Of a stretch of 64,000 bases of DNA, positions 1 through 64,000 are shown piece after piece (positions within the stretch are counted from its first letter, which is position 1; the number at the start of each line of letters is the position of its first letter). The notes beneath the pieces are model-generated. The model did no database searches. It had not been told where the DNA came from and worked only from the letters and a program-made list of their open reading frames with translations. The stretch spans positions 34,613-98,612 of IMG/VR virus record IMGVR_UViG_3300032092_000013; one strand, given 5' to 3'. Origin of the DNA: a virus. The position numbers and the translations under genes were made by a program.

Positions 1-1
1 T

Positions 2-1777
2 TTTCTTTCTATTGGAACTAATCCAGTAAAACTCGAATTCAAACCAGGATTACATATTATTACGGGTATTAATCGTGATAAGATTGATCGCAGAAATGGG
101 ATCGGCAAAACCTCTGTTATTGAATCTGTTTACTTTGCTATTTTTGGGAGCACCATGAGAGAATTAAAGAAAGATTTAATTCCAAATACATATACTAATG
201 GTACATGCGAAGTCAAATTAACTTTTGATGTCATTCAAAATAATGCATCGCACACGTATAAAATTGTAAGAACTTTAAATCCATCTAAACTTTCTTTATT
301 TTGTGATGGTAAAGACGTTACACGTGATTCTATTAAGAATACTGAAGAAGAGATTTTCAATGTATTAAATGCATCTCCTTCCATTTTTGAAAATTGTGTT
401 ATTATGACTTTGAATAATACAGTGCCATTCATGGCTAAATCAAAAGTTGAAAAGAGAAAATTTATTGAAGGTATTTTTAATTTAGAAGTATTTTCTCAGA
501 TGCTTTCTCTTCTCAGAGAAGAATTTAGTGATCATAAACGAATATATGAAATTGAATTGACAAAATTTGAAGAAGCACAAAAGACTAGAGAGAATTTAGA
601 AAATCAAAAACAAACTATTCTTGACACCAGAAAACAAAAAATTTCAACTTATCTTGCTCGTAAAGAAAATAATTCATCCGAGAAAATCAAATTAATTGAA
701 CAATTAGAAGAACATATTGATATTGATGAAAATTCAATTAATGAACAAGTTAAAAAGTTAGAAGAAGGTTTAATTCAATGTGATCAAAAGATTGAAAAAT
801 TCACAGAAGCTAAATCAAAGATTACAACAACTCTAGATCAATTAAATCAAAAATTTAAAATTATTGGTACAAATAAAAACACATGCCCCGTTTGTCTTAA
901 ACCAGTAACGGAACATGATAAAGAAGAGTTAGAAAAAGAAAAAAATAATATTCAAAATGAAATTAATTCATTAAATGAAAAATTATTAACATGTGCAGAT
1001 AACTTAGCTACTCTTAAGAAGAAAAAACCTACTATTAGAACAGCAATTGATAAACTCAATTTAAAGGTTAATGAAATTAAGTTACTAGAACAAAAGAAAA
1101 TCAATATTAATGATCGGATTAAACAGTTAGATGAATGGTTAGTTCAACTAGATGATGATATCGAATCTTTGAAATCAAATACAACAGATGTTGATGATAT
1201 TTTAGTTGATATGATCAGCAGAGTAGAAACCGCTAAAGAAATTGTTAATAAACATAAAACACATCTCAACTTGCTCGAAACAATTAAGTATATCGTTTCT
1301 GAAGAAGGTGTTAAATCTTATATTGTCAATAAAATTCTCGCATTGTTTAATTCTATTTTGATGTCTTATTTGCGTAAGATGGATGCTAATTGTTCTTGCT
1401 TCTTTAATGAATATTTCGAAGAAGAAATCATTAATGAAAAAAATAAGATTTGTTCATATTTTAATTTCTCGGGTGCTGAAAGAAAGAATATGGATTTTGC
1501 ATGCTTATTCACATTCATGGATATGCGTAGATTACAAGGTGACGTTGTTTATAACATTTCTATCTATGATGAATTGTTTGATTCATCGTTAGATGAAAAG
1601 GGCGTAGAATTAGTCACAAACATTTTAAAAGATCGTGTGCATGCACATAATGAATGTGTAATGGTTATTTCACATAGAAAAGAAAGTATTCAACATGCTA
1701 CGGGTGACGTAATTTTTCTAGAAAAGAAAAATGGAGTAACATCAAAGATTGATTATAATCCTTTTTTGGATAATTAA
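2..1777 (+). CDS. 46: Recombination exonuclease subunit, SbcC/Rad50 family (T4 gp46-like), 5' truncated
   Basis: The reading frame is open from base 2, so the gene begins left of the window; the first ATG at 155 is internal. Upstream of it the frame encodes a Walker A motif (NGIGKTS, about 91-111). The middle is predicted coiled coil rich in K, E, I and N, interrupted by a zinc-hook motif CPVC at 883-894. The C-terminal part has an ABC signature-like FSGAE and a Walker B-like IYDELFDSSLD. This order (ATPase half, coiled coil, CxxC hook, coiled coil, ATPase half) is that of Rad50/SbcC and T4 gp46. With gp47 (not in the window) it would resect DNA ends for recombination-dependent replication. 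Stop TAA. Confidence 0.9.
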   Translation, partial: FLSIGTNPVKLEFKPGLHIITGINRDKIDRRNGIGKTSVIESVYFAIFGSTMRELKKDLIPNTYTNGTCEVKLTFDVIQNNASHTYKIVRTLNPSKLSLFCDGKDVTRDSIKNTEEEIFNVLNASPSIFENCVIMTLNNTVPFMAKSKVEKRKFIEGIFNLEVFSQMLSLLREEFSDHKRIYEIELTKFEEAQKTRENLENQKQTILDTRKQKISTYLARKENNSSEKIKLIEQLEEHIDIDENSINEQVKKLEEGLIQCDQKIEKFTEAKSKITTTLDQLNQKFKIIGTNKNTCPVCLKPVTEHDKEELEKEKNNIQNEINSLNEKLLTCADNLATLKKKKPTIRTAIDKLNLKVNEIKLLEQKKININDRIKQLDEWLVQLDDDIESLKSNTTDVDDILVDMISRVETAKEIVNKHKTHLNLLETIKYIVSEEGVKSYIVNKILALFNSILMSYLRKMDANCSCFFNEYFEEEIINEKNKICSYFNFSGAERKNMDFACLFTFMDMRRLQGDVVYNISIYDELFDSSLDEKGVELVTNILKDRVHAHNECVMVISHRKESIQHATGDVIFLEKKNGVTSKIDYNPFLDN

Positions 1778-1785
1778 TCTTTAGG

Positions 1786-2982
1786 ATGTTCACACCGAAA
1801 ATTAATACCATGCCCATGGGCCTGCAACCAACAGGCCAACCAGCTCAGGCACCACCACCTAAATCAGAACACGCACCCGAAGATCTCATGAGGGTCGTTC
1901 ATTATAATGCAGACCATTCTGGTTGTGGTTTGTGGCGTATGTCTTGGCCAGCCCACCTTATTAATTTCCATAATAAGGCAATGATTACTGAATCAACAGT
2001 AATGATTACCGATCCCAGATGGTATCAAAATGTAAAGGCTATTCGTGTACAAAGACAAGCTACACCACATCAATTACAATTCGTAAAATTTTTGAAGAGT
2101 ATTCAAAAAGATATTGGATTTAAATTAATCTATGAAGTTGATGATGTTATCTTCCGCGAAGATATTCCAGATTACAATAAATTCAAAACAGCTTTCGTAG
2201 CAGATGAGATTAGACAAAGTGCAATAGAAATTATTAATCTTTGTGATGAAATGACAGTCACATGTGATTATATGAAAGAACTGTATCGTGAACGTACAGG
2301 TAAAAATGAAATCACAGTGATTCCGAATTTCGTACCAAGATTCTGGATGGGGAATTATTTCAGCGAAGCTAAGGTTTCTAGAAATTATGATAAGCATAAG
2401 AAGAAGCCTCGTGTACTATATGCTGGTTCCGGAGCACACTTTGATGTAGAAAATCGTGTAGGCCAGAAGGATGATTTCGAACACGTATTAAAAGCAGTCA
2501 TTGATTCACGCAAGAAATATCAATGGGTGTTTATTGGTGCCTTCCCATTAGCGCTTAGGCCTTATATCCAAAATGGAGATATTGAATTCCATCCATGGCA
2601 AAAGTTGTATGAATATCCAAAAAAGATTTCTGATTTAGAAATTCAGATGTCTGTTGCGCCATTACAGAACAATAGCTTTAATAAAGCAAAGTCTGATCTC
2701 AAATATATCGAAGCATGTTGCTATGGAATTCCTGTTGCTTGTCAAGATATGGAAACATATAAAGATGCTGAACTTAAATTTAAGACTGGTGATGAAATGT
2801 TAGATTGTATTGCAAAAGAATTAGGACGTGTAGGCCATTATAAGAATCAGGCTATTCAACGATATAAAGTAGCTGATAATCGTTTCTTAGAGCACGATCG
2901 TAATTTGGATTGTTACATGGAATTGTATAAGTATCCTTATCGCGATCAAAACCGCGTCAATTTGAGACGATATAATCCTTGA
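1786..2982 (+). CDS. Glycosyltransferase-like protein (GT-B type)
   Basis: A 398-residue protein starting 8 nt after gp46. After a Pro/Gln-rich N-terminus it opens with VVHYNADHSGCGLWRM. Later segments fit GT-B glycosyltransferases: a YEVDDVIF motif near residue 118, a CDEMTVTCDYMKELY segment and a VIPNFVPRFWM segment (linker to the second Rossmann domain), YAGSGAHFD, and SDLKYIEACCYGIPVACQD, which is the usual acidic donor-binding region. This family is common in T4-like phage genomes. The acceptor (modified DNA base, virion protein or host glycan) is unknown. No hydroxymethylase gene is visible that would point to glucosylated hmC. Only an AGG directly touching the ATG is seen upstream, too close to act as a ribosome site. 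Confidence 0.7.
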   Translation: MFTPKINTMPMGLQPTGQPAQAPPPKSEHAPEDLMRVVHYNADHSGCGLWRMSWPAHLINFHNKAMITESTVMITDPRWYQNVKAIRVQRQATPHQLQFVKFLKSIQKDIGFKLIYEVDDVIFREDIPDYNKFKTAFVADEIRQSAIEIINLCDEMTVTCDYMKELYRERTGKNEITVIPNFVPRFWMGNYFSEAKVSRNYDKHKKKPRVLYAGSGAHFDVENRVGQKDDFEHVLKAVIDSRKKYQWVFIGAFPLALRPYIQNGDIEFHPWQKLYEYPKKISDLEIQMSVAPLQNNSFNKAKSDLKYIEACCYGIPVACQDMETYKDAELKFKTGDEMLDCIAKELGRVGHYKNQAIQRYKVADNRFLEHDRNLDCYMELYKYPYRDQNRVNLRRYNP

Positions 2983-3007
2983 TTATAGTTGCGATACCTA
3001 TTATCAT
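2979..3007 (+). promoter_or_regulatory. Sigma70-type promoter of gp43, leaderless spacing
   Basis: TTGATT at 2979-2984, a 17 bp spacer, TATCAT at 3002-3007, then 6 nt to the ATG at 3014. With standard -10 numbering the transcript starts at the A of the ATG. The spacing is the same as at queC, dut and orf 5621. Confidence 0.55.
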
Positions 3008-3031
3008 TTCTCTATGATTGGGTATCGCAAC
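2988..3031 (+). promoter_or_regulatory. Inverted repeat spanning the gp43 start codon (candidate translational operator)
   Basis: Perfect 11 bp arms GTTGCGATACC (2988-2998) and GGTATCGCAAC (3021-3031). A further U-G and A-U pair extend the stem to 13. The 18 nt loop carries the polymerase ATG at 3014. The 5' arm lies in the promoter spacer, so only RNA reading in from the glycosyltransferase gene can form it. T4 gp43 represses its own mRNA through a hairpin at its start region; a similar role is inference. Confidence 0.6.
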
Positions 3032-5581
3032 GCTTGTTATAATCCTAAAGATCAAACTGTAGAAATTTACACTTGGTCAGACGATGGGGATCGTATTTCA
3101 TACACTACAAAATACCATCCCTATTATTTTTATGAAGACAAAAGAGGGAATGAAGTATCGATTTACAATACGCCATTAGCTAAAAGATCATTTAATAATG
3201 CATATGAACGGCAAAAGTATATTACCGAATCAGGAATTAGAAGGGTGTATGAACATTTCGGCGCAGTACAACAGGCCCTATTAGATATCTTTTGGCAACA
3301 TAATGAAACAGATGACTTTTCTAAGTTTCCTTTAAAGACATACTTTATTGATATCGAAGCAGTATGCAAAGATCGCTTTCCTGATCCTACATTAGCAGAT
3401 GTGCCTATTAACGTATTGACAATTTATGATTCCTTTTCAAAGAAATTTTATGCATGGGGTTTAAAACCATATAAAGCAAAAAGGAATGATGTTGTTTATT
3501 ATTATTGTAAATCAGAAGAAGACCTTCTAGCTGGTGTTATTGAATTTTTTAAGAATGATCCACCAGATGTATTGTCGGGCTGGAATAGTGCTGGGTTTGA
3601 TATTCCATACATTATTAATCGATTGAAGAATATCTTTGGTGAAGCTGGTATGAATGAAATTTCACCAGTAAAGAGAACTTATGTGAGAACATTCATTGGT
3701 ACATTCGGGAAGACACAAGCAAGCTATCATATCGATGGTATTTCATGTGTAGACTACTTGGATGTATATAAGAGATTCTCTTTTGCTAATAGAGAAAGTT
3801 ATAAATTAGATAGCATTGGTGAATTAGAATTAGGTGAAAAGAAAGTTGCTATCGAAAAGGATTTGTATGATGTCATGGTAGATGATTGGGATACGTTTAT
3901 TGATTATAACATTCAGGACGTAAACATTTTGGTTAAGCTTGAAGAGAAACTACAATTCCTTTCATTGATTCGAATGATTTCATATATTGGTTGTACAACA
4001 TTTGAAGGTGCATTGGGTACGTTGGGTATTATCACAGGCGCAGCTGCTATTAGAGCAAGAAAGAAAGGACAACGCATTTCTACTTTCATCAGAAAAGAAG
4101 ATGATGGTTCGAGGAATCCTGGGGCATATGTAGCAGAACCATTAAATGGATTTCAGGAAGATATTGTATCGTTTGATGCTAACTCACTATATCCTAACTT
4201 AATGATTTCATTGAACATGTCTCCAGAGACAAAAGTCGGCAAGATTATTGAAACAACAGATGAAGATGTAACAGTACAACATGTCAATGGCCAAGTCTTT
4301 AAATTGTCAAAACCAAAATTTGCACAATTTATTAAGAAAGAAGATGTGGCTATTAGTAAAGCAAAAGTCCTTTTTACGCAAAAGAATAAAGGAATTGTAC
4401 CAGAGATGGTTGATTTTTATTATCAAAAAAGAAAGGTTATTCAAACAGAACTCAAAAAATATAAGAAAGAATATTCAAATAAAGAATTACCATCTGATAG
4501 AAAATTATTTTTAGAAACAAAAATCACACAGCTTAACGCAAAGCAACAAAGTATAAAAATCTTTATCAATAGTTGTTACGGTTATTTCGGCAATAAACAC
4601 GCACCTATTGGAGATGATGATATTGCTTCATCAATTACATTGACTGGACAAGCCGTTATTAAACAAGCAAGAGAAATTGCAAAGAAATATATCTCAAAAC
4701 ATAGTAATATTACTGATCAAAAAACATTAGAAACTGTAGCAATTTATGGTGATACTGACAGTGTTTATCTTTCATTAAAGCTGCTTCCAATTGATTTTAG
4801 TAGTAATGGTAAAATAACAAAAGAAGGATTTGAACACGCAGAAGGTTTAGAAAATTCATTGAATGATGAGATTCAAATTTGGGCTAAATCAACATTAAAT
4901 TCAAAAGATTGTCGATTGGCATTTAAGAGAGAAGCGATGGCAGATGTCGGGCTTTTTTTAGAAAAGAAGCGCTATGTATTGCATGTATTAGATGATGAAG
5001 GTATTCCGTGCGATAAATGGAAATATACTGGTGTAGATGTAGTAAGAACAACAATGCCTAAGAATGTTAAACCATATGTAAAGAAGATCATTGAGACTAT
5101 GTTGACTACTAAGTCTTGTGCTAAGACAAATGAAGTGTTAAAAGAAGCATACGATGTATTCCAAGCATTACCTATTGAAGACGTATCAAGAACAAGTGGG
5201 ATTCGTGGTTATGAAAAATATGCGAATATGTGCCATGACTTTAAAGTGAGTAAAGGAATGCCTAATCATGTAAAGGCTGCTTATTTTCATAACATTATTT
5301 TGGATAAATTAAACCTTTCAGGAAAACATGAGAAGATTGCTTCCGGTGATAAGATCAAATACTTTTATGTACAACAACCAAATAAGTATGGAATTAATTG
5401 TATTGGATTTAAGTATGTTTTTCCTGAAGAGTTTAAATCAATATTTTTACCTGATAGAGAATTATTATTTGAAAAGATTGTATATGCAGCAGTAGAACGT
5501 TTTTATCAATGTGTTAATTGGACACCAAGAAAACCCAGCGAACAAGTTCTCTTTGAATTGGATGATCTATTTGGTGAATAA
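3014..5581 (+). CDS. 43: Family B replicative DNA polymerase (T4 gp43-like)
   Basis: An 855-residue family B polymerase with a 3'-5' proofreading exonuclease. Exo I is FIDIE (D113, E115), Exo II NSAGFD (D196), Exo III YNIQDVN (about 302). Polymerase motif A is DANSLYPNL (about 388), motif B has NSCYGYFGN and motif C is YGDTDS. T4 gp43 is 898 residues, so this is full length, with no intein or split. It would copy the phage genome with clamp gp45, loader gp44 and SSB gp32, all present in the window. The start at 3014 is supported by a sigma70-type promoter 6 nt upstream. The start codon lies in the loop of a strong inverted repeat (2988-3031). Confidence 0.96.
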   Translation: MIGYRNACYNPKDQTVEIYTWSDDGDRISYTTKYHPYYFYEDKRGNEVSIYNTPLAKRSFNNAYERQKYITESGIRRVYEHFGAVQQALLDIFWQHNETDDFSKFPLKTYFIDIEAVCKDRFPDPTLADVPINVLTIYDSFSKKFYAWGLKPYKAKRNDVVYYYCKSEEDLLAGVIEFFKNDPPDVLSGWNSAGFDIPYIINRLKNIFGEAGMNEISPVKRTYVRTFIGTFGKTQASYHIDGISCVDYLDVYKRFSFANRESYKLDSIGELELGEKKVAIEKDLYDVMVDDWDTFIDYNIQDVNILVKLEEKLQFLSLIRMISYIGCTTFEGALGTLGIITGAAAIRARKKGQRISTFIRKEDDGSRNPGAYVAEPLNGFQEDIVSFDANSLYPNLMISLNMSPETKVGKIIETTDEDVTVQHVNGQVFKLSKPKFAQFIKKEDVAISKAKVLFTQKNKGIVPEMVDFYYQKRKVIQTELKKYKKEYSNKELPSDRKLFLETKITQLNAKQQSIKIFINSCYGYFGNKHAPIGDDDIASSITLTGQAVIKQAREIAKKYISKHSNITDQKTLETVAIYGDTDSVYLSLKLLPIDFSSNGKITKEGFEHAEGLENSLNDEIQIWAKSTLNSKDCRLAFKREAMADVGLFLEKKRYVLHVLDDEGIPCDKWKYTGVDVVRTTMPKNVKPYVKKIIETMLTTKSCAKTNEVLKEAYDVFQALPIEDVSRTSGIRGYEKYANMCHDFKVSKGMPNHVKAAYFHNIILDKLNLSGKHEKIASGDKIKYFYVQQPNKYGINCIGFKYVFPEEFKSIFLPDRELLFEKIVYAAVERFYQCVNWTPRKPSEQVLFELDDLFGE

Positions 5582-5585
5582 AGGG

Positions 5586-5614
5586 TTGACAAATATTGCA
5601 ATATTACTAATATA
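5586..5614 (+). promoter_or_regulatory. Sigma70-type promoter of orf 5621, leaderless spacing, with palindrome in the spacer
   Basis: TTGACA at 5586-5591, N17, AATATA at 5609-5614 (or TAATAT one base to the left), 6 nt, ATG 5621. The spacer contains the perfect 14 bp palindrome AATATTGCAATATT (5592-5605), which could be an operator. Confidence 0.5.
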
Positions 5615-5620
5615 TTAAAG

Positions 5621-5968
5621 ATGTCACAACTAATTTTTATTGACCAAATCGGAAGAACCATTATCGGTGAAGAACTTTCACGTGATGGTGGTCGTCTACA
5701 AGTGAAGAATCCTTGTATGATTAATGTAAATCAATTGCAAAATGGGCAATTGCAAGTTCAATTATTTCCACTTTTCTTTCCTGAATTTCTTTCAGAAGCC
5801 AATCGTAGCAGCGGTTCTGTTTTTGAATTTAATCTTGCTAATCTTGCATTAGGTGTAGGTGTAGAAGTAGACGGGCGTTTAGTAGAACAATATACTCGTA
5901 TTTGTAATCCACCGCCTGTTGCTCAAACATCTGACGAACCACCCGTCATTAAGTTGTTTGATGAATAA
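5621..5968 (+). CDS. Conserved small phage protein, function unknown (possible Sm-like barrel)
   Basis: A 115-residue protein with no signal peptide or membrane segment. The N-terminal half alternates beta-prone stretches (LIFIDQIGRTIIGEEL, then RLQVKNPCMINV, then QLQVQLFPLFFPEFL), and the C-terminus is Pro-rich. This pattern resembles small Sm/Hfq-like beta-barrel proteins encoded by many T4-like marine phages, but that is only an impression from the strand pattern. It has its own promoter directly at the ATG and is followed by a strong terminator (5993-6029), so it forms a one-gene unit between the polymerase and uvsX. Confidence 0.7.
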   Translation: MSQLIFIDQIGRTIIGEELSRDGGRLQVKNPCMINVNQLQNGQLQVQLFPLFFPEFLSEANRSSGSVFEFNLANLALGVGVEVDGRLVEQYTRICNPPPVAQTSDEPPVIKLFDE

Positions 5969-5992
5969 TTTTGTTTGCTGAGTGTTGTGTGT

Positions 5993-6029
5993 AAAATCCC
6001 GAGAGATTTAAATCTCTCGGGATTTTTTT
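5993..6029 (+). terminator. Rho-independent terminator after orf 5621
   Basis: Perfect inverted repeat with arms 5993-6007 and 6012-6026 around a TTAA loop. The core is CCCGAGAGATT/AATCTCTCGGG and it runs into a T tract ending at 6029. It separates orf 5621 from uvsX. Confidence 0.9.
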
Positions 6030-6051
6030 ATAGTTTGATTTAATATGAGTT

Positions 6052-7146
6052 ATGGACAAAGACCTATTAAAATCATTAGAAATTTTAGATGACGGTAATC
6101 CTTTCGCGACATTCCTTTCTCAGTCTACTTTATCAGTTATTGATAAATGGATTGATACTGGTTCATATGTTTTAAATGCTATTATCTCTGGAAAGATTCG
6201 TGGTGGTGGTATTCCTTCGGGCCGGGTTACCATGTTATATGGTGAATCACAAACTTTTAAATCTTCTTTGGTTATGAAGATTCTTGCCAATGCTCAGAAA
6301 CAAGGAATGATTCCGGTTATTTTTGATACAGAGAATGCTGTAGATCCAGAAAGTGCTTCGCGCCTAGGATTAGATACGACAAAGGTAAAATATGTACCTA
6401 CTTTTAATGTTGAACAATGTCGTAATGCTATTCATAAATTTTTGACATCTGTAAAAGAAAAAGGACAAGAAGGCAAATTCATTATTGCCATTGATTCTCT
6501 GGGTAATCTTGAAAGTCAAATGGAACAATCACGTATTGAGAAAGATTCTGTAGCACCTGATATGGGATCAAGAGCTCGTGCTATTAAAACACTACTTAGA
6601 ACAGTAACGCAACTTTCTGCTATTACTAAAACACCCGTTTTGATTACAAATCACTTGTATGATAATCCAGCAGAATTACATCCATCATTAGTCAAGACAA
6701 TGCCTGGCGGTAAGTCAGTCATTTATATGCCTTCTGTATCAGTTCAATTAATGAGAAAGCCCGTCAAAGAAGATGTTGTCAAATCAGATTCATCTGGATT
6801 AGCTACATTCCAACGCAATTACGTCGGCATTATCATTCGTGCATTAACTTCAAAGAATCGTTTTATTAAACCATATCTAGAAGGAGAATTATATGTATCA
6901 TTTACTAATGGTGCAGACAAGTATCATGGATTATTAGATCTTGCTGTTGGATTAGGCATTATTGAACAATCTGGTGCTACTTATGCTTTTAATGGTGAAA
7001 AGCTAGGATATGCAAAGAGCTTTTTGAATAATGTAGATTTTTGGGAAAATGATATCATTCCTTTAGTAGAAAAGAAGATTGCTGTTGAATGGGCATATTC
7101 TTCATCAGAAGATGCAGAATCAACTGAAGTCGAAGACGAAGAATAA
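6052..7146 (+). CDS. uvsX: UvsX/RecA-like recombinase
   Basis: A 364-residue RecA-fold strand-exchange ATPase. Walker A is GESQTFKSS (residues 64-72), a FDTENAVDPE segment follows, and the Walker B region is FIIAIDSLGNLES. Loop regions MPGGKSVIYM and the acidic C-terminal tail fit T4 UvsX (391 residues). It would form the presynaptic filament and act with gp32, gp46/47 and gp41 in recombination-dependent replication. It starts after a strong terminator, so it needs its own promoter. A TAATAT sits 5 nt before the ATG (6041-6046) but no good -35 is seen. Its mRNA would read into orf 7155, whose start lies in a hairpin. Confidence 0.93.
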   Translation: MDKDLLKSLEILDDGNPFATFLSQSTLSVIDKWIDTGSYVLNAIISGKIRGGGIPSGRVTMLYGESQTFKSSLVMKILANAQKQGMIPVIFDTENAVDPESASRLGLDTTKVKYVPTFNVEQCRNAIHKFLTSVKEKGQEGKFIIAIDSLGNLESQMEQSRIEKDSVAPDMGSRARAIKTLLRTVTQLSAITKTPVLITNHLYDNPAELHPSLVKTMPGGKSVIYMPSVSVQLMRKPVKEDVVKSDSSGLATFQRNYVGIIIRALTSKNRFIKPYLEGELYVSFTNGADKYHGLLDLAVGLGIIEQSGATYAFNGEKLGYAKSFLNNVDFWENDIIPLVEKKIAVEWAYSSSEDAESTEVEDEE

Positions 7147-7182
7147 ATAATATCATGCAAAATGATACAGATTTAATCTTCG
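7137..7182 (+). promoter_or_regulatory. Long imperfect hairpin enclosing the start of orf 7155
   Basis: CGAAGA/TCTTCG (7137-7142 with 7177-7182), one A/A mismatch, TAAAT/ATTTA (7144-7148 with 7171-7175), a 2x3 internal loop, TATCAT/ATGATA (7151-7156 with 7162-7167) and a GCAAA loop. This gives 17 pairs. The ATG (7155) is paired and the late promoter is the 5' arm. Read-through uvsX RNA would hide the start; the late transcript would not. Confidence 0.55.
7142..7149 (+). promoter_or_regulatory. T4-type late promoter AATAAATA, 5 nt before ATG 7155
   Basis: AATAAATA at 7142-7149 overlaps the uvsX stop codon. Five nt separate it from the ATG, so the transcript would start at the ATG. Confidence 0.65.
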
Positions 7183-7538
7183 AAGCCTATAAAGAAATCT
7201 ATTCAGAAGGATGGAAAGATGTTACTGCAGCCCTATTAATGATGGTAGGTGCTGCGGCGGGTGCAGGTAAAATAGGTAGTGAAATTTCACAGCGTTTAGG
7301 TGGTTATGAAAAATTAACACCACCTCAAATTGAACGGGGGGTTTTAACTGCTGATCAACAATCAATTAAAAATTATTTAGAAAAAATGATGCATATTAGT
7401 GAGCTCAATGCAGTTCCAAGGCAGCATTTAGATGCTCTTAAGGCAATTTCTGAAAATGAGAAATATCCAGCGGAATCAGCAGAAGCAAAAAAAATTCTCT
7501 CAATTATGAGAGATAGAGCTAGCCGAAAATCATTTTAA
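7155..7538 (+). CDS. Late protein of unknown function, probable virion component
   Basis: A 127-residue protein beginning MQNDTDLIFEAYKEIY, a type of opening often seen in T4-like virion proteins. A small hydrophobic Ala/Gly/Met stretch (AALLMMVGAAAGAG, about residues 25-38) is followed by a polar helical region. A perfect-spacing late element (AATAAATA-N5-ATG) supports both the start and late expression, although the gene follows uvsX by only 8 nt. That a late gene should be shielded from the early uvsX transcript fits the hairpin seen over its start. No family was recognised; a head-internal or head-completion protein is possible but not shown. Confidence 0.75.
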   Translation: MQNDTDLIFEAYKEIYSEGWKDVTAALLMMVGAAAGAGKIGSEISQRLGGYEKLTPPQIERGVLTADQQSIKNYLEKMMHISELNAVPRQHLDALKAISENEKYPAESAEAKKILSIMRDRASRKSF

Positions 7539-7541
7539 TTA

Positions 7542-7570
7542 TTGATTAAAAATATAATTTAAGTTATAAT
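7542..7570 (+). promoter_or_regulatory. Sigma70-type promoter of queC, leaderless spacing
   Basis: TTGATT at 7542-7547, N17, a consensus TATAAT at 7565-7570, 6 nt, ATG 7577. This is the best match of this class in the window. Confidence 0.65.
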
Positions 7571-7600
7571 AACCACATGACTAATACTCATGTGGTTATT
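7568..7600 (+). promoter_or_regulatory. Perfect 13 bp hairpin over the queC start codon
   Basis: Arms AATAACCACATGA (7568-7580) and TCATGTGGTTATT (7588-7600) with loop CTAATAC. The ATG (7577-7579) is paired in the 5' arm. A transcript starting at 7577 would lose 9 of the 13 pairs, whereas read-through RNA from orf 7155 would keep all of them. Confidence 0.65.
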
Positions 7601-8320
7601 CCTTTTTCTGGGGGTATGGATTCCTCGGTGCTTGTACATTTAGCCTTATCAGAAGGATACTTTGTGCATGTTTTATCATTTAATTATGGCCAAAGACATT
7701 CACAGGAATTAGATTGTGCATCTAAACAAATTCAGAAATTAAAGTCTTTATATCCGAATTTGAAATCATATAAGACTATTGATGTGTCTTATATTAAAGA
7801 TATTGCACCTACATCATCATTAACTAATAATGATATTGAGACACCAGATGTGCGCAAAATTAAAGGTGAAGCGCAACCAAAATCATATGTTCCTAATCGC
7901 AATATGATGTTTCTATCTATTGCATCAGCTTGGGCAGAATCAATCGGTGCTTCTGAAGTATGGCATGGTGCCGCACAAGCAGATTCATTAGCAGGTTATT
8001 GGGATGGATCACCTGAATTTTTAGAATCAATTAACAATGTTCTTTCTTTGAATAGAGAAAAACGAATTGAAATTAAAGCACCATTAATCGAATTAAGTAA
8101 AGCAGAGATTATTAAATTGGGTGTAAAAAAGAAAGTAGACTTCAGCTTGACTTATACCTGTTATTCAGGAGAAGAAAAACCTGATGCATATTCAGCATCA
8201 TCTTCGTTAAGATTGCAAGGTTTTATTGAAGCAGGATACAAGGATCCCCTACAATATAAACAGCAAGACCAATTAGAAGAAGCGTATAAGAAAAAAGGCT
8301 GTAAAGAAATTAACCTCTAA
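7577..8320 (+). CDS. queC: QueC-like 7-cyano-7-deazaguanine synthase homologue lacking the zinc cysteines
   Basis: A 247-residue QueC-family protein. The ATP-pyrophosphatase loop SGGMDS is at residues 11-16. Family blocks SFNYGQRHSQE, YVPNRNMMFLS and APLIELSKAEII are all present. Bacterial QueC converts 7-carboxy-7-deazaguanine to preQ0 and binds zinc through CxnCxxCxxC. Here the first cysteine remains (TCYSG, about residue 195), but the following CxxCxxC is replaced by DAYSASS. The ATP site is intact, so the protein is probably an active ATP-dependent ligase or amidotransferase with altered structure or chemistry. A class II amidotransferase gene lies nearby at 9617. No QueD, QueE, FolE or DpdA gene is in the window. 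It has its own promoter and a start-codon hairpin. Confidence 0.88.
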   Translation: MTNTHVVIPFSGGMDSSVLVHLALSEGYFVHVLSFNYGQRHSQELDCASKQIQKLKSLYPNLKSYKTIDVSYIKDIAPTSSLTNNDIETPDVRKIKGEAQPKSYVPNRNMMFLSIASAWAESIGASEVWHGAAQADSLAGYWDGSPEFLESINNVLSLNREKRIEIKAPLIELSKAEIIKLGVKKKVDFSLTYTCYSGEEKPDAYSASSSLRLQGFIEAGYKDPLQYKQQDQLEEAYKKKGCKEINL

Positions 8321-9566
8321 ACAACTCTTCAATACGATAAGCAAACTGTTTGCGTTTAATATATTGTTCTTGTAGTAAACGATCAGTTTGCTTTCTTGTT
8401 AATTTAACTGATTCTTTATAAGCTGTTAAAGCGCCGACAATTTCGTCATACATGTCTTTAACATCTTCATTGTCGTATGTTAATACAGATAAATTTTCGA
8501 TCAATTGATCGATGAAATCAGATGCTGAACCAGACTTTAATGCTTCTAAAGCATTTATAATACCTTCAGCTACATCATCATTATCACTCACAATATTACT
8601 GAATTTTTGTAAAATAGCTGTGACCAATTGAAGTGCTTTTAATTTATCTTCTTTGACTGGCGTTTCTTCTTCTTGTTTTACTTCTGCGGTAACACCATTC
8701 AACTTACTAAGCACCTTAGACCATTCATTTACCTTAAATCGAACATCGGGTGTTACTTCGTCACCACCTCTTTTAGCAACATATTCTTCTGCAGGTGCAG
8801 TAGCTTTATGTGCCCATATATTAACAGACACATCTTGCATATAATCTGTTGGCTTAGTTTCAATAGAACTTTTTAAATTTTCCATTAAAGAAGAAACAGC
8901 TGTAGTTATAACTTTAGAGCCAAATCCCTTTGTTTTTAAATCATATATTTTTTGCAAAGAGATACGATGCTCAACAACGCCATGGCGTATACGATTTCCT
9001 GATGCATCAAATAATCCAGTAGCTTCTTTTTCTAGAGCTTTATATTGTTGTACGAAATCATTAAATGCTAAAAATTGATTTATTGTATTTTTTACTAAAA
9101 CCATGCCATTAATGCCATCATCAGTATTTTCAGTTCTAATAACATTTGCACCTTCTACTTTAAATGTTATATTTGCGTCACCCTTTCTTGCAAAGAAAAT
9201 CATATCACCTACTGCAAAATCGGATGATTTAGCTGTGAACGTGGCATCACCAGTGACATTAATTAAACTACCCACATCTGATGAATTTAATTCACCACCA
9301 CTTCTAGCTTCACTATCTTCTTCACCCATTTTTGCAGCAAATTCATCATTCTTATTATTACAGTCACGTATAATTGCAAAACGCAACATTTTAATGATTA
9401 ATTTATTTAAACGATCAATAGTGCCAGTTTCGATGCTATTCTTGTAATATTTGTTGGCGTATAATTCTACATATTTGTTTAATTCGCCAAAATAAGCTTC
9501 TCTTGCTTCATTAAGGAACGATTCGTCAATACGTGCTGCCCAACCCGGTGCTCTTAAAATAGACAT
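8310..9566 (-). CDS. Late protein of unknown function, probable virion protein
   Basis: A 418-residue protein on the minus strand whose last codons overlap the end of queC by 11 bp. It begins MSILRAPGWAARIDESFLNEA. A beta-rich segment (about 100-135) includes DATFTAKSSDFAVGDMIFFARKG, and the C-terminal half is helical and charged (K/E-rich near 295-320). No catalytic motif is seen. A late element AATAAATA-N5-ATG (9572-9579) marks it as a late gene, and its strand switch inside the replication block is typical of isolated late virion genes. Homology to a specific T4 protein was not recognised. Confidence 0.8.
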   Translation of the reverse strand: MSILRAPGWAARIDESFLNEAREAYFGELNKYVELYANKYYKNSIETGTIDRLNKLIIKMLRFAIIRDCNNKNDEFAAKMGEEDSEARSGGELNSSDVGSLINVTGDATFTAKSSDFAVGDMIFFARKGDANITFKVEGANVIRTENTDDGINGMVLVKNTINQFLAFNDFVQQYKALEKEATGLFDASGNRIRHGVVEHRISLQKIYDLKTKGFGSKVITTAVSSLMENLKSSIETKPTDYMQDVSVNIWAHKATAPAEEYVAKRGGDEVTPDVRFKVNEWSKVLSKLNGVTAEVKQEEETPVKEDKLKALQLVTAILQKFSNIVSDNDDVAEGIINALEALKSGSASDFIDQLIENLSVLTYDNEDVKDMYDEIVGALTAYKESVKLTRKQTDRLLQEQYIKRKQFAYRIEELFRG

Positions 9567-9571
9567 AACTA

Positions 9572-9579
9572 TATTTATT
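9572..9579 (-). promoter_or_regulatory. T4-type late promoter AATAAATA for the 8310-9566 gene
   Basis: Minus-strand AATAAATA, 5 nt (TAGTT) before the ATG at 9566. The upstream neighbour is divergent, so there is no read-through RNA, and no start-codon hairpin of note is present. Confidence 0.65.
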
Positions 9580-9616
9580 GATTTATCAAAAATTAAATGT
9601 AATATGAAAGCATATT

Positions 9617-10303
9617 ATGTGCGCAATCTATGGTTCTAAAGACAGAAATCTTTTTGATATACTTCATGATGTTACTATTGATAGAGGATCATTTGCTTCG
9701 TCATTTGCCTTCCTAGAACATAAGAAAAGAAATTTATTCATTACAAGATTAAAAGGTCATCCAAAAAAGATGGAATTATTGAATCCAGAAGATTCATTTC
9801 CTACTTGTAAAAATAAGAATATAACGCATTATCTCGGGCATAATCAAGCACCAACTTCCTCACAAAGAGAACATGATGTAGCAACATCGCATCCATTTGT
9901 TGCGCATAATTGGGTAGTAGCACATAACGGTGTTTTAACCAATTATAAAGAAATTAATAAAAAATATTGTGCATGGAATAAGAATCCGGTAGATTCAAGT
10001 AATATTCCACATTTATTACATGCTCTAGAAACAAAAGAACCAAATAAATCAGAAGAAGAACTTATTTGCGAAGCACTTTCTCTTTTAGAAGGTACATTTG
10101 CATTGTGGATCTTTAATGAAAAGACGGGTAATATCTTTGTAGCAAGACAAGGTAGTACTTTATTTGCAAATGAAAAAGGCGACTTTTGTTCTATACAATC
10201 AAAGAATTGGTTAGAATTAGAAGAAGGAGTATTATACAAAGTCACTAGAAAGCTTGAATTAGTAGGTAATTTTAAAAACACAACACCATTTTTCACATTA
10301 TGA
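9617..10303 (+). CDS. Free-standing class II glutamine amidotransferase domain
   Basis: A 228-residue Ntn-type glutaminase domain. The N-terminus is MCAIYG, so processing exposes the catalytic Cys2. Family blocks GHNQAPTSSQ, VVAHNGVLTNY and LLEGTFALWIF are present, as in the glutaminase halves of GlmS, PurF and Gat-QueC. No synthase domain follows, so ammonia must be passed to a separate partner. The nearest candidate is the zinc-less QueC at 7577; together they have the parts of an archaeal-type Gat-QueC (archaeosine synthesis). A GlmS-like sugar amidotransferase role with a partner elsewhere is the alternative. The gene ends in a 4 bp ATGA overlap with the glycosyltransferase at 10300, so the two are likely co-translated. 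Confidence 0.8.
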   Translation: MCAIYGSKDRNLFDILHDVTIDRGSFASSFAFLEHKKRNLFITRLKGHPKKMELLNPEDSFPTCKNKNITHYLGHNQAPTSSQREHDVATSHPFVAHNWVVAHNGVLTNYKEINKKYCAWNKNPVDSSNIPHLLHALETKEPNKSEEELICEALSLLEGTFALWIFNEKTGNIFVARQGSTLFANEKGDFCSIQSKNWLELEEGVLYKVTRKLELVGNFKNTTPFFTL

Positions 10304-10995
10304 ACAATTTAATTGTTACTTGTACACAAAAAAATAGACATCAATTCCAAGAAACAGATATCTATAAATCATATAATGAATGCAAATTATCTTCTGATTT
10401 TGAATTAGAAGTATTTTATCAAAATAAAGAAGGATTGTCAAAACAATATAATACTATCCTCAATAATGAAAAATATAAAAATTATGAATGGATTGTATTC
10501 GTTCATGATGATGTTTATATTGACGATGCCAGACTTTTACAAAAATTGAACGAAGCAAAAAAATTAGATTACGACATAGTTGGTTTGGCTGGCGGATTGA
10601 ATCCACGAATTGGCGGAATTAACCTTTGGCATTTAATGACAGATAGAAAAGATCATCGGGGGTTCGTAGCACACCCAGTAAACGAAAAGCAAATGATGGT
10701 TACTAATTTTGGCCCTTCACCTTCTCGTGTTGTAATTATTGATGGATTATTCTTTGCTGTTTATAATCCTAAAGCAAAAAAAGTTAGCTTTAATTTTAAT
10801 GAAAATTATACATTTCATCATTATGATATTTCTGCATCATTAGAAGCTAATATGAAAAAATTAAAAATTGGTGTCTATCCAATTAATGTAATTCATCGCT
10901 CTCCTGGTTTATTGTCAATTGAAAATCCTACATGGAAAAGCAGCAACGAAACATTTATCAAAGAATACGGTGTAAATCGTAAAGACACCAAATAA
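10300..10995 (+). CDS. Glycosyltransferase-like protein (GT-A, family 2-like)
   Basis: A 231-residue protein overlapping the amidotransferase stop by 4 nt (ATGA). The N-terminal fold pattern is MNNLIVTCTQKNR, then YNTILNNEKYKNYEWIVFVHDD, where the DD and the following DDARLL occupy the usual DXD metal site. VGLAGGL and the VIIDGLFFAVY segment follow, then HHYDISAS near the C-terminus. This matches small family 2-like glycosyltransferases found in phages and capsule clusters. The substrate is unknown. Coupling to a glutaminase suggests a modified sugar or base pathway, but that is inference. Confidence 0.7.
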   Translation: MNNLIVTCTQKNRHQFQETDIYKSYNECKLSSDFELEVFYQNKEGLSKQYNTILNNEKYKNYEWIVFVHDDVYIDDARLLQKLNEAKKLDYDIVGLAGGLNPRIGGINLWHLMTDRKDHRGFVAHPVNEKQMMVTNFGPSPSRVVIIDGLFFAVYNPKAKKVSFNFNENYTFHHYDISASLEANMKKLKIGVYPINVIHRSPGLLSIENPTWKSSNETFIKEYGVNRKDTK

Positions 10996-11003
10996 TATTA
11001 AGC

Positions 11004-12329
11004 ATGGATAAAATTGATTTAGATCATTTTGAGAAGATTTTCTGTCTTAAGATGATTACTGATGAGGAATATTTCTCTTCAGTTGTTGATAATACAGATC
11101 CGGATTATTTTCGGGACAAAGATGTCAAAGCGATGTTTTTGTTAGTAAAAGAATATTTTGAAAAGAGAGATTGTTTACCCAATCTCTCTGAATTAAAAAA
11201 TTATCTTACCACACAAGAATTAAAAGATTCTTTTAAAAATGTATTATTAATGATTCAATCATTAGATAAGAATTATAATCATGACGAATTAATCAAGAAT
11301 ACAGAACGTTTCTTGAAAGAAAGAGCTGTATATAAGACTATGCTTGATGTTGCAGATAAATTGCAACAAGGAAAAGCTGATACTTCTTGGGTCTTAGATC
11401 AATTTGAAAAGACATGCAATATTAATTTGACAACAGATATTGGATTAGATCTTTATCATAATCCCGAAAAGTTAATCAAAGAATTAAATTCAGATGAACC
11501 AGTTATTCCATCAAAGTGGGAATGGTTAGATGAAAAATTAAATGGAGGATTCATGCAAAATGGTAGGGCATTGTATATTTTTGCTGGTCAAGCAAATGTC
11601 GGTAAGAGTATTGTATTAGGAAATGTAGCTAAAAATATTGCTGAGCAAGGTAAAACAGTATTGCTTGTTACATTGGAAATGTCCGAGATCATGTACGCAA
11701 AACGTATTGCATCATCAGCTACTAAGATACCTATTAGAACATTGCGTGAAGAGTCAGAATCATTGCAAAATGCTCTTGAAGAAATCAAAGAGAAGAATCC
11801 ACGAGGAAGGATTTTGATTAAAGAATTTCCGCCATCAACAATTACACCTAATCAATTATCATCATTCATTAAGACATTAAGAAATAAAGGCATCTTTGTT
11901 GATGCTGTAGTATTAGATTATTTGAATCTATTACATACTACATATGGAAATAATTCATATGAAAAGGTGAAACACTTATCAGAACAGACTAGGGCATTGT
12001 CGTATGTTTATAATTGTCCGTTTATTACTGCAACACAGTTAAACCGATCGGGATATGATGTCGCAGAACCAACTATGCAATCACTTTCAGAAAGTTATGG
12101 ACTAGCTACAACAGGTGATTTTATTGCTTCTGTTTATCAATTAGAAGAAGATGCAGAACAAGGTGTTATGAGAGTAGCTATGATGAAAAATCGTTTCGGT
12201 CCTAACTTTGGATCATCAGCATTTAGAATTGATTATTCGACATTGACTTTAAAAGAAGACCAAGAATTGGCTTCAATGGTAGATAGTACAGAATCCGCAA
12301 GAGATGTATTAGCTTCTTTAGCAGACTAG
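11004..12329 (+). CDS. 41: Replicative DnaB-like helicase (T4 gp41-like)
   Basis: A 441-residue helicase. The N-terminal helical domain (about 1-140) is followed by the RecA-like core. Walker A is AGQANVGKSIVLG (about 196-208), LVTLEMSE carries the catalytic glutamate, and the Walker B region is VVLDYLNLL. A QLNRSGY segment and a C-terminal MMKNRFGP also match the family. T4 gp41 is 475 residues. It would unwind the fork 5'-3' with primase gp61 (17338 here). The start follows the glycosyltransferase by 8 nt. A TAATAT lies 5 nt before the ATG without a clear -35, as at uvsX, perhaps a different (middle) promoter class. Confidence 0.94.
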   Translation: MDKIDLDHFEKIFCLKMITDEEYFSSVVDNTDPDYFRDKDVKAMFLLVKEYFEKRDCLPNLSELKNYLTTQELKDSFKNVLLMIQSLDKNYNHDELIKNTERFLKERAVYKTMLDVADKLQQGKADTSWVLDQFEKTCNINLTTDIGLDLYHNPEKLIKELNSDEPVIPSKWEWLDEKLNGGFMQNGRALYIFAGQANVGKSIVLGNVAKNIAEQGKTVLLVTLEMSEIMYAKRIASSATKIPIRTLREESESLQNALEEIKEKNPRGRILIKEFPPSTITPNQLSSFIKTLRNKGIFVDAVVLDYLNLLHTTYGNNSYEKVKHLSEQTRALSYVYNCPFITATQLNRSGYDVAEPTMQSLSESYGLATTGDFIASVYQLEEDAEQGVMRVAMMKNRFGPNFGSSAFRIDYSTLTLKEDQELASMVDSTESARDVLASLAD

Positions 12330-12368
12330 TTGAACAAAATTCCATTTTGACTATATATACTCATATTA

Positions 12369-13259
12369 ATGAGTAAAGAAGTCATATGGACTAATTATGG
12401 ATTAGATGGTGCAGGATGTTGCCTACTTTTGAAATGGCTCAAAGGTAGTAACATTGAAATACAATATACTACACCAAGAAAATTCCGCGATGATTTCCTT
12501 AAATGGCAATTAGAAAATGGAATGACAAAATATTCCAAGATCTATATAACCTCTATAGATTTATCAAAATGCTTAGATGTCGCAGACAAGTCTAATTGTG
12601 TTATCATTGATACACATAAATCACATTGTGATAAAAAACATTTATACACAGATGCAAAAACAGCTATAGCTGAAACTAGTTCAACTACCAGATTGATTTT
12701 TAGATTATTTAAAAATGAATTAATCAAAAAACTAACACCTAAGCAAATCAAATTAATTAGTTTGATTGATGATTATATTTCGGGTAAAAATAAATTTAAA
12801 GAATCAAATTTTTTAAATGCATTATATTGGGGTGTCAGTGCTGATCGTTTAATTCAATTTATTAAACAATTTGATAATGGATATAACGGATTCAATCAAC
12901 AACAACAGAACGTAATTAATTTACATTTTAAACGAATTGCAAAAACCGTATCAGAATTAGATATATTCCAAGGAATATTGCCCGCTAAAGGAAAGAAATA
13001 TAAAGTAGTATCTACATTTGCTGAAAATTATTTTCCAGAAATTTCAAATCATTTAATTGATGTATATAATGTAGATATTGTAATGGTAGTCAATTTAGGA
13101 CTCAAGACTGTTTATATGCAACAAAAAGTAACATCAGACGCACCATTACATCTGATTGCAGAAAAGTTAGTTGAAGGCGGTGGAACACAACGGTACGCAG
13201 GAGGTAATCTAACTTCAAAATTTATAGAATTTACTAAAACTTTACAAAAAATATGGTAG
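12369..13259 (+). CDS. DHH-family phosphoesterase-like protein, degenerate active site
   Basis: A 296-residue protein resembling DHH/RecJ-like phosphoesterases. Motif I is reduced to NYGLDGAGCCLLLKW (only the LDG aspartate kept), the second aspartate region is SIDLSK, the DHH triad reads VIIDTHKSH (DTH), and a C-terminal GGGTQRYAGG corresponds to the DHHA1 glycine motif. Such proteins hydrolyse pAp, cyclic dinucleotides or single-stranded nucleic acid ends. With several metal ligands changed it may bind rather than cleave. It sits between helicase and SSB, suggesting a DNA-metabolism role. No Shine-Dalgarno is seen. Confidence 0.65.
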   Translation: MSKEVIWTNYGLDGAGCCLLLKWLKGSNIEIQYTTPRKFRDDFLKWQLENGMTKYSKIYITSIDLSKCLDVADKSNCVIIDTHKSHCDKKHLYTDAKTAIAETSSTTRLIFRLFKNELIKKLTPKQIKLISLIDDYISGKNKFKESNFLNALYWGVSADRLIQFIKQFDNGYNGFNQQQQNVINLHFKRIAKTVSELDIFQGILPAKGKKYKVVSTFAENYFPEISNHLIDVYNVDIVMVVNLGLKTVYMQQKVTSDAPLHLIAEKLVEGGGTQRYAGGNLTSKFIEFTKTLQKIW

Positions 13260-13552
13260 CTAATCTTGTAATCGAAAAGAGGGAAATAGAACATAATTTT
13301 TTATGTTTCTGTTCATTAATGTGTTTGATATCTGGCAAGAAATTAAATCTGCCTAATATTTTTTTATTACTCCTTAAGAATCCTACATACAAACAGATTC
13401 TTAAGAAAATGGTATCTATCGATACAGATTATGAATTATTCAAGTTGTTTATCGACTTTGATCCTTCTTTGAGCAAAAGCAAATATATAAGTAAGTTCTT
13501 GAATTCTAAAGAAGGTGCTACTATTATAGCTAATAATGTTAAGCGATTTTGA
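13253..13552 (+). CDS. Small protein of unknown function between helicase and SSB genes
   Basis: A 99-residue protein whose ATG overlaps the DHH stop (13253-13259). It is helical, with a hydrophobic centre (LCFCSLMCLIS and IFLLLLKNPTY) and a basic C-terminus. In T4 the genes before gp32 are 33 and 59. This protein has the right size for gp33 but no sequence likeness I can defend. It overlaps the next gene by 17 nt, so the three genes 12369-14165 look translationally linked. Confidence 0.6.
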   Translation: MVANLVIEKREIEHNFLCFCSLMCLISGKKLNLPNIFLLLLKNPTYKQILKKMVSIDTDYELFKLFIDFDPSLSKSKYISKFLNSKEGATIIANNVKRF

Positions 13553-14165
13553 AGAAAGACTATATAACGAATACCTAAAAACTAGTCGCCAAGCTAAAAA
13601 CCTACCATATAAGTTAAGAAAAAATTTCAATGATATTCCATCTGATGTATTGGTTTATCTTAAGAGAATATCTAACATACTGAGAAAATTTCCCAGTATA
13701 CACATCAATGATTTTTTTAAGGCACCATATGCTATCTATGGTGTTGAAGAATATTTCGATTTGAAATATTTTACATCACAAAAAGCAATTAAAGCATATA
13801 CTCTCTATATTCAAAAAGAGGCTGATTTAGATCCGGATTCGGAGGATATGTTATTAAAAGTATTAGAGAGTTTAAAATTCTTAAAAGAATTTTTAACACA
13901 AAATAATATTTCATTAAATCAATATCTTGCACACAAGACTAATGAAATGAAAAGCTTCATGCTGCATTGGAAAGAAAGAAAAATGCATCCTTATGTGTTG
14001 ATCGAATTGCCAAATGCACTAAACTATATTAGACACGAAGATCAAGAATTATTGAAATTCATGTTTGGCGAGAATGTCTATGAAAATATACAATTGTATA
14101 CGAATAGATATTTCTCATCGAAGAAATTAAAAGTATTAGTAAAACAAGGATTAAAAAAAATATAA
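13536..14165 (+). CDS. Helical protein upstream of gp32; positional candidate for helicase loader gp59
   Basis: A 209-residue, mostly alpha-helical, basic protein. The most distinctive block is EEYFDLKYFTSQKAIKAYTL (residues about 69-88). The length (T4 gp59 is 217) and the position directly before gp32 match the T4 order 59-32, and the helicase is close upstream. I could not align it convincingly with gp59, so the identification rests on synteny, size and helical content. The gene overlaps the previous one by 17 nt and ends 24 nt before the SSB gene. Confidence 0.6.
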   Translation: MLSDFEERLYNEYLKTSRQAKNLPYKLRKNFNDIPSDVLVYLKRISNILRKFPSIHINDFFKAPYAIYGVEEYFDLKYFTSQKAIKAYTLYIQKEADLDPDSEDMLLKVLESLKFLKEFLTQNNISLNQYLAHKTNEMKSFMLHWKERKMHPYVLIELPNALNYIRHEDQELLKFMFGENVYENIQLYTNRYFSSKKLKVLVKQGLKKI

Positions 14166-14189
14166 CGAAACCAATTAAAAATATTCAAT

Positions 14190-15044
14190 ATGTATACAGC
14201 ATCAATGTTCCAATCAATCAAGAATGCCTTAGCTAAAGAAGATACCGGTGGATCTTCATATAAAGACATTCTCAAGTTAGAAGTAGGTAAGACATACACC
14301 GTTCGTCTTCTTCCAAATACAAAATCACCTGCAGATACATTCTTTCATTATTACCTGAATGGGTGGCAATCATTTGCAACCGGTCAATTCGTATCAGCCG
14401 TTTCATTGCAATCATTTGGAGAACGCGATCCAATTCAAGAAGAACGTTATCGTATCCTTCGACTTGGTACAGATGTAGAAAAGAAGAAGGCTGAAAAAGT
14501 TAATCGTTCTGAGAAGTGGATGGTTAATGCTTATATTATTGATGATCCAACCAATCCTGAAAATAATGGTACTGTTAAGATTCTTCGATATGGTCGTCAG
14601 TTAGCTAAGATTATCGATGAAGCTATGGATGGTGAAGACGCTGCTGAGTTCGGTCCTCGTATTTTTGACCTGAGTAAAGGTGGATGTAATCTTAAGGTCA
14701 AGGTAGAGAAACAAGGTGAATATCCATCCTATGTATCTTCACGATTCACATCACCAGTAGATCTTGGATTATCAGAAGCAAAGATTAATGAGTTGTATAA
14801 TTCAGTTCATGATCTTAAGAAAATCGCAGGGGTTAAGACCGCTGATGAACTTCGTGAATTATGGGAAGAACATTTCCTATGCAAGAGCTCAGTGTCTTCA
14901 GCAGCTGCTCCCGTTGAATCAGTACAAGCTACTGTTCTAGCAGAACCTACTACAGTAACTAAATCATCAGCACCAGCATCTTCAGATGACGATGACATTC
15001 TTGATGATGCAACTGTACAAGAACTTTTGAAAGGATTAGACTAA
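14190..15044 (+). CDS. 32: Single-stranded DNA-binding protein (T4 gp32-like), no zinc site
   Basis: A 284-residue SSB. A basic N-terminus (MFQSIKNALAKE) precedes the core with YTVRLLPNTKSP, the KWMVNAYIIDDPTNPENNGTV block that matches gp32, and CNLKVKVEKQGEYPSY. The C-terminus is Ser/Ala-rich and then acidic (SDDDDILDD), the usual protein-interaction tail. T4 gp32 binds zinc with His/Cys residues; the corresponding region here (SFGERDPIQEERYRIL) has none, as in many marine relatives. The ATG at 14190 adds MYTAS; the ATG at 14205 (MFQSIKN) resembles T4's MFK start and may be the real one. Confidence 0.88.
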   Translation: MYTASMFQSIKNALAKEDTGGSSYKDILKLEVGKTYTVRLLPNTKSPADTFFHYYLNGWQSFATGQFVSAVSLQSFGERDPIQEERYRILRLGTDVEKKKAEKVNRSEKWMVNAYIIDDPTNPENNGTVKILRYGRQLAKIIDEAMDGEDAAEFGPRIFDLSKGGCNLKVKVEKQGEYPSYVSSRFTSPVDLGLSEAKINELYNSVHDLKKIAGVKTADELRELWEEHFLCKSSVSSAAAPVESVQATVLAEPTTVTKSSAPASSDDDDILDDATVQELLKGLD

Positions 15045-15045
15045 T

Positions 15046-15414
15046 ATGGATGAAGATGTACAAGGAATGCTTCAACAATTCATAGGACAAACCTATGGAG
15101 AGTTAGCGAAGCTTGATCAAAACATTGTAGGGCGCACTCAACATCTGCGTCCACAGAGTCAAGAGTTTAAAGCAATTGCAACTAATATTTTAACTAATAT
15201 CCCAAACAATAGGCAATTAACTCAGACTGAAGCACCGCCAATTCAACCACAAAATATTCAACCTCGAGTACAGATTCAACCAAAATCACCTAGTGATCAA
15301 TTGGAATTTGATTTTGATGACACAGCTACCGCTAAGAATATTTTTGCTTCATTGAAGCGCATCGAAGATAAATTAAGTAATATCAGTAATAGGTTGCAAA
15401 AGCTAGAAGCTTAA
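15046..15414 (+). CDS. Small replication-cluster protein of unknown function
   Basis: A 122-residue protein starting 1 nt after the gp32 stop. The N-terminal helix is acidic (MDEDVQGMLQQFIGQTYGEL), the middle is Pro/Gln-rich and looks disordered (about 65-85), an acidic FDFDD patch follows, and the C-terminus is a short predicted coiled coil (LKRIEDKLSNISNRLQKLEA). It has no known catalytic motif. The close spacing with gp32 and the clamp suggests an adaptor in replication, which is inference. Confidence 0.65.
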   Translation: MDEDVQGMLQQFIGQTYGELAKLDQNIVGRTQHLRPQSQEFKAIATNILTNIPNNRQLTQTEAPPIQPQNIQPRVQIQPKSPSDQLEFDFDDTATAKNIFASLKRIEDKLSNISNRLQKLEA

Positions 15415-15426
15415 TACAATTAATAC

Positions 15427-16161
15427 ATGAAATTATCTTTTAAGAATAAGAATAGTTTTTGTAATAATTTCCTATCTCCAATTTCAAGGCTGTCAGATTT
15501 AGCTATTCTGACAGCTAAGAATAATGAAATCATTTCATTAAACAAAACAGCAGATAATAATAGCATTCTTTATGCTAAATGTTCTGATGCTACATTAGAC
15601 AATGATCAGCAAGTATCATTGAATATTCCTGATGTCAAAAAGTTCATTAAAGCATTTGATTGCATTGAAGATCAAAACATTGAATTGACCGTCAATTCAA
15701 ATAATATCGAATACAAATCACCTAAAATTAAATTTAAATATCATTTATTAGAAGATGGTATTATTGCACCAGTTGGTTTATCTTTAAGTAAAATACAATC
15801 TTTTGAATTTGATGTAGAGTTTACTATTGATATTGTTACATTTCAAAATTTGTTGAAATGCAGTACTTTTAATAACAGTGAAAAGATTTATTTTTATTCA
15901 GAAAATGGTGAAATTCATTGTGAATTAACAGATAAAAGTAAACATAATGTTGATAGCTTTACTACTGTTTTAGCAGAAACATATCAAGGTAATGCATTAT
16001 CAAAACCGATGCCATTCTTATTTGATGTAGTTCGAAGCATTTCGACATTAAGATCTAGTCAATTGCAATTCAAAATTAATTCAAGCAAAGGTATTTTATG
16101 TGTTGAAGTAGAAGAACCGGGATATTATTTGAAATATATAACCACTGCGAAAGTGATTTAA
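15427..16161 (+). CDS. 45: Sliding clamp (T4 gp45-like)
   Basis: A 244-residue protein with the size and fold pattern of T4 gp45 (228 residues): MKLSF start, an N-terminal block ending in SLNIPDVKKFIKAFDC, a central linker with FDVEFTIDIVTFQNLLKCS (start of the second clamp domain), and a terminal strand GYYLKYITTAKVI. It would form a trimeric ring that tethers gp43 and, in T4, also activates late transcription. That is relevant here because late promoters of the T4 type are abundant. A TACAAT lies 6 nt before the ATG, with a poor TTGCAA 15 bp upstream. An inverted repeat lies within codons 21-30. Confidence 0.8.
   Translation: MKLSFKNKNSFCNNFLSPISRLSDLAILTAKNNEIISLNKTADNNSILYAKCSDATLDNDQQVSLNIPDVKKFIKAFDCIEDQNIELTVNSNNIEYKSPKIKFKYHLLEDGIIAPVGLSLSKIQSFEFDVEFTIDIVTFQNLLKCSTFNNSEKIYFYSENGEIHCELTDKSKHNVDSFTTVLAETYQGNALSKPMPFLFDVVRSISTLRSSQLQFKINSSKGILCVEVEEPGYYLKYITTAKVI
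15489..15515 (+). other. Inverted repeat inside the clamp gene
   Basis: Perfect 9 bp arms GCTGTCAGA (15489-15497) and TCTGACAGC (15507-15515) with a 9 nt loop, about 60 nt after the clamp ATG. It could be an RNA hairpin or a DNA-binding site, or chance. Confidence 0.4.
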
Positions 16162-16186
16162 AATTAATTTTAATTATATATAAAAA

Positions 16187-16534
16187 ATGAATAAGAGACA
16201 AAAAAATAAAATATCTACACCCGGATATTTTATTAAAAGATTAAGAGATTGTGGGTTTAGTGTAATTCGTATTTTTCAAAAATACGGTGCCCATGATCCG
16301 AGAAGATGGACTGTATTAATTGATCCGGGCCGTTCTTCTATTTTTGTTACTTGTTTTACTAATAAAACATTTATCGATGAAATTTATTTTGAATTAAATG
16401 ATGGCGGTATCTTATTTCCTAAGAATTTTGCCATATCTACACAATCAATTGAAGTAATTGTATCACATTTAAACGAAAAAAATATTCAAACAATTGACGA
16501 AAAAAGCCCATACTATGTTGAAAAGAATAAATAA
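16187..16534 (+). CDS. Small protein of unknown function
   Basis: A 115-residue basic protein (MNKRQKNKIS start). The core alternates beta strands (WTVLIDPGRSSIFVTCF, DEIYFELNDGG) and ends in a helix. Nothing in it identifies a family. It lies after the clamp gene and its end carries the late promoter of orf 16539. TATATA sits 6 nt before the ATG without a clear -35. Confidence 0.65.
   Translation: MNKRQKNKISTPGYFIKRLRDCGFSVIRIFQKYGAHDPRRWTVLIDPGRSSIFVTCFTNKTFIDEIYFELNDGGILFPKNFAISTQSIEVIVSHLNEKNIQTIDEKSPYYVEKNK
16526..16533 (+). promoter_or_regulatory. T4-type late promoter AATAAATA, 5 nt before ATG 16539
   Basis: AATAAATA (16526-16533), then ATTCT, then ATG 16539. The fixed spacing selects this ATG over two upstream in-frame ATGs. 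Confidence 0.6.
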
Positions 16535-16538
16535 TTCT

Positions 16539-16856
16539 ATGGGCGAAAATCCCGATGATAAAAAGAAAAGAATACCAAAAAATAATTCTGATAAAATCGG
16601 GAAAGAACAGATTAAACAGCTTCTAAAAGAAGCATTACAAGCTGATTTACTAGAAAGATCTCGTAAATCAGCAGACAATAAAGTCGCTATCTCTTCTACA
16701 TTAGAAGAGTTTATGAAATGTTTTATCGTTTTAGGATATGACATGAACGGAAATCCAATTAATTTAGTACATGCAAACAGCCAACAAGACGCAGATTCCC
16801 TTTCTACGGCGGTTAATAGATTCTTTATGCAGAATAATAACCCCGATGCTTTTTAA
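16539..16856 (+). CDS. Small late protein of unknown function
   Basis: A 105-residue protein if started at the ATG placed 5 nt after a late element; upstream in-frame ATGs at 16494 and 16515 would overlap the previous gene. The N-terminal half is a charged, Lys/Asp/Asn-rich tail, and the C-terminal half has a compact block: FIVLGYDMNGNPINLVHA, then QQDADSLSTAVNRFFMQ. Similar C-terminal blocks occur in small proteins of marine T4-like phages, possibly related to the late transcription factor gp33. I cannot confirm that. Confidence 0.65.
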   Translation: MGENPDDKKKRIPKNNSDKIGKEQIKQLLKEALQADLLERSRKSADNKVAISSTLEEFMKCFIVLGYDMNGNPINLVHANSQQDADSLSTAVNRFFMQNNNPDAF

Positions 16857-17106
16857 GGTTCCAAAAAAAGGAACTGCATTCGGTGTTTTAGAGGGTGATC
16901 ATAAAGGTAAAATGTTTGTAATGATAGAAAGTAGTTTTTCGCAATGCCATTTTCTAACAATACCAGAAATAAAAAATCAAACAGTTTCAAAATTTGATTT
17001 AAAACGTGGTTTAAAAAACGGAATTCTTGAGAAAGTAGAGATCTTACCTAAAGATCTCTATGTTTTTCTAAAAGAACAATTTTTATTCAACAAAAAACAT
17101 AAATAG
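16846..17106 (+). CDS. Small protein of unknown function
   Basis: An 86-residue protein starting at the ATG inside the last codons of orf 16539 (11 nt overlap); a longer frame from 16771 would overlap it by 86 nt and is less likely. It is beta-rich (KGTAFGVLEGDHKGKMFVMIESS) with a basic C-terminus. Its 3' part contains a hairpin followed by a T-rich run (17036-17067) and then the late promoter of the next gene. Confidence 0.55.
   Translation: MLFKVPKKGTAFGVLEGDHKGKMFVMIESSFSQCHFLTIPEIKNQTVSKFDLKRGLKNGILEKVEILPKDLYVFLKEQFLFNKKHK
17036..17067 (+). terminator. Terminator-like hairpin within the 3' end of orf 16846
   Basis: Perfect 10 bp arms TAGAGATCTT (17036-17045) and AAGATCTCTA (17051-17060) with loop ACCTA, followed by TGTTTTT. 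It could reduce read-through into orf 17111, which has its own late promoter 30 bp further on. It is intragenic, so attenuation rather than full termination is likely. Confidence 0.5.
17098..17105 (+). promoter_or_regulatory. T4-type late promoter CATAAATA, 5 nt before ATG 17111
   Basis: CATAAATA (17098-17105), GATAC, ATG 17111. Confidence 0.65.
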
Positions 17107-17110
17107 ATAC

Positions 17111-17320
17111 ATGGACTTCGTAAAACCAGAAAGAATTGCATCACCCATTTCAGGACAACCAGTAAATCCTCGCATCATGGAAAAGAGAATCGGTGATAAA
17201 ATTTTTGTCGAAGCTCATTGGTATGATCCTTCTTCTGGTACATTTATCAGAAAAGGATTAGTAAAAGTTTTAGATGCAGAAACCGGTAATGATATTTCGG
17301 GTTCTTGTAAATTTAATTAA
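17111..17320 (+). CDS. Small late protein, probable virion component
   Basis: A 69-residue protein starting MDFVKPERIASPISGQPVNP. It has two short beta-rich blocks (KIFVEAHWYDPSSGTFIRKG, then VKVLDAETGND). A perfectly spaced late element marks it as late, even though primase follows directly. Small proteins with this SPISGQPVxPR pattern recur in T4-like marine phages without known function. Confidence 0.7.
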   Translation: MDFVKPERIASPISGQPVNPRIMEKRIGDKIFVEAHWYDPSSGTFIRKGLVKVLDAETGNDISGSCKFN

Positions 17321-17332
17321 ACCCCTTATCAT
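17305..17332 (+). promoter_or_regulatory. Possible sigma70-type promoter of the primase gene
   Basis: TTGTAA (17305-17310), N16, TATCAT (17327-17332), 5 nt, ATG 17338. Weaker than the other members of this class. Confidence 0.35.
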
Positions 17333-17337
17333 AAGGC

Positions 17338-18363
17338 ATGATCATCTTGCCCGAAGAATATATTGCACAAAAATTCTTCCAACATGCTGGCGTGCCGAAA
17401 CATAATCGTTTCAATAAAACATATGTAGGTTCGTGCCCGATCTGCAGAGAAGGCAAGTCATGGTTAAAAAAGCAGCGTTGTTATTACATTCCAAAAAATA
17501 ACAATATATATTGTCATAACTGTGGTTGGAGTTCTACGCCAATTTCGTGGATCCAAGAGGTAACAAGAATGTCTATATTAGACATTAAAAAAGAATTAGA
17601 AAATTATTCGACAATATCATTAGACGATATAACAACAGAAAAGAAAGAAATTGTTCAATCATCAACATTGCCAGAAGATTGCATTAATTTATTTGATGAA
17701 CAGCAAGTAGAATATTATAAAGACGAAACGGTAGTCATCAGAGCATTAGAATTTATTGAAGCAAGAAGATTAAAAACAGCATGCAATAAACCAAAAGCAC
17801 TTTATATATCACTAACTGATCCTGTGCATAAGAATAGATTAGTAATACCATTCTTTGATAAAAATAATAAGATTGTTCATTATCAAACCAGAACAATATT
17901 GGCTGCGGACAACAAGATTAAACCACGTTATATCTCAAAAATTAATAGTGAAAAGACAATATTCAATATTGATCAGATCAATGATGATAATGAAGTTTTT
18001 ATTTTCGAAGGACCATTCAATTCTTGTTTTGTTAAAAATGGAATAGCTGTTGCTGGAATCCAGGATGAATCTGAAAAGCTATTTTCTATGAAACAACAAG
18101 ATCAAATAAATTCGTTGTTATTGAAAGATTTTATTTGGGTGTTGGATTCACAGTGGATAGATCAAGCAGCTAAGAAGAAAAGTCAAATCTTAGCTAAGAA
18201 TGGTGAAACTCTTTTTATTTGGCCAGAGAGTGTAGGTAAGAAAATAAAAGACTTTAATGACTTAGCAATTGCATTAAAGATTAATGAAATACCAAAAGAA
18301 TTTATTAAGAAAAATTCTTACAAAGGATTAGCTGCTGAGATTAGATTAAAGGCGATATATTAG
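17338..18363 (+). CDS. 61: DNA primase (T4 gp61-like)
   Basis: A 341-residue primase, the length of T4 gp61 (342). The N-terminal zinc ribbon has CPIC (about 34-37) and CHNC (about 60-63). The TOPRIM-like region follows: RLVIPFFDKNNKIVHYQTRT, then VFIFEGPFNSCFV (acidic motif E) and WVLDSQW (metal-binding aspartate). It would make short RNA primers for lagging-strand synthesis as part of the gp41-gp61 primosome. The gene end overlaps the convergent gene at 18360 by 4 bp. Confidence 0.9.
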   Translation: MIILPEEYIAQKFFQHAGVPKHNRFNKTYVGSCPICREGKSWLKKQRCYYIPKNNNIYCHNCGWSSTPISWIQEVTRMSILDIKKELENYSTISLDDITTEKKEIVQSSTLPEDCINLFDEQQVEYYKDETVVIRALEFIEARRLKTACNKPKALYISLTDPVHKNRLVIPFFDKNNKIVHYQTRTILAADNKIKPRYISKINSEKTIFNIDQINDDNEVFIFEGPFNSCFVKNGIAVAGIQDESEKLFSMKQQDQINSLLLKDFIWVLDSQWIDQAAKKKSQILAKNGETLFIWPESVGKKIKDFNDLAIALKINEIPKEFIKKNSYKGLAAEIRLKAIY

Positions 18364-18779
18364 ACACCTTTGTACTTAGGATCAGCAGAAGAAGCAACAT
18401 AACCATTTAACATTTGTTGGAATCCTGCTAATTCACGAGCAACCAATGCAATCTTCTTGGTTTCTGCTGTTTTGATAGATCCAAACAAACTCTTTTCATG
18501 AGCTTTGGATAATTGTGTTTGAACTGAATCAGGACCCTGCCCATTTAAGAATTCAGTAAATTCTGCAATCTTCGAAATCCAATGATGCAATTTTTCAACC
18601 ATAGCAACATTAGCTTTAGCAGCAGCAATTGAGGCTTGTTGTGTACCAGCTTCAATATCATAATCACTTGGTGTGGTCCCAGCATCTAATGTTGAAGCCA
18701 TAGCCTCTGTATCAGACATTGGTACCTCATCTGCTTCAACTAATACACGTTTGAATGCATTTTCAAATAGATTACTCAT
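18360..18779 (-). CDS. Late protein of unknown function, probable virion component
   Basis: A 139-residue minus-strand protein starting MSNLFENAFKRVLVEADEV, an opening common among T4-like internal head proteins. It is helical, Ala- and Glu-rich, with no catalytic motif. Late element AATAAATA (18785-18792) is 5 nt before the ATG. It is an isolated strand flip within the replication block, like the 8310-9566 gene. Confidence 0.72.
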   Translation of the reverse strand: MSNLFENAFKRVLVEADEVPMSDTEAMASTLDAGTTPSDYDIEAGTQQASIAAAKANVAMVEKLHHWISKIAEFTEFLNGQGPDSVQTQLSKAHEKSLFGSIKTAETKKIALVARELAGFQQMLNGYVASSADPKYKGV

Positions 18780-18784
18780 GCATT

Positions 18785-18792
18785 TATTTATT
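18785..18792 (-). promoter_or_regulatory. T4-type late promoter AATAAATA for the 18360-18779 gene
   Basis: Minus-strand AATAAATA, AATGC, ATG 18779. It is divergent with the plus-strand element at 18800-18807. Confidence 0.65.
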
Positions 18793-18799
18793 CAAACAT

Positions 18800-18807
18800 G
18801 ATAAATA
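18800..18807 (+). promoter_or_regulatory. T4-type late promoter GATAAATA, 5 nt before GTG 18813
   Basis: GATAAATA (18800-18807), AAATT, GTG 18813. The element overlaps the ATG at 18798, which would therefore lie upstream of the transcript. Confidence 0.6.
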
Positions 18808-18812
18808 AAATT

Positions 18813-19172
18813 GTGAGAAGAAGATTTTTTACTGAAGATAATACCATAGCAGATGCTAATCGTAATGTAACGGGTATAGGGCCCGATGCATCAGACTCTT
18901 CATTAACAGATTTAAAATCACAAATAACATCTGAAATTGATACGCCAAAAATACTTCCGCATCAATTTCAATCATCAGTTATTATACCGCAGATTGCTAA
19001 TTATATTGTAGAACTAAAAAATCTATCAGATAAAATTAGTGATTATGGCAAATCAGATGTGGCGTCTGAATCTAAAAAAATGATCGCGGGTAAATTGATT
19101 GATCGTATTAATAAGATTAATGCCATTTTTGCTCAAGACGTAATTAAATATCTTGACAAATTATCATTTTAG
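18813..19172 (+). CDS. Late protein of unknown function, probably GTG-started
   Basis: A 119-residue protein from the GTG at 18813, or 124 residues from the in-frame ATG at 18798. I prefer the GTG because it lies exactly 5 nt after a late promoter element that overlaps the ATG. The protein begins RRRFFTEDN, has a Thr/Asp/Ser-rich N-terminal tail and a helical C-terminal half (IANYIVELKNLSDKISD, INKINAIFAQDVIKYLDKL). It pairs divergently with another late gene. A small structural or head-core protein is possible. Confidence 0.65.
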   Translation: MRRRFFTEDNTIADANRNVTGIGPDASDSSLTDLKSQITSEIDTPKILPHQFQSSVIIPQIANYIVELKNLSDKISDYGKSDVASESKKMIAGKLIDRINKINAIFAQDVIKYLDKLSF

Positions 19173-19180
19173 TTTATATT
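19153..19180 (+). promoter_or_regulatory. Sigma70-type promoter of orf 19187, leaderless spacing
   Basis: Consensus TTGACA (19153-19158), N16, TATATT (19175-19180), 6 nt, ATG 19187. Confidence 0.6.
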
Positions 19181-19181
19181 G

Positions 19182-19211
19182 AAAGAATGTTACGTGCTGT
19201 AATTATTCTTT
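19182..19211 (+). promoter_or_regulatory. Hairpin over the start codon of orf 19187
   Basis: AAAGAAT (19182-19188) pairs with ATTCTTT (19205-19211). Inside it TTAC (19190-19193) pairs with GTAA (19199-19202) around a 5 nt loop. The ATG (19187) is in the 5' arm. A transcript starting at 19187 would lose most of the outer stem. Confidence 0.5.
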
Positions 19212-19594
19212 TTGTGACATCAGGCACAATATCATATATATTTTCTAGTGATGTAAAAACATTTTTTGGTTGGATGATTTGCTTATCTTTTTTGCAAATT
19301 ATATTTTATAATGTTTGGAATACATTTCTCAATGTTATTAATGAAAAAAATCAAATTGAAATTTTGAAAGAATATTCTAAACAAGGCTGTAACGTAAAAT
19401 GTCCATGTGATAAAGCAATTGATAATTTCATCCCTATTAGGTTAGATGAAGATAATTCATATCGTTGTTTAGAATGTAATAAAAATGTTCGTGTTAATCT
19501 AGAAATCAAGACATTTCTGCAAACAGAACCGGTAAAGTTAGAAAAATCTGAAGCTTATAATTTAGTATACAAAGAAAATGGAGAACCAGTTTAA
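19187..19594 (+). CDS. Membrane protein with C-terminal zinc ribbon, function unknown
   Basis: A 135-residue protein with two predicted membrane helices (AVIILFVTSGTISYIF, then FFGWMICLSFLQIIFYNVW) and a cytosolic tail holding four cysteines in two pairs (VKCPCDKA and CLECNK), a small zinc ribbon. It has an early-type promoter with leaderless spacing, so it is probably expressed early, perhaps as a host-takeover or membrane factor. It overlaps the next gene by 17 nt. No family was recognised. Confidence 0.7.
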   Translation: MLRAVIILFVTSGTISYIFSSDVKTFFGWMICLSFLQIIFYNVWNTFLNVINEKNQIEILKEYSKQGCNVKCPCDKAIDNFIPIRLDEDNSYRCLECNKNVRVNLEIKTFLQTEPVKLEKSEAYNLVYKENGEPV

Positions 19595-19985
19595 TTCAAA
19601 AGAATTGCAAAATATAACAGAAAAACTTTCTTCGCCAACCGCTTTCAATGAAGAAAGAGTAAAACGTGCAGATATTATTAATATTGTCGAAAAGTATTGT
19701 TTACAACAAACCCACCGCACGTTCAAAGCATATGAAAAAGGTTATAGCTTAGCAAAGAAATCAAACAATATAAATCTTTTAAAAGAAATTGTATCTTCTG
19801 TTAAAAATTACATTATCGATAATCTAGAAGACAGTGAAAAAAGAATTGCATATAAGAAATTAGATTTACTATTTGAATCATTAGATAGCATAATAGATCT
19901 TATGGGGCACGATTTTGAAAAACAAATAAATCATGATTTAGTTTATTTTTTGTTAGGAAACCTATTAAAAAATATACATGAATAA
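19578..19985 (+). CDS. Helical protein of unknown function
   Basis: A 135-residue all-helical, charged protein (NIVEKYCLQQTHRTFKAYEK; SVKNYIIDNLEDSEKRIAYK). It overlaps its neighbours on both sides (17 nt and 8 nt), so it belongs to an early operon 19187-20271. No motif is recognised. Confidence 0.65.
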   Translation: MENQFNSKELQNITEKLSSPTAFNEERVKRADIINIVEKYCLQQTHRTFKAYEKGYSLAKKSNNINLLKEIVSSVKNYIIDNLEDSEKRIAYKKLDLLFESLDSIIDLMGHDFEKQINHDLVYFLLGNLLKNIHE

Positions 19986-20271
19986 AAATATTGAAGTTAC
20001 TATTGGTGATCATAAGATGTCAGTTGAAACATATGCTCGTTGGCTTTGCTTGATCGAAGCTTTGGATATTGTTACTAAGACTGCTGAAGAGCATAATATT
20101 GATTTGAATAAAAGAACAGATTGGATTAAACCGTTAGACTTCCAAAAGTATATTGTAGAAAGAGCACCAGCTATGATTCATGACGTAAAGGTTGAAGAAT
20201 TCATCTATGATCTAGAAATTCTTAAGGAAGAGGATTTCCGTAGCAATGAAAATTGCGCACCTTCAATTTAA
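19978..20271 (+). CDS. Small helical protein of unknown function
   Basis: A 97-residue acidic protein (MNKNIEVTIGDHKMSVETYA). It starts inside the previous stop region and its last 50 bp are antisense to the end of the lectin-like gene at 20222. It is the last gene of the early operon that begins at 19187. No motif is recognised. Confidence 0.62.
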   Translation: MNKNIEVTIGDHKMSVETYARWLCLIEALDIVTKTAEEHNIDLNKRTDWIKPLDFQKYIVERAPAMIHDVKVEEFIYDLEILKEEDFRSNENCAPSI

Positions 20272-20842
20272 ATCCATCACTACCTTGTATGGGTGTAGCA
20301 AATGATATGCCCATATATAATTTTTGGGGTTCTAGAAAAGTTGATAATGTTTCAACTGATGAAATTAATTTATAATTAAAATTTTCATCACAATAAAATG
20401 AATTTAATGTATTTCCTTTATTCGTTAATTGGAATCTTAATGTCTGCCAGATATTAGAATTAATGTAAAAATCTAATCCATGTGATGTGACTAAATCAAA
20501 TTGTGTACCTTTTCTATAAGTGAGTGAATTAAAAATAGGTAAAGACAATCCTGTATTAAATCCAGACCCGGATGTTCCAAAATAACCAGTTGTGTCGAAT
20601 CCCATCGCCAAAAAATTTGCATCAACACCGTTATAATTGTCTGTGCCTGATACAAAAGGACCATAACCCAATCCATATTTTATACCACCTTGACTTTGTG
20701 CCGATAGAAAATTTAAAAAAGTAGTAAATCCACCACCACCAAAAACACCCGGATCATTTTCTATTTTATAAGAGAATGACCATATGATATCTTTAGAAGC
20801 ATCAAAAGCGGAAATACAGGTAAAGTTCATTCCAGTCGACAT
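20222..20842 (-). CDS. Lectin-like beta-sandwich protein, probable virion adhesin or decoration
   Basis: A 206-residue minus-strand protein. Its strand pattern and motifs resemble bacterial/legume-type lectin (concanavalin-like) domains: IIWSFSYKIENDPG, GGGFTTFLNFLSAQ, GIKYGLGYGPF, FLAMGFDTTGYFG, and the C-terminal LYMGISFATPIQGSDGFKLK. It has no signal peptide. It is transcribed from a late element divergent with the fibre gene at 20874, so a receptor-binding or surface-decorating role is likely. Its 3' end overlaps orf 19978 on the opposite strand. Confidence 0.7.
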   Translation of the reverse strand: MSTGMNFTCISAFDASKDIIWSFSYKIENDPGVFGGGGFTTFLNFLSAQSQGGIKYGLGYGPFVSGTDNYNGVDANFLAMGFDTTGYFGTSGSGFNTGLSLPIFNSLTYRKGTQFDLVTSHGLDFYINSNIWQTLRFQLTNKGNTLNSFYCDENFNYKLISSVETLSTFLEPQKLYMGISFATPIQGSDGFKLKVRNFHCYGNPLP

Positions 20843-20844
20843 TA

Positions 20845-20871
20845 AAAGTATTTAATAAGTGTAAATACTTT
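20845..20871. promoter_or_regulatory. Symmetric divergent late promoter pair
   Basis: Perfect 10 bp inverted repeat AAAGTATTTA (20845-20854) / TAAATACTTT (20862-20871), loop 7. Each arm carries a late-type TAAATA followed by CTTT and two bases before a start codon: minus ATG at 20842, plus ATG at 20874. Elements are ATTAAATA on the minus strand (20849-20856) and TGTAAATA on the plus strand (20860-20867), both with 6 nt gaps. Confidence 0.6.
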
Positions 20872-20873
20872 CA

Positions 20874-23495
20874 ATGTCCGGAAATGCACGTTTTCATGAT
20901 AAATTACACAGAGCCAATCACCATACATTGTCTACTGGTGGTTTATTGGATAGTGCTTATGATCCTATTGCTTCGCCAGAACACCCATTTCGAGGTGATT
21001 TCATATTAAGCGGTGGCCTGTCAGCATTGGGTGATATAATAGCAAATGGGTTAACAATCAAAAACGCAATAAATATTGAAGGTAATACTACCACACAAAA
21101 TCAAACTATTGTAGGTAGTTTAGAATTGCATAAACAACATTATGGCGGAACCGCTATATACGCAATCAATCCCACTACAAACCCCCAACCATATACATTA
21201 TCAATAAATTATCAAAATGGTGTTTTTGTTTCAGATAATTTTTATGTAGGTGGCAATACAATTACAAATGATATAACAGCAAACGGCACAATATATGGAA
21301 AATTGCCAGCAATAGGGATATATGCACCAAATACATGGGATATCAGCAGCAGCTATTATACTTTATGTTCTCTTTCAGCTAATTGGACACAAGCAACTAC
21401 ATGGGTGAATACAAATTCATCCAATATGTCAGTAAATAATTTACTTGTTACTGGTAATTTAACAGCGTTGGGTTCTACTACATTAGTTAATTTGACTACG
21501 AATACATCTGATTCTCTCAGTGTAGTAAATGTAGGTTTGGCTGTACCGGCAATATATGCCGAAATTGTTACTGCAGATAAACCAGTTTTATCATTAAAAC
21601 AAAACGGAATTGGGCCAATTTTATCAGCTACTAGTACTAATTCGACATTTATAATAGGGAATAGTGGTTGGGTGGGCATAGGAGGTACGCCTTCTACACA
21701 ATTAGATATATATGCATTATCATCTACTGTAGATGGTGGTAATTTAAAATTGAGGGGTGCTACAGGTTCAAGTAAAAACTATGTTGTATCTGTAAAAAAT
21801 TCAAATTTAAATTTTTCTCACACACCTACTAATAGTGATACAAAAACGGTAGCGATGGCCGTTACGCCTTCTAATCAATTATCGATAAATGCAGAATCAG
21901 TACCGGGTTGGGCGGGTACTGACCCCAAACTTTATGTGGCCGGTGGATTTCTTTTATCGGGATCCAATCAAACAATAGTCGAGAATATAGATTATCAAAA
22001 TATTTATAATTATGATAATATGGTGCCCGAAAGAGGCGGCGCGATAACAAGAATATATAATTTATCGGGTAATAGTGCCACACCTTTATCCGGATTTAGC
22101 TCAAACCCCGGATACAATGCGCCGGGTTACTATACTGCTTGGAGTATGAGAGTTTATCCGTATGTTGGTGGTACATTGGGCAGTGGTTATGGCGCCTTGG
22201 GCGGCGGCGGTGTTGCGCGCATAGATATTGGTTATGAGGGGCTACAATCACAAGCAGAATTAAAGGGTGTAATTTCATTTGCTACATTATGCGCATCACA
22301 AATCACTTCAGTTCCTGGTACTGTGGAACGCATGCGTATAAATTCAGTTGGTAATGTAGGTATAGGAATATCACTACCAACATATAGATTACACGTTTTG
22401 GGAGACAATGATAATGATATAAACTTCATGACCAATGGTACTTTGGGTGTTTATAATAAATTGGATGCAAATAGATCTTATGGATTTTTATCTGTATCCC
22501 AACAGTACACATTACTCGGATCTAATTTAAGATTATCTGGTGAAACAGCATCGCCAGTTTACAAAAAAGGTACAAACGCGCGCGCTGGTGCAGGCATATT
22601 AATATATAATGCAAATGGCACCAACGCAATACCTACTACAAAATTTGTATATTCACCAGATACAGATAATGATTTGTATACTGTAAGTGAATCAATGGTG
22701 ATAAGCGGGGCTGATGTAATTATACCCGGTAATTTATATATTAATGGTGATTTTTACGGGAATGCAACGTATAGGTCTTTGACATCAAATTGGCAAAATA
22801 CTTATAGTACAGTCAATAGCAATAGTGCTACTACATGGTCCTATCAAGGAGCAGACTTAAAGGCTTTAACAGGCAATTGGCAGAATACTTATAGTACAGT
22901 ATCTACTATGAGTGCTATATGGAGCAGCACATTGCCTACCGATCACACAAAATGGGATAGTACATATAATACTGTTAGTTCCTTAAGCAGTAATTGGCAG
23001 AATACTTATAGTACAGTCAATAGCAATAGTGCTACTACATGGTCCTATCAAGGAGCAGACTTAAAGGCTTTAACAGGCAATTGGCAGAATACTTATAGTA
23101 CAGTCAATAGCAATAGTGCTACTTGGAATGCTGTTACTACATATGTAAAATTTAAATCATATTCCGAAACATCTGTGACAGTATCTATTCCTGGTACTTT
23201 TATATATGCAGTAGATTTGTCACAAGGCACAGTATTTCCAATTACATTAGATAAAAATATTACAAGTTTCCAACTTCAAAATATACCAACAGGTGTTAAT
23301 TCGTTTTTGATACTTTTAACACAAGATGGAACAGGCGGCAAGACAGTAACGTGGGCATTTACTGGAAAAACAATTAAATGGAGTGGCGGTGCACCTACTG
23401 TTACATCTACAGCAAATGCTACCGACATATACTCTTTTATGAGTGTAGATGGAAATACCTGGTACGGATCAGTAGCAGGCAAAAACTTTGTTTAA
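20874..23495 (+). CDS. Tail-fibre-like virion protein with internal repeats
   Basis: An 873-residue Ser/Thr/Asn/Gly-rich protein. It opens MSGNARFHDKLHRANHHT, followed by fibre-like beta repeats (TIYGKLPAIGIYAPNTWDISS, GWVGIGGTPSTQLDIYA, VGNVGIGISLPTYRLHV) of the type seen before chaperone- or receptor-binding ends. Towards the C-terminus a segment NWQNTYSTVNSNSATTWSYQ repeats, encoded by a 113 bp duplication. The end (about 800-873) is a compact domain with SFLILLTQDGTGGKTVTW, typical of phage structural C-termini. The same STYSTVxSNSATW motif occurs in the fibre at 60823, suggesting recombination between fibre genes. Confidence 0.8.
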   Translation: MSGNARFHDKLHRANHHTLSTGGLLDSAYDPIASPEHPFRGDFILSGGLSALGDIIANGLTIKNAINIEGNTTTQNQTIVGSLELHKQHYGGTAIYAINPTTNPQPYTLSINYQNGVFVSDNFYVGGNTITNDITANGTIYGKLPAIGIYAPNTWDISSSYYTLCSLSANWTQATTWVNTNSSNMSVNNLLVTGNLTALGSTTLVNLTTNTSDSLSVVNVGLAVPAIYAEIVTADKPVLSLKQNGIGPILSATSTNSTFIIGNSGWVGIGGTPSTQLDIYALSSTVDGGNLKLRGATGSSKNYVVSVKNSNLNFSHTPTNSDTKTVAMAVTPSNQLSINAESVPGWAGTDPKLYVAGGFLLSGSNQTIVENIDYQNIYNYDNMVPERGGAITRIYNLSGNSATPLSGFSSNPGYNAPGYYTAWSMRVYPYVGGTLGSGYGALGGGGVARIDIGYEGLQSQAELKGVISFATLCASQITSVPGTVERMRINSVGNVGIGISLPTYRLHVLGDNDNDINFMTNGTLGVYNKLDANRSYGFLSVSQQYTLLGSNLRLSGETASPVYKKGTNARAGAGILIYNANGTNAIPTTKFVYSPDTDNDLYTVSESMVISGADVIIPGNLYINGDFYGNATYRSLTSNWQNTYSTVNSNSATTWSYQGADLKALTGNWQNTYSTVSTMSAIWSSTLPTDHTKWDSTYNTVSSLSSNWQNTYSTVNSNSATTWSYQGADLKALTGNWQNTYSTVNSNSATWNAVTTYVKFKSYSETSVTVSIPGTFIYAVDLSQGTVFPITLDKNITSFQLQNIPTGVNSFLILLTQDGTGGKTVTWAFTGKTIKWSGGAPTVTSTANATDIYSFMSVDGNTWYGSVAGKNFV
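22788..22900 (+). repeat. 113 bp direct repeat, copy 1 (fibre gene)
   Basis: Matches 22992-23104 with one difference (GGCAAAA versus GGCAGAA). The offset is 204 bp, an exact multiple of three, so the repeat is in frame. Confidence 0.9.
22992..23104 (+). repeat. 113 bp direct repeat, copy 2 (fibre gene)
   Basis: Near-identical to 22788-22900. A third partial copy of the first 40 or so bases of the unit starts at about 23080. Confidence 0.9.
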
Positions 23496-23777
23496 TTAAA
23501 AATCACCGCCTTGAACTACATCAACATCACGTTGAATAAAGTCATTCATAGTATCGTTTACATTTGTAATAACAATATTTTTAATTTGATTAAATGCTAC
23601 TGAAGGTGGTGTCACTATTTGATCACCGTCACCGCCCTCTCCTTCTTCGGGACCCACTGAAAACCCACCGTAGACAGAAGTATTATTTACTGACATATCA
23701 AAATAGAGTTTACTCTCTTCATCAGTGCTGCCTGGATATGATTTTCTGGGTGTTGGTGTTGATCCTGGTATTGACAT
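23496..23777 (-). CDS. Small late protein sharing the gp14 C-terminus
   Basis: A 93-residue minus-strand protein downstream of gp14. The N-terminus is Pro/Ser/Thr-rich (MSIPGSTPTPRKSYPG), the middle is Gly/Glu/Asp-rich, and the end is VDVVQGGDF. The preceding gp14 protein ends DDGGDF with the same final codons, so one tail may have been copied from the other. No family was recognised. The spacing to gp14 (5 nt) suggests co-translation. Confidence 0.6.
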   Translation of the reverse strand: MSIPGSTPTPRKSYPGSTDEESKLYFDMSVNNTSVYGGFSVGPEEGEGGDGDQIVTPPSVAFNQIKNIVITNVNDTMNDFIQRDVDVVQGGDF

Positions 23778-23782
23778 AAAAA

Positions 23783-24589
23783 TTAAAAATCACCGCCATC
23801 ATCAGCGGGGTTGGGTAAAGGTTCAATTATACCGCCGTCTACTGCATCCGCAAAGTCACCTACATAATCACCTAATTCATCCGGGAAATTATTTTCAACT
23901 AAATTTTCAACGAAAGTAATTGGTATATTATTTGTTAACGGATCTTCTGTTATGTTTGTAGACAATAGACCTGCAAATGTATCGTCATAAACCTGATCAT
24001 TTTTAGATTCACCAGATATACCAGGTTGAAATGAATACTCAAGACGTTTAGCTGCTAATCGCCATGTGTAATGACCACCCAAAGGATTGATATCAGAAAT
24101 ATCCTGATCACGTCTTTCTGTTATAATAAAATAATTGCCAGCTCTGCCATGTGATCTAGTACTCCCATATTCAGTCATACAAAATACATCTCCTGCTTTA
24201 GGCTCTACTGGTTGATCTAAACTTAAGTAAATCCAATCTTCTGTGAAGACTCTTTTGTATCCTTGTATAGAAACGAATGCTGTTATTTCATCCTCTGCAT
24301 TGAACCCAAATTTTGATAATGCTAATGAAGATTCATTTAGATTAATGATCATCTTTATTGTATAGGGTCCATGATATACCATGGTGGGCTGTTCGCCATA
24401 TAAATTATCTGCACTAGTAGGTTGATATGTATTGACAAAATATTCTACTTTTTGACCCAATAAATTAATTGATTCATCTACTGTATTTTGAATTAATTGC
24501 ATATCGGGTTGTAAGCGAGTCTTATCATATAATTCATAACAAAGACTTCCATTTCCGGCCCCCGAATAATAACATGTATAAGTAGACAT
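23783..24589 (-). CDS. 14: Neck protein (T4 gp14-like)
   Basis: A 268-residue minus-strand protein. Recognisable gp14-family blocks are VEYFVNTYQPTSADNLYGE, LSKFGFNAEDEITAFVSI, PVEPKAGDVFCM, and GHYTWRLAAKRLEYSFQPG. T4 gp14 is 256 residues and joins the capsid portal complex to the tail. The C-terminal 60 residues here are acidic and Gly/Pro-rich (ending DDGGDF), longer than usual. It is the second gene of a minus-strand late unit starting at 24947. Confidence 0.82.
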   Translation of the reverse strand: MSTYTCYYSGAGNGSLCYELYDKTRLQPDMQLIQNTVDESINLLGQKVEYFVNTYQPTSADNLYGEQPTMVYHGPYTIKMIINLNESSLALSKFGFNAEDEITAFVSIQGYKRVFTEDWIYLSLDQPVEPKAGDVFCMTEYGSTRSHGRAGNYFIITERRDQDISDINPLGGHYTWRLAAKRLEYSFQPGISGESKNDQVYDDTFAGLLSTNITEDPLTNNIPITFVENLVENNFPDELGDYVGDFADAVDGGIIEPLPNPADDGGDF

Positions 24590-24590
24590 T

Positions 24591-24947
24591 TTATTTGTTG
24601 GTAAGAACGTATTGCCCTGTGTTATTAATAGAAAGAAAAACCTGATTAGTAGAATCGCCAGATCTACCCAATGCTACTTTTTCTCCTTCTTTTGTAGGAA
24701 AATTATGTTGAGGATATGTAAGTTTTATATATTGTTCAAAAGGTTTTGTCACAACTAAAAATGAGGCAGCACCTGATCTTAAATTTTCTATTGCCTCTTC
24801 ATATTCATTTGTCTTTCTATTAACTGCATATGTCATGTTGAAATTACCAGCAGTTTTTTTACCAAATCCCTTAAATGCATTCAAATGATGCGGATTTCTT
24901 TCTCCCTTTCTATTCTCTAAATAAAATTCCTTAAAAGTAGGAAACAT
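24591..24947 (-). CDS. Late virion-associated protein of unknown function
   Basis: A 118-residue basic protein (MFPTFKEFYLENRKGE start). It has a Lys/Asn-rich N-terminal half and a beta-rich C-terminal half (SFLVVTKPFEQYIKL, QVFLSINNTGQYVL). It ends 1 nt before the gp14 start and is the first gene after the late promoter at 24953-24960, so it probably belongs to neck or head assembly. Confidence 0.68.
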   Translation of the reverse strand: MFPTFKEFYLENRKGERNPHHLNAFKGFGKKTAGNFNMTYAVNRKTNEYEEAIENLRSGAASFLVVTKPFEQYIKLTYPQHNFPTKEGEKVALGRSGDSTNQVFLSINNTGQYVLTNK

Positions 24948-24952
24948 ATTAT

Positions 24953-24960
24953 TATTTATG
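24953..24960 (-). promoter_or_regulatory. T4-type late promoter CATAAATA for the gp14 unit
   Basis: Minus-strand CATAAATA, ATAAT, ATG 24947. A 7 bp inverted repeat AAACATA/TATGTTT (24942-24948, 24957-24963) encloses promoter and ATG. Confidence 0.65.
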
Positions 24961-24967
24961 TTTAAAC

Positions 24968-25000
24968 AAAAAAAGAGACTCTACTTTCATAGAGTCTCTT
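24968..25000 (-). terminator. Rho-independent terminator, minus strand
   Basis: Stem AAGAGACTCTA / TAGAGTCTCTT (24973-24983, 24990-25000), loop 6, followed on the minus strand by 7 T (24974-24968). It ends the transcript of the acidic protein gene just before the gp14-unit promoter. Confidence 0.88.
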
Positions 25001-25023
25001 AAAATTATTAGCTTACTAAAAAA

Positions 25024-25761
25024 TTAAGAACCGAAGATTGTTCCTGATGTACTAAATCCAGCGACCTTATTATTCTTGTTTTGAAGTGTTTCGGGCTTAC
25101 CGCTAAATGCTTTTGGTTCTGCTTCCAAAGCTGGAATGCTTCCTGTATGTGCTTTACCACCAGCTGCTTTGTATTTAGAAGAAACTTTATTATCTCTCTT
25201 TTGAAGAGTTTCTGCTTTTGCGCCAAAAGGTTTTGGCTCTGCAACAACTTCAATGGATTCACCCATTGCACCTTCATCTTCACCTTCACCACCGAAATCT
25301 TCTCCGCCTTCTTCTCCACCTTCACCATCAAGCTCTCCTTCATCTTCACCAACTCCGCCCATAGCTCCTTGGATAAGATCGATAAGCTTTTCTGCTGTAG
25401 CACGATCAAGTGTAATGGTAACTTCATCCCCACCACCGAGATCTTCTCCGCCTTCACCACCACCAACATCAATACCGAGATCAGCAGCATCATCTCCGCC
25501 ACCGAATTCAGAACCTGACATTACGTCTTCAAATAGTTTGTCGAATAAAAATTTACTCATATTGGATGTATTTATACTTTCTTTAGCTACTTTTTCGCAA
25601 GAGTCACAACTTTCTTCTCTTTTTGAAAAGTCAATTTCTTTGGGTTCTGCAACACCCATAGATGCCACACCTTTTTTACCAGCTATGGTGGGTGGTGTCA
25701 TGTAAGGGTGAATTTTCTTATCAGAGGTATTCTGAAATGTTGGTGAGCCTTTTTTGTTCAT
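25024..25761 (-). CDS. Acidic Gly/Glu-rich late protein with nested second start; possible head core or scaffold
   Basis: A 245-residue minus-strand frame. Residues 1-67 are basic with CDSCEK. At residue 68 an internal ATG (25560) starts MSKFLFDKLFEDVM, and both starts have a TATAAATA upstream (25771-25778 and 25569-25576), giving predicted products of 245 and 178 residues. The middle is strongly acidic and Gly-rich around a compact block VTITLDRATAEKLIDLIQGA. The C-terminus holds two related repeats (AEPKPFGAKAETLQ and AEPKAFSGKPETLQ). The composition suits a prohead core or scaffolding protein, but none was recognised. A terminator follows at 25000-24968. Confidence 0.75.
   Translation of the reverse strand: MNKKGSPTFQNTSDKKIHPYMTPPTIAGKKGVASMGVAEPKEIDFSKREESCDSCEKVAKESINTSNMSKFLFDKLFEDVMSGSEFGGGDDAADLGIDVGGGEGGEDLGGGDEVTITLDRATAEKLIDLIQGAMGGVGEDEGELDGEGGEEGGEDFGGEGEDEGAMGESIEVVAEPKPFGAKAETLQKRDNKVSSKYKAAGGKAHTGSIPALEAEPKAFSGKPETLQNKNNKVAGFSTSGTIFGS
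25569..25576 (-). promoter_or_regulatory. Consensus late promoter TATAAATA inside the acidic protein gene
   Basis: Minus-strand TATAAATA, 8 nt, in-frame ATG 25560. The same 8 nt spacing occurs at the tail sheath gene. Confidence 0.6.
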
Positions 25762-25770
25762 ATAGATAAC

Positions 25771-25778
25771 TATTTATA
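25771..25778 (-). promoter_or_regulatory. Consensus late promoter TATAAATA for the long acidic protein
   Basis: Minus-strand TATAAATA, 9 nt, ATG 25761. It lies directly against the terminase ATG (25780) on the other strand. Confidence 0.55.
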
Positions 25779-25779
25779 C

Positions 25780-27462
25780 ATGGGCAGACAAAAAGTCTAT
25801 TTGAACAATCCTAATCTACCAACGGTTGACGCACAGTTTGATTACGGCATTGAAGAGATTAAAGAAATAAAAAAATGTCAAGACAATATATTACATTTTG
25901 CTGAAAATTATTTTCATATCATTGCTCCAGATGACGGCAAAATTAAAATACCACTTCATACTTATCAAAAGAAAGCATTGAGGATGATGCGGGATAATCG
26001 TTTCTCTCTATTATTATTTGCAAGACAAAGCGGCAAGAGTACTATATCGACTATCTATTGTTTATGGACTGCTTGCTTTAATGAACATCAAAATATTTTA
26101 ATTGTAGCCAATAAAGAAAGTACTGCTAAAGAAATTTTTAAAAGAATTCGATTAGCATATGAAGAATTGCCTAACTGGTTAAAACCTGGTGTGAAAGAAT
26201 ATGGAAAAGAATCCATGGAATTGGCAAACGGATCTCGCATAGGTATCACCACCACAACTGGTTCAGCAGGTCGTGGTAGTTCAGCTAATTTATTGTTTGT
26301 CGATGAAGCGGACTGGATTGAACCTCACTTGCTAGAAAGTTTTTGGGCTTCTGTGTATCCTATCATTTCAAATTCAAAGAAGTCTAAAATTATTATGGCT
26401 TCAACACCTAGAGATACCTCTGGTTTGTTTTTTAAATTATATGACGGTTCTGTAAAGAATGAAAATAGTTGGGTGCAAATGAAAGTACCTTGGTATGACG
26501 TTCCCGGAAGAGATGAAAAGTGGAAGAAAGAAACAATGGGTTCTATGGCTTCTCCAGAAGACTTTTTAAGAGAATTTGAATGTATATTTGATGAAGTAGG
26601 CGAAGCATCAATCAATGCAGCTACTTTTGATACACTAAGAACAAAAGCATCATCACCTGAATATGTTTACATGGATGGTTCTTATAAGATTTGGGATCTT
26701 CCAAAAGAAGGTAGGCTATATGTAGCTGGTGTTGATGTTGCAGAAGGTGTAGGCAAGGACAATACTGTTGTGCAAATTTTAGATCTAACTGATTTGCATG
26801 CCATTAATCAGGTTGCTGTATATTCATGTAATACTATTACTCCTATTGAATTTACTAGTAAATTGCATGAAATACTATTGCAATGGGGATCACCATTGCT
26901 ACTTATAGAGAGAGACAAGTGCGGTGCTCAAGTAGTTGATAATTTAAGAAAAGATTATCAGTATGAGAATATTATTTCTCATGGTTATAAAGAATTGAAT
27001 CGAAGCGTTATTCCATTGGGCGTCGTTTGTCATACTAATACAAAATATGATAATGTTATCAATCAAAGATATTGGATTAATACATTAGATGCTGTTAGAA
27101 TAAATGATGTACATACAGTAGAAGAACTAAGGGACTTCGTAAGGATGCCGAATGGGACATGGAAAGCTAAGAATGATAAACATGATGACCGCGTTATGTC
27201 TTTAGGTTGGGCATTATTAATATTACATGAAAAACTTGTCACAAAATATTTTGAAGTCATTACTATGGATGAGAATAATAAACCAGCGGTTATTCGTCCA
27301 TATGATTGGGGTGTAGGTTCATTTAAGAATCCAGGTGCTTTTTATATGAATGAAAAAGATTCTAGTCAATATAATGTTATTCCTACTTTTGTTGGGAGTC
27401 ATTTTGGGTTTGATGATGATTTAAATGATTTAATGCAGTCTGGTTGGAAACCTCTACAATGA
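25780..27462 (+). CDS. 17: Terminase large subunit (T4 gp17-like)
   Basis: A 560-residue packaging motor. ATPase part: Walker A ARQSGKST (81-88), Walker B LLFVDEAD (171-178), coupling motif ASTPRDTSG. Nuclease part (RNase H fold): VAGVDVAEG (D319), LIERDKCG, and HDDRVMSLGWAL near residue 460. T4 gp17 is 610 residues. It docks on the portal, cuts concatemers and pumps DNA. The small subunit gene is not adjacent: the gp16-like gene lies about 14 kb away at 41662-42123 on the other strand. No clear promoter of either class precedes the ATG on the plus strand. Confidence 0.95.
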   Translation: MGRQKVYLNNPNLPTVDAQFDYGIEEIKEIKKCQDNILHFAENYFHIIAPDDGKIKIPLHTYQKKALRMMRDNRFSLLLFARQSGKSTISTIYCLWTACFNEHQNILIVANKESTAKEIFKRIRLAYEELPNWLKPGVKEYGKESMELANGSRIGITTTTGSAGRGSSANLLFVDEADWIEPHLLESFWASVYPIISNSKKSKIIMASTPRDTSGLFFKLYDGSVKNENSWVQMKVPWYDVPGRDEKWKKETMGSMASPEDFLREFECIFDEVGEASINAATFDTLRTKASSPEYVYMDGSYKIWDLPKEGRLYVAGVDVAEGVGKDNTVVQILDLTDLHAINQVAVYSCNTITPIEFTSKLHEILLQWGSPLLLIERDKCGAQVVDNLRKDYQYENIISHGYKELNRSVIPLGVVCHTNTKYDNVINQRYWINTLDAVRINDVHTVEELRDFVRMPNGTWKAKNDKHDDRVMSLGWALLILHEKLVTKYFEVITMDENNKPAVIRPYDWGVGSFKNPGAFYMNEKDSSQYNVIPTFVGSHFGFDDDLNDLMQSGWKPLQ

Positions 27463-27468
27463 TAAATA
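27461..27468 (+). promoter_or_regulatory. T4-type late promoter GATAAATA, 5 nt before ATG 27474
   Basis: GATAAATA (27461-27468) overlaps the terminase stop. GAAGC and ATG 27474 follow. Confidence 0.62.
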
Positions 27469-27473
27469 GAAGC

Positions 27474-28727
27474 ATGAAGAGCTTTAAGGATTATTTTATT
27501 TTAATGGAAAATGCAGATGCTACTAATAAGCATCTCACACATTTAGATGAATTAATTCTTAAAAAGGGAAAAGAAGGTGCTATTAAAACTTTGCAATATA
27601 TTTCAGTTTTACTGGATATGTTAAAAAGTAATACTGATAGAAAGATTAACATGACTGTTAAGATTGATGGCGCACCTGCAGTTATATGCGGTAGAGACTC
27701 TTACGGTAAATTTTTTATATCTACTAAAAGTGCATTTAACAATGAACCATTACTATCTTATAGTGTAGTAGATATTAAAAAGAATCATGGCGAAGCTCCC
27801 GGACTGATTGAGAAATTAATATATGCTTTTAATGCATTGAAAAGCGTAAATTTTGACGGCGTGTATCAAGGTGATTTATTGTTTTGGCCCGGATTAGTGC
27901 AAAAATACGTTATAGGTGGTAAAAATTATTTGGGGTTTAGACCAAATACTATTTTGTATACATTCCCCGAAGATTCAAAAGAGGCTAAAGATATTAAGAA
28001 ATATCAAATAGGTATTGCCTTCCATACAAAATATGATCCTTCTGTAGATGAAGAAGGCAAACAACGATTTGTTAATAAAAAATTTGGCATCTCTGCAGAA
28101 CATTTAAAATCTAAAACAGCATATATCATAGATGCATTATTTGAAAATAAAGCCGGTACTATTAGTTTAACTGAAGAAGAAACAAACTTTGTGAGAAGAA
28201 CACTACAAAATGCTGAAACTCATATCAATTTAATAAATTTCTCTTTCATAAATGGGAAGGTCGCCGACTTAATAAACATATTTTTAAACACGAAAATTAA
28301 AGAAGGTGAATTTTTAAATGATCTTCGTTATTCATTGAATGAATTCATACAATGGGTTGGCGCCCGACTAGACAAAGAAATAGAAAAAGCTAAAAGAAAA
28401 GAATCTAAAATAGCAGCTAAAAATGAAATGACTAAACTTCTAGAACGGCACGCTGATACTATTTTACACCTATTTAACTATATTAGAGATGTGAAGCAAA
28501 TTAAGGATATTTTTATACAAAAATATAATTCAATCATGCAAGGTGCTATGATGGGAACATTCTTGATAATGCCTAATGGTGATATTAAGGTGACAAATCC
28601 CGAAGGTTATGTTGCATTTGATCAAGATCAAAATGGTGTAAAGTTTATTGATCGACTAGAATTCAGCAGAGCTAATTTTTTAATGCCGAAGAATTGGGTA
28701 AAACCAGAAACACAACCAATTGAATAA
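27474..28727 (+). CDS. Nucleotidyltransferase/ligase-like late protein of unknown function
   Basis: A 418-residue protein from the ATG placed 5 nt after a late element; an in-frame ATG at 27444 would overlap terminase. An early helical region (HLTHLDELILKKG) is followed by NMTVKIDGAPAVICG, which carries the KxDG motif I of covalent nucleotidyltransferases (DNA/RNA ligases, capping enzymes). FDGVYQGDLLFWPG could be motif III-like, LYTFPEDS and IGIAFHTKYD follow, and the C-terminus has VKFIDRLEFSRANF. The family is widespread in marine T4-like phages without proven function. Late expression beside terminase suggests a packaging-linked nucleic-acid end function, but activity is unproven. Confidence 0.65.
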   Translation: MKSFKDYFILMENADATNKHLTHLDELILKKGKEGAIKTLQYISVLLDMLKSNTDRKINMTVKIDGAPAVICGRDSYGKFFISTKSAFNNEPLLSYSVVDIKKNHGEAPGLIEKLIYAFNALKSVNFDGVYQGDLLFWPGLVQKYVIGGKNYLGFRPNTILYTFPEDSKEAKDIKKYQIGIAFHTKYDPSVDEEGKQRFVNKKFGISAEHLKSKTAYIIDALFENKAGTISLTEEETNFVRRTLQNAETHINLINFSFINGKVADLINIFLNTKIKEGEFLNDLRYSLNEFIQWVGARLDKEIEKAKRKESKIAAKNEMTKLLERHADTILHLFNYIRDVKQIKDIFIQKYNSIMQGAMMGTFLIMPNGDIKVTNPEGYVAFDQDQNGVKFIDRLEFSRANFLMPKNWVKPETQPIE

Positions 28728-28730
28728 AAA

Positions 28731-29327
28731 ATGATAGGCAATCACACAACTTCTAATGATCAGGCAATCCTAAACAAAGCATTAGGAGATAAGTTTCAAA
28801 TGTTTTTTGATATACCTCCTATATTAAGAAACATTAATAAGAGATTTGAACGCAAAAATACATCCATATCGTTAGATACAATGGCATTTTCTGTATATGG
28901 TGCTATAGTACCTGCCATTAATGTACCTTCTGTTGATTTAAACTATAGTGGATCGCCGTTTAGTATCACATCACATACACATCCTAAGTATGATCCACTG
29001 AAGGTTAGCTTCACGGTTGATAATATGTTTAATAATTATTGGGTAATTTACACATGGCTCAATGCTTTGAGAGAAGCTCAAGAAGGAACATATGCAACTT
29101 CTTTAAGATGTAATGATATTACTGGATTAGAAGGTACTATTGCAGAATATAGTACCGATATCACTATTGTAGGTAAAGATGAATTTAATAATGACGTCAT
29201 TAAATGGATGTATAAAAATGCATTTCCTACAACATTAGATGGTATTAGTTACACATATCGACAATCCAATGAAATAGAATCTTCTTTTACACTTGCATTC
29301 TCAGAACTATATTGTGCTTTAGTATAA
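28731..29327 (+). CDS. Tail-tube-fold virion protein
   Basis: A 198-residue protein 3 nt after the ligase-like gene. It has the strand order and motifs of gp19/gp54-type tube proteins: DTMAFSVYGAIVPAINVPS (entry strand), YDPLKVSFTVDNMFNNYWVIY (the typical PLxVxFxxDxxxxxYW element) and a closing SFTLAFSELYC. It is probably a tail terminator or baseplate-tube initiator rather than the main tube protein, which lies at 32023. Confidence 0.6.
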   Translation: MIGNHTTSNDQAILNKALGDKFQMFFDIPPILRNINKRFERKNTSISLDTMAFSVYGAIVPAINVPSVDLNYSGSPFSITSHTHPKYDPLKVSFTVDNMFNNYWVIYTWLNALREAQEGTYATSLRCNDITGLEGTIAEYSTDITIVGKDEFNNDVIKWMYKNAFPTTLDGISYTYRQSNEIESSFTLAFSELYCALV

Positions 29328-29345
29328 AAAAGGACTCAAAAAAAG

Positions 29346-29353
29346 TATAAATA
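29346..29353 (+). promoter_or_regulatory. Consensus late promoter TATAAATA of the tail sheath gene
   Basis: TATAAATA (29346-29353), 8 nt, ATG 29362. It is flanked by a 6 bp inverted repeat AGGACT/AGTCCT (29331-29336, 29354-29359) ending just before the ATG. Confidence 0.75.
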
Positions 29354-29361
29354 AGTCCTAT

Positions 29362-31998
29362 ATGAGAACTATTCAGTCACCTGGCGTGGAAATTCGCGAA
29401 ATTGATGCATCACAAGTCGCCTTCCAACCAGTAGGAACAAACGTATTTTTAGCGGGGTTTGCCCAACGCGGGCCAACCGATGAAGTATTGCAAATTACTT
29501 CAGTACAAGAATTAGAACAAATTTATGGCACACCAGTTACACCAGCTGAAAGATATTTTTATCATTCTGCAAAACAAATTGTAACAGATTCTAATGCCAA
29601 TTTATATGTAAATAGATTGCCATATGGCCCTGGTGCTGGTTATGGATATGGTTCATCTTATGGTGCATTAGTGTATCCTCTTGTGACATTAGAAGAAGAT
29701 AAGAGTTCAACAGTATGGCGTGCTACAAAATCTGTCCCATCCAGTGCATTTGATTTTGCGGACAGTGGGTTGGATTTATCTTTTTTGGGTGGTATTTCGG
29801 TTGAATGGAATGATGCTCAAATCAGCACATTAACAAGTCAAGGTATATCTTTATACAATAAAGATCTAGCAGTATTGAATGATGCAAAGTATAATGATTT
29901 GTTCATAATAATGGGATATGCGTCAAATCCATCAACCATAATAGAAGCACAAGAGACAGTTATGGCTTCGTTTTTATCCGGCAACCAAATTTCCGTGACT
30001 GACAATATAGCTGTATCTGCGGGAACTTACGTTTTAGGCGCGCCAAAATTCTTTGAATTATCTTTAGATCAATATAATGCAGTAATTGAAGGGACAGCGT
30101 TTAATTGGTCCACAACGTCAGCTGTTTTAAGTGATATTAATTCAGTAGCTGATTTTGGAAAAGCTGGCTTGATTATTCTTAATAAAGGACAGACTGTAAC
30201 AGAAGCACAAGCAGAAGGATTCTATGCTGCGATTACTGATAATACAAACGCAGAACCAACAACTGATCATGACAGCATTTTAAATGCATATACAGTAACT
30301 CAAGCAGCACCCCCAACAGGATTATTTGGTGACGGATTTACTCAAATCCCCGCAGAAAGATTAAATTTCTCATTATCTGGTGGTTCAGACACCGGTGTTG
30401 TACGCGATGATTCGAACATTTCATATAATCTCGAGCGTACTTTTTATAATTTCCCTGATTCAACCACAGAAAAATTTGACGATACATTATCAATCAGTGT
30501 TTATAAATTGAGAAGATCCATTTATACGCCAGATGCTATTAAGATGGATTATGTTCTAGAACGCAATCATATAGGATCACTTGATTTTAATCGTAAAATA
30601 CAAGATGTAAATGGCGGTGAAGCAGTATCTTATTTCATTTCAGCACCTCAAAAAGAAAGCAGAGCTATTAAAATCATTGTTAATGATAATATCACAAATA
30701 GAGGCGGTGATACATGGTTGAATGAAGTTGGAATTCCACGCAAGAAGGTAAGGCTTTATACAAGATCAACATTAAAGGCTCTAGAGGCAGATAATACATC
30801 CGGATATAGATTCGGTGGTTACTATCATGATTTCGTATCATTATCAGCAAAACTAGGATATAGTGATGCATTGTATCCAACTGGTCCATATACAAATTTA
30901 AATATCAAAACAAAAGATATAGGAAATTTACCGAATAAGATTGAAAATGCGTTATATAAAGTTGAAAATGACGAATTATTTGATTTAGATCTTGTCGTCG
31001 AAGGCGGACTTGGTACAATCTATACAACATGCTGTGCAAATAAGGTCACTTACTTTGATGATACCGTAGTATCTGATAATTTTGCCACCGGATTAACTAA
31101 TTTAAAAACAACCGGTGAATATTTCGAACCTTCTGATGGTAGTCAGGATCTAAGAGGACTCTATCATACCATTTTCTCACGATTTGATACATTCTGTTCC
31201 TCAGCTAGAAAAGATTGCATGTTTATTGCTGATCCTTTAAGACAAATATTTGTTAAAGGTGAAAATAGTAAAGTGTTACCTAATGCAAGTAATTCATTCT
31301 CACGTGACATTTACACTGCATTAAAGAATCTTTTCGGACTAGCTAATACAAATTATTCATGCTCTTATGGCAACTGGGCCAAGGTATATGATCCGGTAGC
31401 AGGATTAAACATTTGGGTGCCTTTTTCACCATTTGCAGCTACAAGCTTTGTTAATACTGATGCTAATTACTATCCATGGTATGCTCCAGCCGGATTCACA
31501 CGCGGTAAAGTACGCAATGTTCTCGAATTAGCCATAGCACCTAAACAAAAAGAAAGAGATCAATTATATAAAATTTCAGTAAATCCCGTAGCATTCTTCC
31601 CCGGAGATGGTATTACGATCTTCGGTCAAAAGACAATGCAGCGTCAACCCAGTGCTTTTGACCGCATTAATGTAAGAAGATTATTCTTATATCTCGAAAA
31701 AGCTACAAAGAAGACAGTCAAATACTTCGTATTTGAACCTAATACAACATTTACGAGAACACGTTTAGTGAATACGCTGAATCCGATCTTCAATTTTGCT
31801 AAATCAACCCAGGGAGTAGCTGATTATATGATTGTAAGCGATAAAAGAAACAACACTCCTGATTCAATCGATAGTAACGAATTGGTAGTTGATATATACA
31901 TCAAGCCTGTTCGAGCATCTGAATTCATTTTAGTGAACTTTATTGCTACTAGAACTGGAGCTAATTTCAGTGAATTAATCAGTGGTCCACGTCTCTAA
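29362..31998 (+). CDS. 18: Contractile tail sheath protein (T4 gp18-like)
   Basis: An 878-residue sheath protein, longer than T4 gp18 (659). The N-terminal signature is SPGVEIREIDASQ, then TNVFLAGFAQRGPTDE and TSVQELEQIYGTP. The C-terminal conserved domain includes YPWYAPAGFTRGKVRNVLE, DGITIFGQKTMQ, RINVRRLFLYLEKA, and a final strand VRASEFILVNFIATRTGA. The extra length is in the central protruding domains (about 150-450). It has the strongest late promoter match, as expected for a highly made virion protein. Confidence 0.95.
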   Translation: MRTIQSPGVEIREIDASQVAFQPVGTNVFLAGFAQRGPTDEVLQITSVQELEQIYGTPVTPAERYFYHSAKQIVTDSNANLYVNRLPYGPGAGYGYGSSYGALVYPLVTLEEDKSSTVWRATKSVPSSAFDFADSGLDLSFLGGISVEWNDAQISTLTSQGISLYNKDLAVLNDAKYNDLFIIMGYASNPSTIIEAQETVMASFLSGNQISVTDNIAVSAGTYVLGAPKFFELSLDQYNAVIEGTAFNWSTTSAVLSDINSVADFGKAGLIILNKGQTVTEAQAEGFYAAITDNTNAEPTTDHDSILNAYTVTQAAPPTGLFGDGFTQIPAERLNFSLSGGSDTGVVRDDSNISYNLERTFYNFPDSTTEKFDDTLSISVYKLRRSIYTPDAIKMDYVLERNHIGSLDFNRKIQDVNGGEAVSYFISAPQKESRAIKIIVNDNITNRGGDTWLNEVGIPRKKVRLYTRSTLKALEADNTSGYRFGGYYHDFVSLSAKLGYSDALYPTGPYTNLNIKTKDIGNLPNKIENALYKVENDELFDLDLVVEGGLGTIYTTCCANKVTYFDDTVVSDNFATGLTNLKTTGEYFEPSDGSQDLRGLYHTIFSRFDTFCSSARKDCMFIADPLRQIFVKGENSKVLPNASNSFSRDIYTALKNLFGLANTNYSCSYGNWAKVYDPVAGLNIWVPFSPFAATSFVNTDANYYPWYAPAGFTRGKVRNVLELAIAPKQKERDQLYKISVNPVAFFPGDGITIFGQKTMQRQPSAFDRINVRRLFLYLEKATKKTVKYFVFEPNTTFTRTRLVNTLNPIFNFAKSTQGVADYMIVSDKRNNTPDSIDSNELVVDIYIKPVRASEFILVNFIATRTGANFSELISGPRL

Positions 31999-32009
31999 TA
32001 TAGTTAACC

Positions 32010-32017
32010 CATAAATA
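32010..32017 (+). promoter_or_regulatory. T4-type late promoter CATAAATA, 5 nt before tube gene ATG 32023
   Basis: CATAAATA (32010-32017), AGTAT, ATG 32023. A short 5 bp CCATA/TATGG repeat (32009-32013, 32022-32026) includes the ATG. Confidence 0.7.
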
Positions 32018-32022
32018 AGTAT

Positions 32023-32625
32023 ATGGCAGACACAATACAAACAATCAGAGGGTTTTACGACAGAGCAGCTGTTGCAGATTTCGCGCGTGATTACTTATTT
32101 CGCGTAATGATGATCCGCACAGGTACCATGTTTCTAGGTGAAGAAGAGTTAGTATATGTAAAAACAGCTACTCTTCCTGGCAGAAATATTGAAAATGAAG
32201 CTGTCAAGTACATGGGGATGAATTTTAACATTCCCACGATTGCAACATATCCCAATTCTGAAGCATTTACTTTGACTTTTTATTGTGATGCCAATTCACT
32301 CTTGAGAGAAAGACTCATGTCTGAATCCCGTGCTGTGTTTAATGATGCAACTAGCACTGGTACGTATAATACACCGGGACGTGATAGCTATATTGAATTG
32401 TTACAATTAGATAAAAAACTGGAACCCGTCATGCAATATACATTATTCGGCGCATCTATTCGCAATGTAGGTGAAATTGCTTATGAAATTGCAGAAGGCA
32501 CTGGCAGTGTTAAAACATTTGATGTAACGTTTGCTTACCATTTCTTCGAAGAAAAGAGACCAGGCCAGTTCGCTTTAAATAATATCACCAATGCATTCCC
32601 AAATATTAATGCTTTCTTGACATAA
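32023..32625 (+). CDS. 19: Tail tube protein (T4 gp19-like)
   Basis: A 200-residue tube protein directly after the sheath. It has family features DYLFRVMMIRT, YVKTATLPGRNIEN (the PGR strand), IATYPNSEAFTLTFYCDAN and FDVTFAYHFFEE. T4 gp19 is 163 residues. It would form the inner tube through which DNA passes. It has its own late promoter, allowing higher expression than upstream genes. Confidence 0.92.
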   Translation: MADTIQTIRGFYDRAAVADFARDYLFRVMMIRTGTMFLGEEELVYVKTATLPGRNIENEAVKYMGMNFNIPTIATYPNSEAFTLTFYCDANSLLRERLMSESRAVFNDATSTGTYNTPGRDSYIELLQLDKKLEPVMQYTLFGASIRNVGEIAYEIAEGTGSVKTFDVTFAYHFFEEKRPGQFALNNITNAFPNINAFLT

Positions 32626-32634
32626 CTAATATAA

Positions 32635-33306
32635 ATGGCAGAAAACATTAACTCACCCAGAGAACATTTTCTTAGTAATATATCTGTTTGGGAATTAGAT
32701 GTTCCTTTACAGACTCAATGGGTAGTTAGAATTGCACCCAAAGCTAGTTTAATAGATTTTTTTAGCTCCGTTCTTAGACATACTACTGTAGATCATTCAC
32801 TGTTAGGTGATGTAACAAAATATTCACATTTTGAAAAGTTTCTGGGTACACGTGGTAATGCATTGGAAGAAGGGTTGGGATTGTATTTTGCACAAGGTGT
32901 TGAAATACCCGGTGAATCTCTAGATTTGGAAATGGCATCGATGCAAGGAGACAATGGTTTTTTACAAGGTAATTTAGTCAAAAACAGGGCTTCTGGAAAC
33001 AAAAGAGAACTTTCCATAAAACTATTAGAAACAAATTTAGATTTTATGGACGGCCTAATTAGACCATGGATAATTGCTGCTGGCTACATGGGCACATGTG
33101 CCGCTCCCGGGAGAACCTCAATTAAGTGTGATATACAAATTGTTCAATATACTAAAGGTCCTACCAAACCTGTTAGAAAAATACATAATTTTATAGATTG
33201 CGTGCCATACTCATGTGAGGGTAGTACATTGCAATATGACCAAGAAAACATAGTTGCAAAAAACGTATCATGGATTTATAATTATTATCATTATAAATTA
33301 ATATAA
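32635..33306 (+). CDS. Second tube-like virion protein
   Basis: A 223-residue protein 9 nt after the tube gene. It has a tube-type start (LDVPLQTQWVVRIAPKASLI), a GVEIPGESLDLEM element matching the PGR strand, RELSIKLLETNLDFMDGLIRPW as the conserved helix region, and a C-terminal strand with SCEGSTLQYDQ. It may be the tail-tube initiator or terminator (gp54/gp3 class). Its 3' end carries the 5' arm of a hairpin over the next start codon. Confidence 0.6.
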   Translation: MAENINSPREHFLSNISVWELDVPLQTQWVVRIAPKASLIDFFSSVLRHTTVDHSLLGDVTKYSHFEKFLGTRGNALEEGLGLYFAQGVEIPGESLDLEMASMQGDNGFLQGNLVKNRASGNKRELSIKLLETNLDFMDGLIRPWIIAAGYMGTCAAPGRTSIKCDIQIVQYTKGPTKPVRKIHNFIDCVPYSCEGSTLQYDQENIVAKNVSWIYNYYHYKLI

Positions 33307-33310
33307 TGAT
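33287..33310 (+). promoter_or_regulatory. Perfect 9 bp hairpin over the start of orf 33306, with late-like TATAAATT
   Basis: ATCATTATA (33287-33295), loop AATTAA, TATAATGAT (33302-33310). The ATG (33306) is in the 3' arm. TATAAATT at 33292-33299 lies 6 nt before the ATG, so a transcript from it would lack the 5' arm. Confidence 0.5.
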
Positions 33311-34142
33311 CAAATCAAATTTTTATACAACCTTATATCTACCGGGTTGTAAAAAAAATATTAGAGTCAATGAAATTAACAATTTCTATTATCTAGATAT
33401 TTTAAAATTTATTCAAAATAATGATATATCTGATTTAAATCACTTTCTGGATAAAGTAATTAAAGAAAATACAGATGCAGATATTAATGAATTGAGTAAT
33501 GTAGACAAATTTTGTATTTTAGTTGAAATGCGATCTATTTCTATAGGTAATATCATAGAATTTTTTATTGACAATACACACATAAAATATAATTTGTCTG
33601 ATATCTGTAAAAATATTCAAAATTTAGAATTAAAATCTACAGAAATAGAATTTTGTGGAATTCCTATCATCATAGATATGCCTAGAAATTTTATTTTTAA
33701 TGAAAATGAAGACATATTGTTTCAATGCATTACTACTGTTGGTGATTTAAATTTAAATATTGTAAATGAATCAGAAAAAAAATTAATTTACAGTGCATTG
33801 CCGGCACATGTATATTCTGATATTAAAAAATTTATTACAGATACATCTGATTTTTTTGATCAAAAAAATATTTTTTCAATATTAAATATTGATTCTTTCA
33901 AAAATTTCAAACTAAATCCATTTAATACAACATTTATTGAATTTTTGAAATCTATATATAATGATAGTTTAACAAATTTTTATGATTTGCAATTTAGTTT
34001 AATAACAAAATTAAACATATCATATGAACATTTTATGTCTATGACATTTAATGAATCAAGAATGTATGTTGCCTTACAAAACAAAGAAATAAAGAAACAA
34101 GAAGAGTCACAAAAGAAATCAGGTGGAAATTTGGCATTATAA
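33306..34142 (+). CDS. Baseplate hub assembly protein (T4 gp26/gp51-like)
   Basis: A 278-residue protein overlapping the previous stop by 1 nt. The N-terminal domain follows the gp26-type pattern: a short beta opening (TLYLPGCKKNIRVNEINNF), YLDILKFIQNND, then DKFCILVEMRSISIGN, which matches the conserved helix of hub assembly chaperones, followed by a beta segment. The C-terminal helix (SYEHFMSMTFNESRMYVAL) is of the type that contacts the tape measure. It lies in front of a second related protein and the tape measure, matching the T4 51/26 order near hub genes. Confidence 0.6.
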   Translation: MIKSNFYTTLYLPGCKKNIRVNEINNFYYLDILKFIQNNDISDLNHFLDKVIKENTDADINELSNVDKFCILVEMRSISIGNIIEFFIDNTHIKYNLSDICKNIQNLELKSTEIEFCGIPIIIDMPRNFIFNENEDILFQCITTVGDLNLNIVNESEKKLIYSALPAHVYSDIKKFITDTSDFFDQKNIFSILNIDSFKNFKLNPFNTTFIEFLKSIYNDSLTNFYDLQFSLITKLNISYEHFMSMTFNESRMYVALQNKEIKKQEESQKKSGGNLAL

Positions 34143-34143
34143 G

Positions 34144-34151
34144 CATATATA
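34144..34151 (+). promoter_or_regulatory. Weak late-like element CATATATA before ATG 34157
   Basis: CATATATA (34144-34151), 5 nt, ATG 34157. It has one mismatch from CATAAATA at a conserved position, so it is low confidence. Confidence 0.3.
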
Positions 34152-34156
34152 ATTTT

Positions 34157-34891
34157 ATGGGTATTAATGATATTCTTCATAAATTAAATGAAATTAACAA
34201 CGAAGACAACATTAAAATATTAATCCCCTCATTAAATCGACTAGTTGCTTTTAAGCCATTATCGTTACAACAACAAAAAGATATATTAAAAGCTGGTATT
34301 TCATCTGAAATTTTTAATATATTGGAATTTAATGCTATTTTTAATAATATTATTGAACAAAATAGTTTAGAAAAAAATAATTATCTACTGCACGATAGAC
34401 CCACGATAGCCATGGCTTTTAGAAATAAATTTACGACACATGCTTTAGAAATTGATGAACAAACTATAGATACTAGCATTTTTAATGACAGACACATTTC
34501 TTTTGACAAAGAAACATTTAATGAATTTTATATTGAAGAAGGTTTATTAAAAATAACAGCACAGGCACCTTCTTTACATGAAGATCAAATTATAACAAAA
34601 TTACAACTATCAAAAATTAAAAAAACAAATAATATTGATATTACAAATGTTATAGGAGAAATGTATGTATTCGAAATTTTAAAATACATAAAATCTATAC
34701 AAGTCGGTGAATTAAAACAAGAATTAATTACTCTTTCAATTGAAGATAGAATCAAAGTTGTTGAACAAATACCCGCGTCTATAATTACTAAATTAAATGA
34801 TCTAATCACAGAAAAATTCAAAAACCCCGAAGATGAATATTTGACCGTAGGTAGCAAAAAAATTACGTTAGACGCTAGACTCTTTGTTTGA
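34157..34891 (+). CDS. Second baseplate hub assembly protein (gp26/gp51-like)
   Basis: A 244-residue protein. Its N-terminal part (KILIPSLNRLVAFKPLSLQQQKDILKAG) has the same beta-hairpin-then-helix opening as its upstream neighbour and phage hub assembly proteins. The remainder has a central beta part and C-terminal helices (VFEILKYIKSIQVGELKQE). The two adjacent genes are probably the counterparts of T4 gp51 and gp26. Which is which cannot be told. Confidence 0.5.
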   Translation: MGINDILHKLNEINNEDNIKILIPSLNRLVAFKPLSLQQQKDILKAGISSEIFNILEFNAIFNNIIEQNSLEKNNYLLHDRPTIAMAFRNKFTTHALEIDEQTIDTSIFNDRHISFDKETFNEFYIEEGLLKITAQAPSLHEDQIITKLQLSKIKKTNNIDITNVIGEMYVFEILKYIKSIQVGELKQELITLSIEDRIKVVEQIPASIITKLNDLITEKFKNPEDEYLTVGSKKITLDARLFV

Positions 34892-34927
34892 AGATTTTGC
34901 CATTAAATAATTATAATGGCAAAATCT
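34892..34927 (+). promoter_or_regulatory. Perfect 14 bp hairpin over the tape measure start codon
   Basis: AGATTTTGCCATTA (34892-34905), loop AATAATTA, TAATGGCAAAATCT (34914-34927). The ATG (34916) is in the 3' arm and the late promoter element occupies the loop. It is the longest perfect stem at a start codon in the window. Confidence 0.65.
34902..34909 (+). promoter_or_regulatory. T4-type late promoter ATTAAATA, 6 nt before ATG 34916
   Basis: ATTAAATA (34902-34909), ATTATA, ATG 34916, within the hairpin loop. Confidence 0.55.
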
Positions 34928-36886
34928 GATCCTACACAAGATATATTATCAGAATTAAAATCTCTAAATAAATCAAATAATTCATTTAGAGATAAAATTC
35001 TCGAATATAATAGGATAACTGCTAGTGCCGCAGGCACCACAGCAAATGCTTCGAAGTCCCTCTATGATATTTCGGCACATCTTGCTAATTTAACAGATGC
35101 ATTTAACAATTTAACTAAAACAGTATCTGATATATCAGATACTGTAATGGAAGTTGCAGTTAAACCAGAGACAGGCAATCCTCTTTTAATGCCTTGGGAA
35201 AGAAAACGATTCCAAGCAATTGCAAATATTTTTAAAAATATTTTATATGGTGCAGACAAAAATAAAAATAAACTCCAATTACTACCCAATTCCACTAATA
35301 CGCAAGCAGTATCTTCCACAGAAAGCATTGATAAAAAAAATACTGAATCATATGAAAACATAGCAAATATTTTTGATAAAGTATTAAAAATTTCATCTTT
35401 ACCTATTGCTTTGGATAAAATTAGTAACATTCTCTTAAGAGCTGAATTGAATAGAATAGAAGAAAGAAAAGATACTGAAAGAAGTAGTAGTTTTAAAGAA
35501 TATGAAAGAGAACCAGTAATCTCGAAAACGCCAATTGGCGATAAAACAAAAGAAAAATCAAATTTTTTAACAGATTTTTTAAAAAAAATACCACTTATAG
35601 GTGATTTATTTAGAATTATGCAAGGATTGGGTACAATGCTAATTGCAGCTAGCCCGGTTATAGCATTCCTTTCACATTTTTTATCTGATGAAATATCACC
35701 ATGGCAAGGTACCCTAGATTTAGTAGCTAAACTAAAAACTCTAGGTGGCAAAACTTTCGGTGAACTAAGTGAGTTAATTTTAGCTAAAACTACATCTATT
35801 ATTCAATGGCCGTTTAAATTTTTAAAAGAAAAAATTCCATCTATTTTTGAAAACATAAAAATACCGTTTGCAAAAACGGGTGAGAAAACAGCAGTTGCAG
35901 CAACAGAAGGCGCATCTAGTTTGTTAAAGGTTGGAACTAAGGGTGGTATTTTATCTAAATTATTAGGATTTGCCGGGACAGGTATTAAAGCTGTCGCTAA
36001 AGGATTATCCAAAATACCAATATTAGGATCATTACTCACACTTTATTTTGCATATGATAGATATAAAAAGGGTGATTATTGGGGTATGTTGCTAGATCTC
36101 GCAAGTATTGCTGTTTTAGCGATTCCCGGCTACGGCCCGTTTATTAGTTTAGGGCTAGGAATTTTATCAGGATTAAGAGATCTTACTGATAATGAAGAAG
36201 ATAATAAACAATTTAAGTTGAATGCAGAAAAAGGTTTTGGCAATTGGATAAAAGATGGCATGTCTGATATATATAAGACGGTTGCAGAGTATTTTAGTAA
36301 AAAAATGCAAGGCCTGATTAATCTATCCAAAGATGCTATTAAAAAAATAAAAGATTTTTTTGGATTTACAGATGAAACACCACAAGTAAAAACATTGCCC
36401 AATCCAATAAAACAAATAGAAGATAGCTATAATAAAAAAATAGAAGAATCTAAACAGGCTATGAAAAGTGTTTCCGGTCGCAACAGTTTGGAAGCTAAGA
36501 AAAAATATCAAAGTGACATTGAAAAGTTGGAAAAAGACAGAGATGCAGCAATTGAAACTATAAAAAAAACTAATAGTGAATTGCCATTGCCTAGGTCAAT
36601 ACCACCAACAACTACTTTAGAATCAAAGCCCGGTAATCCTGAAAAGGATTCAAAAATGTCTTATGCAGAAATTCAATTAATGATGGACCAAAATAAAATA
36701 TTAGCCGATCAAACAAATATATTAAAACAAATAGCAGAAAAAGATACTAAAGTTACAGTAAATGCTAATTCAAATAACAACCGCGTAATTGATAATGATG
36801 TGAAAATTAAACAAAATATTTCTGAAAGCCGTAAAAATTATCTCAAAGCATCAGAAGTAGCAACTTATTTATTAGGAGACAAATAA
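34916..36886 (+). CDS. 29: Tape measure / baseplate hub protein (T4 gp29-like)
   Basis: A 656-residue protein. The N-terminal 150 residues are helical and polar (NASKSLYDISAHLANLTDAF). Hydrophobic segments follow at about 230-255 (LFRIMQGLGTMLIAASPVIAF) and at about 340-415, including ILGSLLTLYFAYDRYKKGDY and GYGPFISLGLGILSGL, a signature of T4-type tape measures. The C-terminal third is Lys/Glu-rich with possible coiled coil. T4 gp29 is 590 residues, so the tail should be T4-sized or slightly longer. Its start codon lies in a strong hairpin with a late promoter in the loop. Confidence 0.78.
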   Translation: MAKSDPTQDILSELKSLNKSNNSFRDKILEYNRITASAAGTTANASKSLYDISAHLANLTDAFNNLTKTVSDISDTVMEVAVKPETGNPLLMPWERKRFQAIANIFKNILYGADKNKNKLQLLPNSTNTQAVSSTESIDKKNTESYENIANIFDKVLKISSLPIALDKISNILLRAELNRIEERKDTERSSSFKEYEREPVISKTPIGDKTKEKSNFLTDFLKKIPLIGDLFRIMQGLGTMLIAASPVIAFLSHFLSDEISPWQGTLDLVAKLKTLGGKTFGELSELILAKTTSIIQWPFKFLKEKIPSIFENIKIPFAKTGEKTAVAATEGASSLLKVGTKGGILSKLLGFAGTGIKAVAKGLSKIPILGSLLTLYFAYDRYKKGDYWGMLLDLASIAVLAIPGYGPFISLGLGILSGLRDLTDNEEDNKQFKLNAEKGFGNWIKDGMSDIYKTVAEYFSKKMQGLINLSKDAIKKIKDFFGFTDETPQVKTLPNPIKQIEDSYNKKIEESKQAMKSVSGRNSLEAKKKYQSDIEKLEKDRDAAIETIKKTNSELPLPRSIPPTTTLESKPGNPEKDSKMSYAEIQLMMDQNKILADQTNILKQIAEKDTKVTVNANSNNNRVIDNDVKIKQNISESRKNYLKASEVATYLLGDK

Positions 36887-36887
36887 T

Positions 36888-38168
36888 ATGGCAGATCAAA
36901 ATATAGAAAGAATAAAATCTGAATCAATAAACAGCAGATCTCCTGGGAATGCAGCTATAGCACAAATTAATACAAAAAAAAGACCAACAATTGAAGCTGT
37001 AACAAAACAACAAATAATTGAAGAATTTAATATATTAAAAAATTATATATGGACTCTGTCTGAAAATAAAAATATTATTATCAATAATATACCTAAATTA
37101 ATTGCAACAGAATATAATATTGAAACTTCGCCTCTTGTTCAAAATTTAAAGTCATCCTTTGCAATATCATCATATTTATTTTCTGAAAATAAAAAAATTT
37201 TAGGTAGTGCTATTGAAAGTGTAATACCAAATGCTAAAGGATTAACAGATGTTGCATCTCCAGAATGGGTCTCAACATTTCTAGAAGGTAAAACATCTAG
37301 TGATATAGTAAATAAAGTTGTAAATTCAACAAAAAATATTTTTGACAAAATAGGTGCAGCTACTAAAGCATCTGCACCTGACGATCATAAATGGCAATCA
37401 GAAAAATTGCGTGAATTATACAAAAATTTATACACTTTGAAATCTACAGGTAAAAAATTTATTTTTCCTTACATGGATGATGAGTTTTTATCAATAAACA
37501 ACAATTTCTCTGAAGGTAATGAATACCTCCAATTTGAAGGGGGGCTATTCTCTTTGGATATGAATAATACTAGAGGTAATTTAAAGAAATTTTCAAACTT
37601 ACCAGCATTATTAAGTCCTGGTGCGTATATACAGGCACCTCAATTTTATGATTTTTCTTCTTCAGGTAGCCCAGTTATAACAATTAAATTTCCCCTTTAT
37701 AATAATATCGATAGTTATGAAACGGCAAAGAACATGAAATTTGTTAAATTATTTGGTTTAAACAACATGCCATATAGACAAAATCTTTTAGCAGTTGACC
37801 CTACTAAAATATATGATATCATAATACCCGGAAAAGCAAATTTTCCTTTATGTTACGTTTCAAATTACATAGTAGATCATATAGGAACAAAAAGCCTGTT
37901 TGGCGACGACATATACCCCGAAGCATATAGTGTACAAATAACATTTACATCATTAATTAAATATGATGTAAATATGTTCTTGGAGACTATGAATATGAAA
38001 GGAAAATATACACCACCACCCGGTAGAAAATCTGAAACAGTTGAAATTTCACAAGCAGAACAATTTAAGCTAAATGCGATAGAAAAACAACAACAACAAG
38101 ATGCATTTGCTGCTAAAATGGAACAAGCACAAAAGCAAAAAAAAGCAACGGGTGATGCCGTGCCTTAA
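36888..38168 (+). CDS. 48: Baseplate tail-tube cap (T4 gp48-like)
   Basis: A 426-residue protein starting 1 nt after the tape measure. It is one of only two genes here with a recognisable Shine-Dalgarno (AGGAG at 36874-36878). The N-terminal 200 residues are helical. The C-terminal half has tube-like strands: LLSPGAYIQAPQFYDFSSS, SPVITIKFPLYNN, YDIIIPGKANFPLCYVSNY, and YPEAYSVQITFTSLI. Position (tape measure-48-53) and fold agree with the cap that starts tube polymerisation. T4 gp48 is 364 residues. Confidence 0.6.
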   Translation: MADQNIERIKSESINSRSPGNAAIAQINTKKRPTIEAVTKQQIIEEFNILKNYIWTLSENKNIIINNIPKLIATEYNIETSPLVQNLKSSFAISSYLFSENKKILGSAIESVIPNAKGLTDVASPEWVSTFLEGKTSSDIVNKVVNSTKNIFDKIGAATKASAPDDHKWQSEKLRELYKNLYTLKSTGKKFIFPYMDDEFLSINNNFSEGNEYLQFEGGLFSLDMNNTRGNLKKFSNLPALLSPGAYIQAPQFYDFSSSGSPVITIKFPLYNNIDSYETAKNMKFVKLFGLNNMPYRQNLLAVDPTKIYDIIIPGKANFPLCYVSNYIVDHIGTKSLFGDDIYPEAYSVQITFTSLIKYDVNMFLETMNMKGKYTPPPGRKSETVEISQAEQFKLNAIEKQQQQDAFAAKMEQAQKQKKATGDAVP

Positions 38169-38197
38169 CAACAGAAGGCATTAATAACAATTAATAT

Positions 38198-38548
38198 ATG
38201 GAATCCTACAATATATCACACCCTAACGAATATTACGAAAACATTTTCAATATGTATAAAGATACTAATGAAAATGGTGATATGTATTATTTTTATAATA
38301 TAGGAAAAAAAGTTACTTTGCCTGAAAATATTGATGACGGTGTTTTTGATTATTTTTCTGTGCCTGACACTTTGCCGCTGACAACCATAAGCTATCAAGT
38401 ATATGGTTCAATTCATTTGTGGTGGTTGTTATTACTATGTAATAATATTCAAAATTCATTAAAATTAATAACACCCGGATCAGTTATAAAAATAATAAAA
38501 AAGGAATATTTGGCTTCTGTTTTAAATTCATTAAAAGTAAAAGAATAA
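38198..38548 (+). CDS. 53: Baseplate wedge subunit (T4 gp53-like)
   Basis: A 116-residue protein. The segment SYQVYGSIHLWWLLLLCNNIQN followed by ITPGSVIKIIKKEYLAS is typical of gp53/LysM-like wedge proteins, where the chain contacts neighbouring wedges. T4 gp53 is 196 residues, so this is a short form. An inverted repeat TGCCTT/AAGGCA (38161-38166, 38175-38180) lies upstream without a T tract. Confidence 0.65.
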   Translation: MESYNISHPNEYYENIFNMYKDTNENGDMYYFYNIGKKVTLPENIDDGVFDYFSVPDTLPLTTISYQVYGSIHLWWLLLLCNNIQNSLKLITPGSVIKIIKKEYLASVLNSLKVKE

Positions 38549-38549
38549 T

Positions 38550-40064
38550 ATGGCTATATCAAATTATATAGGTAGTGATCAAGAATTATTTAAATACCAA
38601 TATAATGGCGATGATTATCTTGTTTGCGGATCATTCGTATCATTGGATGATTCAGGAAATGGAATTTTATTAAAAGGAAACGCATTTAAATATATTGAAA
38701 TTGTTGACAATATATATCATCCATTTCATACTGCTGAAATTATTGTTAACAATAATTTAAACTTTTTTGATAAAGAATATAATTTTCTAGGCAATGGTAG
38801 AGATATGTTGGTATTGACTATATTGCCAAATTCTGATCAAGATGCAATATTGCCGCATAATAATGAAGATTTTGTTTTAAAATTTGAATTTATAATAACA
38901 GAATGTATTGATATCAATTATGAAAATGCTTTATGCAAGAGATTGAAATTAGTCGAAGCAAAGGAGTATAAATTATCAGAAACATTTTTTAATATCGCAG
39001 GTGTACAACGTTCTTTGGGCGGATTCTCCTATTTGAGTTCTAATGAAGGCAACGCAAAACCAACTAGTAGTTGGATAAAATCAATCTTAAGTAATGTTTA
39101 CACAGAAATGAATGATAATATCTTCATTAAAGATAAAGAAGGAAAAGATTTTTTTGAAGAGTCAAATTGCATAAACATAGATATCACACCACATGGTGCA
39201 ATACCAAATATTTCTGTATTAAATTATGTATTACAATTTCATACACATAACGAAAGTCCATGTATATTAAGATTCGATAGAGTAAAAAAGAAATTTTTTG
39301 TTTTATCATATAATACATTATTCTCAAATAGTGAATTATTTTGCAAAGACGAAATACACTTCGGGCGGCAATCAAATGAAATTGAAAAAAATACACCTGA
39401 TATAGAATATGATTATTTTTCGAGGATCTGGGGTGAATATGCATTGTTAGGTAATAGTGGAAAAAATTCACAAATTATAGAATTTTATAGAGAAAATCCC
39501 GATGCTGCTCTTATTTTGAAGTTCTTTTCAAAAGAAGGCATGTCCAGCTATTCAAGAGCACATGGTGCATTTATGTACAACACACAAGCACTGGCACCCG
39601 AAGAAATAATACAAAAATATAATAAATTATTTGTTGAACCCTTTAAAAAACTTTTTAATAAAAACGAACTTACATATAATTTCATATTACCACAAAGTAC
39701 TGCTCATATGCAAAATGCATGGAAAACCGTCACAGATTCTTTGCCTCCGGAAATGAATGAAGAAAAAATTAAAATTAAAAAATTATCAAATCTATTAAAT
39801 TTAAATTATACGTATATGTTCAAGCTTAAAGGTTCGACAGTTAGGAAGGCGGCAACATTTGTAGATGTATTAAAATTTAATAATATTGATACAGATGAAA
39901 GGTACGATTTTAATAATTTGGGTAGACATCTAGTAACCACTGTAAAACATATTTTTACTGAAAATACCTATTTTAATAAAATAGAAACTATAAAGCCATA
40001 TAAACTAACACCGAGCCAATCAAAATATGGCATGAATTCAATTAACAATTTGTTAAAGTCATGA
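38550..40064 (+). CDS. 27: Baseplate central hub protein (T4 gp27-like)
   Basis: A 504-residue protein. An N-terminal beta domain (IEIVDNIYHPFHTAEIIVNN, FEFIITECIDINYENA) precedes a C-terminal barrel with LNLNYTYMFKLKGSTVRKAA and NNLGRHLVTTVKHIFTENTYF, which match the last domain of gp27-type hubs. T4 gp27 is 391 residues. It would form the trimeric hub ring under the tube. The following lytic transglycosylase gene overlaps its stop by 4 nt, consistent with a hub-enzyme pair in place of T4 gp27-gp5. Confidence 0.65.
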   Translation: MAISNYIGSDQELFKYQYNGDDYLVCGSFVSLDDSGNGILLKGNAFKYIEIVDNIYHPFHTAEIIVNNNLNFFDKEYNFLGNGRDMLVLTILPNSDQDAILPHNNEDFVLKFEFIITECIDINYENALCKRLKLVEAKEYKLSETFFNIAGVQRSLGGFSYLSSNEGNAKPTSSWIKSILSNVYTEMNDNIFIKDKEGKDFFEESNCINIDITPHGAIPNISVLNYVLQFHTHNESPCILRFDRVKKKFFVLSYNTLFSNSELFCKDEIHFGRQSNEIEKNTPDIEYDYFSRIWGEYALLGNSGKNSQIIEFYRENPDAALILKFFSKEGMSSYSRAHGAFMYNTQALAPEEIIQKYNKLFVEPFKKLFNKNELTYNFILPQSTAHMQNAWKTVTDSLPPEMNEEKIKIKKLSNLLNLNYTYMFKLKGSTVRKAATFVDVLKFNNIDTDERYDFNNLGRHLVTTVKHIFTENTYFNKIETIKPYKLTPSQSKYGMNSINNLLKS

Positions 40065-41665
40065 TAGTAAAAACCGGTTTTCCAGAATATATTGAATCAA
40101 TAGCTATTGGTGAAAATATTGATTTTATAAAAGATAATACAGATCTCTGTCATATGGCGGAAGATTTTCCTGCAGAAATGAATCTTGCTTATTTGTGGAA
40201 AAAAATTGCTACTGATTCAGATACTATAGCAGCCTCTAGAGAATTTATGAAAAATTTTCTACTAGATGCACCCGGATTAACTACAGAACATTTATTGTTT
40301 TACAGACAAAAAATAGACCAGCTTCCTAATGATGTAAAACAAGTATTAAAAAGAGAAGTTAATTCAGCATTTGCAAAATCAGAAAATTTATCTGAGAGAG
40401 TAACTACTACTGAATCACAAAGAAATTTTAATAGATCAACTCCTATAGACAAAGATAAGGATTTTCTGCAAAAGATATCTGATTTGATGAATCAGTGTGA
40501 ATCAGCTTGCAATTATTTTAAAAATTTATCACAAAGAGTAGGTTCAATTTATGATTATAGTGCTGTGAATACAATTCATAATTCACCGCCGCAAGATACT
40601 GATTTAAATTCACCCCCACCAACAGGTCTATCTTTGGAAAAGGTAAACAAAATCCCCTCTGCTTTACTTGATTCTATTACAGAAGCATACACTAGTATGA
40701 AAACTTTTATGGATAAAGCAAAATCATCTTTGCATAATTTTGTTTCAAACTATAATTTAGAAAAATTGGGAAAAAATGCATTTGCTCCAGACGAAAAAGG
40801 CGCAGTATATATTGGCGCAACTAGTCCAACACTATTTCAAAGCACAATGGAGGCATATTCTAAAGGTGTTGCAAACAATAAAATGTTGCTGGGCGACTGT
40901 TTCAGAATAGTTGATTATATGTCTAGATATAATCCTTTCAATCCCGAAATGAATATAGCAAAGCCCATTGACAAGGACATAGGGATTAAAACATTAGAAG
41001 CCGTAAATGGAGAATATGTTCCAACAACCATAAAAGTTAAGGTAAATGGTGTTACTACTTCTTCACATAATGGCAGATCTTTTGGTATGTCAGATACGCC
41101 ATCAAATACAATTAAATTACATGATGAGCTCAAAAAGAAAAAAACAAGCAAGAATCATTCACAGACTCAAGAAGAAGTAAGAGAAGCGTTAGACAAATAT
41201 TTAGAAGGTTCACCTCTCGTCACTAATTTCGAAAATTTATCACCCGAAACGAGAGCACAAATGGCTTCATATGGAATAGTAACAGGATCTAAAGAAGAAT
41301 GGTCAAATTTCTTTATGCGCCTAGGTAATGTAGAGTCTGGATTTAATCAAAGCAATGTTTCAGACATAAATGGATTTAGCCCGGGGCAAAAGGGGTATAA
41401 TGGTAATCCCACTTCTTATGGTGTATTTCAAATTGGACTAGCGGCTGGTCCTGGTTATAAGCTTAATGGTGGCAAAAGTTTCACACCTGAACAATTATTT
41501 GATGTCAACACTAATACACAAGCTGCAGTTAAAATTTGGGAAACAAATTTATATAAATCCAATTATGGTTTTATAAAATCTTCAAACGGTGCTGGAGTGG
41601 GGTATTTTGGTAAAGCAAGTATGAACAAAATACGTAACGACTATTCTTCTAACACCTATTATTAA
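40061..41665 (+). CDS. Hub-associated protein with C-terminal lytic transglycosylase domain
   Basis: A 534-residue protein overlapping the hub gene by 4 nt. Residues 1-330 are helical and polar with a Pro-rich linker (NSPPQDTDLNSPPPTG). A small beta segment (VPTTIKVKVNGVTTSS) follows. The last 130 residues are SLT-like: GNVESGFNQS with the catalytic glutamate near residue 424, SYGVFQIGLAAGPGY, and DVNTNTQAAVKIWE. It would cut peptidoglycan during tail penetration, the job done in T4 by the lysozyme domain of gp5. Its 3' end overlaps the convergent gene by 4 bp. Confidence 0.82.
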   Translation: MIVKTGFPEYIESIAIGENIDFIKDNTDLCHMAEDFPAEMNLAYLWKKIATDSDTIAASREFMKNFLLDAPGLTTEHLLFYRQKIDQLPNDVKQVLKREVNSAFAKSENLSERVTTTESQRNFNRSTPIDKDKDFLQKISDLMNQCESACNYFKNLSQRVGSIYDYSAVNTIHNSPPQDTDLNSPPPTGLSLEKVNKIPSALLDSITEAYTSMKTFMDKAKSSLHNFVSNYNLEKLGKNAFAPDEKGAVYIGATSPTLFQSTMEAYSKGVANNKMLLGDCFRIVDYMSRYNPFNPEMNIAKPIDKDIGIKTLEAVNGEYVPTTIKVKVNGVTTSSHNGRSFGMSDTPSNTIKLHDELKKKKTSKNHSQTQEEVREALDKYLEGSPLVTNFENLSPETRAQMASYGIVTGSKEEWSNFFMRLGNVESGFNQSNVSDINGFSPGQKGYNGNPTSYGVFQIGLAAGPGYKLNGGKSFTPEQLFDVNTNTQAAVKIWETNLYKSNYGFIKSSNGAGVGYFGKASMNKIRNDYSSNTYY

Positions 41666-42123
41666 TCCTGAGTCAATTCAGGCGTATTCTCAATTATAGT
41701 AGCATTAATTAATTGTTTCATTAATTCTTCTCTAGTAGATCTCAATTTTAATCCCACAACAGCATCTAATTCTTTTTGCCTGCTCTTATTATCCATTTCT
41801 TTGATCTTAATAGCAGTACTAGTCTTCTTGTCAGTGATAAGGATGCGATTCAAACTTTCAACAGCGGAAGAGGTGGCCTTAATTAATTCAGCCAATGCAG
41901 TCACCTCTTCAGCATTAGGTGCTGCTTCTACGTAGTCTCTAACTAATGTAACAGATTCTGATGCTTGTTTGACCAAATTGCCTGTATGTTTTAAAATGAA
42001 TTCCTCGAGATTTTCCTTTGTTAGGGTATCTTCTACTTGTTCGACTTCTTTCGTCGCTTTAGGAATAGATTTTAGTTGATTTATGAGCGAATCTACAGAG
42101 TCTAATGAATCATCTTCTGACAT
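41662..42123 (-). CDS. 16: Terminase small subunit (T4 gp16-like)
   Basis: A 153-residue minus-strand helical protein. The central block LVKQASESVTLVRDYVEAAPNAEEV, then ALAELIKATSSAVESLNRIL, then DKKTSTAIKIKEM matches the oligomerisation core of gp16-family small terminases (T4 gp16 is 164 residues). The N-terminus is acidic. It would recognise DNA and stimulate gp17. Unusually it is about 14 kb from gp17, on the opposite strand, with its own late element AATAAATA (42130-42137) 6 nt before the ATG. Confidence 0.65.
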   Translation of the reverse strand: MSEDDSLDSVDSLINQLKSIPKATKEVEQVEDTLTKENLEEFILKHTGNLVKQASESVTLVRDYVEAAPNAEEVTALAELIKATSSAVESLNRILITDKKTSTAIKIKEMDNKSRQKELDAVVGLKLRSTREELMKQLINATIIENTPELTQD

Positions 42124-42129
42124 AAAAAT

Positions 42130-42137
42130 TATTTATT
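42130..42137 (-). promoter_or_regulatory. T4-type late promoter AATAAATA for the gp16-like gene
   Basis: Minus-strand AATAAATA, 6 nt (ATTTTT), ATG 42123. It overlaps the -35 of the divergent dut promoter. Confidence 0.6.
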
Positions 42138-42164
42138 GATAATTTACTAAGCATCACCTATAAT
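42136..42164 (+). promoter_or_regulatory. Sigma70-type promoter of dut, leaderless spacing
   Basis: TTGATA (42136-42141), N17, TATAAT (42159-42164), 6 nt, ATG 42171. Its -35 overlaps the late element on the other strand, so the two transcription programmes may exclude each other. Confidence 0.65.
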
Positions 42165-42170
42165 TTATAT

Positions 42171-42605
42171 ATGATTAAATTCTTAAAGACTCATCCAGAT
42201 GCTGTTTTACCAAAGAAAAACAATCCAGATCCTTCTATTGGAGATAGTGGATATGATATGACCGCAGTTGATGAAACAATTATTCCGGCAAGAGGATCTG
42301 CTGTCGTTCCGGTAGGTTTAACATTAGCATATCTATCACCAGAATTTTGGGTCCGAATTGAAAGCAGATCGGGTTTGGCATTTAAACACAATATTACTGC
42401 ATTTAATGGTATTATTGATAATCCATACCGCGGTGATTTGGGCGTGAAATTATTCAATCATTCTGATGTTGACTATGTTGTAAAAAAGGGTGATCGCTGT
42501 GCACAGTTAGTTATCTATCCATTAGTACATATGACGGCAGACTGGTCTGATTCAGTATCAGAAACAAGTCGCGGTGCTAGGGGATTTGGTTCTTCTGGAA
42601 AATAA
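42171..42605 (+). CDS. dut: dUTPase (trimeric dUTP nucleotidohydrolase)
   Basis: A 144-residue trimeric dUTPase with the usual five motifs: PSIGDSGYDMTA (I), RIESRSGLA (II), GIIDNPYRGDLGV (III), DRCAQLVIYP (IV) and the C-terminal Gly-rich arm RGARGFGSSGK (V). It converts dUTP to dUMP and PPi, preventing uracil incorporation and feeding dTMP synthesis. It has a consensus-like promoter at leaderless spacing and is followed 5 nt later by gp44. The two make an early unit embedded among late genes. Confidence 0.95.
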   Translation: MIKFLKTHPDAVLPKKNNPDPSIGDSGYDMTAVDETIIPARGSAVVPVGLTLAYLSPEFWVRIESRSGLAFKHNITAFNGIIDNPYRGDLGVKLFNHSDVDYVVKKGDRCAQLVIYPLVHMTADWSDSVSETSRGARGFGSSGK

Positions 42606-42610
42606 TTATT

Positions 42611-43528
42611 ATGAATTTTGATAATATTTGGGTAGAGAAGTATCGACCCAAGACATTAGATGATATTGTTCTTCCGGTTGATACACGGAAGGTCATTGAA
42701 TCATATAAAGCAAAGAAGGAGATCTCGAATCTCCTTCTTATTTCATCACCAGGCCAAGGAAAGACTACATTAGCTAAGATGATTGTAAATCATATCTTAG
42801 AATGTGATTATCTTTATGTAAATGCCTCTGATGAAAATGGCATTGATACTATCAGAACAAAAGTAATTTCATTTGCACAAACCAGATCATTGACTGGTGA
42901 TATTAAAGTCATTATTTTGGATGAAGCAGATGGTATCTCAGCCGAAGGTCAAAGAGCGTTGCGTAACGTAATGGAAGAATATGCAGCAAATACGCGCTTT
43001 ATTCTAACAGCAAATTATAAACACAAGATCATTCCCGCAGTTCAATCACGTTGTGTTAGCTTGAATTTTAATCATAATATTCAAGATGTTATTAAACATT
43101 GCTTTGGTATCCTTAAAAAGGAAGGTATTGCTGTACCAGAAGAGCAAAAGCCTCTGTTTATTGAATTAGTGAAGCACAATTTTCCTGATTTTAGAAAGAT
43201 CATTAATGAATTACAAAAAAATTCTACGTCAGGTACTCTATCAATTGTTAATCAGGCTACACAAAATGAATTTGTTAAAGAAGTTTTTGATAAGATCAAA
43301 GAAAATCCTTTTGAATGTAGAAAGTTTTACATTCAAAATGAAAGTACCTTTCAGTCTGATTACCATAACCTAATGAAAAATATGGTTCAGTATGTTTACT
43401 CTTGGCAGAATGAACCAAAGAAAGCAGAAACCATCTTAGTAATTACAGAATACATGTATAGACATGCATTTGTTGTTGATCAAGAGATCAATTTCTTTGC
43501 ATTAATATTGCAAATAGCAAAATTATAA
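42611..43528 (+). CDS. 44: Clamp loader ATPase subunit (T4 gp44-like)
   Basis: A 305-residue AAA+ protein. WVEKYRPKTLDDIVLP opens it (RFC box), Walker A is SPGQGKTTL, Walker B is VIILDEADG, sensor 1 is FILTANY and the SRC arginine finger motif is VQSRC. T4 gp44 is 319 residues. It loads the gp45 clamp together with gp62, which is not next to it here; the downstream gene is on the opposite strand and overlaps by 6 bp. Confidence 0.95.
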   Translation: MNFDNIWVEKYRPKTLDDIVLPVDTRKVIESYKAKKEISNLLLISSPGQGKTTLAKMIVNHILECDYLYVNASDENGIDTIRTKVISFAQTRSLTGDIKVIILDEADGISAEGQRALRNVMEEYAANTRFILTANYKHKIIPAVQSRCVSLNFNHNIQDVIKHCFGILKKEGIAVPEEQKPLFIELVKHNFPDFRKIINELQKNSTSGTLSIVNQATQNEFVKEVFDKIKENPFECRKFYIQNESTFQSDYHNLMKNMVQYVYSWQNEPKKAETILVITEYMYRHAFVVDQEINFFALILQIAKL

Positions 43529-44083
43529 TTCTTGAAAACTCTTAAGATACCTGGCAGTAGTTGGTTGTTGCGCGGGTATCTTAATATTTTGAGTAGGTAA
43601 CTTATGTTCAATGCTTGTAAGTTTACCTTCTCCCTTGTCAGATTTAAAAGATTCTGTTTCTTTTACAGAATATTCAAGTGGTTTGATTTGTGTGCCATTC
43701 GGTCTTACTAAAGAAGAGTCAAAAGCGGGATAATTAATTCCATCTGTTTCCATTTGTTCAACACAACAAGCAGGAATCTTTGTATAATGCGTATATCTTC
43801 CACCACCATTATCCAAAGCAATATCTAAAGTAACATTACCCGTCATGGTATCTGGATTTCCTGGATATCTTGGTGTGTTATTATCTACAATACCAACTAC
43901 ACGAAGATGTAATTTGGATGATTCCATCTCGTCAAGCAATTGTTTGATATTAGTTCCAAGCATTTTGTAAGCTTCATTAGTTTTGAAATTTTTAGCAAAT
44001 TTAACATAGTCACCAACTAAAAATCCACCGCGGGAATAACGGGTCAAGGCTGCTTCAAAAATAGCATGAAACTTCTTCTTCAT
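43523..44083 (-). CDS. Late protein of unknown function, probable virion component
   Basis: A 186-residue minus-strand protein. It has MKKKFHAIFEAALTRYSRGG, then GDYVKFAKNFKTNEAYKMLG, SKLHLRVVGIVDNNTPRYPG, and a disordered C-terminal part rich in Lys/Gln/Pro. The FEAALxRYSRGGFLVGDYV opening recurs in marine T4-like phages. Late element AGTAAATA (44089-44096) is 5 nt before the ATG. The role is unknown. Confidence 0.7.
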   Translation of the reverse strand: MKKKFHAIFEAALTRYSRGGFLVGDYVKFAKNFKTNEAYKMLGTNIKQLLDEMESSKLHLRVVGIVDNNTPRYPGNPDTMTGNVTLDIALDNGGGRYTHYTKIPACCVEQMETDGINYPAFDSSLVRPNGTQIKPLEYSVKETESFKSDKGEGKLTSIEHKLPTQNIKIPAQQPTTARYLKSFQEL

Positions 44084-44088
44084 GCTAT

Positions 44089-44096
44089 TATTTACT
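44089..44096 (-). promoter_or_regulatory. T4-type late promoter AGTAAATA for the 43523-44083 gene
   Basis: Minus-strand AGTAAATA, ATAGC, ATG 44083. Confidence 0.5.
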
Positions 44097-44101
44097 TAAT
44101 T

Positions 44102-44109
44102 GTTAAATA
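44102..44109 (+). promoter_or_regulatory. T4-type late promoter GTTAAATA, 5 nt before ATG 44115
   Basis: GTTAAATA (44102-44109), TTTTT, ATG 44115. It is flanked by a 7 bp repeat TTAATTG/CAATTAA (44096-44102, 44122-44128) enclosing the ATG. Confidence 0.6.
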
Positions 44110-44114
44110 TTTTT

Positions 44115-44591
44115 ATGGCATCAATTAAAATAAGTGGATTACCTGAACCTCGCGTTCAGATTAAAGCATTTACTTATTCTGATTTGCATTTGGATTTACA
44201 AAAAAAATATTTAATAAAAGATAATTTCAAACAATTACCCGAAATAAATGATCTAGTACTAGATTATGATTTTAATGCTATAAAAAATTCTATTAGAAAT
44301 ATTTTTAATACATCACCTGGTGAAAAGGTATTGAACCCAGAATTTGGCTTAGATTTAAAACAATTTTTATTCAGTCCCATGAGTGATCTGGTTGCTATGG
44401 ATATTGCGGGTGTTATTAGATCTAAATTAACTTTTTTTGAACCAAGGATATATTTGAATTATGTCAATGTATATCCAATGTATGACACATCAGAATATAA
44501 CATAGAAATTTCATTTTCATTACCCCAAATAAATACACCAGCACTCACAATGTCTGGTGCATTAAATAGTATTGGTTACACAAACTACTAA
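44115..44591 (+). CDS. 25: Baseplate wedge protein (T4 gp25-like)
   Basis: A 158-residue protein from the ATG 5 nt after a late element (an in-frame ATG at 44100 precedes that element's end). Family features are IKNSIRNIFNTSPGEKVLNP, EFGLDLKQFLFSP, and a C-terminal strand pair. This is the GPW/gp25 fold shared by contractile systems. It would join the inner baseplate ring with gp6 and gp53; gp6 follows 2 nt downstream. Confidence 0.88.
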   Translation: MASIKISGLPEPRVQIKAFTYSDLHLDLQKKYLIKDNFKQLPEINDLVLDYDFNAIKNSIRNIFNTSPGEKVLNPEFGLDLKQFLFSPMSDLVAMDIAGVIRSKLTFFEPRIYLNYVNVYPMYDTSEYNIEISFSLPQINTPALTMSGALNSIGYTNY

Positions 44592-44593
44592 TT

Positions 44594-46414
44594 ATGGCAA
44601 TATCTAATTTTACAGAATTTAATTTACCCAGAAATGCATATGCAGCATTTGATGCTGTAAGCATGAAACAATTAATAGTAAATCGATTAAAAGCGTCTGA
44701 AAAATTTCAAGATATTGATTTTGAAGGTAGTAATATCTCAGCTTTAGTCGATGTAATTGCTTACATGTATCACGTTCTGATGTTTTATCTTAACCAAACA
44801 TCTTCTGAAGCAACATTTTCACAAGCAGAATTATTCGAAAATATTAATAAAATAGTTTCATTGATAGGTTATAAACCACATGGGTATCATACAGCATCAG
44901 TTGCATTGAGTGAATTTACTGTTAGTTCAGACCTAGCACCAGGTTCTTACTTACTTCCTAGATTTTCATATATCAATGTTGATGGTTCAACTTACACATT
45001 CACAGAAGATGTATTTTTTGAAAAAACAAACAGCAGTAGTGAAAATATAGAGAGTGTTATTAACAATAATATATTGTATCAGGGAGACGTAAAAGAATTT
45101 CCAATTACAACTGCATTAGGCGAAGCGTTTGAATTAAAAGTTATCGCCATTCAAGATTTGATTAATAATACAACAATTATTGATAATAACAATATATTTG
45201 TATTTGTCCGAGATGTCTATTCAGAGAAGTGGGTAGAATGGGTAGAGGTTGATACAGTATATGGACAAGAGCCTAATGCGCGTGTATTTGAAAAGAGATT
45301 TAATGAGAATTTGAATTATGAATTAAAATTTGGTAATAATGTCAACGGAAAGCAATTAAATCTTGGTGATCAAATAGCAATTTATTATATACAAAGCAAA
45401 GGTTCATCAGGACGTATAGGATCTAATCTATTAACAGGCAGACAATTGTCTATATACAATACAAATAGATGGAATGAAATTTATTCTGATATAAGAACAA
45501 CTACCACAAATAAATTAGAATCATATCAATTGAATTATATAAATTTAGATAATCAAACAGCATCAACTAATTTTAAAAATTATGAAACAGTTGATGAAAT
45601 TAAGAAAAATGCACCACTTATGTTAATGTCACAAAACCGTTGTGTGACAGTAGGTGATTTTGAATCTAAAATTTCATCAAAATTTTCAAATTTAATTCAA
45701 GATGTAAAAGTAGTCAACAATCAAAATTATACAAAATATTTTCTAAAATATTTTTATGATATTGGATTAGAAAGGCCCAACCAAGAAGAAAGGGTTTTGA
45801 TGAATCAAGTATTATTTTCTGATAGTTGTGATTTCAATAATGTGTATTGTTTTGTTGTACCTAAGTATGGTGCTATCTTAAATGAAGAAACACCGCAAAC
45901 ATTGCCCATTTCTCAAAAACAATCTATTGTTGAATCATTTGCAAATACAAAATTAATTAATCAGAATGTAGTAGTATGTGATCCCATATATAATGCATTT
46001 GATATTGGATTACCTTTTCCAGAAGAAACAGACTCAGAAACAGTAAGAAGTGAAACATACTTGAGGATATATCGTGAAACTGGATACAACACATCTAAAG
46101 AATTAATAAAAAGTAGTGTCTTATCTAAAATAGAACAATTTTTTAATTTATCAAATAATAAATTAGGTGGTATTTTAAATTTTGCACAACTATCACAAGA
46201 TATTTTAAATATACCTGGTATAGCAAAAATAGAAACATTTAGAAATAATCCAGGTAACGAATTTTCAGTTTCTAAAATCAATGTTATAACATGGAATCCA
46301 CTTTATCCTGATTCTACACTAGAATCAACATCACAAAATTATGCATTGGCATATTTTCAATTTCCATTCTTTTATCAAATAAGCAATTTAATTAATAAAA
46401 TTGAAGTCATTTAA
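44594..46414 (+). CDS. 6: Baseplate wedge protein (T4 gp6-like)
   Basis: A 606-residue protein. The N-terminal block has DIDFEGSNISALVDVIAYMY and NQTSSEATFSQAELFENI followed by LIGYKPHGYHTASVAL, the signature of gp6/baseplate J-like wedge proteins. FGNNVNGKQLNLGDQIAIYY marks the central beta domain. T4 gp6 is 660 residues. It forms the iris-like ring that changes state during sheath contraction. It is translationally coupled to the next gene by a 1 nt overlap. Confidence 0.9.
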   Translation: MAISNFTEFNLPRNAYAAFDAVSMKQLIVNRLKASEKFQDIDFEGSNISALVDVIAYMYHVLMFYLNQTSSEATFSQAELFENINKIVSLIGYKPHGYHTASVALSEFTVSSDLAPGSYLLPRFSYINVDGSTYTFTEDVFFEKTNSSSENIESVINNNILYQGDVKEFPITTALGEAFELKVIAIQDLINNTTIIDNNNIFVFVRDVYSEKWVEWVEVDTVYGQEPNARVFEKRFNENLNYELKFGNNVNGKQLNLGDQIAIYYIQSKGSSGRIGSNLLTGRQLSIYNTNRWNEIYSDIRTTTTNKLESYQLNYINLDNQTASTNFKNYETVDEIKKNAPLMLMSQNRCVTVGDFESKISSKFSNLIQDVKVVNNQNYTKYFLKYFYDIGLERPNQEERVLMNQVLFSDSCDFNNVYCFVVPKYGAILNEETPQTLPISQKQSIVESFANTKLINQNVVVCDPIYNAFDIGLPFPEETDSETVRSETYLRIYRETGYNTSKELIKSSVLSKIEQFFNLSNNKLGGILNFAQLSQDILNIPGIAKIETFRNNPGNEFSVSKINVITWNPLYPDSTLESTSQNYALAYFQFPFFYQISNLINKIEVI

Positions 46415-49400
46415 TGAATACCCCTGACTACAGATTTTTATATTTTGATGTGTTGGACTATACAAATAGTCATACTACATCTGGGTATACGTTACCAATT
46501 ACACCATTTACTTTTTTACCTAAATTTGATTCCGGTGATGATAAAAGTGTATCAAACACAAGAATTTTGTGGGATTTTGGTGATGGAACTACAAGCAGAG
46601 ATATTACAGCTAGTCACTATTATAAAATACCAGGCACATATAGTGTAAAGTGTTATTTTTATGGTGCTAGTGGGATTGGTTATGAGTCATCTTTTTGTCA
46701 AAATATTCTAGTAAAGGATTATATATCTGATACTCTTGTATTATCAGCTAAAAATAATGCAATAATAAGAGCTTCACACTACGAAAATCCATTTATTTTA
46801 ACTAGATTCAATAGTTGGCAAACATATAACTCACTTTCAAGTCAAGGCGCGAGTATTACATTGCATGTATCGGGTAATTCAGCACCTCTATTGGATTTTG
46901 AAAGTTATCAAAATGACAAGTATGCACATTTAAAATCTAGTTCTAGATTCGTTGTTATAGAATTTAACGAATTATTATCTTCATATGACGCAATACCAGT
47001 AAATGAAATTTTTACAAAAAATAATAAAGAAATTTATGTGAAATTAGATTCAAATAAAAATATTGTTTTTTGTAATTCATCTGATTTGGGATCAGTGATA
47101 GCAGGTACTTCGGGTCAAAGAACAATTTACTATACGGATGATTATTCAAAATCACCCCAAGGCAGTGTCATTCCTCAAACATTAATAACCGCATCATTTA
47201 ATTTCAAAAATTTTTATGATAATGACAGTATAAAATACAACATTAATAGTGATTATACTGTTTTAAATAGTTTGTATACAGTGTCATATGCACCTAGGAT
47301 ATATCCTCAGGATAAATTAGGCTGCATTAAGTTCTCAGCTAATGGCATTGATTCTGAAGGAAATTTTAATACATCGACATTTAATATAGGTAAAAATAAA
47401 TTTGTAGGTCAAAAAATTCCCTTTATAGCAAAATTAAAAGATGAAGATAATTTCTCTTCAAAGTCGTGGCCAAAATTTACTTTAAAGAAAGAAGATGAAC
47501 GCTTATCACAAAATTCAATCAAATTTTATTTAAAAGATACAAATACTAATGTGATTATACCTTCGGCTTTTGATATATATGAAGATTATGATGAATTTGA
47601 CACATATGATAAATTAGGATTTTTTAAAGGATATATAATACCAAAAATACCGGTAAAAAATGCTACTATTTGTTGTGATTTTAATTCAACCAGTGAATCA
47701 TTTTATATTGCAAATACTGAGCATGTAATTGTAACTAATCCGCAATCTACTTATCTATTTAAATTTGACTTAGCATACAATATAATTGATAATTTAATTA
47801 TTGAAAGCAATGTAATTAAAACATTATTCGATACTTCTAGCTTATCTGGAATGTATGCTTCTATAATTGTCCCGCGATATGAATCTAATAGTATAGAATA
47901 TAATTATTGGACAATTGATTCTGATCAAGACTTAGTAGCAAAAATTGATATTGAAAACAATATCATAACAACAATAAATTTATCATCAGGTTCATCACCC
48001 AGTTTTTTAGCAGCTGATGGTAACGGCGATATCTGGGTGACACTATATGATAGTATTAGCGTTTGTAAATTAAGTAGCAGTGGTGATATTTTATTTTATA
48101 CTGTTCCTGATTTGTTAAATCAGGACTATAGTAGTAATACATTTTACATATCACAAAACGGTGCAGCCGGTTCAAATTCTATACTACCCGCTATAGTAGA
48201 TATAGACACAAACAACAATGCTTGGGTCGCTTATAATTATACATTATCATCATTTATTTGTGTATATGATACTAATGGAAATTTTAAAACAAGAATCAAT
48301 ATTGATTATCCCTTTATAGCAAATGGTATTATTTGCACTAGCAAAGGAATTTCATGGGTTCTTTTAAAAAATCTAAACAATAATGGATTTGATTCATTAT
48401 TAAAAATAAATCAAACAAATTATCAAAAATCTATATACAACTTTGATTATAAATTATGGGATTTTACTAATGACATTGATGGTAATCTTTGGTTTACAGC
48501 GAATACAAACCAAATAGTAAAATTTGATACTACTTTTAGTGAAATTTCATTATTCACAACCTTGACATCTGTTTCGGGTCAATCAATAGATTGTAATTTT
48601 AATGGTATAGCTACTACAACACAAAGAGATTTATTAGTATTTGATAATGTAGATCGCGAAATTAAAGTTTTGAAGATTGATGATACTACAGGTAGTCCTG
48701 AAACCAATTTAAAGCGAATTAAACTAGATGGTATATCTACAACTGGATTTTATCAAAATTTTATAAATTCAAAGGGTGATTCGACAGGTTTTAGATATTC
48801 AGAAAAATATTTGAATGGTCCTGTATTTTTTACAAAAATTGGGTGTTGTAGCAATCAGTTTGATATATATCCAACTGCTGGCGAATATGATATCGCAAAA
48901 TTAAATGAAAATTTTGATATGCATGCGCAATTGAAAAATTTTGCATTTCAAGAAACATTGAGAGATAGCACAACACTTATTGATGATTTCTTTAAGAGTA
49001 TATTAGGAACAACAGAAGAAGATCCAAAGCAACTAGGTAAAAAAATATACGAAAAAATAGCAAATTTTGTTGATAACAATGTGTTTATAGATACATGCAA
49101 TGTAGAAAAATTAAATGCATTACACAAAATGCTAAATGAAAATCTTTATATATTCAATACATATAATTTTCCTTCAAATATAACCCGTCTATTAGATTTG
49201 TTTTCTATAAAATTATCAAAATTAAAGGGATTTAGAAATCAATTTAATGAAAATTTTGATACTAAAGGGTATAACAATGATAATGATATATATGGAAAAA
49301 ATTTAGGTGAGGAATTAAATTTTTTGACTGCGACATTGACAGCAGGAATTGATAAATCTATTATTGCATATGAAAGATTTTCTAAAAATTATACAATTTG

Positions 49401-49719
49401 CAATACAAATGTATTAACTGCAAGTTATATTGATCCCGTTCAAAAAATATATGCACTCTCGTCATATTCACCCACATGGGGGTGGTCATTAGTATTGCCA
49501 AATCAATACAGCCCAGTTGATATAACAAAATATTACACATTTTATGACTTCATATCATCACCTTCATTGGAACAAATAGAAGGTATAATTAACTGGAGTG
49601 ATAAATTTACTACCATATCAGAAACAGTTTCATCATATTCTGATTGGTGGAACATAGCAGAAAATGTTATTACCAGAGAATTGATGTTGGGGTTAGAATT
49701 ATTGTCTTCAAATTCTTAA
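46414..49719 (+). CDS. Large baseplate protein with PKD domain and beta-propeller
   Basis: An 1101-residue protein. Residues about 45-95 form a PKD domain (ILWDFGDGTTSRDIT, then KIPGTYSVKCYFYG). About 400-800 contains repeated blades of NHL/Vgb type: ADGNGDIWVTLYDSISVCKL, IDTNNNAWVAYNY, NDIDGNLWFTANTNQIVKF. The C-terminal 250 residues are helical with LNENLYIFNTYNFPSNITRL and WSDKFTTISETVSSYSDWW. Position after gp6 corresponds to T4 gp7 (1032 residues), so it may be the wedge initiator equivalent with added glycan- or protein-binding domains. Confidence 0.7.
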   Translation: MNTPDYRFLYFDVLDYTNSHTTSGYTLPITPFTFLPKFDSGDDKSVSNTRILWDFGDGTTSRDITASHYYKIPGTYSVKCYFYGASGIGYESSFCQNILVKDYISDTLVLSAKNNAIIRASHYENPFILTRFNSWQTYNSLSSQGASITLHVSGNSAPLLDFESYQNDKYAHLKSSSRFVVIEFNELLSSYDAIPVNEIFTKNNKEIYVKLDSNKNIVFCNSSDLGSVIAGTSGQRTIYYTDDYSKSPQGSVIPQTLITASFNFKNFYDNDSIKYNINSDYTVLNSLYTVSYAPRIYPQDKLGCIKFSANGIDSEGNFNTSTFNIGKNKFVGQKIPFIAKLKDEDNFSSKSWPKFTLKKEDERLSQNSIKFYLKDTNTNVIIPSAFDIYEDYDEFDTYDKLGFFKGYIIPKIPVKNATICCDFNSTSESFYIANTEHVIVTNPQSTYLFKFDLAYNIIDNLIIESNVIKTLFDTSSLSGMYASIIVPRYESNSIEYNYWTIDSDQDLVAKIDIENNIITTINLSSGSSPSFLAADGNGDIWVTLYDSISVCKLSSSGDILFYTVPDLLNQDYSSNTFYISQNGAAGSNSILPAIVDIDTNNNAWVAYNYTLSSFICVYDTNGNFKTRINIDYPFIANGIICTSKGISWVLLKNLNNNGFDSLLKINQTNYQKSIYNFDYKLWDFTNDIDGNLWFTANTNQIVKFDTTFSEISLFTTLTSVSGQSIDCNFNGIATTTQRDLLVFDNVDREIKVLKIDDTTGSPETNLKRIKLDGISTTGFYQNFINSKGDSTGFRYSEKYLNGPVFFTKIGCCSNQFDIYPTAGEYDIAKLNENFDMHAQLKNFAFQETLRDSTTLIDDFFKSILGTTEEDPKQLGKKIYEKIANFVDNNVFIDTCNVEKLNALHKMLNENLYIFNTYNFPSNITRLLDLFSIKLSKLKGFRNQFNENFDTKGYNNDNDIYGKNLGEELNFLTATLTAGIDKSIIAYERFSKNYTICNTNVLTASYIDPVQKIYALSSYSPTWGWSLVLPNQYSPVDITKYYTFYDFISSPSLEQIEGIINWSDKFTTISETVSSYSDWWNIAENVITRELMLGLELLSSNS

Positions 49720-49724
49720 AGTGC

Positions 49725-49732
49725 TCTAAATA
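49725..49732 (+). promoter_or_regulatory. T4-type late promoter TCTAAATA, 5 nt before GTG 49738
   Basis: TCTAAATA (49725-49732), TTTTT, GTG 49738. It supports the GTG start. Confidence 0.6.
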
Positions 49733-49737
49733 TTTTT

Positions 49738-52548
49738 GTGTCCACGGGTTTATTAGAATATTTGCCATTGCCTAGAAATTCTATTACTTCAAATAGAATT
49801 AATGACCCACTAGCAAAAGATTTTAGAGAAGTATTCTCTTTCTATGATTTTTTACAAAATCAAGAAACACGCCTAACACCACAACAATATAATGCAGCTT
49901 ATAAAAATTATCTGAATGTATGGTCAGATGTCAAAAAAAGCAGCGAATCTGAAAAAGTTCAATTAATAAAAGATAGATATGTTGAATTATTGAAGGATAT
50001 AAGTTTGAATTATCTTTCTTTTGAAGAAAAGAGATTTTTAAAATTAGCAGATTTTAATGATCCGCAAGACTTAGATATCATATTACCACTCTATTCTAAA
50101 AAGATAATTGATATATGTAAGTATCATACAGAAAAAAGAGAAAAAACAAAACATGCCACCAACAAAAATCAAGAAAGAGGAACAAAAAATTCAATTGAAC
50201 ACGCCATTCATAGTTCCCTGACTGACTATGTTTTTGTAGGTGATGATAATAATTTAAATTATAATTTTCCGAAATTAAATGTAGATGAAATAATCCGCTC
50301 ATTAGATATTGAAATTGAAGAATTGATAGATGTTTATACAACCTATCTAGATAATGATCCTAATTTAGGATATGAAAATTACGATACAAAAAATGAGCTA
50401 AGAAAGGAATTATTCACTTCTAATTCAAATGATATTGATGGTAATTTATTTTTAGATTTTGATGCTGCTACTAGAAAATACATATTTGACATATTATCTA
50501 TTTTTTTAAAAGAAACAGGTCATGTATTTTCAATTAATTATGACATTACAAGGGTCAATTTAAATTGTAAGTCAGGAGACAAACTATATGATTTAGTAAC
50601 AAAATACAAAGACTATGCCGAAAACATTTTAGAGTTAAAAAGTGAATTAATAAAAAAATTTATCGGTACTGATTTTTATTATATAAAAACCGGTGATTCT
50701 ATAAGCGATATTACAACAGGAAAATTATTTGAAGCATATAATCCATCAGGTAATCTTTTAAACAGGCATTTTCCGAGTACCGCTTCTATTGAAGAAGATT
50801 CTCAATTAATTACCTTGAGAAAATTGGGCTTATTTTTCAGACCAGAGAAAACAGGGTTGTTATATTTTTCAGTTCCGAAAAATAATTATCAAATTGATTA
50901 TTCTAAATTAGAACCCAATAAACTTTATATATATCCAGATCCTAATAGATATGGAAATACAGTCGGATTAACAAATAATTATTATAGCGATTATCCTCTA
51001 ATACATACTCAAGATTATACACCGGTCATAAAGAATGTATCAAACGGATTTGCAAATGGTGATATTTTTTCAAATCCAACCGAGCAAAATTTCTTCGGTT
51101 ATATTGCTAAAAATCAATTAGCTAATTCAAAAGTAATTAATAAGAAGGGATTGGAGTTAAATTTTCTTTCGTTATCAAATAAAGGATCCATATCAAGATG
51201 GAACAGTGATATTTTCGGAAATCAATTCGCATTATTCGAACCAACAAAATTTAAATCATATACAGACAAAAGATCTTCATTAAATGAAAATCTCACAACA
51301 TATAATGTATATGATGGCGGAGTTATGTTATTTGATGATGATACACAGTTATCTGTATTGTGTTCATCAGATAAAGCAGGATGGCCTGGATTCATATTTT
51401 CATCGAGATATTACTATAACATACTTTTAGAGGGTGGTATAGGGGGCATTGTAAGTGGTGTAATGATTAGACCCATAAAAGCGCCTAGGCTTTATGATGG
51501 GTTATTATTCACAACACCAGCTTCTGCTACATATACGTATGATATATGTTTAACAGCATCGGGATGGACTAGTTATGACCTGTTAATAGATTGCGGTTTT
51601 TATACAGATGCAATTTCTTATGAAGCATCATTTTCTTTTGGATATATATTATCTTCTATACAATATAAAGAACTAGACGGTGGTAGTATCATTCAAGATG
51701 AAGTATATAGTGAATTTGATAGTACAAAAAATATTTTATTAAAAGAATTGCAAAATGATAGATATACAAAAACAACTAATGCTATATCTATCACAGGCAA
51801 AGAAATTTATGTAAGAAACATAAAAGATAATACAGTATCTAATATAAGAGATTCATTTTCTGATATATTGAAAAAATATAACTATCACACATCACTTTCT
51901 TCTGAATTAATTTATAATATAGAAGATTTTAATGTATATACTGATATTTTATATATACGTACTAGCAATTATGCTATATTTGAAAAATATAAATTTGACG
52001 GATCATTTAATCCAGCTAACACACCTTCAAGTATATTGAGTGGAAATTTATCAGAACCGTTTTTCTTTGAAGATAAAAATTATTCTTTAATTTGCACACT
52101 AGAAATATCAGGTTCAAATATACTATCTAGTAATATAATACCAAATTTTTATAAAATAAATTATAGCAATACGCAAATAGAAAAAATAGATTACGTTTTA
52201 ATCGATGGTTTATCGGCCGACATATTTACAAATCCGTTACCCGTAGTTTATACCAGAGTATCAAAACCAATTTTGACATATAATAGCAGAAATAAAATCT
52301 ATGCTATAGCATCTACACTATTTGATAATAATAATATACCATATATCTATCAAATATTTTTTAAATTTGATAATATAACCATTAATATTTTGAATACAAA
52401 TTTAATTTGTTTGATGAAAGAAAAAACATATAAAACCATCGACATATTAAATGATGAACATGATGTTCTATTCAATTTCAATCGTTTAAATCGTGCTTGC
52501 AAAATAATAAAAAATACTAGTGAAAGGAGTTTAGAATTCTATGAATAG
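49738..52548 (+). CDS. Large virion protein of unknown function (baseplate/tail region)
   Basis: A 936-residue protein started at GTG, supported by late element spacing. The N-terminal 330 residues are helical and charged (FREVFSFYDFLQNQETRLTP; LQNQ-, KNYLNVWSD- and KDRYVELLKD-type helices). The central and C-terminal parts are beta-rich (FRPEKTGLLYFSVPKNNYQI; YTYDICLTASGWTSYDLLID, a jelly-roll-like segment). Position between the PKD protein and fibres suggests a baseplate-periphery or fibre-connector role. No T4 counterpart was recognised. Confidence 0.75.
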   Translation: MSTGLLEYLPLPRNSITSNRINDPLAKDFREVFSFYDFLQNQETRLTPQQYNAAYKNYLNVWSDVKKSSESEKVQLIKDRYVELLKDISLNYLSFEEKRFLKLADFNDPQDLDIILPLYSKKIIDICKYHTEKREKTKHATNKNQERGTKNSIEHAIHSSLTDYVFVGDDNNLNYNFPKLNVDEIIRSLDIEIEELIDVYTTYLDNDPNLGYENYDTKNELRKELFTSNSNDIDGNLFLDFDAATRKYIFDILSIFLKETGHVFSINYDITRVNLNCKSGDKLYDLVTKYKDYAENILELKSELIKKFIGTDFYYIKTGDSISDITTGKLFEAYNPSGNLLNRHFPSTASIEEDSQLITLRKLGLFFRPEKTGLLYFSVPKNNYQIDYSKLEPNKLYIYPDPNRYGNTVGLTNNYYSDYPLIHTQDYTPVIKNVSNGFANGDIFSNPTEQNFFGYIAKNQLANSKVINKKGLELNFLSLSNKGSISRWNSDIFGNQFALFEPTKFKSYTDKRSSLNENLTTYNVYDGGVMLFDDDTQLSVLCSSDKAGWPGFIFSSRYYYNILLEGGIGGIVSGVMIRPIKAPRLYDGLLFTTPASATYTYDICLTASGWTSYDLLIDCGFYTDAISYEASFSFGYILSSIQYKELDGGSIIQDEVYSEFDSTKNILLKELQNDRYTKTTNAISITGKEIYVRNIKDNTVSNIRDSFSDILKKYNYHTSLSSELIYNIEDFNVYTDILYIRTSNYAIFEKYKFDGSFNPANTPSSILSGNLSEPFFFEDKNYSLICTLEISGSNILSSNIIPNFYKINYSNTQIEKIDYVLIDGLSADIFTNPLPVVYTRVSKPILTYNSRNKIYAIASTLFDNNNIPYIYQIFFKFDNITINILNTNLICLMKEKTYKTIDILNDEHDVLFNFNRLNRACKIIKNTSERSLEFYE

Positions 52549-53134
52549 AAATTCTTATAATATAACAACACATTTAAATGGTTTGTCTGGTATAGAAACA
52601 CTAGATACAAAAGTTTTTAATTCACACGAAATAGAATTTAAGTTTAATTTTATTTCATATCCAAATGTAGATTTAGTAAAAATGAAAATTACTTTTGATC
52701 AAAAAATTAGGGTATTTGAATTTAATGAAATATTAAGTAATTTTATTTTAAAAAAAGAAACACCATACGAAATTGAAAAGAGAGATATTGCGACTATAAA
52801 ATTATTTTATAGCAATTTTAAAACATACGAATATCAATTTCCTATGATTTTTATACCCCCCTCAATTTTAGAAGATTTTGATGGTTCTATTATTCAGAAT
52901 GCACAATTTTTGGATACTATTGAAAATGATGATTTATTTTTTGTTATGAAGAATAGCAAAAATCAATATTTTAATTTTAGATCAGGTTCAAATGTTGTTT
53001 CTTATAGAAAAGCTTTGGAGCAACAAACAATACCGCCAACGCCAATAATCAGTGCTACACTATCTACTAATACAGGTTTTGTATCAGCAGACTTATTGAC
53101 TGAATTCAATGAATACATTGAAGTGAATACTTAA
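52541..53134 (+). CDS. Virion protein of unknown function
   Basis: A 197-residue protein overlapping the previous gene by 8 nt, with AGGAG (52525-52529) upstream as a possible ribosome site. The protein is beta-rich (HEIEFKFNFISYPNVDLVKM, FKTYEYQFPMIFIPPS) and ends in a flexible segment with QQTIPPTPIISATLS. It is probably a small connector between the large proteins and the fibre set. Confidence 0.65.
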   Translation: MNRNSYNITTHLNGLSGIETLDTKVFNSHEIEFKFNFISYPNVDLVKMKITFDQKIRVFEFNEILSNFILKKETPYEIEKRDIATIKLFYSNFKTYEYQFPMIFIPPSILEDFDGSIIQNAQFLDTIENDDLFFVMKNSKNQYFNFRSGSNVVSYRKALEQQTIPPTPIISATLSTNTGFVSADLLTEFNEYIEVNT

Positions 53135-53142
53135 CATAAATA
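53135..53142 (+). promoter_or_regulatory. T4-type late promoter CATAAATA, 5 nt before ATG 53148
   Basis: CATAAATA (53135-53142), GAAAT, ATG 53148. Confidence 0.65.
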
Positions 53143-53147
53143 GAAAT

Positions 53148-53555
53148 ATGAGTTTATCTTCTGTAGAAATTAAAAGTTTGCCGATAACAGATGAAATTTT
53201 AGATTCAGATCTTATTATCGTTGAAAAACAAAATTATACAGCAGCTGCCCCCGGCGGATTAATTAAAAATTACTTTATAAAAGAAATAAATGAAGTAATA
53301 ACAACTAATACATACTCAGCTGATGAAGTTACATTAACATTATCAGCTAGTGAATTTAAAGTAAAAGATGGTGGTATTGGGTTGGATCAATTATCATCGG
53401 ACGTAGTAGCCCGATTGGGTGGTGGTACCACATTGACAGGAAACCTCAAAACCTATACAAACCCAGTCACATCATCAGGTAAATTTTTAGAAATATCTGT
53501 TGATGATGGCGGTACATTTAGGCAATATGGTATTAGATTATATGAATTGCCATAA
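53148..53555 (+). CDS. Small fibre-like virion protein
   Basis: A 135-residue protein. The N-terminal IKSLPITDEILDSDLIIVE block is a common attachment segment of phage fibre proteins. The middle LTLSASEFKVKDGGIGLDQLS resembles the KLKDGGI repeat also present in the fibre at 59746. It ends in a compact GTFRQYGIRLYELP strand. It probably links a fibre to the baseplate. Confidence 0.68.
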   Translation: MSLSSVEIKSLPITDEILDSDLIIVEKQNYTAAAPGGLIKNYFIKEINEVITTNTYSADEVTLTLSASEFKVKDGGIGLDQLSSDVVARLGGGTTLTGNLKTYTNPVTSSGKFLEISVDDGGTFRQYGIRLYELP

Positions 53556-53574
53556 GTAATTTTTTCTTCTAACC

Positions 53575-53582
53575 ATTAAATA
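53575..53582 (+). promoter_or_regulatory. T4-type late promoter ATTAAATA, 5 nt before GTG 53588
   Basis: ATTAAATA (53575-53582), CTTGT, GTG 53588. It supports the GTG start. Confidence 0.55.
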
Positions 53583-53587
53583 CTTGT

Positions 53588-55807
53588 GTGCGCATTTTTC
53601 ATCAAAATGAAATATTAGAACCTCTTTTTACCAAATATGTCGGTGACGATGATTTGGCATTTAAAACCAGAAAAATTACATCACAAGACGGTTTTTATTT
53701 TCATGATGAGCATTATCTCAAAAATGTAAAAGATCAAAGCATTAATAATTATTCAAATTTTATATTAACTAATAATATAAAAAACGATGATGTTTTTGAA
53801 TTAAAAAATATAAAATATAATTCACCAGTTACTTTTTGTTCATCAATAAAATTTAGTAATGAAAAATATTTAAAGATAAATGTAGCTACACAAAAACCAG
53901 AATTTGATACAAAAAATGATAGATATACATCATTTGAAATTTTTCTTTTATCAGAAAATCTTTGTCAAATTTATTTCGTAGATGGATTTGATATATACTA
54001 TCTTAGCTACGAATCGGGTAATTTTACTTTTTCTAAAAAATACAATTTTAGCAAATCCATATTTCAATATATAAAAAATAAAAATGTATTTTATTTTCTA
54101 AAGAAAATTTCTAACAATCTAAAAACATTATCTATTAGAAATGATCAGTTTGTGCTATCTGATGATATATATTCATCAAATCCAGCTACATTAAATTTTT
54201 ATTTGCAAGATTTTAACTTCAATGCAAACACTTCGTGGGCTTCTTATGAGAAAATCAATAAGAATAAATTATCTGTAAATCCAGAAAATTCAATTTTAGA
54301 TTGTTCGAACAATATTTTAATATATAACAATTATACCTATATATCTGGATCAGAAATTGAAGCCAATTTTTTAACATTGAAAAATCAACACAGTGTTAAA
54401 AATTATAGCTATCGAGCAGACAATTTAAATAATACAAATCCCGGCGTACCAAATATTGAATTGAGAAATTATAATTCATTAGATACAGGATTAAATCAAG
54501 AATTAGGATTTGATTCAATCGTATTATCATACGATACGTATAATAGTGACTATATTTTTAAGGCAGACAGATATACACAATTTCAAATGCCAGATAGTTT
54601 ATATCCATTTGAACAACTCAACATTAATGATTCATTATTATTTAGAAATGGTGCTATAGCTGGTGATACGCCTTATCATTCAGACAAGGTATTTTTCAAA
54701 GACATTAGAACTGGTGTTTCAAATGCAAAGTATTTGTGTACTTGGTTATCTGGCGATGAAAGAAGGGCTGTTTGGGTTGATAGATACTATTATCCAGAGA
54801 AGACACCATTTGCATCCGCATTATCGACCACGCCTGATTTGGCGTTTTTGGATAAAATTGAAGAATATTTAAATACCACTTTAGCACCATCTGCTTATTA
54901 TGATAATTTTATTTGGCAAACATCTATAGGAGAAGAAATAGATTCTACACCACAAAAAATTAAAGATGCCATTTGGGGTGAAGTATTTTTTGATAAAATA
55001 AGTGATGTTATTTTAGCTCCCAATCAAGAATATGTTTATCATCGACTTGGTGAAAAATATGCAGATCAAATATTAAATGCATTATCTGCTTCTTTATTAT
55101 CAGATGGATTATTACCAATTAGGCGCTACGATGGGTTTGAATTTATTTTTGATCAAGCATCTGGTGATATAACATATGAATTCACTGGCAATGAATACAC
55201 CCTTATAGATAATTACAGAAAAATTAATAATACTAATGAATTTACATTAGCATTTTCAATGAATTCTAATAATTGGGAATCAGGGTTCGGGCATGAAATC
55301 ATGGGTTCATTTAATGATCGGGGATTTGGCGTATTTTCGGACGAAAAAATAACGCCTTTTATTATGGTTCAAGATATCAGAGAGAATAAAATATATAATA
55401 CATCATTTCAAGAAGGCAGAACAGTTGACATCTATAATACATCGTTTCAAAAAATAGATTCTGTTTACTTATCACAAGATGAACTTGATGTCCAAGCTTT
55501 GTCGTCTCAAACTAATAATGACAATATAGCAGTGACAACAACAGTATATATAACTTCATTCTTAGTAAAAGATTTGATTAGAACAGATCATTTAAATTTC
55601 TTCTCTCCTACTATAAGAAATTATGACATTGATTCAATATCTAGAAATGATGTTATTATTAATAGAAGAGAATGCGGCATCCTTTATACAAATGAAGACG
55701 AAATATCTAGAATACTATCGCCCAATAATGTATTTGGATTTGATAATACGGAAATTACAAAAATTCAAATTGAGCAATGTAAATTCAAAACACGCAAATC
55801 AAAATAA
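53588..55807 (+). CDS. Large virion protein of unknown function (fibre region)
   Basis: A 739-residue protein with a GTG start supported by late element spacing. It is beta-rich and aromatic throughout (YTSFEIFLLSENLCQIYFVD; FDIYYLSYESGNFTFSKK). The C-terminal half holds a helical stretch with FLDKIEEYLNTTLAPSAYYD and a second domain with FTLAFSMNSNNWESGFGHEI, a lectin-like strand pattern. It has no catalytic motif. It forms a block with 55811 and 57238, whose order suggests a multi-protein tail appendage. Confidence 0.7.
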   Translation: MRIFHQNEILEPLFTKYVGDDDLAFKTRKITSQDGFYFHDEHYLKNVKDQSINNYSNFILTNNIKNDDVFELKNIKYNSPVTFCSSIKFSNEKYLKINVATQKPEFDTKNDRYTSFEIFLLSENLCQIYFVDGFDIYYLSYESGNFTFSKKYNFSKSIFQYIKNKNVFYFLKKISNNLKTLSIRNDQFVLSDDIYSSNPATLNFYLQDFNFNANTSWASYEKINKNKLSVNPENSILDCSNNILIYNNYTYISGSEIEANFLTLKNQHSVKNYSYRADNLNNTNPGVPNIELRNYNSLDTGLNQELGFDSIVLSYDTYNSDYIFKADRYTQFQMPDSLYPFEQLNINDSLLFRNGAIAGDTPYHSDKVFFKDIRTGVSNAKYLCTWLSGDERRAVWVDRYYYPEKTPFASALSTTPDLAFLDKIEEYLNTTLAPSAYYDNFIWQTSIGEEIDSTPQKIKDAIWGEVFFDKISDVILAPNQEYVYHRLGEKYADQILNALSASLLSDGLLPIRRYDGFEFIFDQASGDITYEFTGNEYTLIDNYRKINNTNEFTLAFSMNSNNWESGFGHEIMGSFNDRGFGVFSDEKITPFIMVQDIRENKIYNTSFQEGRTVDIYNTSFQKIDSVYLSQDELDVQALSSQTNNDNIAVTTTVYITSFLVKDLIRTDHLNFFSPTIRNYDIDSISRNDVIINRRECGILYTNEDEISRILSPNNVFGFDNTEITKIQIEQCKFKTRKSK

Positions 55808-55810
55808 TAT

Positions 55811-57232
55811 ATGACATTACCTTATACATCAAAGTTTTATTCCAATGGTGCTATTTTCGATTCCTTCGGTTCATTAGATAAAACCTATTTGTCATATTAT
55901 GTTGAAGGAGATATACTATATTATTTGTATGAAAACAATGAATGTTATGGTATTGATTTGAGAACAGAAGAAATTTCATCTATAGAAATTTTAGCACCAA
56001 CTGAAATTTTAGAAGGTGATATAGTTTCATCATTATCATGCAGTACTATAGTAGCAAAAAATGGGTCAGTATATGGATTTGATGGATATCACGCCAAACT
56101 CTTCCGGGATGAATATGTGCTTTATAAGAAAGGAAATACAGAATTGTGGAGAGAGAGCTTAAATCACTCTACTAAGGATTTACTTTTATCATCCACTTCT
56201 CAGATTAGAGATTTTATTATTGATGATGATGATAATTTTTACGTTATACATACAAATGCAAAAATTTCCAAATTCAATAAGTATAGGGAAAATATATTCA
56301 CATTATCAAATACACAATCTGCTCTTAGCTCAGCCATAGAAAATGCCGAATTTATAAAATTGGATTTGATTAGAGAGTATGATGAAAATGGGTTGTCTTT
56401 TTACCCAGTCTTATTGGGAAATAATGTCGCCGGCAGGCATTTCTTAGCTAAAATAAATGAAGCTAATTTATCTTTTGAAAACGTAACATTAATCGATACA
56501 CATGGGACATATCAAAAAGAAGGTGCACCTAGGAGAATAAATTATAATCTTTCAAATTATGATTATTTAAAACATCGCTTCAAACAAAAAAATATAATCA
56601 ATTTTAAAACACGTCTCAAAAATATATACAATAATAAAAATATATTAGATTTAGAAATACCTGTTGATATTAGTCAATTTAAAAACGGAGAACATCATTT
56701 CGTATTCAGACTTAACACAAAACAAGGAAAGATTGATTTATTTGTAGACGGTACACTGTCTTCAAGTATAGATTTTCCTAAAGCTGATTTTACATTCCAG
56801 GATATCACACAAGATTCATTTGCTGTTGGTACAACATACTTTTATAATAATATAACATTACCGCAACATTTAAAACAAACCAAGCATTATATGCTTAATA
56901 ATTGCTCTATTAAAAATTTTAAATTATATGATAAAGCAATTTCAAATGATGAAATTAAATTTTTATTAATTAAATCACAAGGTGATTCAGATTTAATTAC
57001 ATCATTGCCTTCAGGACATCGTAATGAAATAGAGCAAGTAGAACGCATATTCACAGTTAATACACCAGGCAATAAAAGTAATAAAGTAAATATTATCATT
57101 AAAAATAGCAACATCAATAATTCTATAATCAGGGAAAATGTAAAAAATATTATTCTTGAAAAGATTAATAAAATTTTACCTGTTGGTGTTACTGTAAATG
57201 ATGTAGTGTTCAAAAACACAGACATTAAATAA
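55811..57232 (+). CDS. Virion protein with LamG-like (concanavalin-type) domain
   Basis: A 473-residue protein 3 nt after the previous gene. The N-terminal 200 residues are beta-rich. Residues about 270-400 form a LamG-like sandwich: EHHFVFRLNTKQGKIDLFVD, DGTLSSSIDFPKADF and the closing IKNFKLYDKAISNDEIKFL, a strong LamG end motif. The C-terminus is a small alpha/beta segment (VNIIIKNSNINNS). It is a probable carbohydrate-binding appendage protein. Confidence 0.72.
   Translation: MTLPYTSKFYSNGAIFDSFGSLDKTYLSYYVEGDILYYLYENNECYGIDLRTEEISSIEILAPTEILEGDIVSSLSCSTIVAKNGSVYGFDGYHAKLFRDEYVLYKKGNTELWRESLNHSTKDLLLSSTSQIRDFIIDDDDNFYVIHTNAKISKFNKYRENIFTLSNTQSALSSAIENAEFIKLDLIREYDENGLSFYPVLLGNNVAGRHFLAKINEANLSFENVTLIDTHGTYQKEGAPRRINYNLSNYDYLKHRFKQKNIINFKTRLKNIYNNKNILDLEIPVDISQFKNGEHHFVFRLNTKQGKIDLFVDGTLSSSIDFPKADFTFQDITQDSFAVGTTYFYNNITLPQHLKQTKHYMLNNCSIKNFKLYDKAISNDEIKFLLIKSQGDSDLITSLPSGHRNEIEQVERIFTVNTPGNKSNKVNIIIKNSNINNSIIRENVKNIILEKINKILPVGVTVNDVVFKNTDIK
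57224..57231 (+). promoter_or_regulatory. T4-type late promoter ATTAAATA, 6 nt before ATG 57238
   Basis: ATTAAATA (57224-57231), AAATTA, ATG 57238. Confidence 0.5.
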
Positions 57233-57237
57233 AATTA

Positions 57238-59121
57238 ATGGATCTTTATCAGATAAAATACGGATATACGGAGGGTGATGATTTATTTCTCGATAGAAGA
57301 AATTACAAAGGTTTTTATAACGTATACAATGATGGATCCGTATATACTGGACAATACAGAGATGCCAATTCCAAATTATTAGAATCTAATGATAATTATT
57401 CGGGTGATCTAATAACATCAAATTTCTTTAGTGATAGAACATTGTTAAATGAATATAAATTACCACACAGTAAAAATGATGTTAGATTCGACACTAATGA
57501 ATTGGTGAATTGTGCTACTATTAATACAAAATTAAATTATATACAACAAAATTTAATTTACATTTACTCTCGATTATTTTTCGGCAGTACAGATGTGCCA
57601 TATCAATATAAAAAAGTTGCTGCTATAGAAAAAAATAGCACTATTTTTACGTGGCATACTGCTAGAAATGGTACAGATTCTGCACCTTTCAGCTTCTCAT
57701 ATCAACCGTTTTTATCTACTAATACATTATCAGGTTTTGAGGAAATGGATAAGCTTAAAAAGTTTATTGTTTTGCCACAAAACAAAACAAATAATACATC
57801 TATATTAGCAATCACAGACACGCATTTGATTGGTTTGACGTCGAACCAGACATTTACCAATATAGATATTGTACTATATGAAAATGTTATTGATAATAAT
57901 TCTTTTGAAAGGTGTCAAAATTTAGAAGACCTTACTTTTGATGGAAAATATCTGTTTGTAACAGATTCGCAAATCAATAGCGGCGGTCAGGTTTTTAAAT
58001 ATGATATACTTTCGTATTTTACAGGTGATCGTGCTTATGAATATAAGAGATTTTTAATTAAGCCTATTGGCGGGCTTGGCCAATCAAAAAATAAAAACAA
58101 ATTTAATGGTTGTGATATAATTGGATCCAAACCTGGCTTTGTTTTTGTAAATGATTCTAAGAACAAAGTGATCAAAGTATATGATTCTAATTTTGTATAC
58201 AAGAGAACATTGAAATATAAAATAAATTATATCGTAAAAGATATTAAATGGAGACAGTTAAATGATTCTGTTTATGTGCTATTCAATATTGGTGATCAAC
58301 GACATTTATTAAGGGAATATAAAAACGATTTCACATACATAGATTATATTTTTGAGGATTCTTTATATAAAGAAACAGACTTTGAATTTAAGAGAGTGTG
58401 TTTTTCAGAAACAGATTCGAATGTATTTTATCTTGTAACTAATACAAATGTTTATAAGAAATTCTTTTCAAATCCAGAAAAAACATTTGCAACTTTTACT
58501 AGATCAAAATATGGACAAGATCCAAATTTTGCATGGAAATTTCAAACAACCAAATGGAATCAACAAAAAATAAAATGGTCGTTCGGCGCTGAAAAGAAAC
58601 GATTCAATTTATCTGATATAGATATATTAAATCTCGAAGATGGAAGAGACACTCTTTTCGTATTAGCAGAAAGTCAAATTTTACAATTTAAAGAAAAAAC
58701 ACTTTATAATACGGTATTAAAAAATACAAAAATACCATATTTCAGAACTAAAGATGTTTTATTGGCGATATCAGAAAATGTTCAGGCTTTGGTCTTTAAT
58801 AAAGAATTATTTAAAATTTATTCAAATATTATTCAATTAAAGAATAATTTAAAAGGTAGATTTTATTACAAGTATGACAAATATGGTGATCTGAATTATA
58901 ACAATTACATATCGTTATTAGATGAAGAAATACATCGTCTAAATGTTGAAATTAATTTTGATACTAGAATCAATGATAATGAATTAGTAGTACCGCAAGT
59001 ATTGAATAGAATATTTGAAAAAATTATTGATTTGGAAAATGCATTATTCGAAATGACAGAACCATATATACCTAATTTTAGGAATTTACCTACGATAGAC
59101 AATGTTGTATACATTGACTAA
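57238..59121 (+). CDS. Virion protein of unknown function with N-terminal fibre-attachment-like segment
   Basis: A 627-residue protein. The N-terminal stretch KGFYNVYNDGSVYTGQYRD is a recurrent element of marine T4-like tail proteins. The middle is beta-rich and may be a propeller (FVTDSQINSGGQVFKYDILS, GSKPGFVFVNDSKNKVIKVY). The C-terminus is helical (NNYISLLDEEIHRLNVEINF). The function is unknown, but position among appendage proteins suggests part of the same structure. Confidence 0.7.
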   Translation: MDLYQIKYGYTEGDDLFLDRRNYKGFYNVYNDGSVYTGQYRDANSKLLESNDNYSGDLITSNFFSDRTLLNEYKLPHSKNDVRFDTNELVNCATINTKLNYIQQNLIYIYSRLFFGSTDVPYQYKKVAAIEKNSTIFTWHTARNGTDSAPFSFSYQPFLSTNTLSGFEEMDKLKKFIVLPQNKTNNTSILAITDTHLIGLTSNQTFTNIDIVLYENVIDNNSFERCQNLEDLTFDGKYLFVTDSQINSGGQVFKYDILSYFTGDRAYEYKRFLIKPIGGLGQSKNKNKFNGCDIIGSKPGFVFVNDSKNKVIKVYDSNFVYKRTLKYKINYIVKDIKWRQLNDSVYVLFNIGDQRHLLREYKNDFTYIDYIFEDSLYKETDFEFKRVCFSETDSNVFYLVTNTNVYKKFFSNPEKTFATFTRSKYGQDPNFAWKFQTTKWNQQKIKWSFGAEKKRFNLSDIDILNLEDGRDTLFVLAESQILQFKEKTLYNTVLKNTKIPYFRTKDVLLAISENVQALVFNKELFKIYSNIIQLKNNLKGRFYYKYDKYGDLNYNNYISLLDEEIHRLNVEINFDTRINDNELVVPQVLNRIFEKIIDLENALFEMTEPYIPNFRNLPTIDNVVYID

Positions 59122-59124
59122 ATA
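59117..59124 (+). promoter_or_regulatory. T4-type late promoter ACTAAATA, 5 nt before ATG 59130
   Basis: ACTAAATA (59117-59124), GTATC, ATG 59130. The stop codon of the previous gene is inside the element. Confidence 0.6.
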
Positions 59125-59129
59125 GTATC

Positions 59130-59741
59130 ATGCCGCAGAATTTAACGGATCAAAATATTGATGAAACTTTTGCAGGATTGCTGCATGCACAAGGTACACA
59201 ACTGCCTACTGCAAATCAAGTTGATTTATATGATGGTGTTGGAAATAAATCCTCTCTTAAGATAGGCCGTGTAAATAATGGTGCAACAGTATATGGTGGT
59301 GCTAATGAATCGGGATTTACTGTTTTTGGCGATATATCTGCTACCGGCAGAACAACAACAGGTCACATGGAAGCCCTATCAGGATCTACATCACCAAATA
59401 TTCCAAAAGCATTTGTGACTTTTCACGGTATTGATGGCACAGTAGTGACAAAATATGGTGTCGATAATATTACTAGAGCATCTGCTGGTAGATATAAAGT
59501 GAATTTATCTTCTGAAACTACTGCTTTATTGGGCCCAACAACAGGAGATAGTTACCATATACAAGCATCTATGACAATAGGTGATGCAGAATTCTTCGGA
59601 GGCACTTTAAAAATATATAATATAGTCGCTAGTAGTGAATCTACTAATGAAGAAGTGGATATTAGATGTATAAAATTGGATAGTGGTACTACTAATTACT
59701 TTGACCCAAGACACGTTCATGTAACAATTTATAAAGCTTAA
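59130..59741 (+). CDS. Fibre or fibre-base virion protein
   Basis: A 203-residue protein starting MPQNLTDQNIDETFAGLLHA, an opening repeated in phage fibre-base proteins. A beta-helix-like middle (NGATVYGGANESGFTVFGDI) is followed by a C-terminal domain with SYHIQASMTIGDAEFFGG and RHVHVTIYKA. It is probably a short trimeric fibre segment preceding two Mtd_N-type fibres. Confidence 0.7.
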   Translation: MPQNLTDQNIDETFAGLLHAQGTQLPTANQVDLYDGVGNKSSLKIGRVNNGATVYGGANESGFTVFGDISATGRTTTGHMEALSGSTSPNIPKAFVTFHGIDGTVVTKYGVDNITRASAGRYKVNLSSETTALLGPTTGDSYHIQASMTIGDAEFFGGTLKIYNIVASSESTNEEVDIRCIKLDSGTTNYFDPRHVHVTIYKA

Positions 59742-59745
59742 ACTT

Positions 59746-60804
59746 ATGATCGATCGCAGAATAGCAAAAATTAAATTAAGAAGAGGATCTGAAGCAGAAA
59801 GATCATTAGTGACCTTTGACGAAGGGGAGCTTGTTTATACGACAGATACGAAACGTGTTTATATCGGAGATGGCAATACTGTAGGTGGTATTATTGTAAG
59901 TAATAAAATTACCATAGATGATGATTTTCCTGCTACATATAGACCAACTGATATATTTTTCAGGACATTAGATGATAGGGGTTATATTTACGACGGTACT
60001 ACATGGCAATTGCTCGGTGGTGACGTAGACAATATTACTATTGAATATAATGGGGGGTATAAATTAAAAGATGGCGGAATTCAGAGAGAGCATATAGGTT
60101 CAGAAGTTTATAGATTAGATGGTGGATTAAGTTCATTATCTACAGAAGGGATTTTTATTAATTTCGATCCAGCTGATTTCGAAGTAGTGGGCGGTGTTTT
60201 CAAATTATTGCCCAATACAAGTATTACTGTACATCCATCTGGTGCAATTTTAAATACAATTTCAGGATTATCAGCAAATGTAGATAATGACACGCTAAAG
60301 ATATCAGATAATAAAATTACATTGCAAAATGTATACAATAATCAGATAGTAGGTGGTATAACACCAAACAAAGTGACCACTACATTCGTAAATTCAGCAT
60401 CAGGGCTTTCGATTGATACAAATGGTGTTGCAATTAAGACAAATTCTAATCAATTAAATTTCGATGTTGATGGGAAACTACAATTAAACACTACGGGATT
60501 GTCATCGCAAAAGAGCAATAATGGTTATCAAGTCATGCAAAATGATTTTTGCATGCAATGGGGCAGAACAGCCGGATTATCAGCTAATAAATTTATCACT
60601 ATTGTATTTCCATTAACATCATGGGCTGTTTGTTACAATGTTCAAACTACCATAGGCTATAATAGTTTCATCAATAATAATTTTGTTCCTATTATAAAAA
60701 ATATAACACTCTCTTCTTTTGATGTTGGTTTGGATTACTCAACCAGTGCTCCATCTAATACCGAAACTGCTACCATATATTGGACTGCATTGGGATACAT
60801 TTAA
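59746..60804 (+). CDS. Tail fibre protein with Mtd_N-like N-terminal domain
   Basis: A 352-residue protein. The N-terminal 45 residues fit the major-tropism-determinant N-terminal fold (KIKLRRGSEAERSL, then FDEGELVYTTDTKRVYIGDG), a small pseudo-trimeric attachment domain of phage receptor-binding proteins. DGGIQREHIGSEVYRLDGGL and beta-helix-like repeats follow. The C-terminal 100 residues are a compact beta domain beginning near NDFCMQWGRTAGLSA, typical of tail-fibre ends. It is paired with a paralogue at 60823. Confidence 0.82.
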   Translation: MIDRRIAKIKLRRGSEAERSLVTFDEGELVYTTDTKRVYIGDGNTVGGIIVSNKITIDDDFPATYRPTDIFFRTLDDRGYIYDGTTWQLLGGDVDNITIEYNGGYKLKDGGIQREHIGSEVYRLDGGLSSLSTEGIFINFDPADFEVVGGVFKLLPNTSITVHPSGAILNTISGLSANVDNDTLKISDNKITLQNVYNNQIVGGITPNKVTTTFVNSASGLSIDTNGVAIKTNSNQLNFDVDGKLQLNTTGLSSQKSNNGYQVMQNDFCMQWGRTAGLSANKFITIVFPLTSWAVCYNVQTTIGYNSFINNNFVPIIKNITLSSFDVGLDYSTSAPSNTETATIYWTALGYI

Positions 60805-60809
60805 TAAAA

Positions 60810-60817
60810 CCTAAATA
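60810..60817 (+). promoter_or_regulatory. T4-type late promoter CCTAAATA, 5 nt before ATG 60823
   Basis: CCTAAATA (60810-60817), ATAAT, ATG 60823. Confidence 0.6.
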
Positions 60818-60822
60818 ATAAT

Positions 60823-61545
60823 ATGGGTGAAAAAGTAGATGCAATTATACAAGTAAAAAGAGGTACTGAGCCGCAACGTTTAGGTGTTCAATTTAGAGAA
60901 GGTGAATTGGCATATTCTACAGATGTAAAAAGATTATATATTGGAGACGGTACTACATTAGGGGGAATCGCTGCAAGTTCTAAATTATACTATGGCAACC
61001 CTTCGGGGTTAGGTACTACTATATTGGGATTAGTTCCTGGTGATTATTTCTTAGATACAACAGCTTCTATTTCCCCTAAATTATATGCATTAACAGGCAC
61101 AAATATAGGAAATTTATCATCTTATGCAATAGTGTGTGATAATGCCCCAGCATTTTCAGTTTTTAGTATTGTACAATCAAATAGTTCTTTTTGGGGTCAA
61201 CAAGGAGGTATATCTCTCTCTGGCGCATTTACAGCATTACAATCAGGATCAGCTAATTGGAATTCTACTTATAGTACTGTATATTCAAATTCTGCTACTT
61301 GGAATTTAGGCGGTACCGGATCATTAGGATCTATAATAGTAAATTCTATAGTAGCTACTAATTCAGCAAATTGGAATTCTTCTAGTACCACTGTTGCAAA
61401 TAATTCAGCTAAATGGGTACTGCACGATGGGATAAAAAATGATACTTTCTTTTTTCCCAATACAGTTGGCACAACAAATGAATATTTGAAAATAGATATT
61501 AATGGAACAATCAAATATATCAGACTCTGGGACGCCATGCCTTGA
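60823..61545 (+). CDS. Tail fibre protein with Mtd_N-like domain and STYSTV repeats
   Basis: A 240-residue protein. The N-terminal domain parallels that of 59746 (IQVKRGTEPQRLGVQFREGE, then AYSTDVKRLYIGDGTTLGG). The middle repeats SANWNSTYSTVYSNSATWN and SANWNSSSTTVANNSAKW, the same unit duplicated in the 20874 fibre. It ends with KYIRLWDAMP. It is probably a receptor-binding or accessory fibre. The shared repeat units suggest exchange between the two loci 38 kb apart. Confidence 0.78.
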   Translation: MGEKVDAIIQVKRGTEPQRLGVQFREGELAYSTDVKRLYIGDGTTLGGIAASSKLYYGNPSGLGTTILGLVPGDYFLDTTASISPKLYALTGTNIGNLSSYAIVCDNAPAFSVFSIVQSNSSFWGQQGGISLSGAFTALQSGSANWNSTYSTVYSNSATWNLGGTGSLGSIIVNSIVATNSANWNSSSTTVANNSAKWVLHDGIKNDTFFFPNTVGTTNEYLKIDINGTIKYIRLWDAMP

Positions 61546-61569
61546 TAAAAAGCAATAGTATTGTATATT
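61542..61569 (+). promoter_or_regulatory. Sigma70-type promoter of the nuclease gene, leaderless spacing
   Basis: TTGATA (61542-61547), N16, TATATT (61564-61569), 5 nt, ATG 61575. A 5 bp repeat GTCAT/ATGAC (61572-61576, 61582-61586) contains the ATG. Confidence 0.5.
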
Positions 61570-61574
61570 GAGTC

Positions 61575-62288
61575 ATGCATAATGACATTGTACTGGATCA
61601 TTCTACCCATACATATACTAATATTCATAATGATGAAAAGTATATGTCTGTTACGACATTAATTGGAAAATATAAAAAACCTTTCGATAAAGATTATTGG
61701 AGTAAAAAAATTGCAGACAGAGATGGCAAGGATCAAGATCAAGTTTTAAAAGAATGGGAGACCATTACAAAGACAGCACAAAATAGAGGTACTAATATTC
61801 ACTCTATTATGGAAAATTATCTCAAGGAGCAGTTTATTCCTCAAGGATATGAAGAATTGATTAAAAGTTTTGATAAAAAATGTGTAGGTGTTATTAAATC
61901 AAATTCCAATATCTTATGTGAACACACAGTATATTCGCATGACTATAGATTAGCTGGAACTGCTGATGTTATTGTTGAGAATAATGACTTATTTTATATT
62001 CTAGATTTCAAAACAAATAAGAAATTTAATTTCAATTCTAAGTATAATGATTATTTCTATGCTCCTTTGGATTACTTACAGCAATGTGAATTTACCACAT
62101 ATACAATCCAGCTTTCTATCTATGCATATTTGCATGAACAATTGACAGGCAAAAAATGTGCCGGATTAAAGATTTTTTATCTCAGAGAATTTGACAATAA
62201 GACATTTTGGCAAGATATCGCCGCCTTATATATGAAAAGTACAGTACTTGATTTATTACAAGATAAGGTTAAAAAAGATTTATTATGA
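61575..62288 (+). CDS. PD-(D/E)XK nuclease (Cas4/RecB-like exonuclease fold)
   Basis: A 237-residue protein. The early RGTNIHSIMENYL segment is the helix with the conserved H/E of RecB-type nucleases. RLAGTADVIVE gives the catalytic aspartate and FYILDFKTNKKF gives the D-x-K. QLSIYAYLHEQLTG is the QxxxY motif. There is no Cys cluster for Fe-S. It is likely a DNA exonuclease or resolvase-like enzyme for recombination or host DNA degradation. It has an early-type promoter with leaderless spacing. Confidence 0.82.
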   Translation: MHNDIVLDHSTHTYTNIHNDEKYMSVTTLIGKYKKPFDKDYWSKKIADRDGKDQDQVLKEWETITKTAQNRGTNIHSIMENYLKEQFIPQGYEELIKSFDKKCVGVIKSNSNILCEHTVYSHDYRLAGTADVIVENNDLFYILDFKTNKKFNFNSKYNDYFYAPLDYLQQCEFTTYTIQLSIYAYLHEQLTGKKCAGLKIFYLREFDNKTFWQDIAALYMKSTVLDLLQDKVKKDLL

Positions 62289-62317
62289 AACCCAATAAAT
62301 TAGTAAAAAAATAAAAC

Positions 62318-62779
62318 ATGGCAGAGAATCCTAATAAAAAATATAGTAACGAAGAACTCAATGAATTTTGGAATTTTGTTGAGACTATTCAATTCAACCA
62401 AAGTAAAGACGCTAAGACAATTAAGAAAGATTTGCTTAAACGTTTAGTACCACATCAATCAGAATTATATAAAAATGTTTGTGATGATTACGCATACTTT
62501 TTGAATGCTAAATTAGCAGCTAAAAATACAAAGTATTTGTTTTATTGTTATGCTGCAATTGCTGTTGGTAGAGAATTTTATAATTTATGTTCTGAAAAGA
62601 CAGAAACTCTCGAATCATTAACAGATCAAGTGGATCTCATGAATCATTTGGGTAATTGTTTTCCAATTAGTGATGATTATTTCTTTCCCGATCAAGATTC
62701 ATTCATTGTCGAAGAATCAAAGGACTTTGAATATGAAGAATTTGAAGAGTATGATGATAACCCATACGAAGATGATTAA
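62318..62779 (+). CDS. Acidic protein of unknown function
   Basis: A 153-residue helical protein with a basic N-terminal half (KNAK-type helices, KTIKKDLLKRLVPHQ) and a very acidic C-terminus (EEFEEYDDNPYEDD). Such tails often bind nucleic-acid proteins or mimic DNA. It has no catalytic motif. AAAAAATA lies 4 nt before the ATG but does not fit the late consensus well. Confidence 0.65.
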   Translation: MAENPNKKYSNEELNEFWNFVETIQFNQSKDAKTIKKDLLKRLVPHQSELYKNVCDDYAYFLNAKLAAKNTKYLFYCYAAIAVGREFYNLCSEKTETLESLTDQVDLMNHLGNCFPISDDYFFPDQDSFIVEESKDFEYEEFEEYDDNPYEDD

Positions 62780-62787
62780 CTAATAAT

Positions 62788-63345
62788 ATGCAATTCATAA
62801 AGATTCGATGTGATAAAAAAGATAAAAAAACAATCGAAAATTGTAATATAAATCTTCAATACATCGAATCTTTATTGTCTTGTGTTTTGAATTCAATACG
62901 TCCTAAAAGAACTACAAACTATCATATTCTTCGTTTAAGAATCATAAAAGATGAATGTTCACAATATACCTTTAATAATGCTATATGCATCAGAAAAGAT
63001 ATATTTGAAATGTCAGAGCATCAAGTAATGAAGGTTTTTGTAGAAGATTTGTTGCATGAATTTTGTCATTATATACAATACGTAGTAGATGATGTACCAT
63101 TTAAAGAATTTGCATCTGATATTAAAAATGTAACAAAAAAATATTATTGGAATAATAAAACTGAAGTTCAAGCAAGAAATTTTGAAAAAATGATGCCGGC
63201 TATTATAGGATTGTATAATGGCATGAGAAAAAACATGAGATATTACAAATCATTAAAAAATGAAACGAAAAAAGAAGGAAAAGCCGCAAAGAGAAACAAA
63301 AGAAGAACGCATTCAAAAATTAAAAGACGAAATCAAAAAATTTAA
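62788..63345 (+). CDS. HExxH zinc metalloprotease-like protein
   Basis: A 185-residue protein with the zinc metallopeptidase motif HEFCHYIQ near residue 91. A possible third ligand glutamate lies in NKTEVQARNFEK about 40 residues later, a gluzincin/SprT-like arrangement. The C-terminal 35 residues are Lys/Arg-rich and probably nucleic-acid-binding or disordered. It overlaps the next gene by 86 nt in another frame. Substrate unknown; a head or host protein is possible. Confidence 0.7.
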   Translation: MQFIKIRCDKKDKKTIENCNINLQYIESLLSCVLNSIRPKRTTNYHILRLRIIKDECSQYTFNNAICIRKDIFEMSEHQVMKVFVEDLLHEFCHYIQYVVDDVPFKEFASDIKNVTKKYYWNNKTEVQARNFEKMMPAIIGLYNGMRKNMRYYKSLKNETKKEGKAAKRNKRRTHSKIKRRNQKI

Positions 63346-63532
63346 TTTTGGATATACGATTCAAGAATTTGATCTCGTAAAAAATAAACAAATTTGCGAA
63401 GAAGTGACTACGGGTGCTTGTTGGAGACCCGATATATTCTTAGATAACGATAATTCATGCAATTTATGTCCTATCAAAGAACATTGTGTATGTAAATTAA
63501 AGAATATCGTTACCAAAAAATCTAAGAAATGA
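63260..63532 (+). CDS. Small Cys-cluster (zinc-binding) protein
   Basis: A 90-residue protein. A Lys-rich start (MKRKKKEKPQRETKEERIQK) is followed by FGYTIQEFDLV and a compact cysteine set: GACWRPDIF, then CNLCPIKEHCVCK, five cysteines. Small proteins with GACWRPDIxLD...CxxCP motifs recur in T4-like phages. The 86 nt overlap with the protease gene is long, but no other in-frame ATG exists and the Cys block is convincing. The end overlaps the deaminase start by 4 nt. Confidence 0.68.
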   Translation: MKRKKKEKPQRETKEERIQKLKDEIKKFNFGYTIQEFDLVKNKQICEEVTTGACWRPDIFLDNDNSCNLCPIKEHCVCKLKNIVTKKSKK

Positions 63533-63930
63533 ATTTTAATAAATACGTAGAAATTACTAAATCATTAATGCCTTCTGTTATTGATCACAGAACTTTTCAT
63601 ACTACATTTATTGTAAGAAAAGGAAAGATTCAAAAAATAGGTATTAATGCCAATAAAACCCATCCCGCCAATCTTCGCTTTAATTATAAAGGCAGGGATG
63701 GGTTAGATATTAGAAAGTTTGTAGGTACCCACTCAGAGTTATCTGCTATTTTAAAATATGGTAAGGATGATTGTTCTGATTGTACTTTTGTTAATGTACG
63801 AATTGATAAAAATGGCAAAGTAGCTATGGCAAAGCCATGTATGGGATGTCAGTCTATATTCAATCAAGTAGGGTTCAAAAAAGTCCTATTCTCTAATGAA
63901 AGAGGACTTTTTGAAGAATGGAATGATTAA
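63529..63930 (+). CDS. Cytidine/deoxycytidylate deaminase-like protein
   Basis: A 133-residue protein with the zinc-deaminase motifs GTHSELSAIL (H-x-E, zinc ligand and proton shuttle) and KPCMGCQSIF (PCxxC). FNYKGRDGLDIRKF precedes them. The length suits a small cytidine or dCMP deaminase; with dUTPase it would feed dUMP for dTMP synthesis. HSE instead of the usual HAE is a minor change. It starts in an ATGA overlap with the previous gene and ends convergently with the fibre fragment at 63927. Confidence 0.75.
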   Translation: MNFNKYVEITKSLMPSVIDHRTFHTTFIVRKGKIQKIGINANKTHPANLRFNYKGRDGLDIRKFVGTHSELSAILKYGKDDCSDCTFVNVRIDKNGKVAMAKPCMGCQSIFNQVGFKKVLFSNERGLFEEWND

Positions 63931-64000
63931 AAATATGTAGTCACTACAACTATGCCGGGTGCACCATCCGCACCGGCGCCGGCAGCATTCGCAGATCCAA
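63927..64000 (-). CDS. 3' end of a minus-strand tail-fibre-like protein, truncated by the window
   Basis: The minus strand is open from the right edge to a TAA at 63929-63927 and encodes the final 24 residues, Gly/Ala-rich and ending DGAPGIVVVTTYF. This GAPG(I/L)V(V/I)VT(T/E)YF ending is typical of phage tail fibre and tail structural proteins. The local GC content is higher than nearby. It overlaps the deaminase stop codon by 4 bp. Confidence 0.65.
   Translation of the reverse strand, partial: GSANAAGAGADGAPGIVVVTTYF

Follow-up and report, generated by a model that had tools for sequence, protein, structure and literature searches.

The closest described systems are in phage T4, where genes e, soc, 49 and I-TevI carry inhibitory hairpins that are present in early or middle read-through RNA and absent from late RNA (PMC3014915, PMC2988022). 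The effect has been measured for these genes, which are exclusively late genes, and the hairpins sequester the Shine-Dalgarno (SD) sequence and/or the AUG of leadered mRNAs. The homing endonuclease genes I-TevII, I-TevIII, segB and Aeh1 mobE also have hairpins (PMC2988022), with a late promoter ahead of the start, inside the hairpin region, and their mRNAs are likewise leadered. In bacterial leaderless mRNAs, such as those of mycobacteria, transcription starts at or beside the start codon and there is no SD (PMC4633059).

The DNA described here, a 64,000-nucleotide stretch (the window) of a 98.6-kb record, derives from a lineage of uncultured T4-like viruses of bacteria, with a genome of 31% GC. 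A 25-kb piece compared with known phages by megablast gave no match, Rfam gave none above a family's gathering score within the window, and a tRNA search found none. Promoters in this lineage abut the start codon, with the late box TAAATA located 5-6 nt, and the sigma70-type TATAAT 6 nt, ahead of the ATG. Placement of a -10 or late box some 5-7 nt ahead of the start codon, with no SD, predicts leaderless mRNAs, and the box spacing supports the earlier note's proposal of leaderless promoters, here for both promoter classes, which are defined by regular expressions drawn up while looking at the data. SD-like words are not enriched in the main record (9 against a background of 6, n = 111 starts), compared with 41 against 6 in T4 (n = 85 starts), and the sequestered SD that is part of the e, soc and 49 arrangement is not found here. 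The leaderless box-to-ATG spacing is absent from the four other T4-like phages compared (T4, phiM9, XG4 and S-PM2). From the spacing we infer that mRNA begins at +1, the A of the ATG, and many messages of this phage group appear to begin exactly at the start codon; unlike in mycobacteria, such mRNAs are predicted here across a T4-like phage lineage and from both sigma70-type and T4-type late promoters. This architecture is a sturdier result than the hairpin gate considered below, and possibly a more useful one. Gene finders that expect an SD may misplace starts in this lineage.

Several of these starts are overlain by inverted repeats. The features concerned are as follows, in window coordinates except for the last two.

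2979..3007, + strand: predicted gp43 promoter, sigma70-type, TTGATT-17-TATCAT, 6 nt before the ATG at 3014
2988..3031, + strand: gp43 start hairpin, 11-bp arms at 2988-2998 and 3021-3031, loop 22
3014..5581, + strand: gp43-like family B DNA polymerase gene (PF00136, 5e-33)
7137..7182, + strand: orf 7155 start hairpin, 17 interrupted pairs, z -3.2
7542..7570, + strand: predicted queC promoter, TTGATT-17-TATAAT, 6 nt before the ATG at 7577
7568..7600, + strand: queC start hairpin, 13-bp perfect, arms at 7568-7580 and 7588-7600, loop 7, z -3.6, followed by terminator-like CCTTTTT
7577..8320, + strand: queC, queuosine biosynthesis (PF06508, 1.3e-54)
19187..19594, + strand: orf 19187, listed in the earlier note, start hairpin unsupported
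33287..33310, + strand: orf 33306 start hairpin, 9-bp perfect, 33287-33295 and 33302-33310, ATG in the 3' arm
34892..34927, + strand: tape-measure start hairpin, 14-bp perfect, 34892-34905 and 34914-34927, z -5.2
34916..36886, + strand: probable tape-measure gene, from tail-cluster position and length, as named in the earlier note
44060..44089, - strand: start hairpin of the divergent late gene 44083(-), 11-bp perfect over the ATG, 12 bp folded, followed by TTT/TTTTT
Record coordinate 6697, outside the window, - strand: G:6697- start hairpin, 13-bp perfect
Record coordinate 4813, outside the window, - strand: G:4813- start hairpin, 12-bp perfect

The gp43 box is 6 nt before the ATG and the predicted +1 is therefore the A of the ATG. 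In addition to the principal arms (GTTGCGATACC/GGTATCGCAAC), an outer helix GATTATA/TATAATC (2981-2987/3038-3044) and an inner helix ATCAT/ATGAT (3003-3007/3014-3018) are present, the inner one pairing the ATG, and the whole folds with 23 pairs at -26.8 kcal/mol (z -7.2). At the tape measure the late box TAAATA (34904-34909) is at the loop and the ATG (34916) is within the 3' arm, and relatives show this layout too, with the late box in the loop and the ATG in the 3' arm, in unrelated genes; a family search with the 34916..36886 product gave weak matches only, with no specific tape-measure family. The late box of orf 7155 is 5 nt before its ATG. The 5' arms begin 9-26 nt upstream of the ATG and, because of the leaderless promoter spacing, lie upstream of the predicted +1, so that each gene's own RNA is predicted to lack the 5' arm; their placement in the earlier note, upstream of or straddling +1, is correct as a prediction from this spacing.

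The AUG is paired in the minimum-energy folds of gp43, queC, orf 7155 and the tape measure (z -3.2 to -7.2). In folded read-through RNA the probability that the AUG is open is at most 0.002 for gp43, orf 7155, the tape measure and G:6697-, and 0.04 for G:4813-, compared with 0.7-0.97 for these five in their own RNAs; the folds of several genes in relatives likewise predict an AUG that is sealed in read-through RNA and accessible in own RNA. The queC own RNA retains a weak 4-bp stem, and its AUG is open with a probability of only 0.05 on folding. Among the six start hairpins of the earlier note, those of gp43, orf 7155, queC and the tape measure stand and that of orf 33306 is moderate, its fold z being only -1.2. 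The orf 19187 hairpin was rejected, with a z of -0.4 and an own RNA (start to +35) that folds equally closed.

Ranked by strength, five of the top seven perfect stems in the record contain or overlap a start codon (14 bp at the tape measure, 13 bp at queC, 11 bp at gp43, and 13 and 12 bp at the two starts outside the window), and about 0.1-0.2 stems of this class spanning starts are expected from mosaic controls. The mosaic null for divergent genes excludes neighbours, since half-swapping between divergent partners restores perfect complements. The core observation of strong stems over start codons is real. A chance origin in AT-rich sequence would suit a genome of 31% GC and the stems at 19187 and 18798, but strong stems are far scarcer in composition-matched mosaics, in dinucleotide shuffles and at same-gene control positions, and we regard it as very improbable for the set as a whole.

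Across relatives, 13 of 230 late-promoter co-directional starts have stems scoring at least 18, compared with 2.84 at same-gene control positions (OR 4.8, p 1.6e-5), and the enrichment persists without the window's own clade (9 against 2.1, p 5e-4). No stem excess is seen in the same comparison at starts without a recognised promoter. Among 73 further late co-directional starts, two stems score at least 18 with 1.1 expected, and two score at least 20 with 0.33 expected (p 0.07), so that the enrichment is not significantly replicated; with stems at 2/73 starts this replication is underpowered. The earlier note held that late genes with divergent neighbours have no such hairpin, which is contradicted by the perfect stem at 44083(-), by a 9-bp stem at 18798 that is AT-only and has a loop containing the ATG, and by the fold at the 18779(-) start (z -2.1). 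Stem rates at co-directional and divergent late starts show no clear difference (9/230 and 4/127), and we rejected a co-directional-only rule.

Complementarity is kept in close relatives for gp43, queC and orf 33306. The gp43 promoter is unchanged in relatives L002-L006 and the arms are kept with one G-C to G.U change, the spacer arm being unchanged in all five. The queC hairpin is kept in five relatives whose promoter spacers have diverged, with the arm unchanged. The orf 33306 stem is kept at 9-11 bp, and its 5' arm doubles in close relatives as coding sequence for the C-terminus of the previous protein. The orf 7155 start region is largely kept in L002-L006, in four of which the gene body differs, and the tape-measure arms differ yet still pair in four relatives, among them G001, G003 and L181. 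Deeper conservation of the arms is not borne out: the G:6697- stem is eroding in G001, relatives at about 60% identity show nothing equivalent to the gp43 and queC stems, and distant orthologues lack most of the stems, the arms turning over quickly. Few diverged orthologues keep a stem, too few for a formal count of arm covariation.

We interpret the hairpins as source-dependent, in a subset of genes of this leaderless lineage, with read-through RNA sealed and own RNA open, and on the sequence evidence we put the probability of this at about 0.58. RNA running in from an upstream gene would contain both arms and fold with the AUG in the stem or loop, which would prevent ribosomes from initiating there or from re-initiating once past the upstream stop, whereas RNA from the gene's own promoter would begin at or next to the A of the ATG without the 5' arm and stay open. 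The stems, their excess at promoter-bearing starts and the promoter spacing are read from the sequence itself, while we infer both the existence of read-through RNA and a lowering of translation by the fold; the hairpin genes would probably be silent unless their own promoter is used. As in T4 e, soc, 49 and I-TevI, the promoter is between the two arms, and the initiation site would be hidden in a long RNA and open in the own RNA. The genes differ from these in having no SD and an own mRNA predicted to start at the AUG, in including the early-type (sigma70) genes queC and gp43, and in that the effect is predicted; they differ from the homing endonucleases in being replication, tail and queuosine genes. 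Several stems are found at switches of expression class, with late 7155 following early recA, early queC following late 7155, late 6697- following a sigma70 gene, and 4813- following late genes. An internal start without an SD may be weak even when unsealed, and the hairpin may therefore mainly block re-initiation. Upstream stop codons are within or next to the 5' arm at the tape measure, gp43 and 6697-, so that the stem could be opened by ribosomes completing the upstream gene. The gate proposed in the earlier note is only partly upheld: the concentration of stems at promoter-bearing starts, the G.U bias described below and the folds favour it, but its extension to each gene is not supported, a strong stem being present at only about 5% of late starts. 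A gate on transcript source is plausible but unproven.

An alternative explanation is that some hairpins are intrinsic terminators overlapping the start codon, which would stop read-through transcription and let the own transcript, lacking the 5' arm, pass, making a source gate at the level of transcription. A GC-rich stem with a U tract is present at G:4813-, whose 12-bp stem runs into TTTTTTCC, and roughly so at queC, where CCTTTTTCTG comes after a stem that scores as terminator-like, and at 44083(-), where it runs into TTTTT; at these three the hairpin may act as a terminator instead. Ordinary terminators are also common 45-60 nt upstream of leaderless starts in this lineage. However, there is no U tract at gp43, the tape measure, 7155, 33306 or nearly all of the relatives' hairpins, and we consider termination an unlikely explanation overall.

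Nor do we think it likely that the inverted repeats arise by mutation, through template switching at melted promoters, or act on the promoter as DNA, with no RNA gate. The fast turnover of the arms is consistent with such an origin, as are a weak stem excess at late divergent starts and a genome-wide excess of perfect inverted repeats scoring at least 22 (33, compared with 2-6 in shuffles), many of them within genes. Against it, stems exceed the local background at promoter-bearing starts and show no excess at starts lacking a recognised promoter, and the queC and gp43 arms are kept in relatives. Furthermore, allowing G.U pairs at starts adds eight stems scoring at least 18 (15 wobbles) and allowing A.C adds one (one mismatch), whereas the two gains are equal at control positions; imperfect pairs are thus G.U and not A.C in the mRNA sense, which points to RNA. 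That the gp43 hairpin is an autogenous polymerase operator, as in T4, where gp43 binds to a hairpin ahead of its start codon (PMC3014915), is the least probable reading, because the T4 operator, a short hairpin with UAAC in its loop, is located in a leader some 40 nt upstream, while here the stem encloses the ATG, the loop differs, the own RNA is predicted to lack the 5' arm, and the other genes' hairpins would be left unexplained.

Our literature search found no report of leaderless mRNAs across a T4-like phage lineage, nor of leaderless T4-like phages with such hairpins, many subscription journals being outside its range. If source-dependent sealing of start codons is correct, the T4 read-through hairpin would extend from a few leadered late genes to a leaderless expression system in which some 35 bases hold the promoter, the start codon and the 5' arm. 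It would also show how adjacent genes can be expressed independently in a phage whose many promoters are closely spaced. A promoter box inside an ATG-containing stem would provide a rule by which other leaderless genomes can be scanned. More tentatively, the lineage may have abandoned leaders and the SD and placed the promoters of many genes directly on their start codons, with upstream terminators and hairpins insulating genes both ways, early genes being silent in late read-through and late genes in early.

All perfect stems with loops of 3–25 nt were ranked across the whole record, and five of the seven best enclose or overlap a start codon:

Perfect stems at start codons
Tape measure gene, 14 bp
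queC, 13 bp
Gene starting at record 6697, minus strand, 13 bp
Gene starting at record 4813, minus strand, 12 bp
gp43, 11 bp

Of the remaining two, one is an intrinsic terminator and the other lies within a gene. Mosaics joining the upstream half of one gene to the downstream half of another predict 0.1–0.2 start stems, versus the five observed. Fold z-scores for positions −40 to +35 are −7.2 for gp43, −5.4 for 6697(−), −5.2 for the tape measure, −3.6 for queC, −3.2 for orf 7155, −3.1 for 4813(−), −1.2 for orf 33306 and −0.4 for orf 19187. When the RNA is folded from the ATG alone, the AUG is open in gp43, the tape measure, 7155, 6697(−) and 4813(−), a weak stem remains in queC, and 19187 is still closed. 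The earlier note had proposed that hairpins formable only in read-through RNA close the starts of gp43, 7155, queC, 19187, 33306 and the tape measure; judged by z-score and own-RNA folding, four of these six cases hold up well, one moderately, and one does not. At record 20257–20294, within a minus-strand gene, is the record's strongest inverted repeat, with 17 perfect pairs around a loop of 4.

The position of the promoters bears on which RNAs contain both arms. The late box TAAATA ends 5 or 6 nt ahead of the ATG at 23 of 111 starts in the main record, and in the relatives the end of TATAAT lies exactly 6 nt ahead of it (44 starts in G010), with TTGA at the matching −35 distance. T4-type late-promoter spacing fixes the distance from the late box to +1, and early-type and late-type promoters alike are thus predicted to place +1 at or beside the A of the ATG. 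SD-like words do not exceed background in the main record (9 versus 6) or in relatives G010 (13 versus 16) and G024 (10 versus 19). In T4, phiM9, XG4 and S-PM2, SD words are plentiful and neither TAAATA nor TATAAT is found at the leaderless distance before starts. Across all relatives, strong stems also peak 45–60 nt ahead of starts that have a promoter, as would be expected if terminators stood immediately before it. Separately, the 10-mer AACGAAACCA may serve as a middle-promoter element in place of the −35 box. It has three copies in the record, each 24–26 nt ahead of an ATG, and a −10-like box lies in the interval:

Copies of AACGAAACCA
Record 28403, plus strand, before a phage-helicase-like gene
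Record 4837, minus strand, before a gene that we take, from its sequence, to resemble folE
Record 48776 (window 14164), plus strand, before gp32

In the proposed mechanism, the long RNA would contain both arms and close the AUG, and the gene's own RNA would lack the 5' arm. Since an internal AUG without an SD may initiate poorly anyway, the hairpin may act chiefly by preventing ribosomes that finish the upstream gene from re-initiating. The upstream gene mostly ends 9–50 nt from the start, and in several cases its stop codon falls within or right at the 5' arm, where a terminating ribosome could melt the stem; here the model is at its weakest. Termination of read-through RNA at the start hairpin is an equally good mechanism for 4813(−), queC and the divergent late gene at window 44083(−), because a U-rich tail follows the stem in these three genes. 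By inspection rather than statistics, several stems sit at apparent changes of expression class.

Stems at starts were also counted family-wide, using 2,308 non-redundant starts from fetched relatives and a stem score of 2 per A-T and 3 per G-C pair (main threshold at least 18). Late-promoter starts with a co-directional neighbour (n = 230) have 9 such stems versus 0.76 in class-matched mosaics, neighbours excluded. Against 24 positions in the same genes, a control that preserves the genome's general inverted-repeat excess, and with two split points allowed, the same starts give 13 versus 2.84 (OR 4.8, p = 1.6e-5), and 9 versus 2.09 with the window's clade removed (p = 5e-4). Starts without a recognised promoter (n = 400) show no excess (6 stems, 6.3 expected), and sigma70-type starts a weak one at score at least 16 (8 versus 3.4, p = 0.024). 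Late divergent starts have 4 stems versus 1.3–1.5 (p = 0.02–0.05), partly due to symmetric divergent promoters, so the restriction to co-directional genes suggested by the earlier note is not established. One symmetric promoter region, common to two divergent late genes (window 20842–20874), carries the 10-bp inverted repeat AAAGTATTTA/TAAATACTTT. Relatives show a strikingly uniform layout, in which the loop holds the late box and the 3' arm holds the ATG:

Examples of the layout in three relatives
G025, [AACTCATATAGAG]ataataaata[CTCTATATGAGTT]
G024, [AGCATACA]taaatact[TGTATGCT]
G023, [ATCCATGT]taaatatat[ACATGGAT]

Among 73 new late co-directional starts from two further scans, 2 stems, both with this layout, were found versus 1.08 expected at score at least 18 and 0.33 at score at least 20 (p = 0.07), neither significant. 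Since replication was not significant and the promoter patterns and thresholds were chosen during exploration of the data, we regard the enrichment at late co-directional starts as likely, not settled.

DNA palindromes would be expected to show G.T and A.C equally often at their imperfect positions. When mRNA-sense G.U is allowed, the stems scoring at least 18 rise from 15 to 23 (15 wobble pairs); when A.C is allowed, they rise from 15 to 16 (one pair). In mosaics and at control positions the two gains are equal. The bias at starts favours a structure formed by the sense RNA, with the reservation that the counts are low and that wobble pairs sharing a stem are not independent of one another.

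The phage (record of 98,612 bases, the window being 34,613–98,612) is T4-like, with 31% GC and a T4-type terminase and tail sheath. Besides queC, it encodes a family B DNA polymerase (gp43), a recombinase of RecA/UvsX type and a gp32-like protein. Its terminase shares only about 38% of sequence with the nearest named phages, phiM9 and XG4; close IMG/VR relatives (L002–L006) have 83–98% DNA identity across the replication region, and many others 65–70%. Relative G001 is 97–98% identical in the replication region, but within window 33306–36886 only about 35–41% in the tape measure and 57–63% in orf 33306; its tail module appears to be swapped. In close relatives gp43 is split into two reading frames, versus uninterrupted in the window (window 4468–4790, L003 5464–7381); the second frame of L003 has about 150 additional residues after YGDTDSV, ending HN|S, which resemble an intein, or a piece of a split one, at the active site of the polymerase. 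In L002–L005, the promoter, start hairpin and initial ~22 codons of orf 7155 are retained, and the remainder of the gene is replaced (window 7220–7524).

Five relatives share the queC 5' arm segment −9 to −1 without change, although their promoter spacers are only 57–63% identical; other genes with diverged upstream regions average 67%, a few reaching 100%. In five relatives the 17-nt gp43 spacer, which contains the 5' arm, shows no change, and the other arm carries a single G-C to G.U change. The gp43 and queC stems are missing from relatives outside the close clade, and in G001 the 6697(−) stem is interrupted by three mismatches. Tape measure proteins are only ~30–41% identical, yet four relatives have arms that differ but still pair: one stem of 14 bp, one of 8 bp, one of 7 bp, and one of 11 pairs interrupted by a bulge. 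At orthologous late genes the arms are unrelated between phages (G023/G025; G008/G016/G025; orf 33306 versus L213 and L218). These comparisons indicate that arms persist over short evolutionary distances and arise anew over long ones.

In T4, the SD and/or AUG of e, soc, 49 and I-TevI are hidden in early RNA, and late RNA lacks the 5' strand (PMC3014915; PMC2988022); for gene e the read-through hairpin has a 100-fold effect (PMC3014915). In our own folds the gene 49 hairpin is clear (z = −3.9) and that of soc weak. The phage studied here would use the same hairpin logic, but its starts are of leaderless type, its hairpins also cover early-type genes, and the genes concerned lie outside lysis and homing genes. 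At the sequence level, this appears to be a new, leaderless variant of the T4-type read-through hairpin, built on a known principle.
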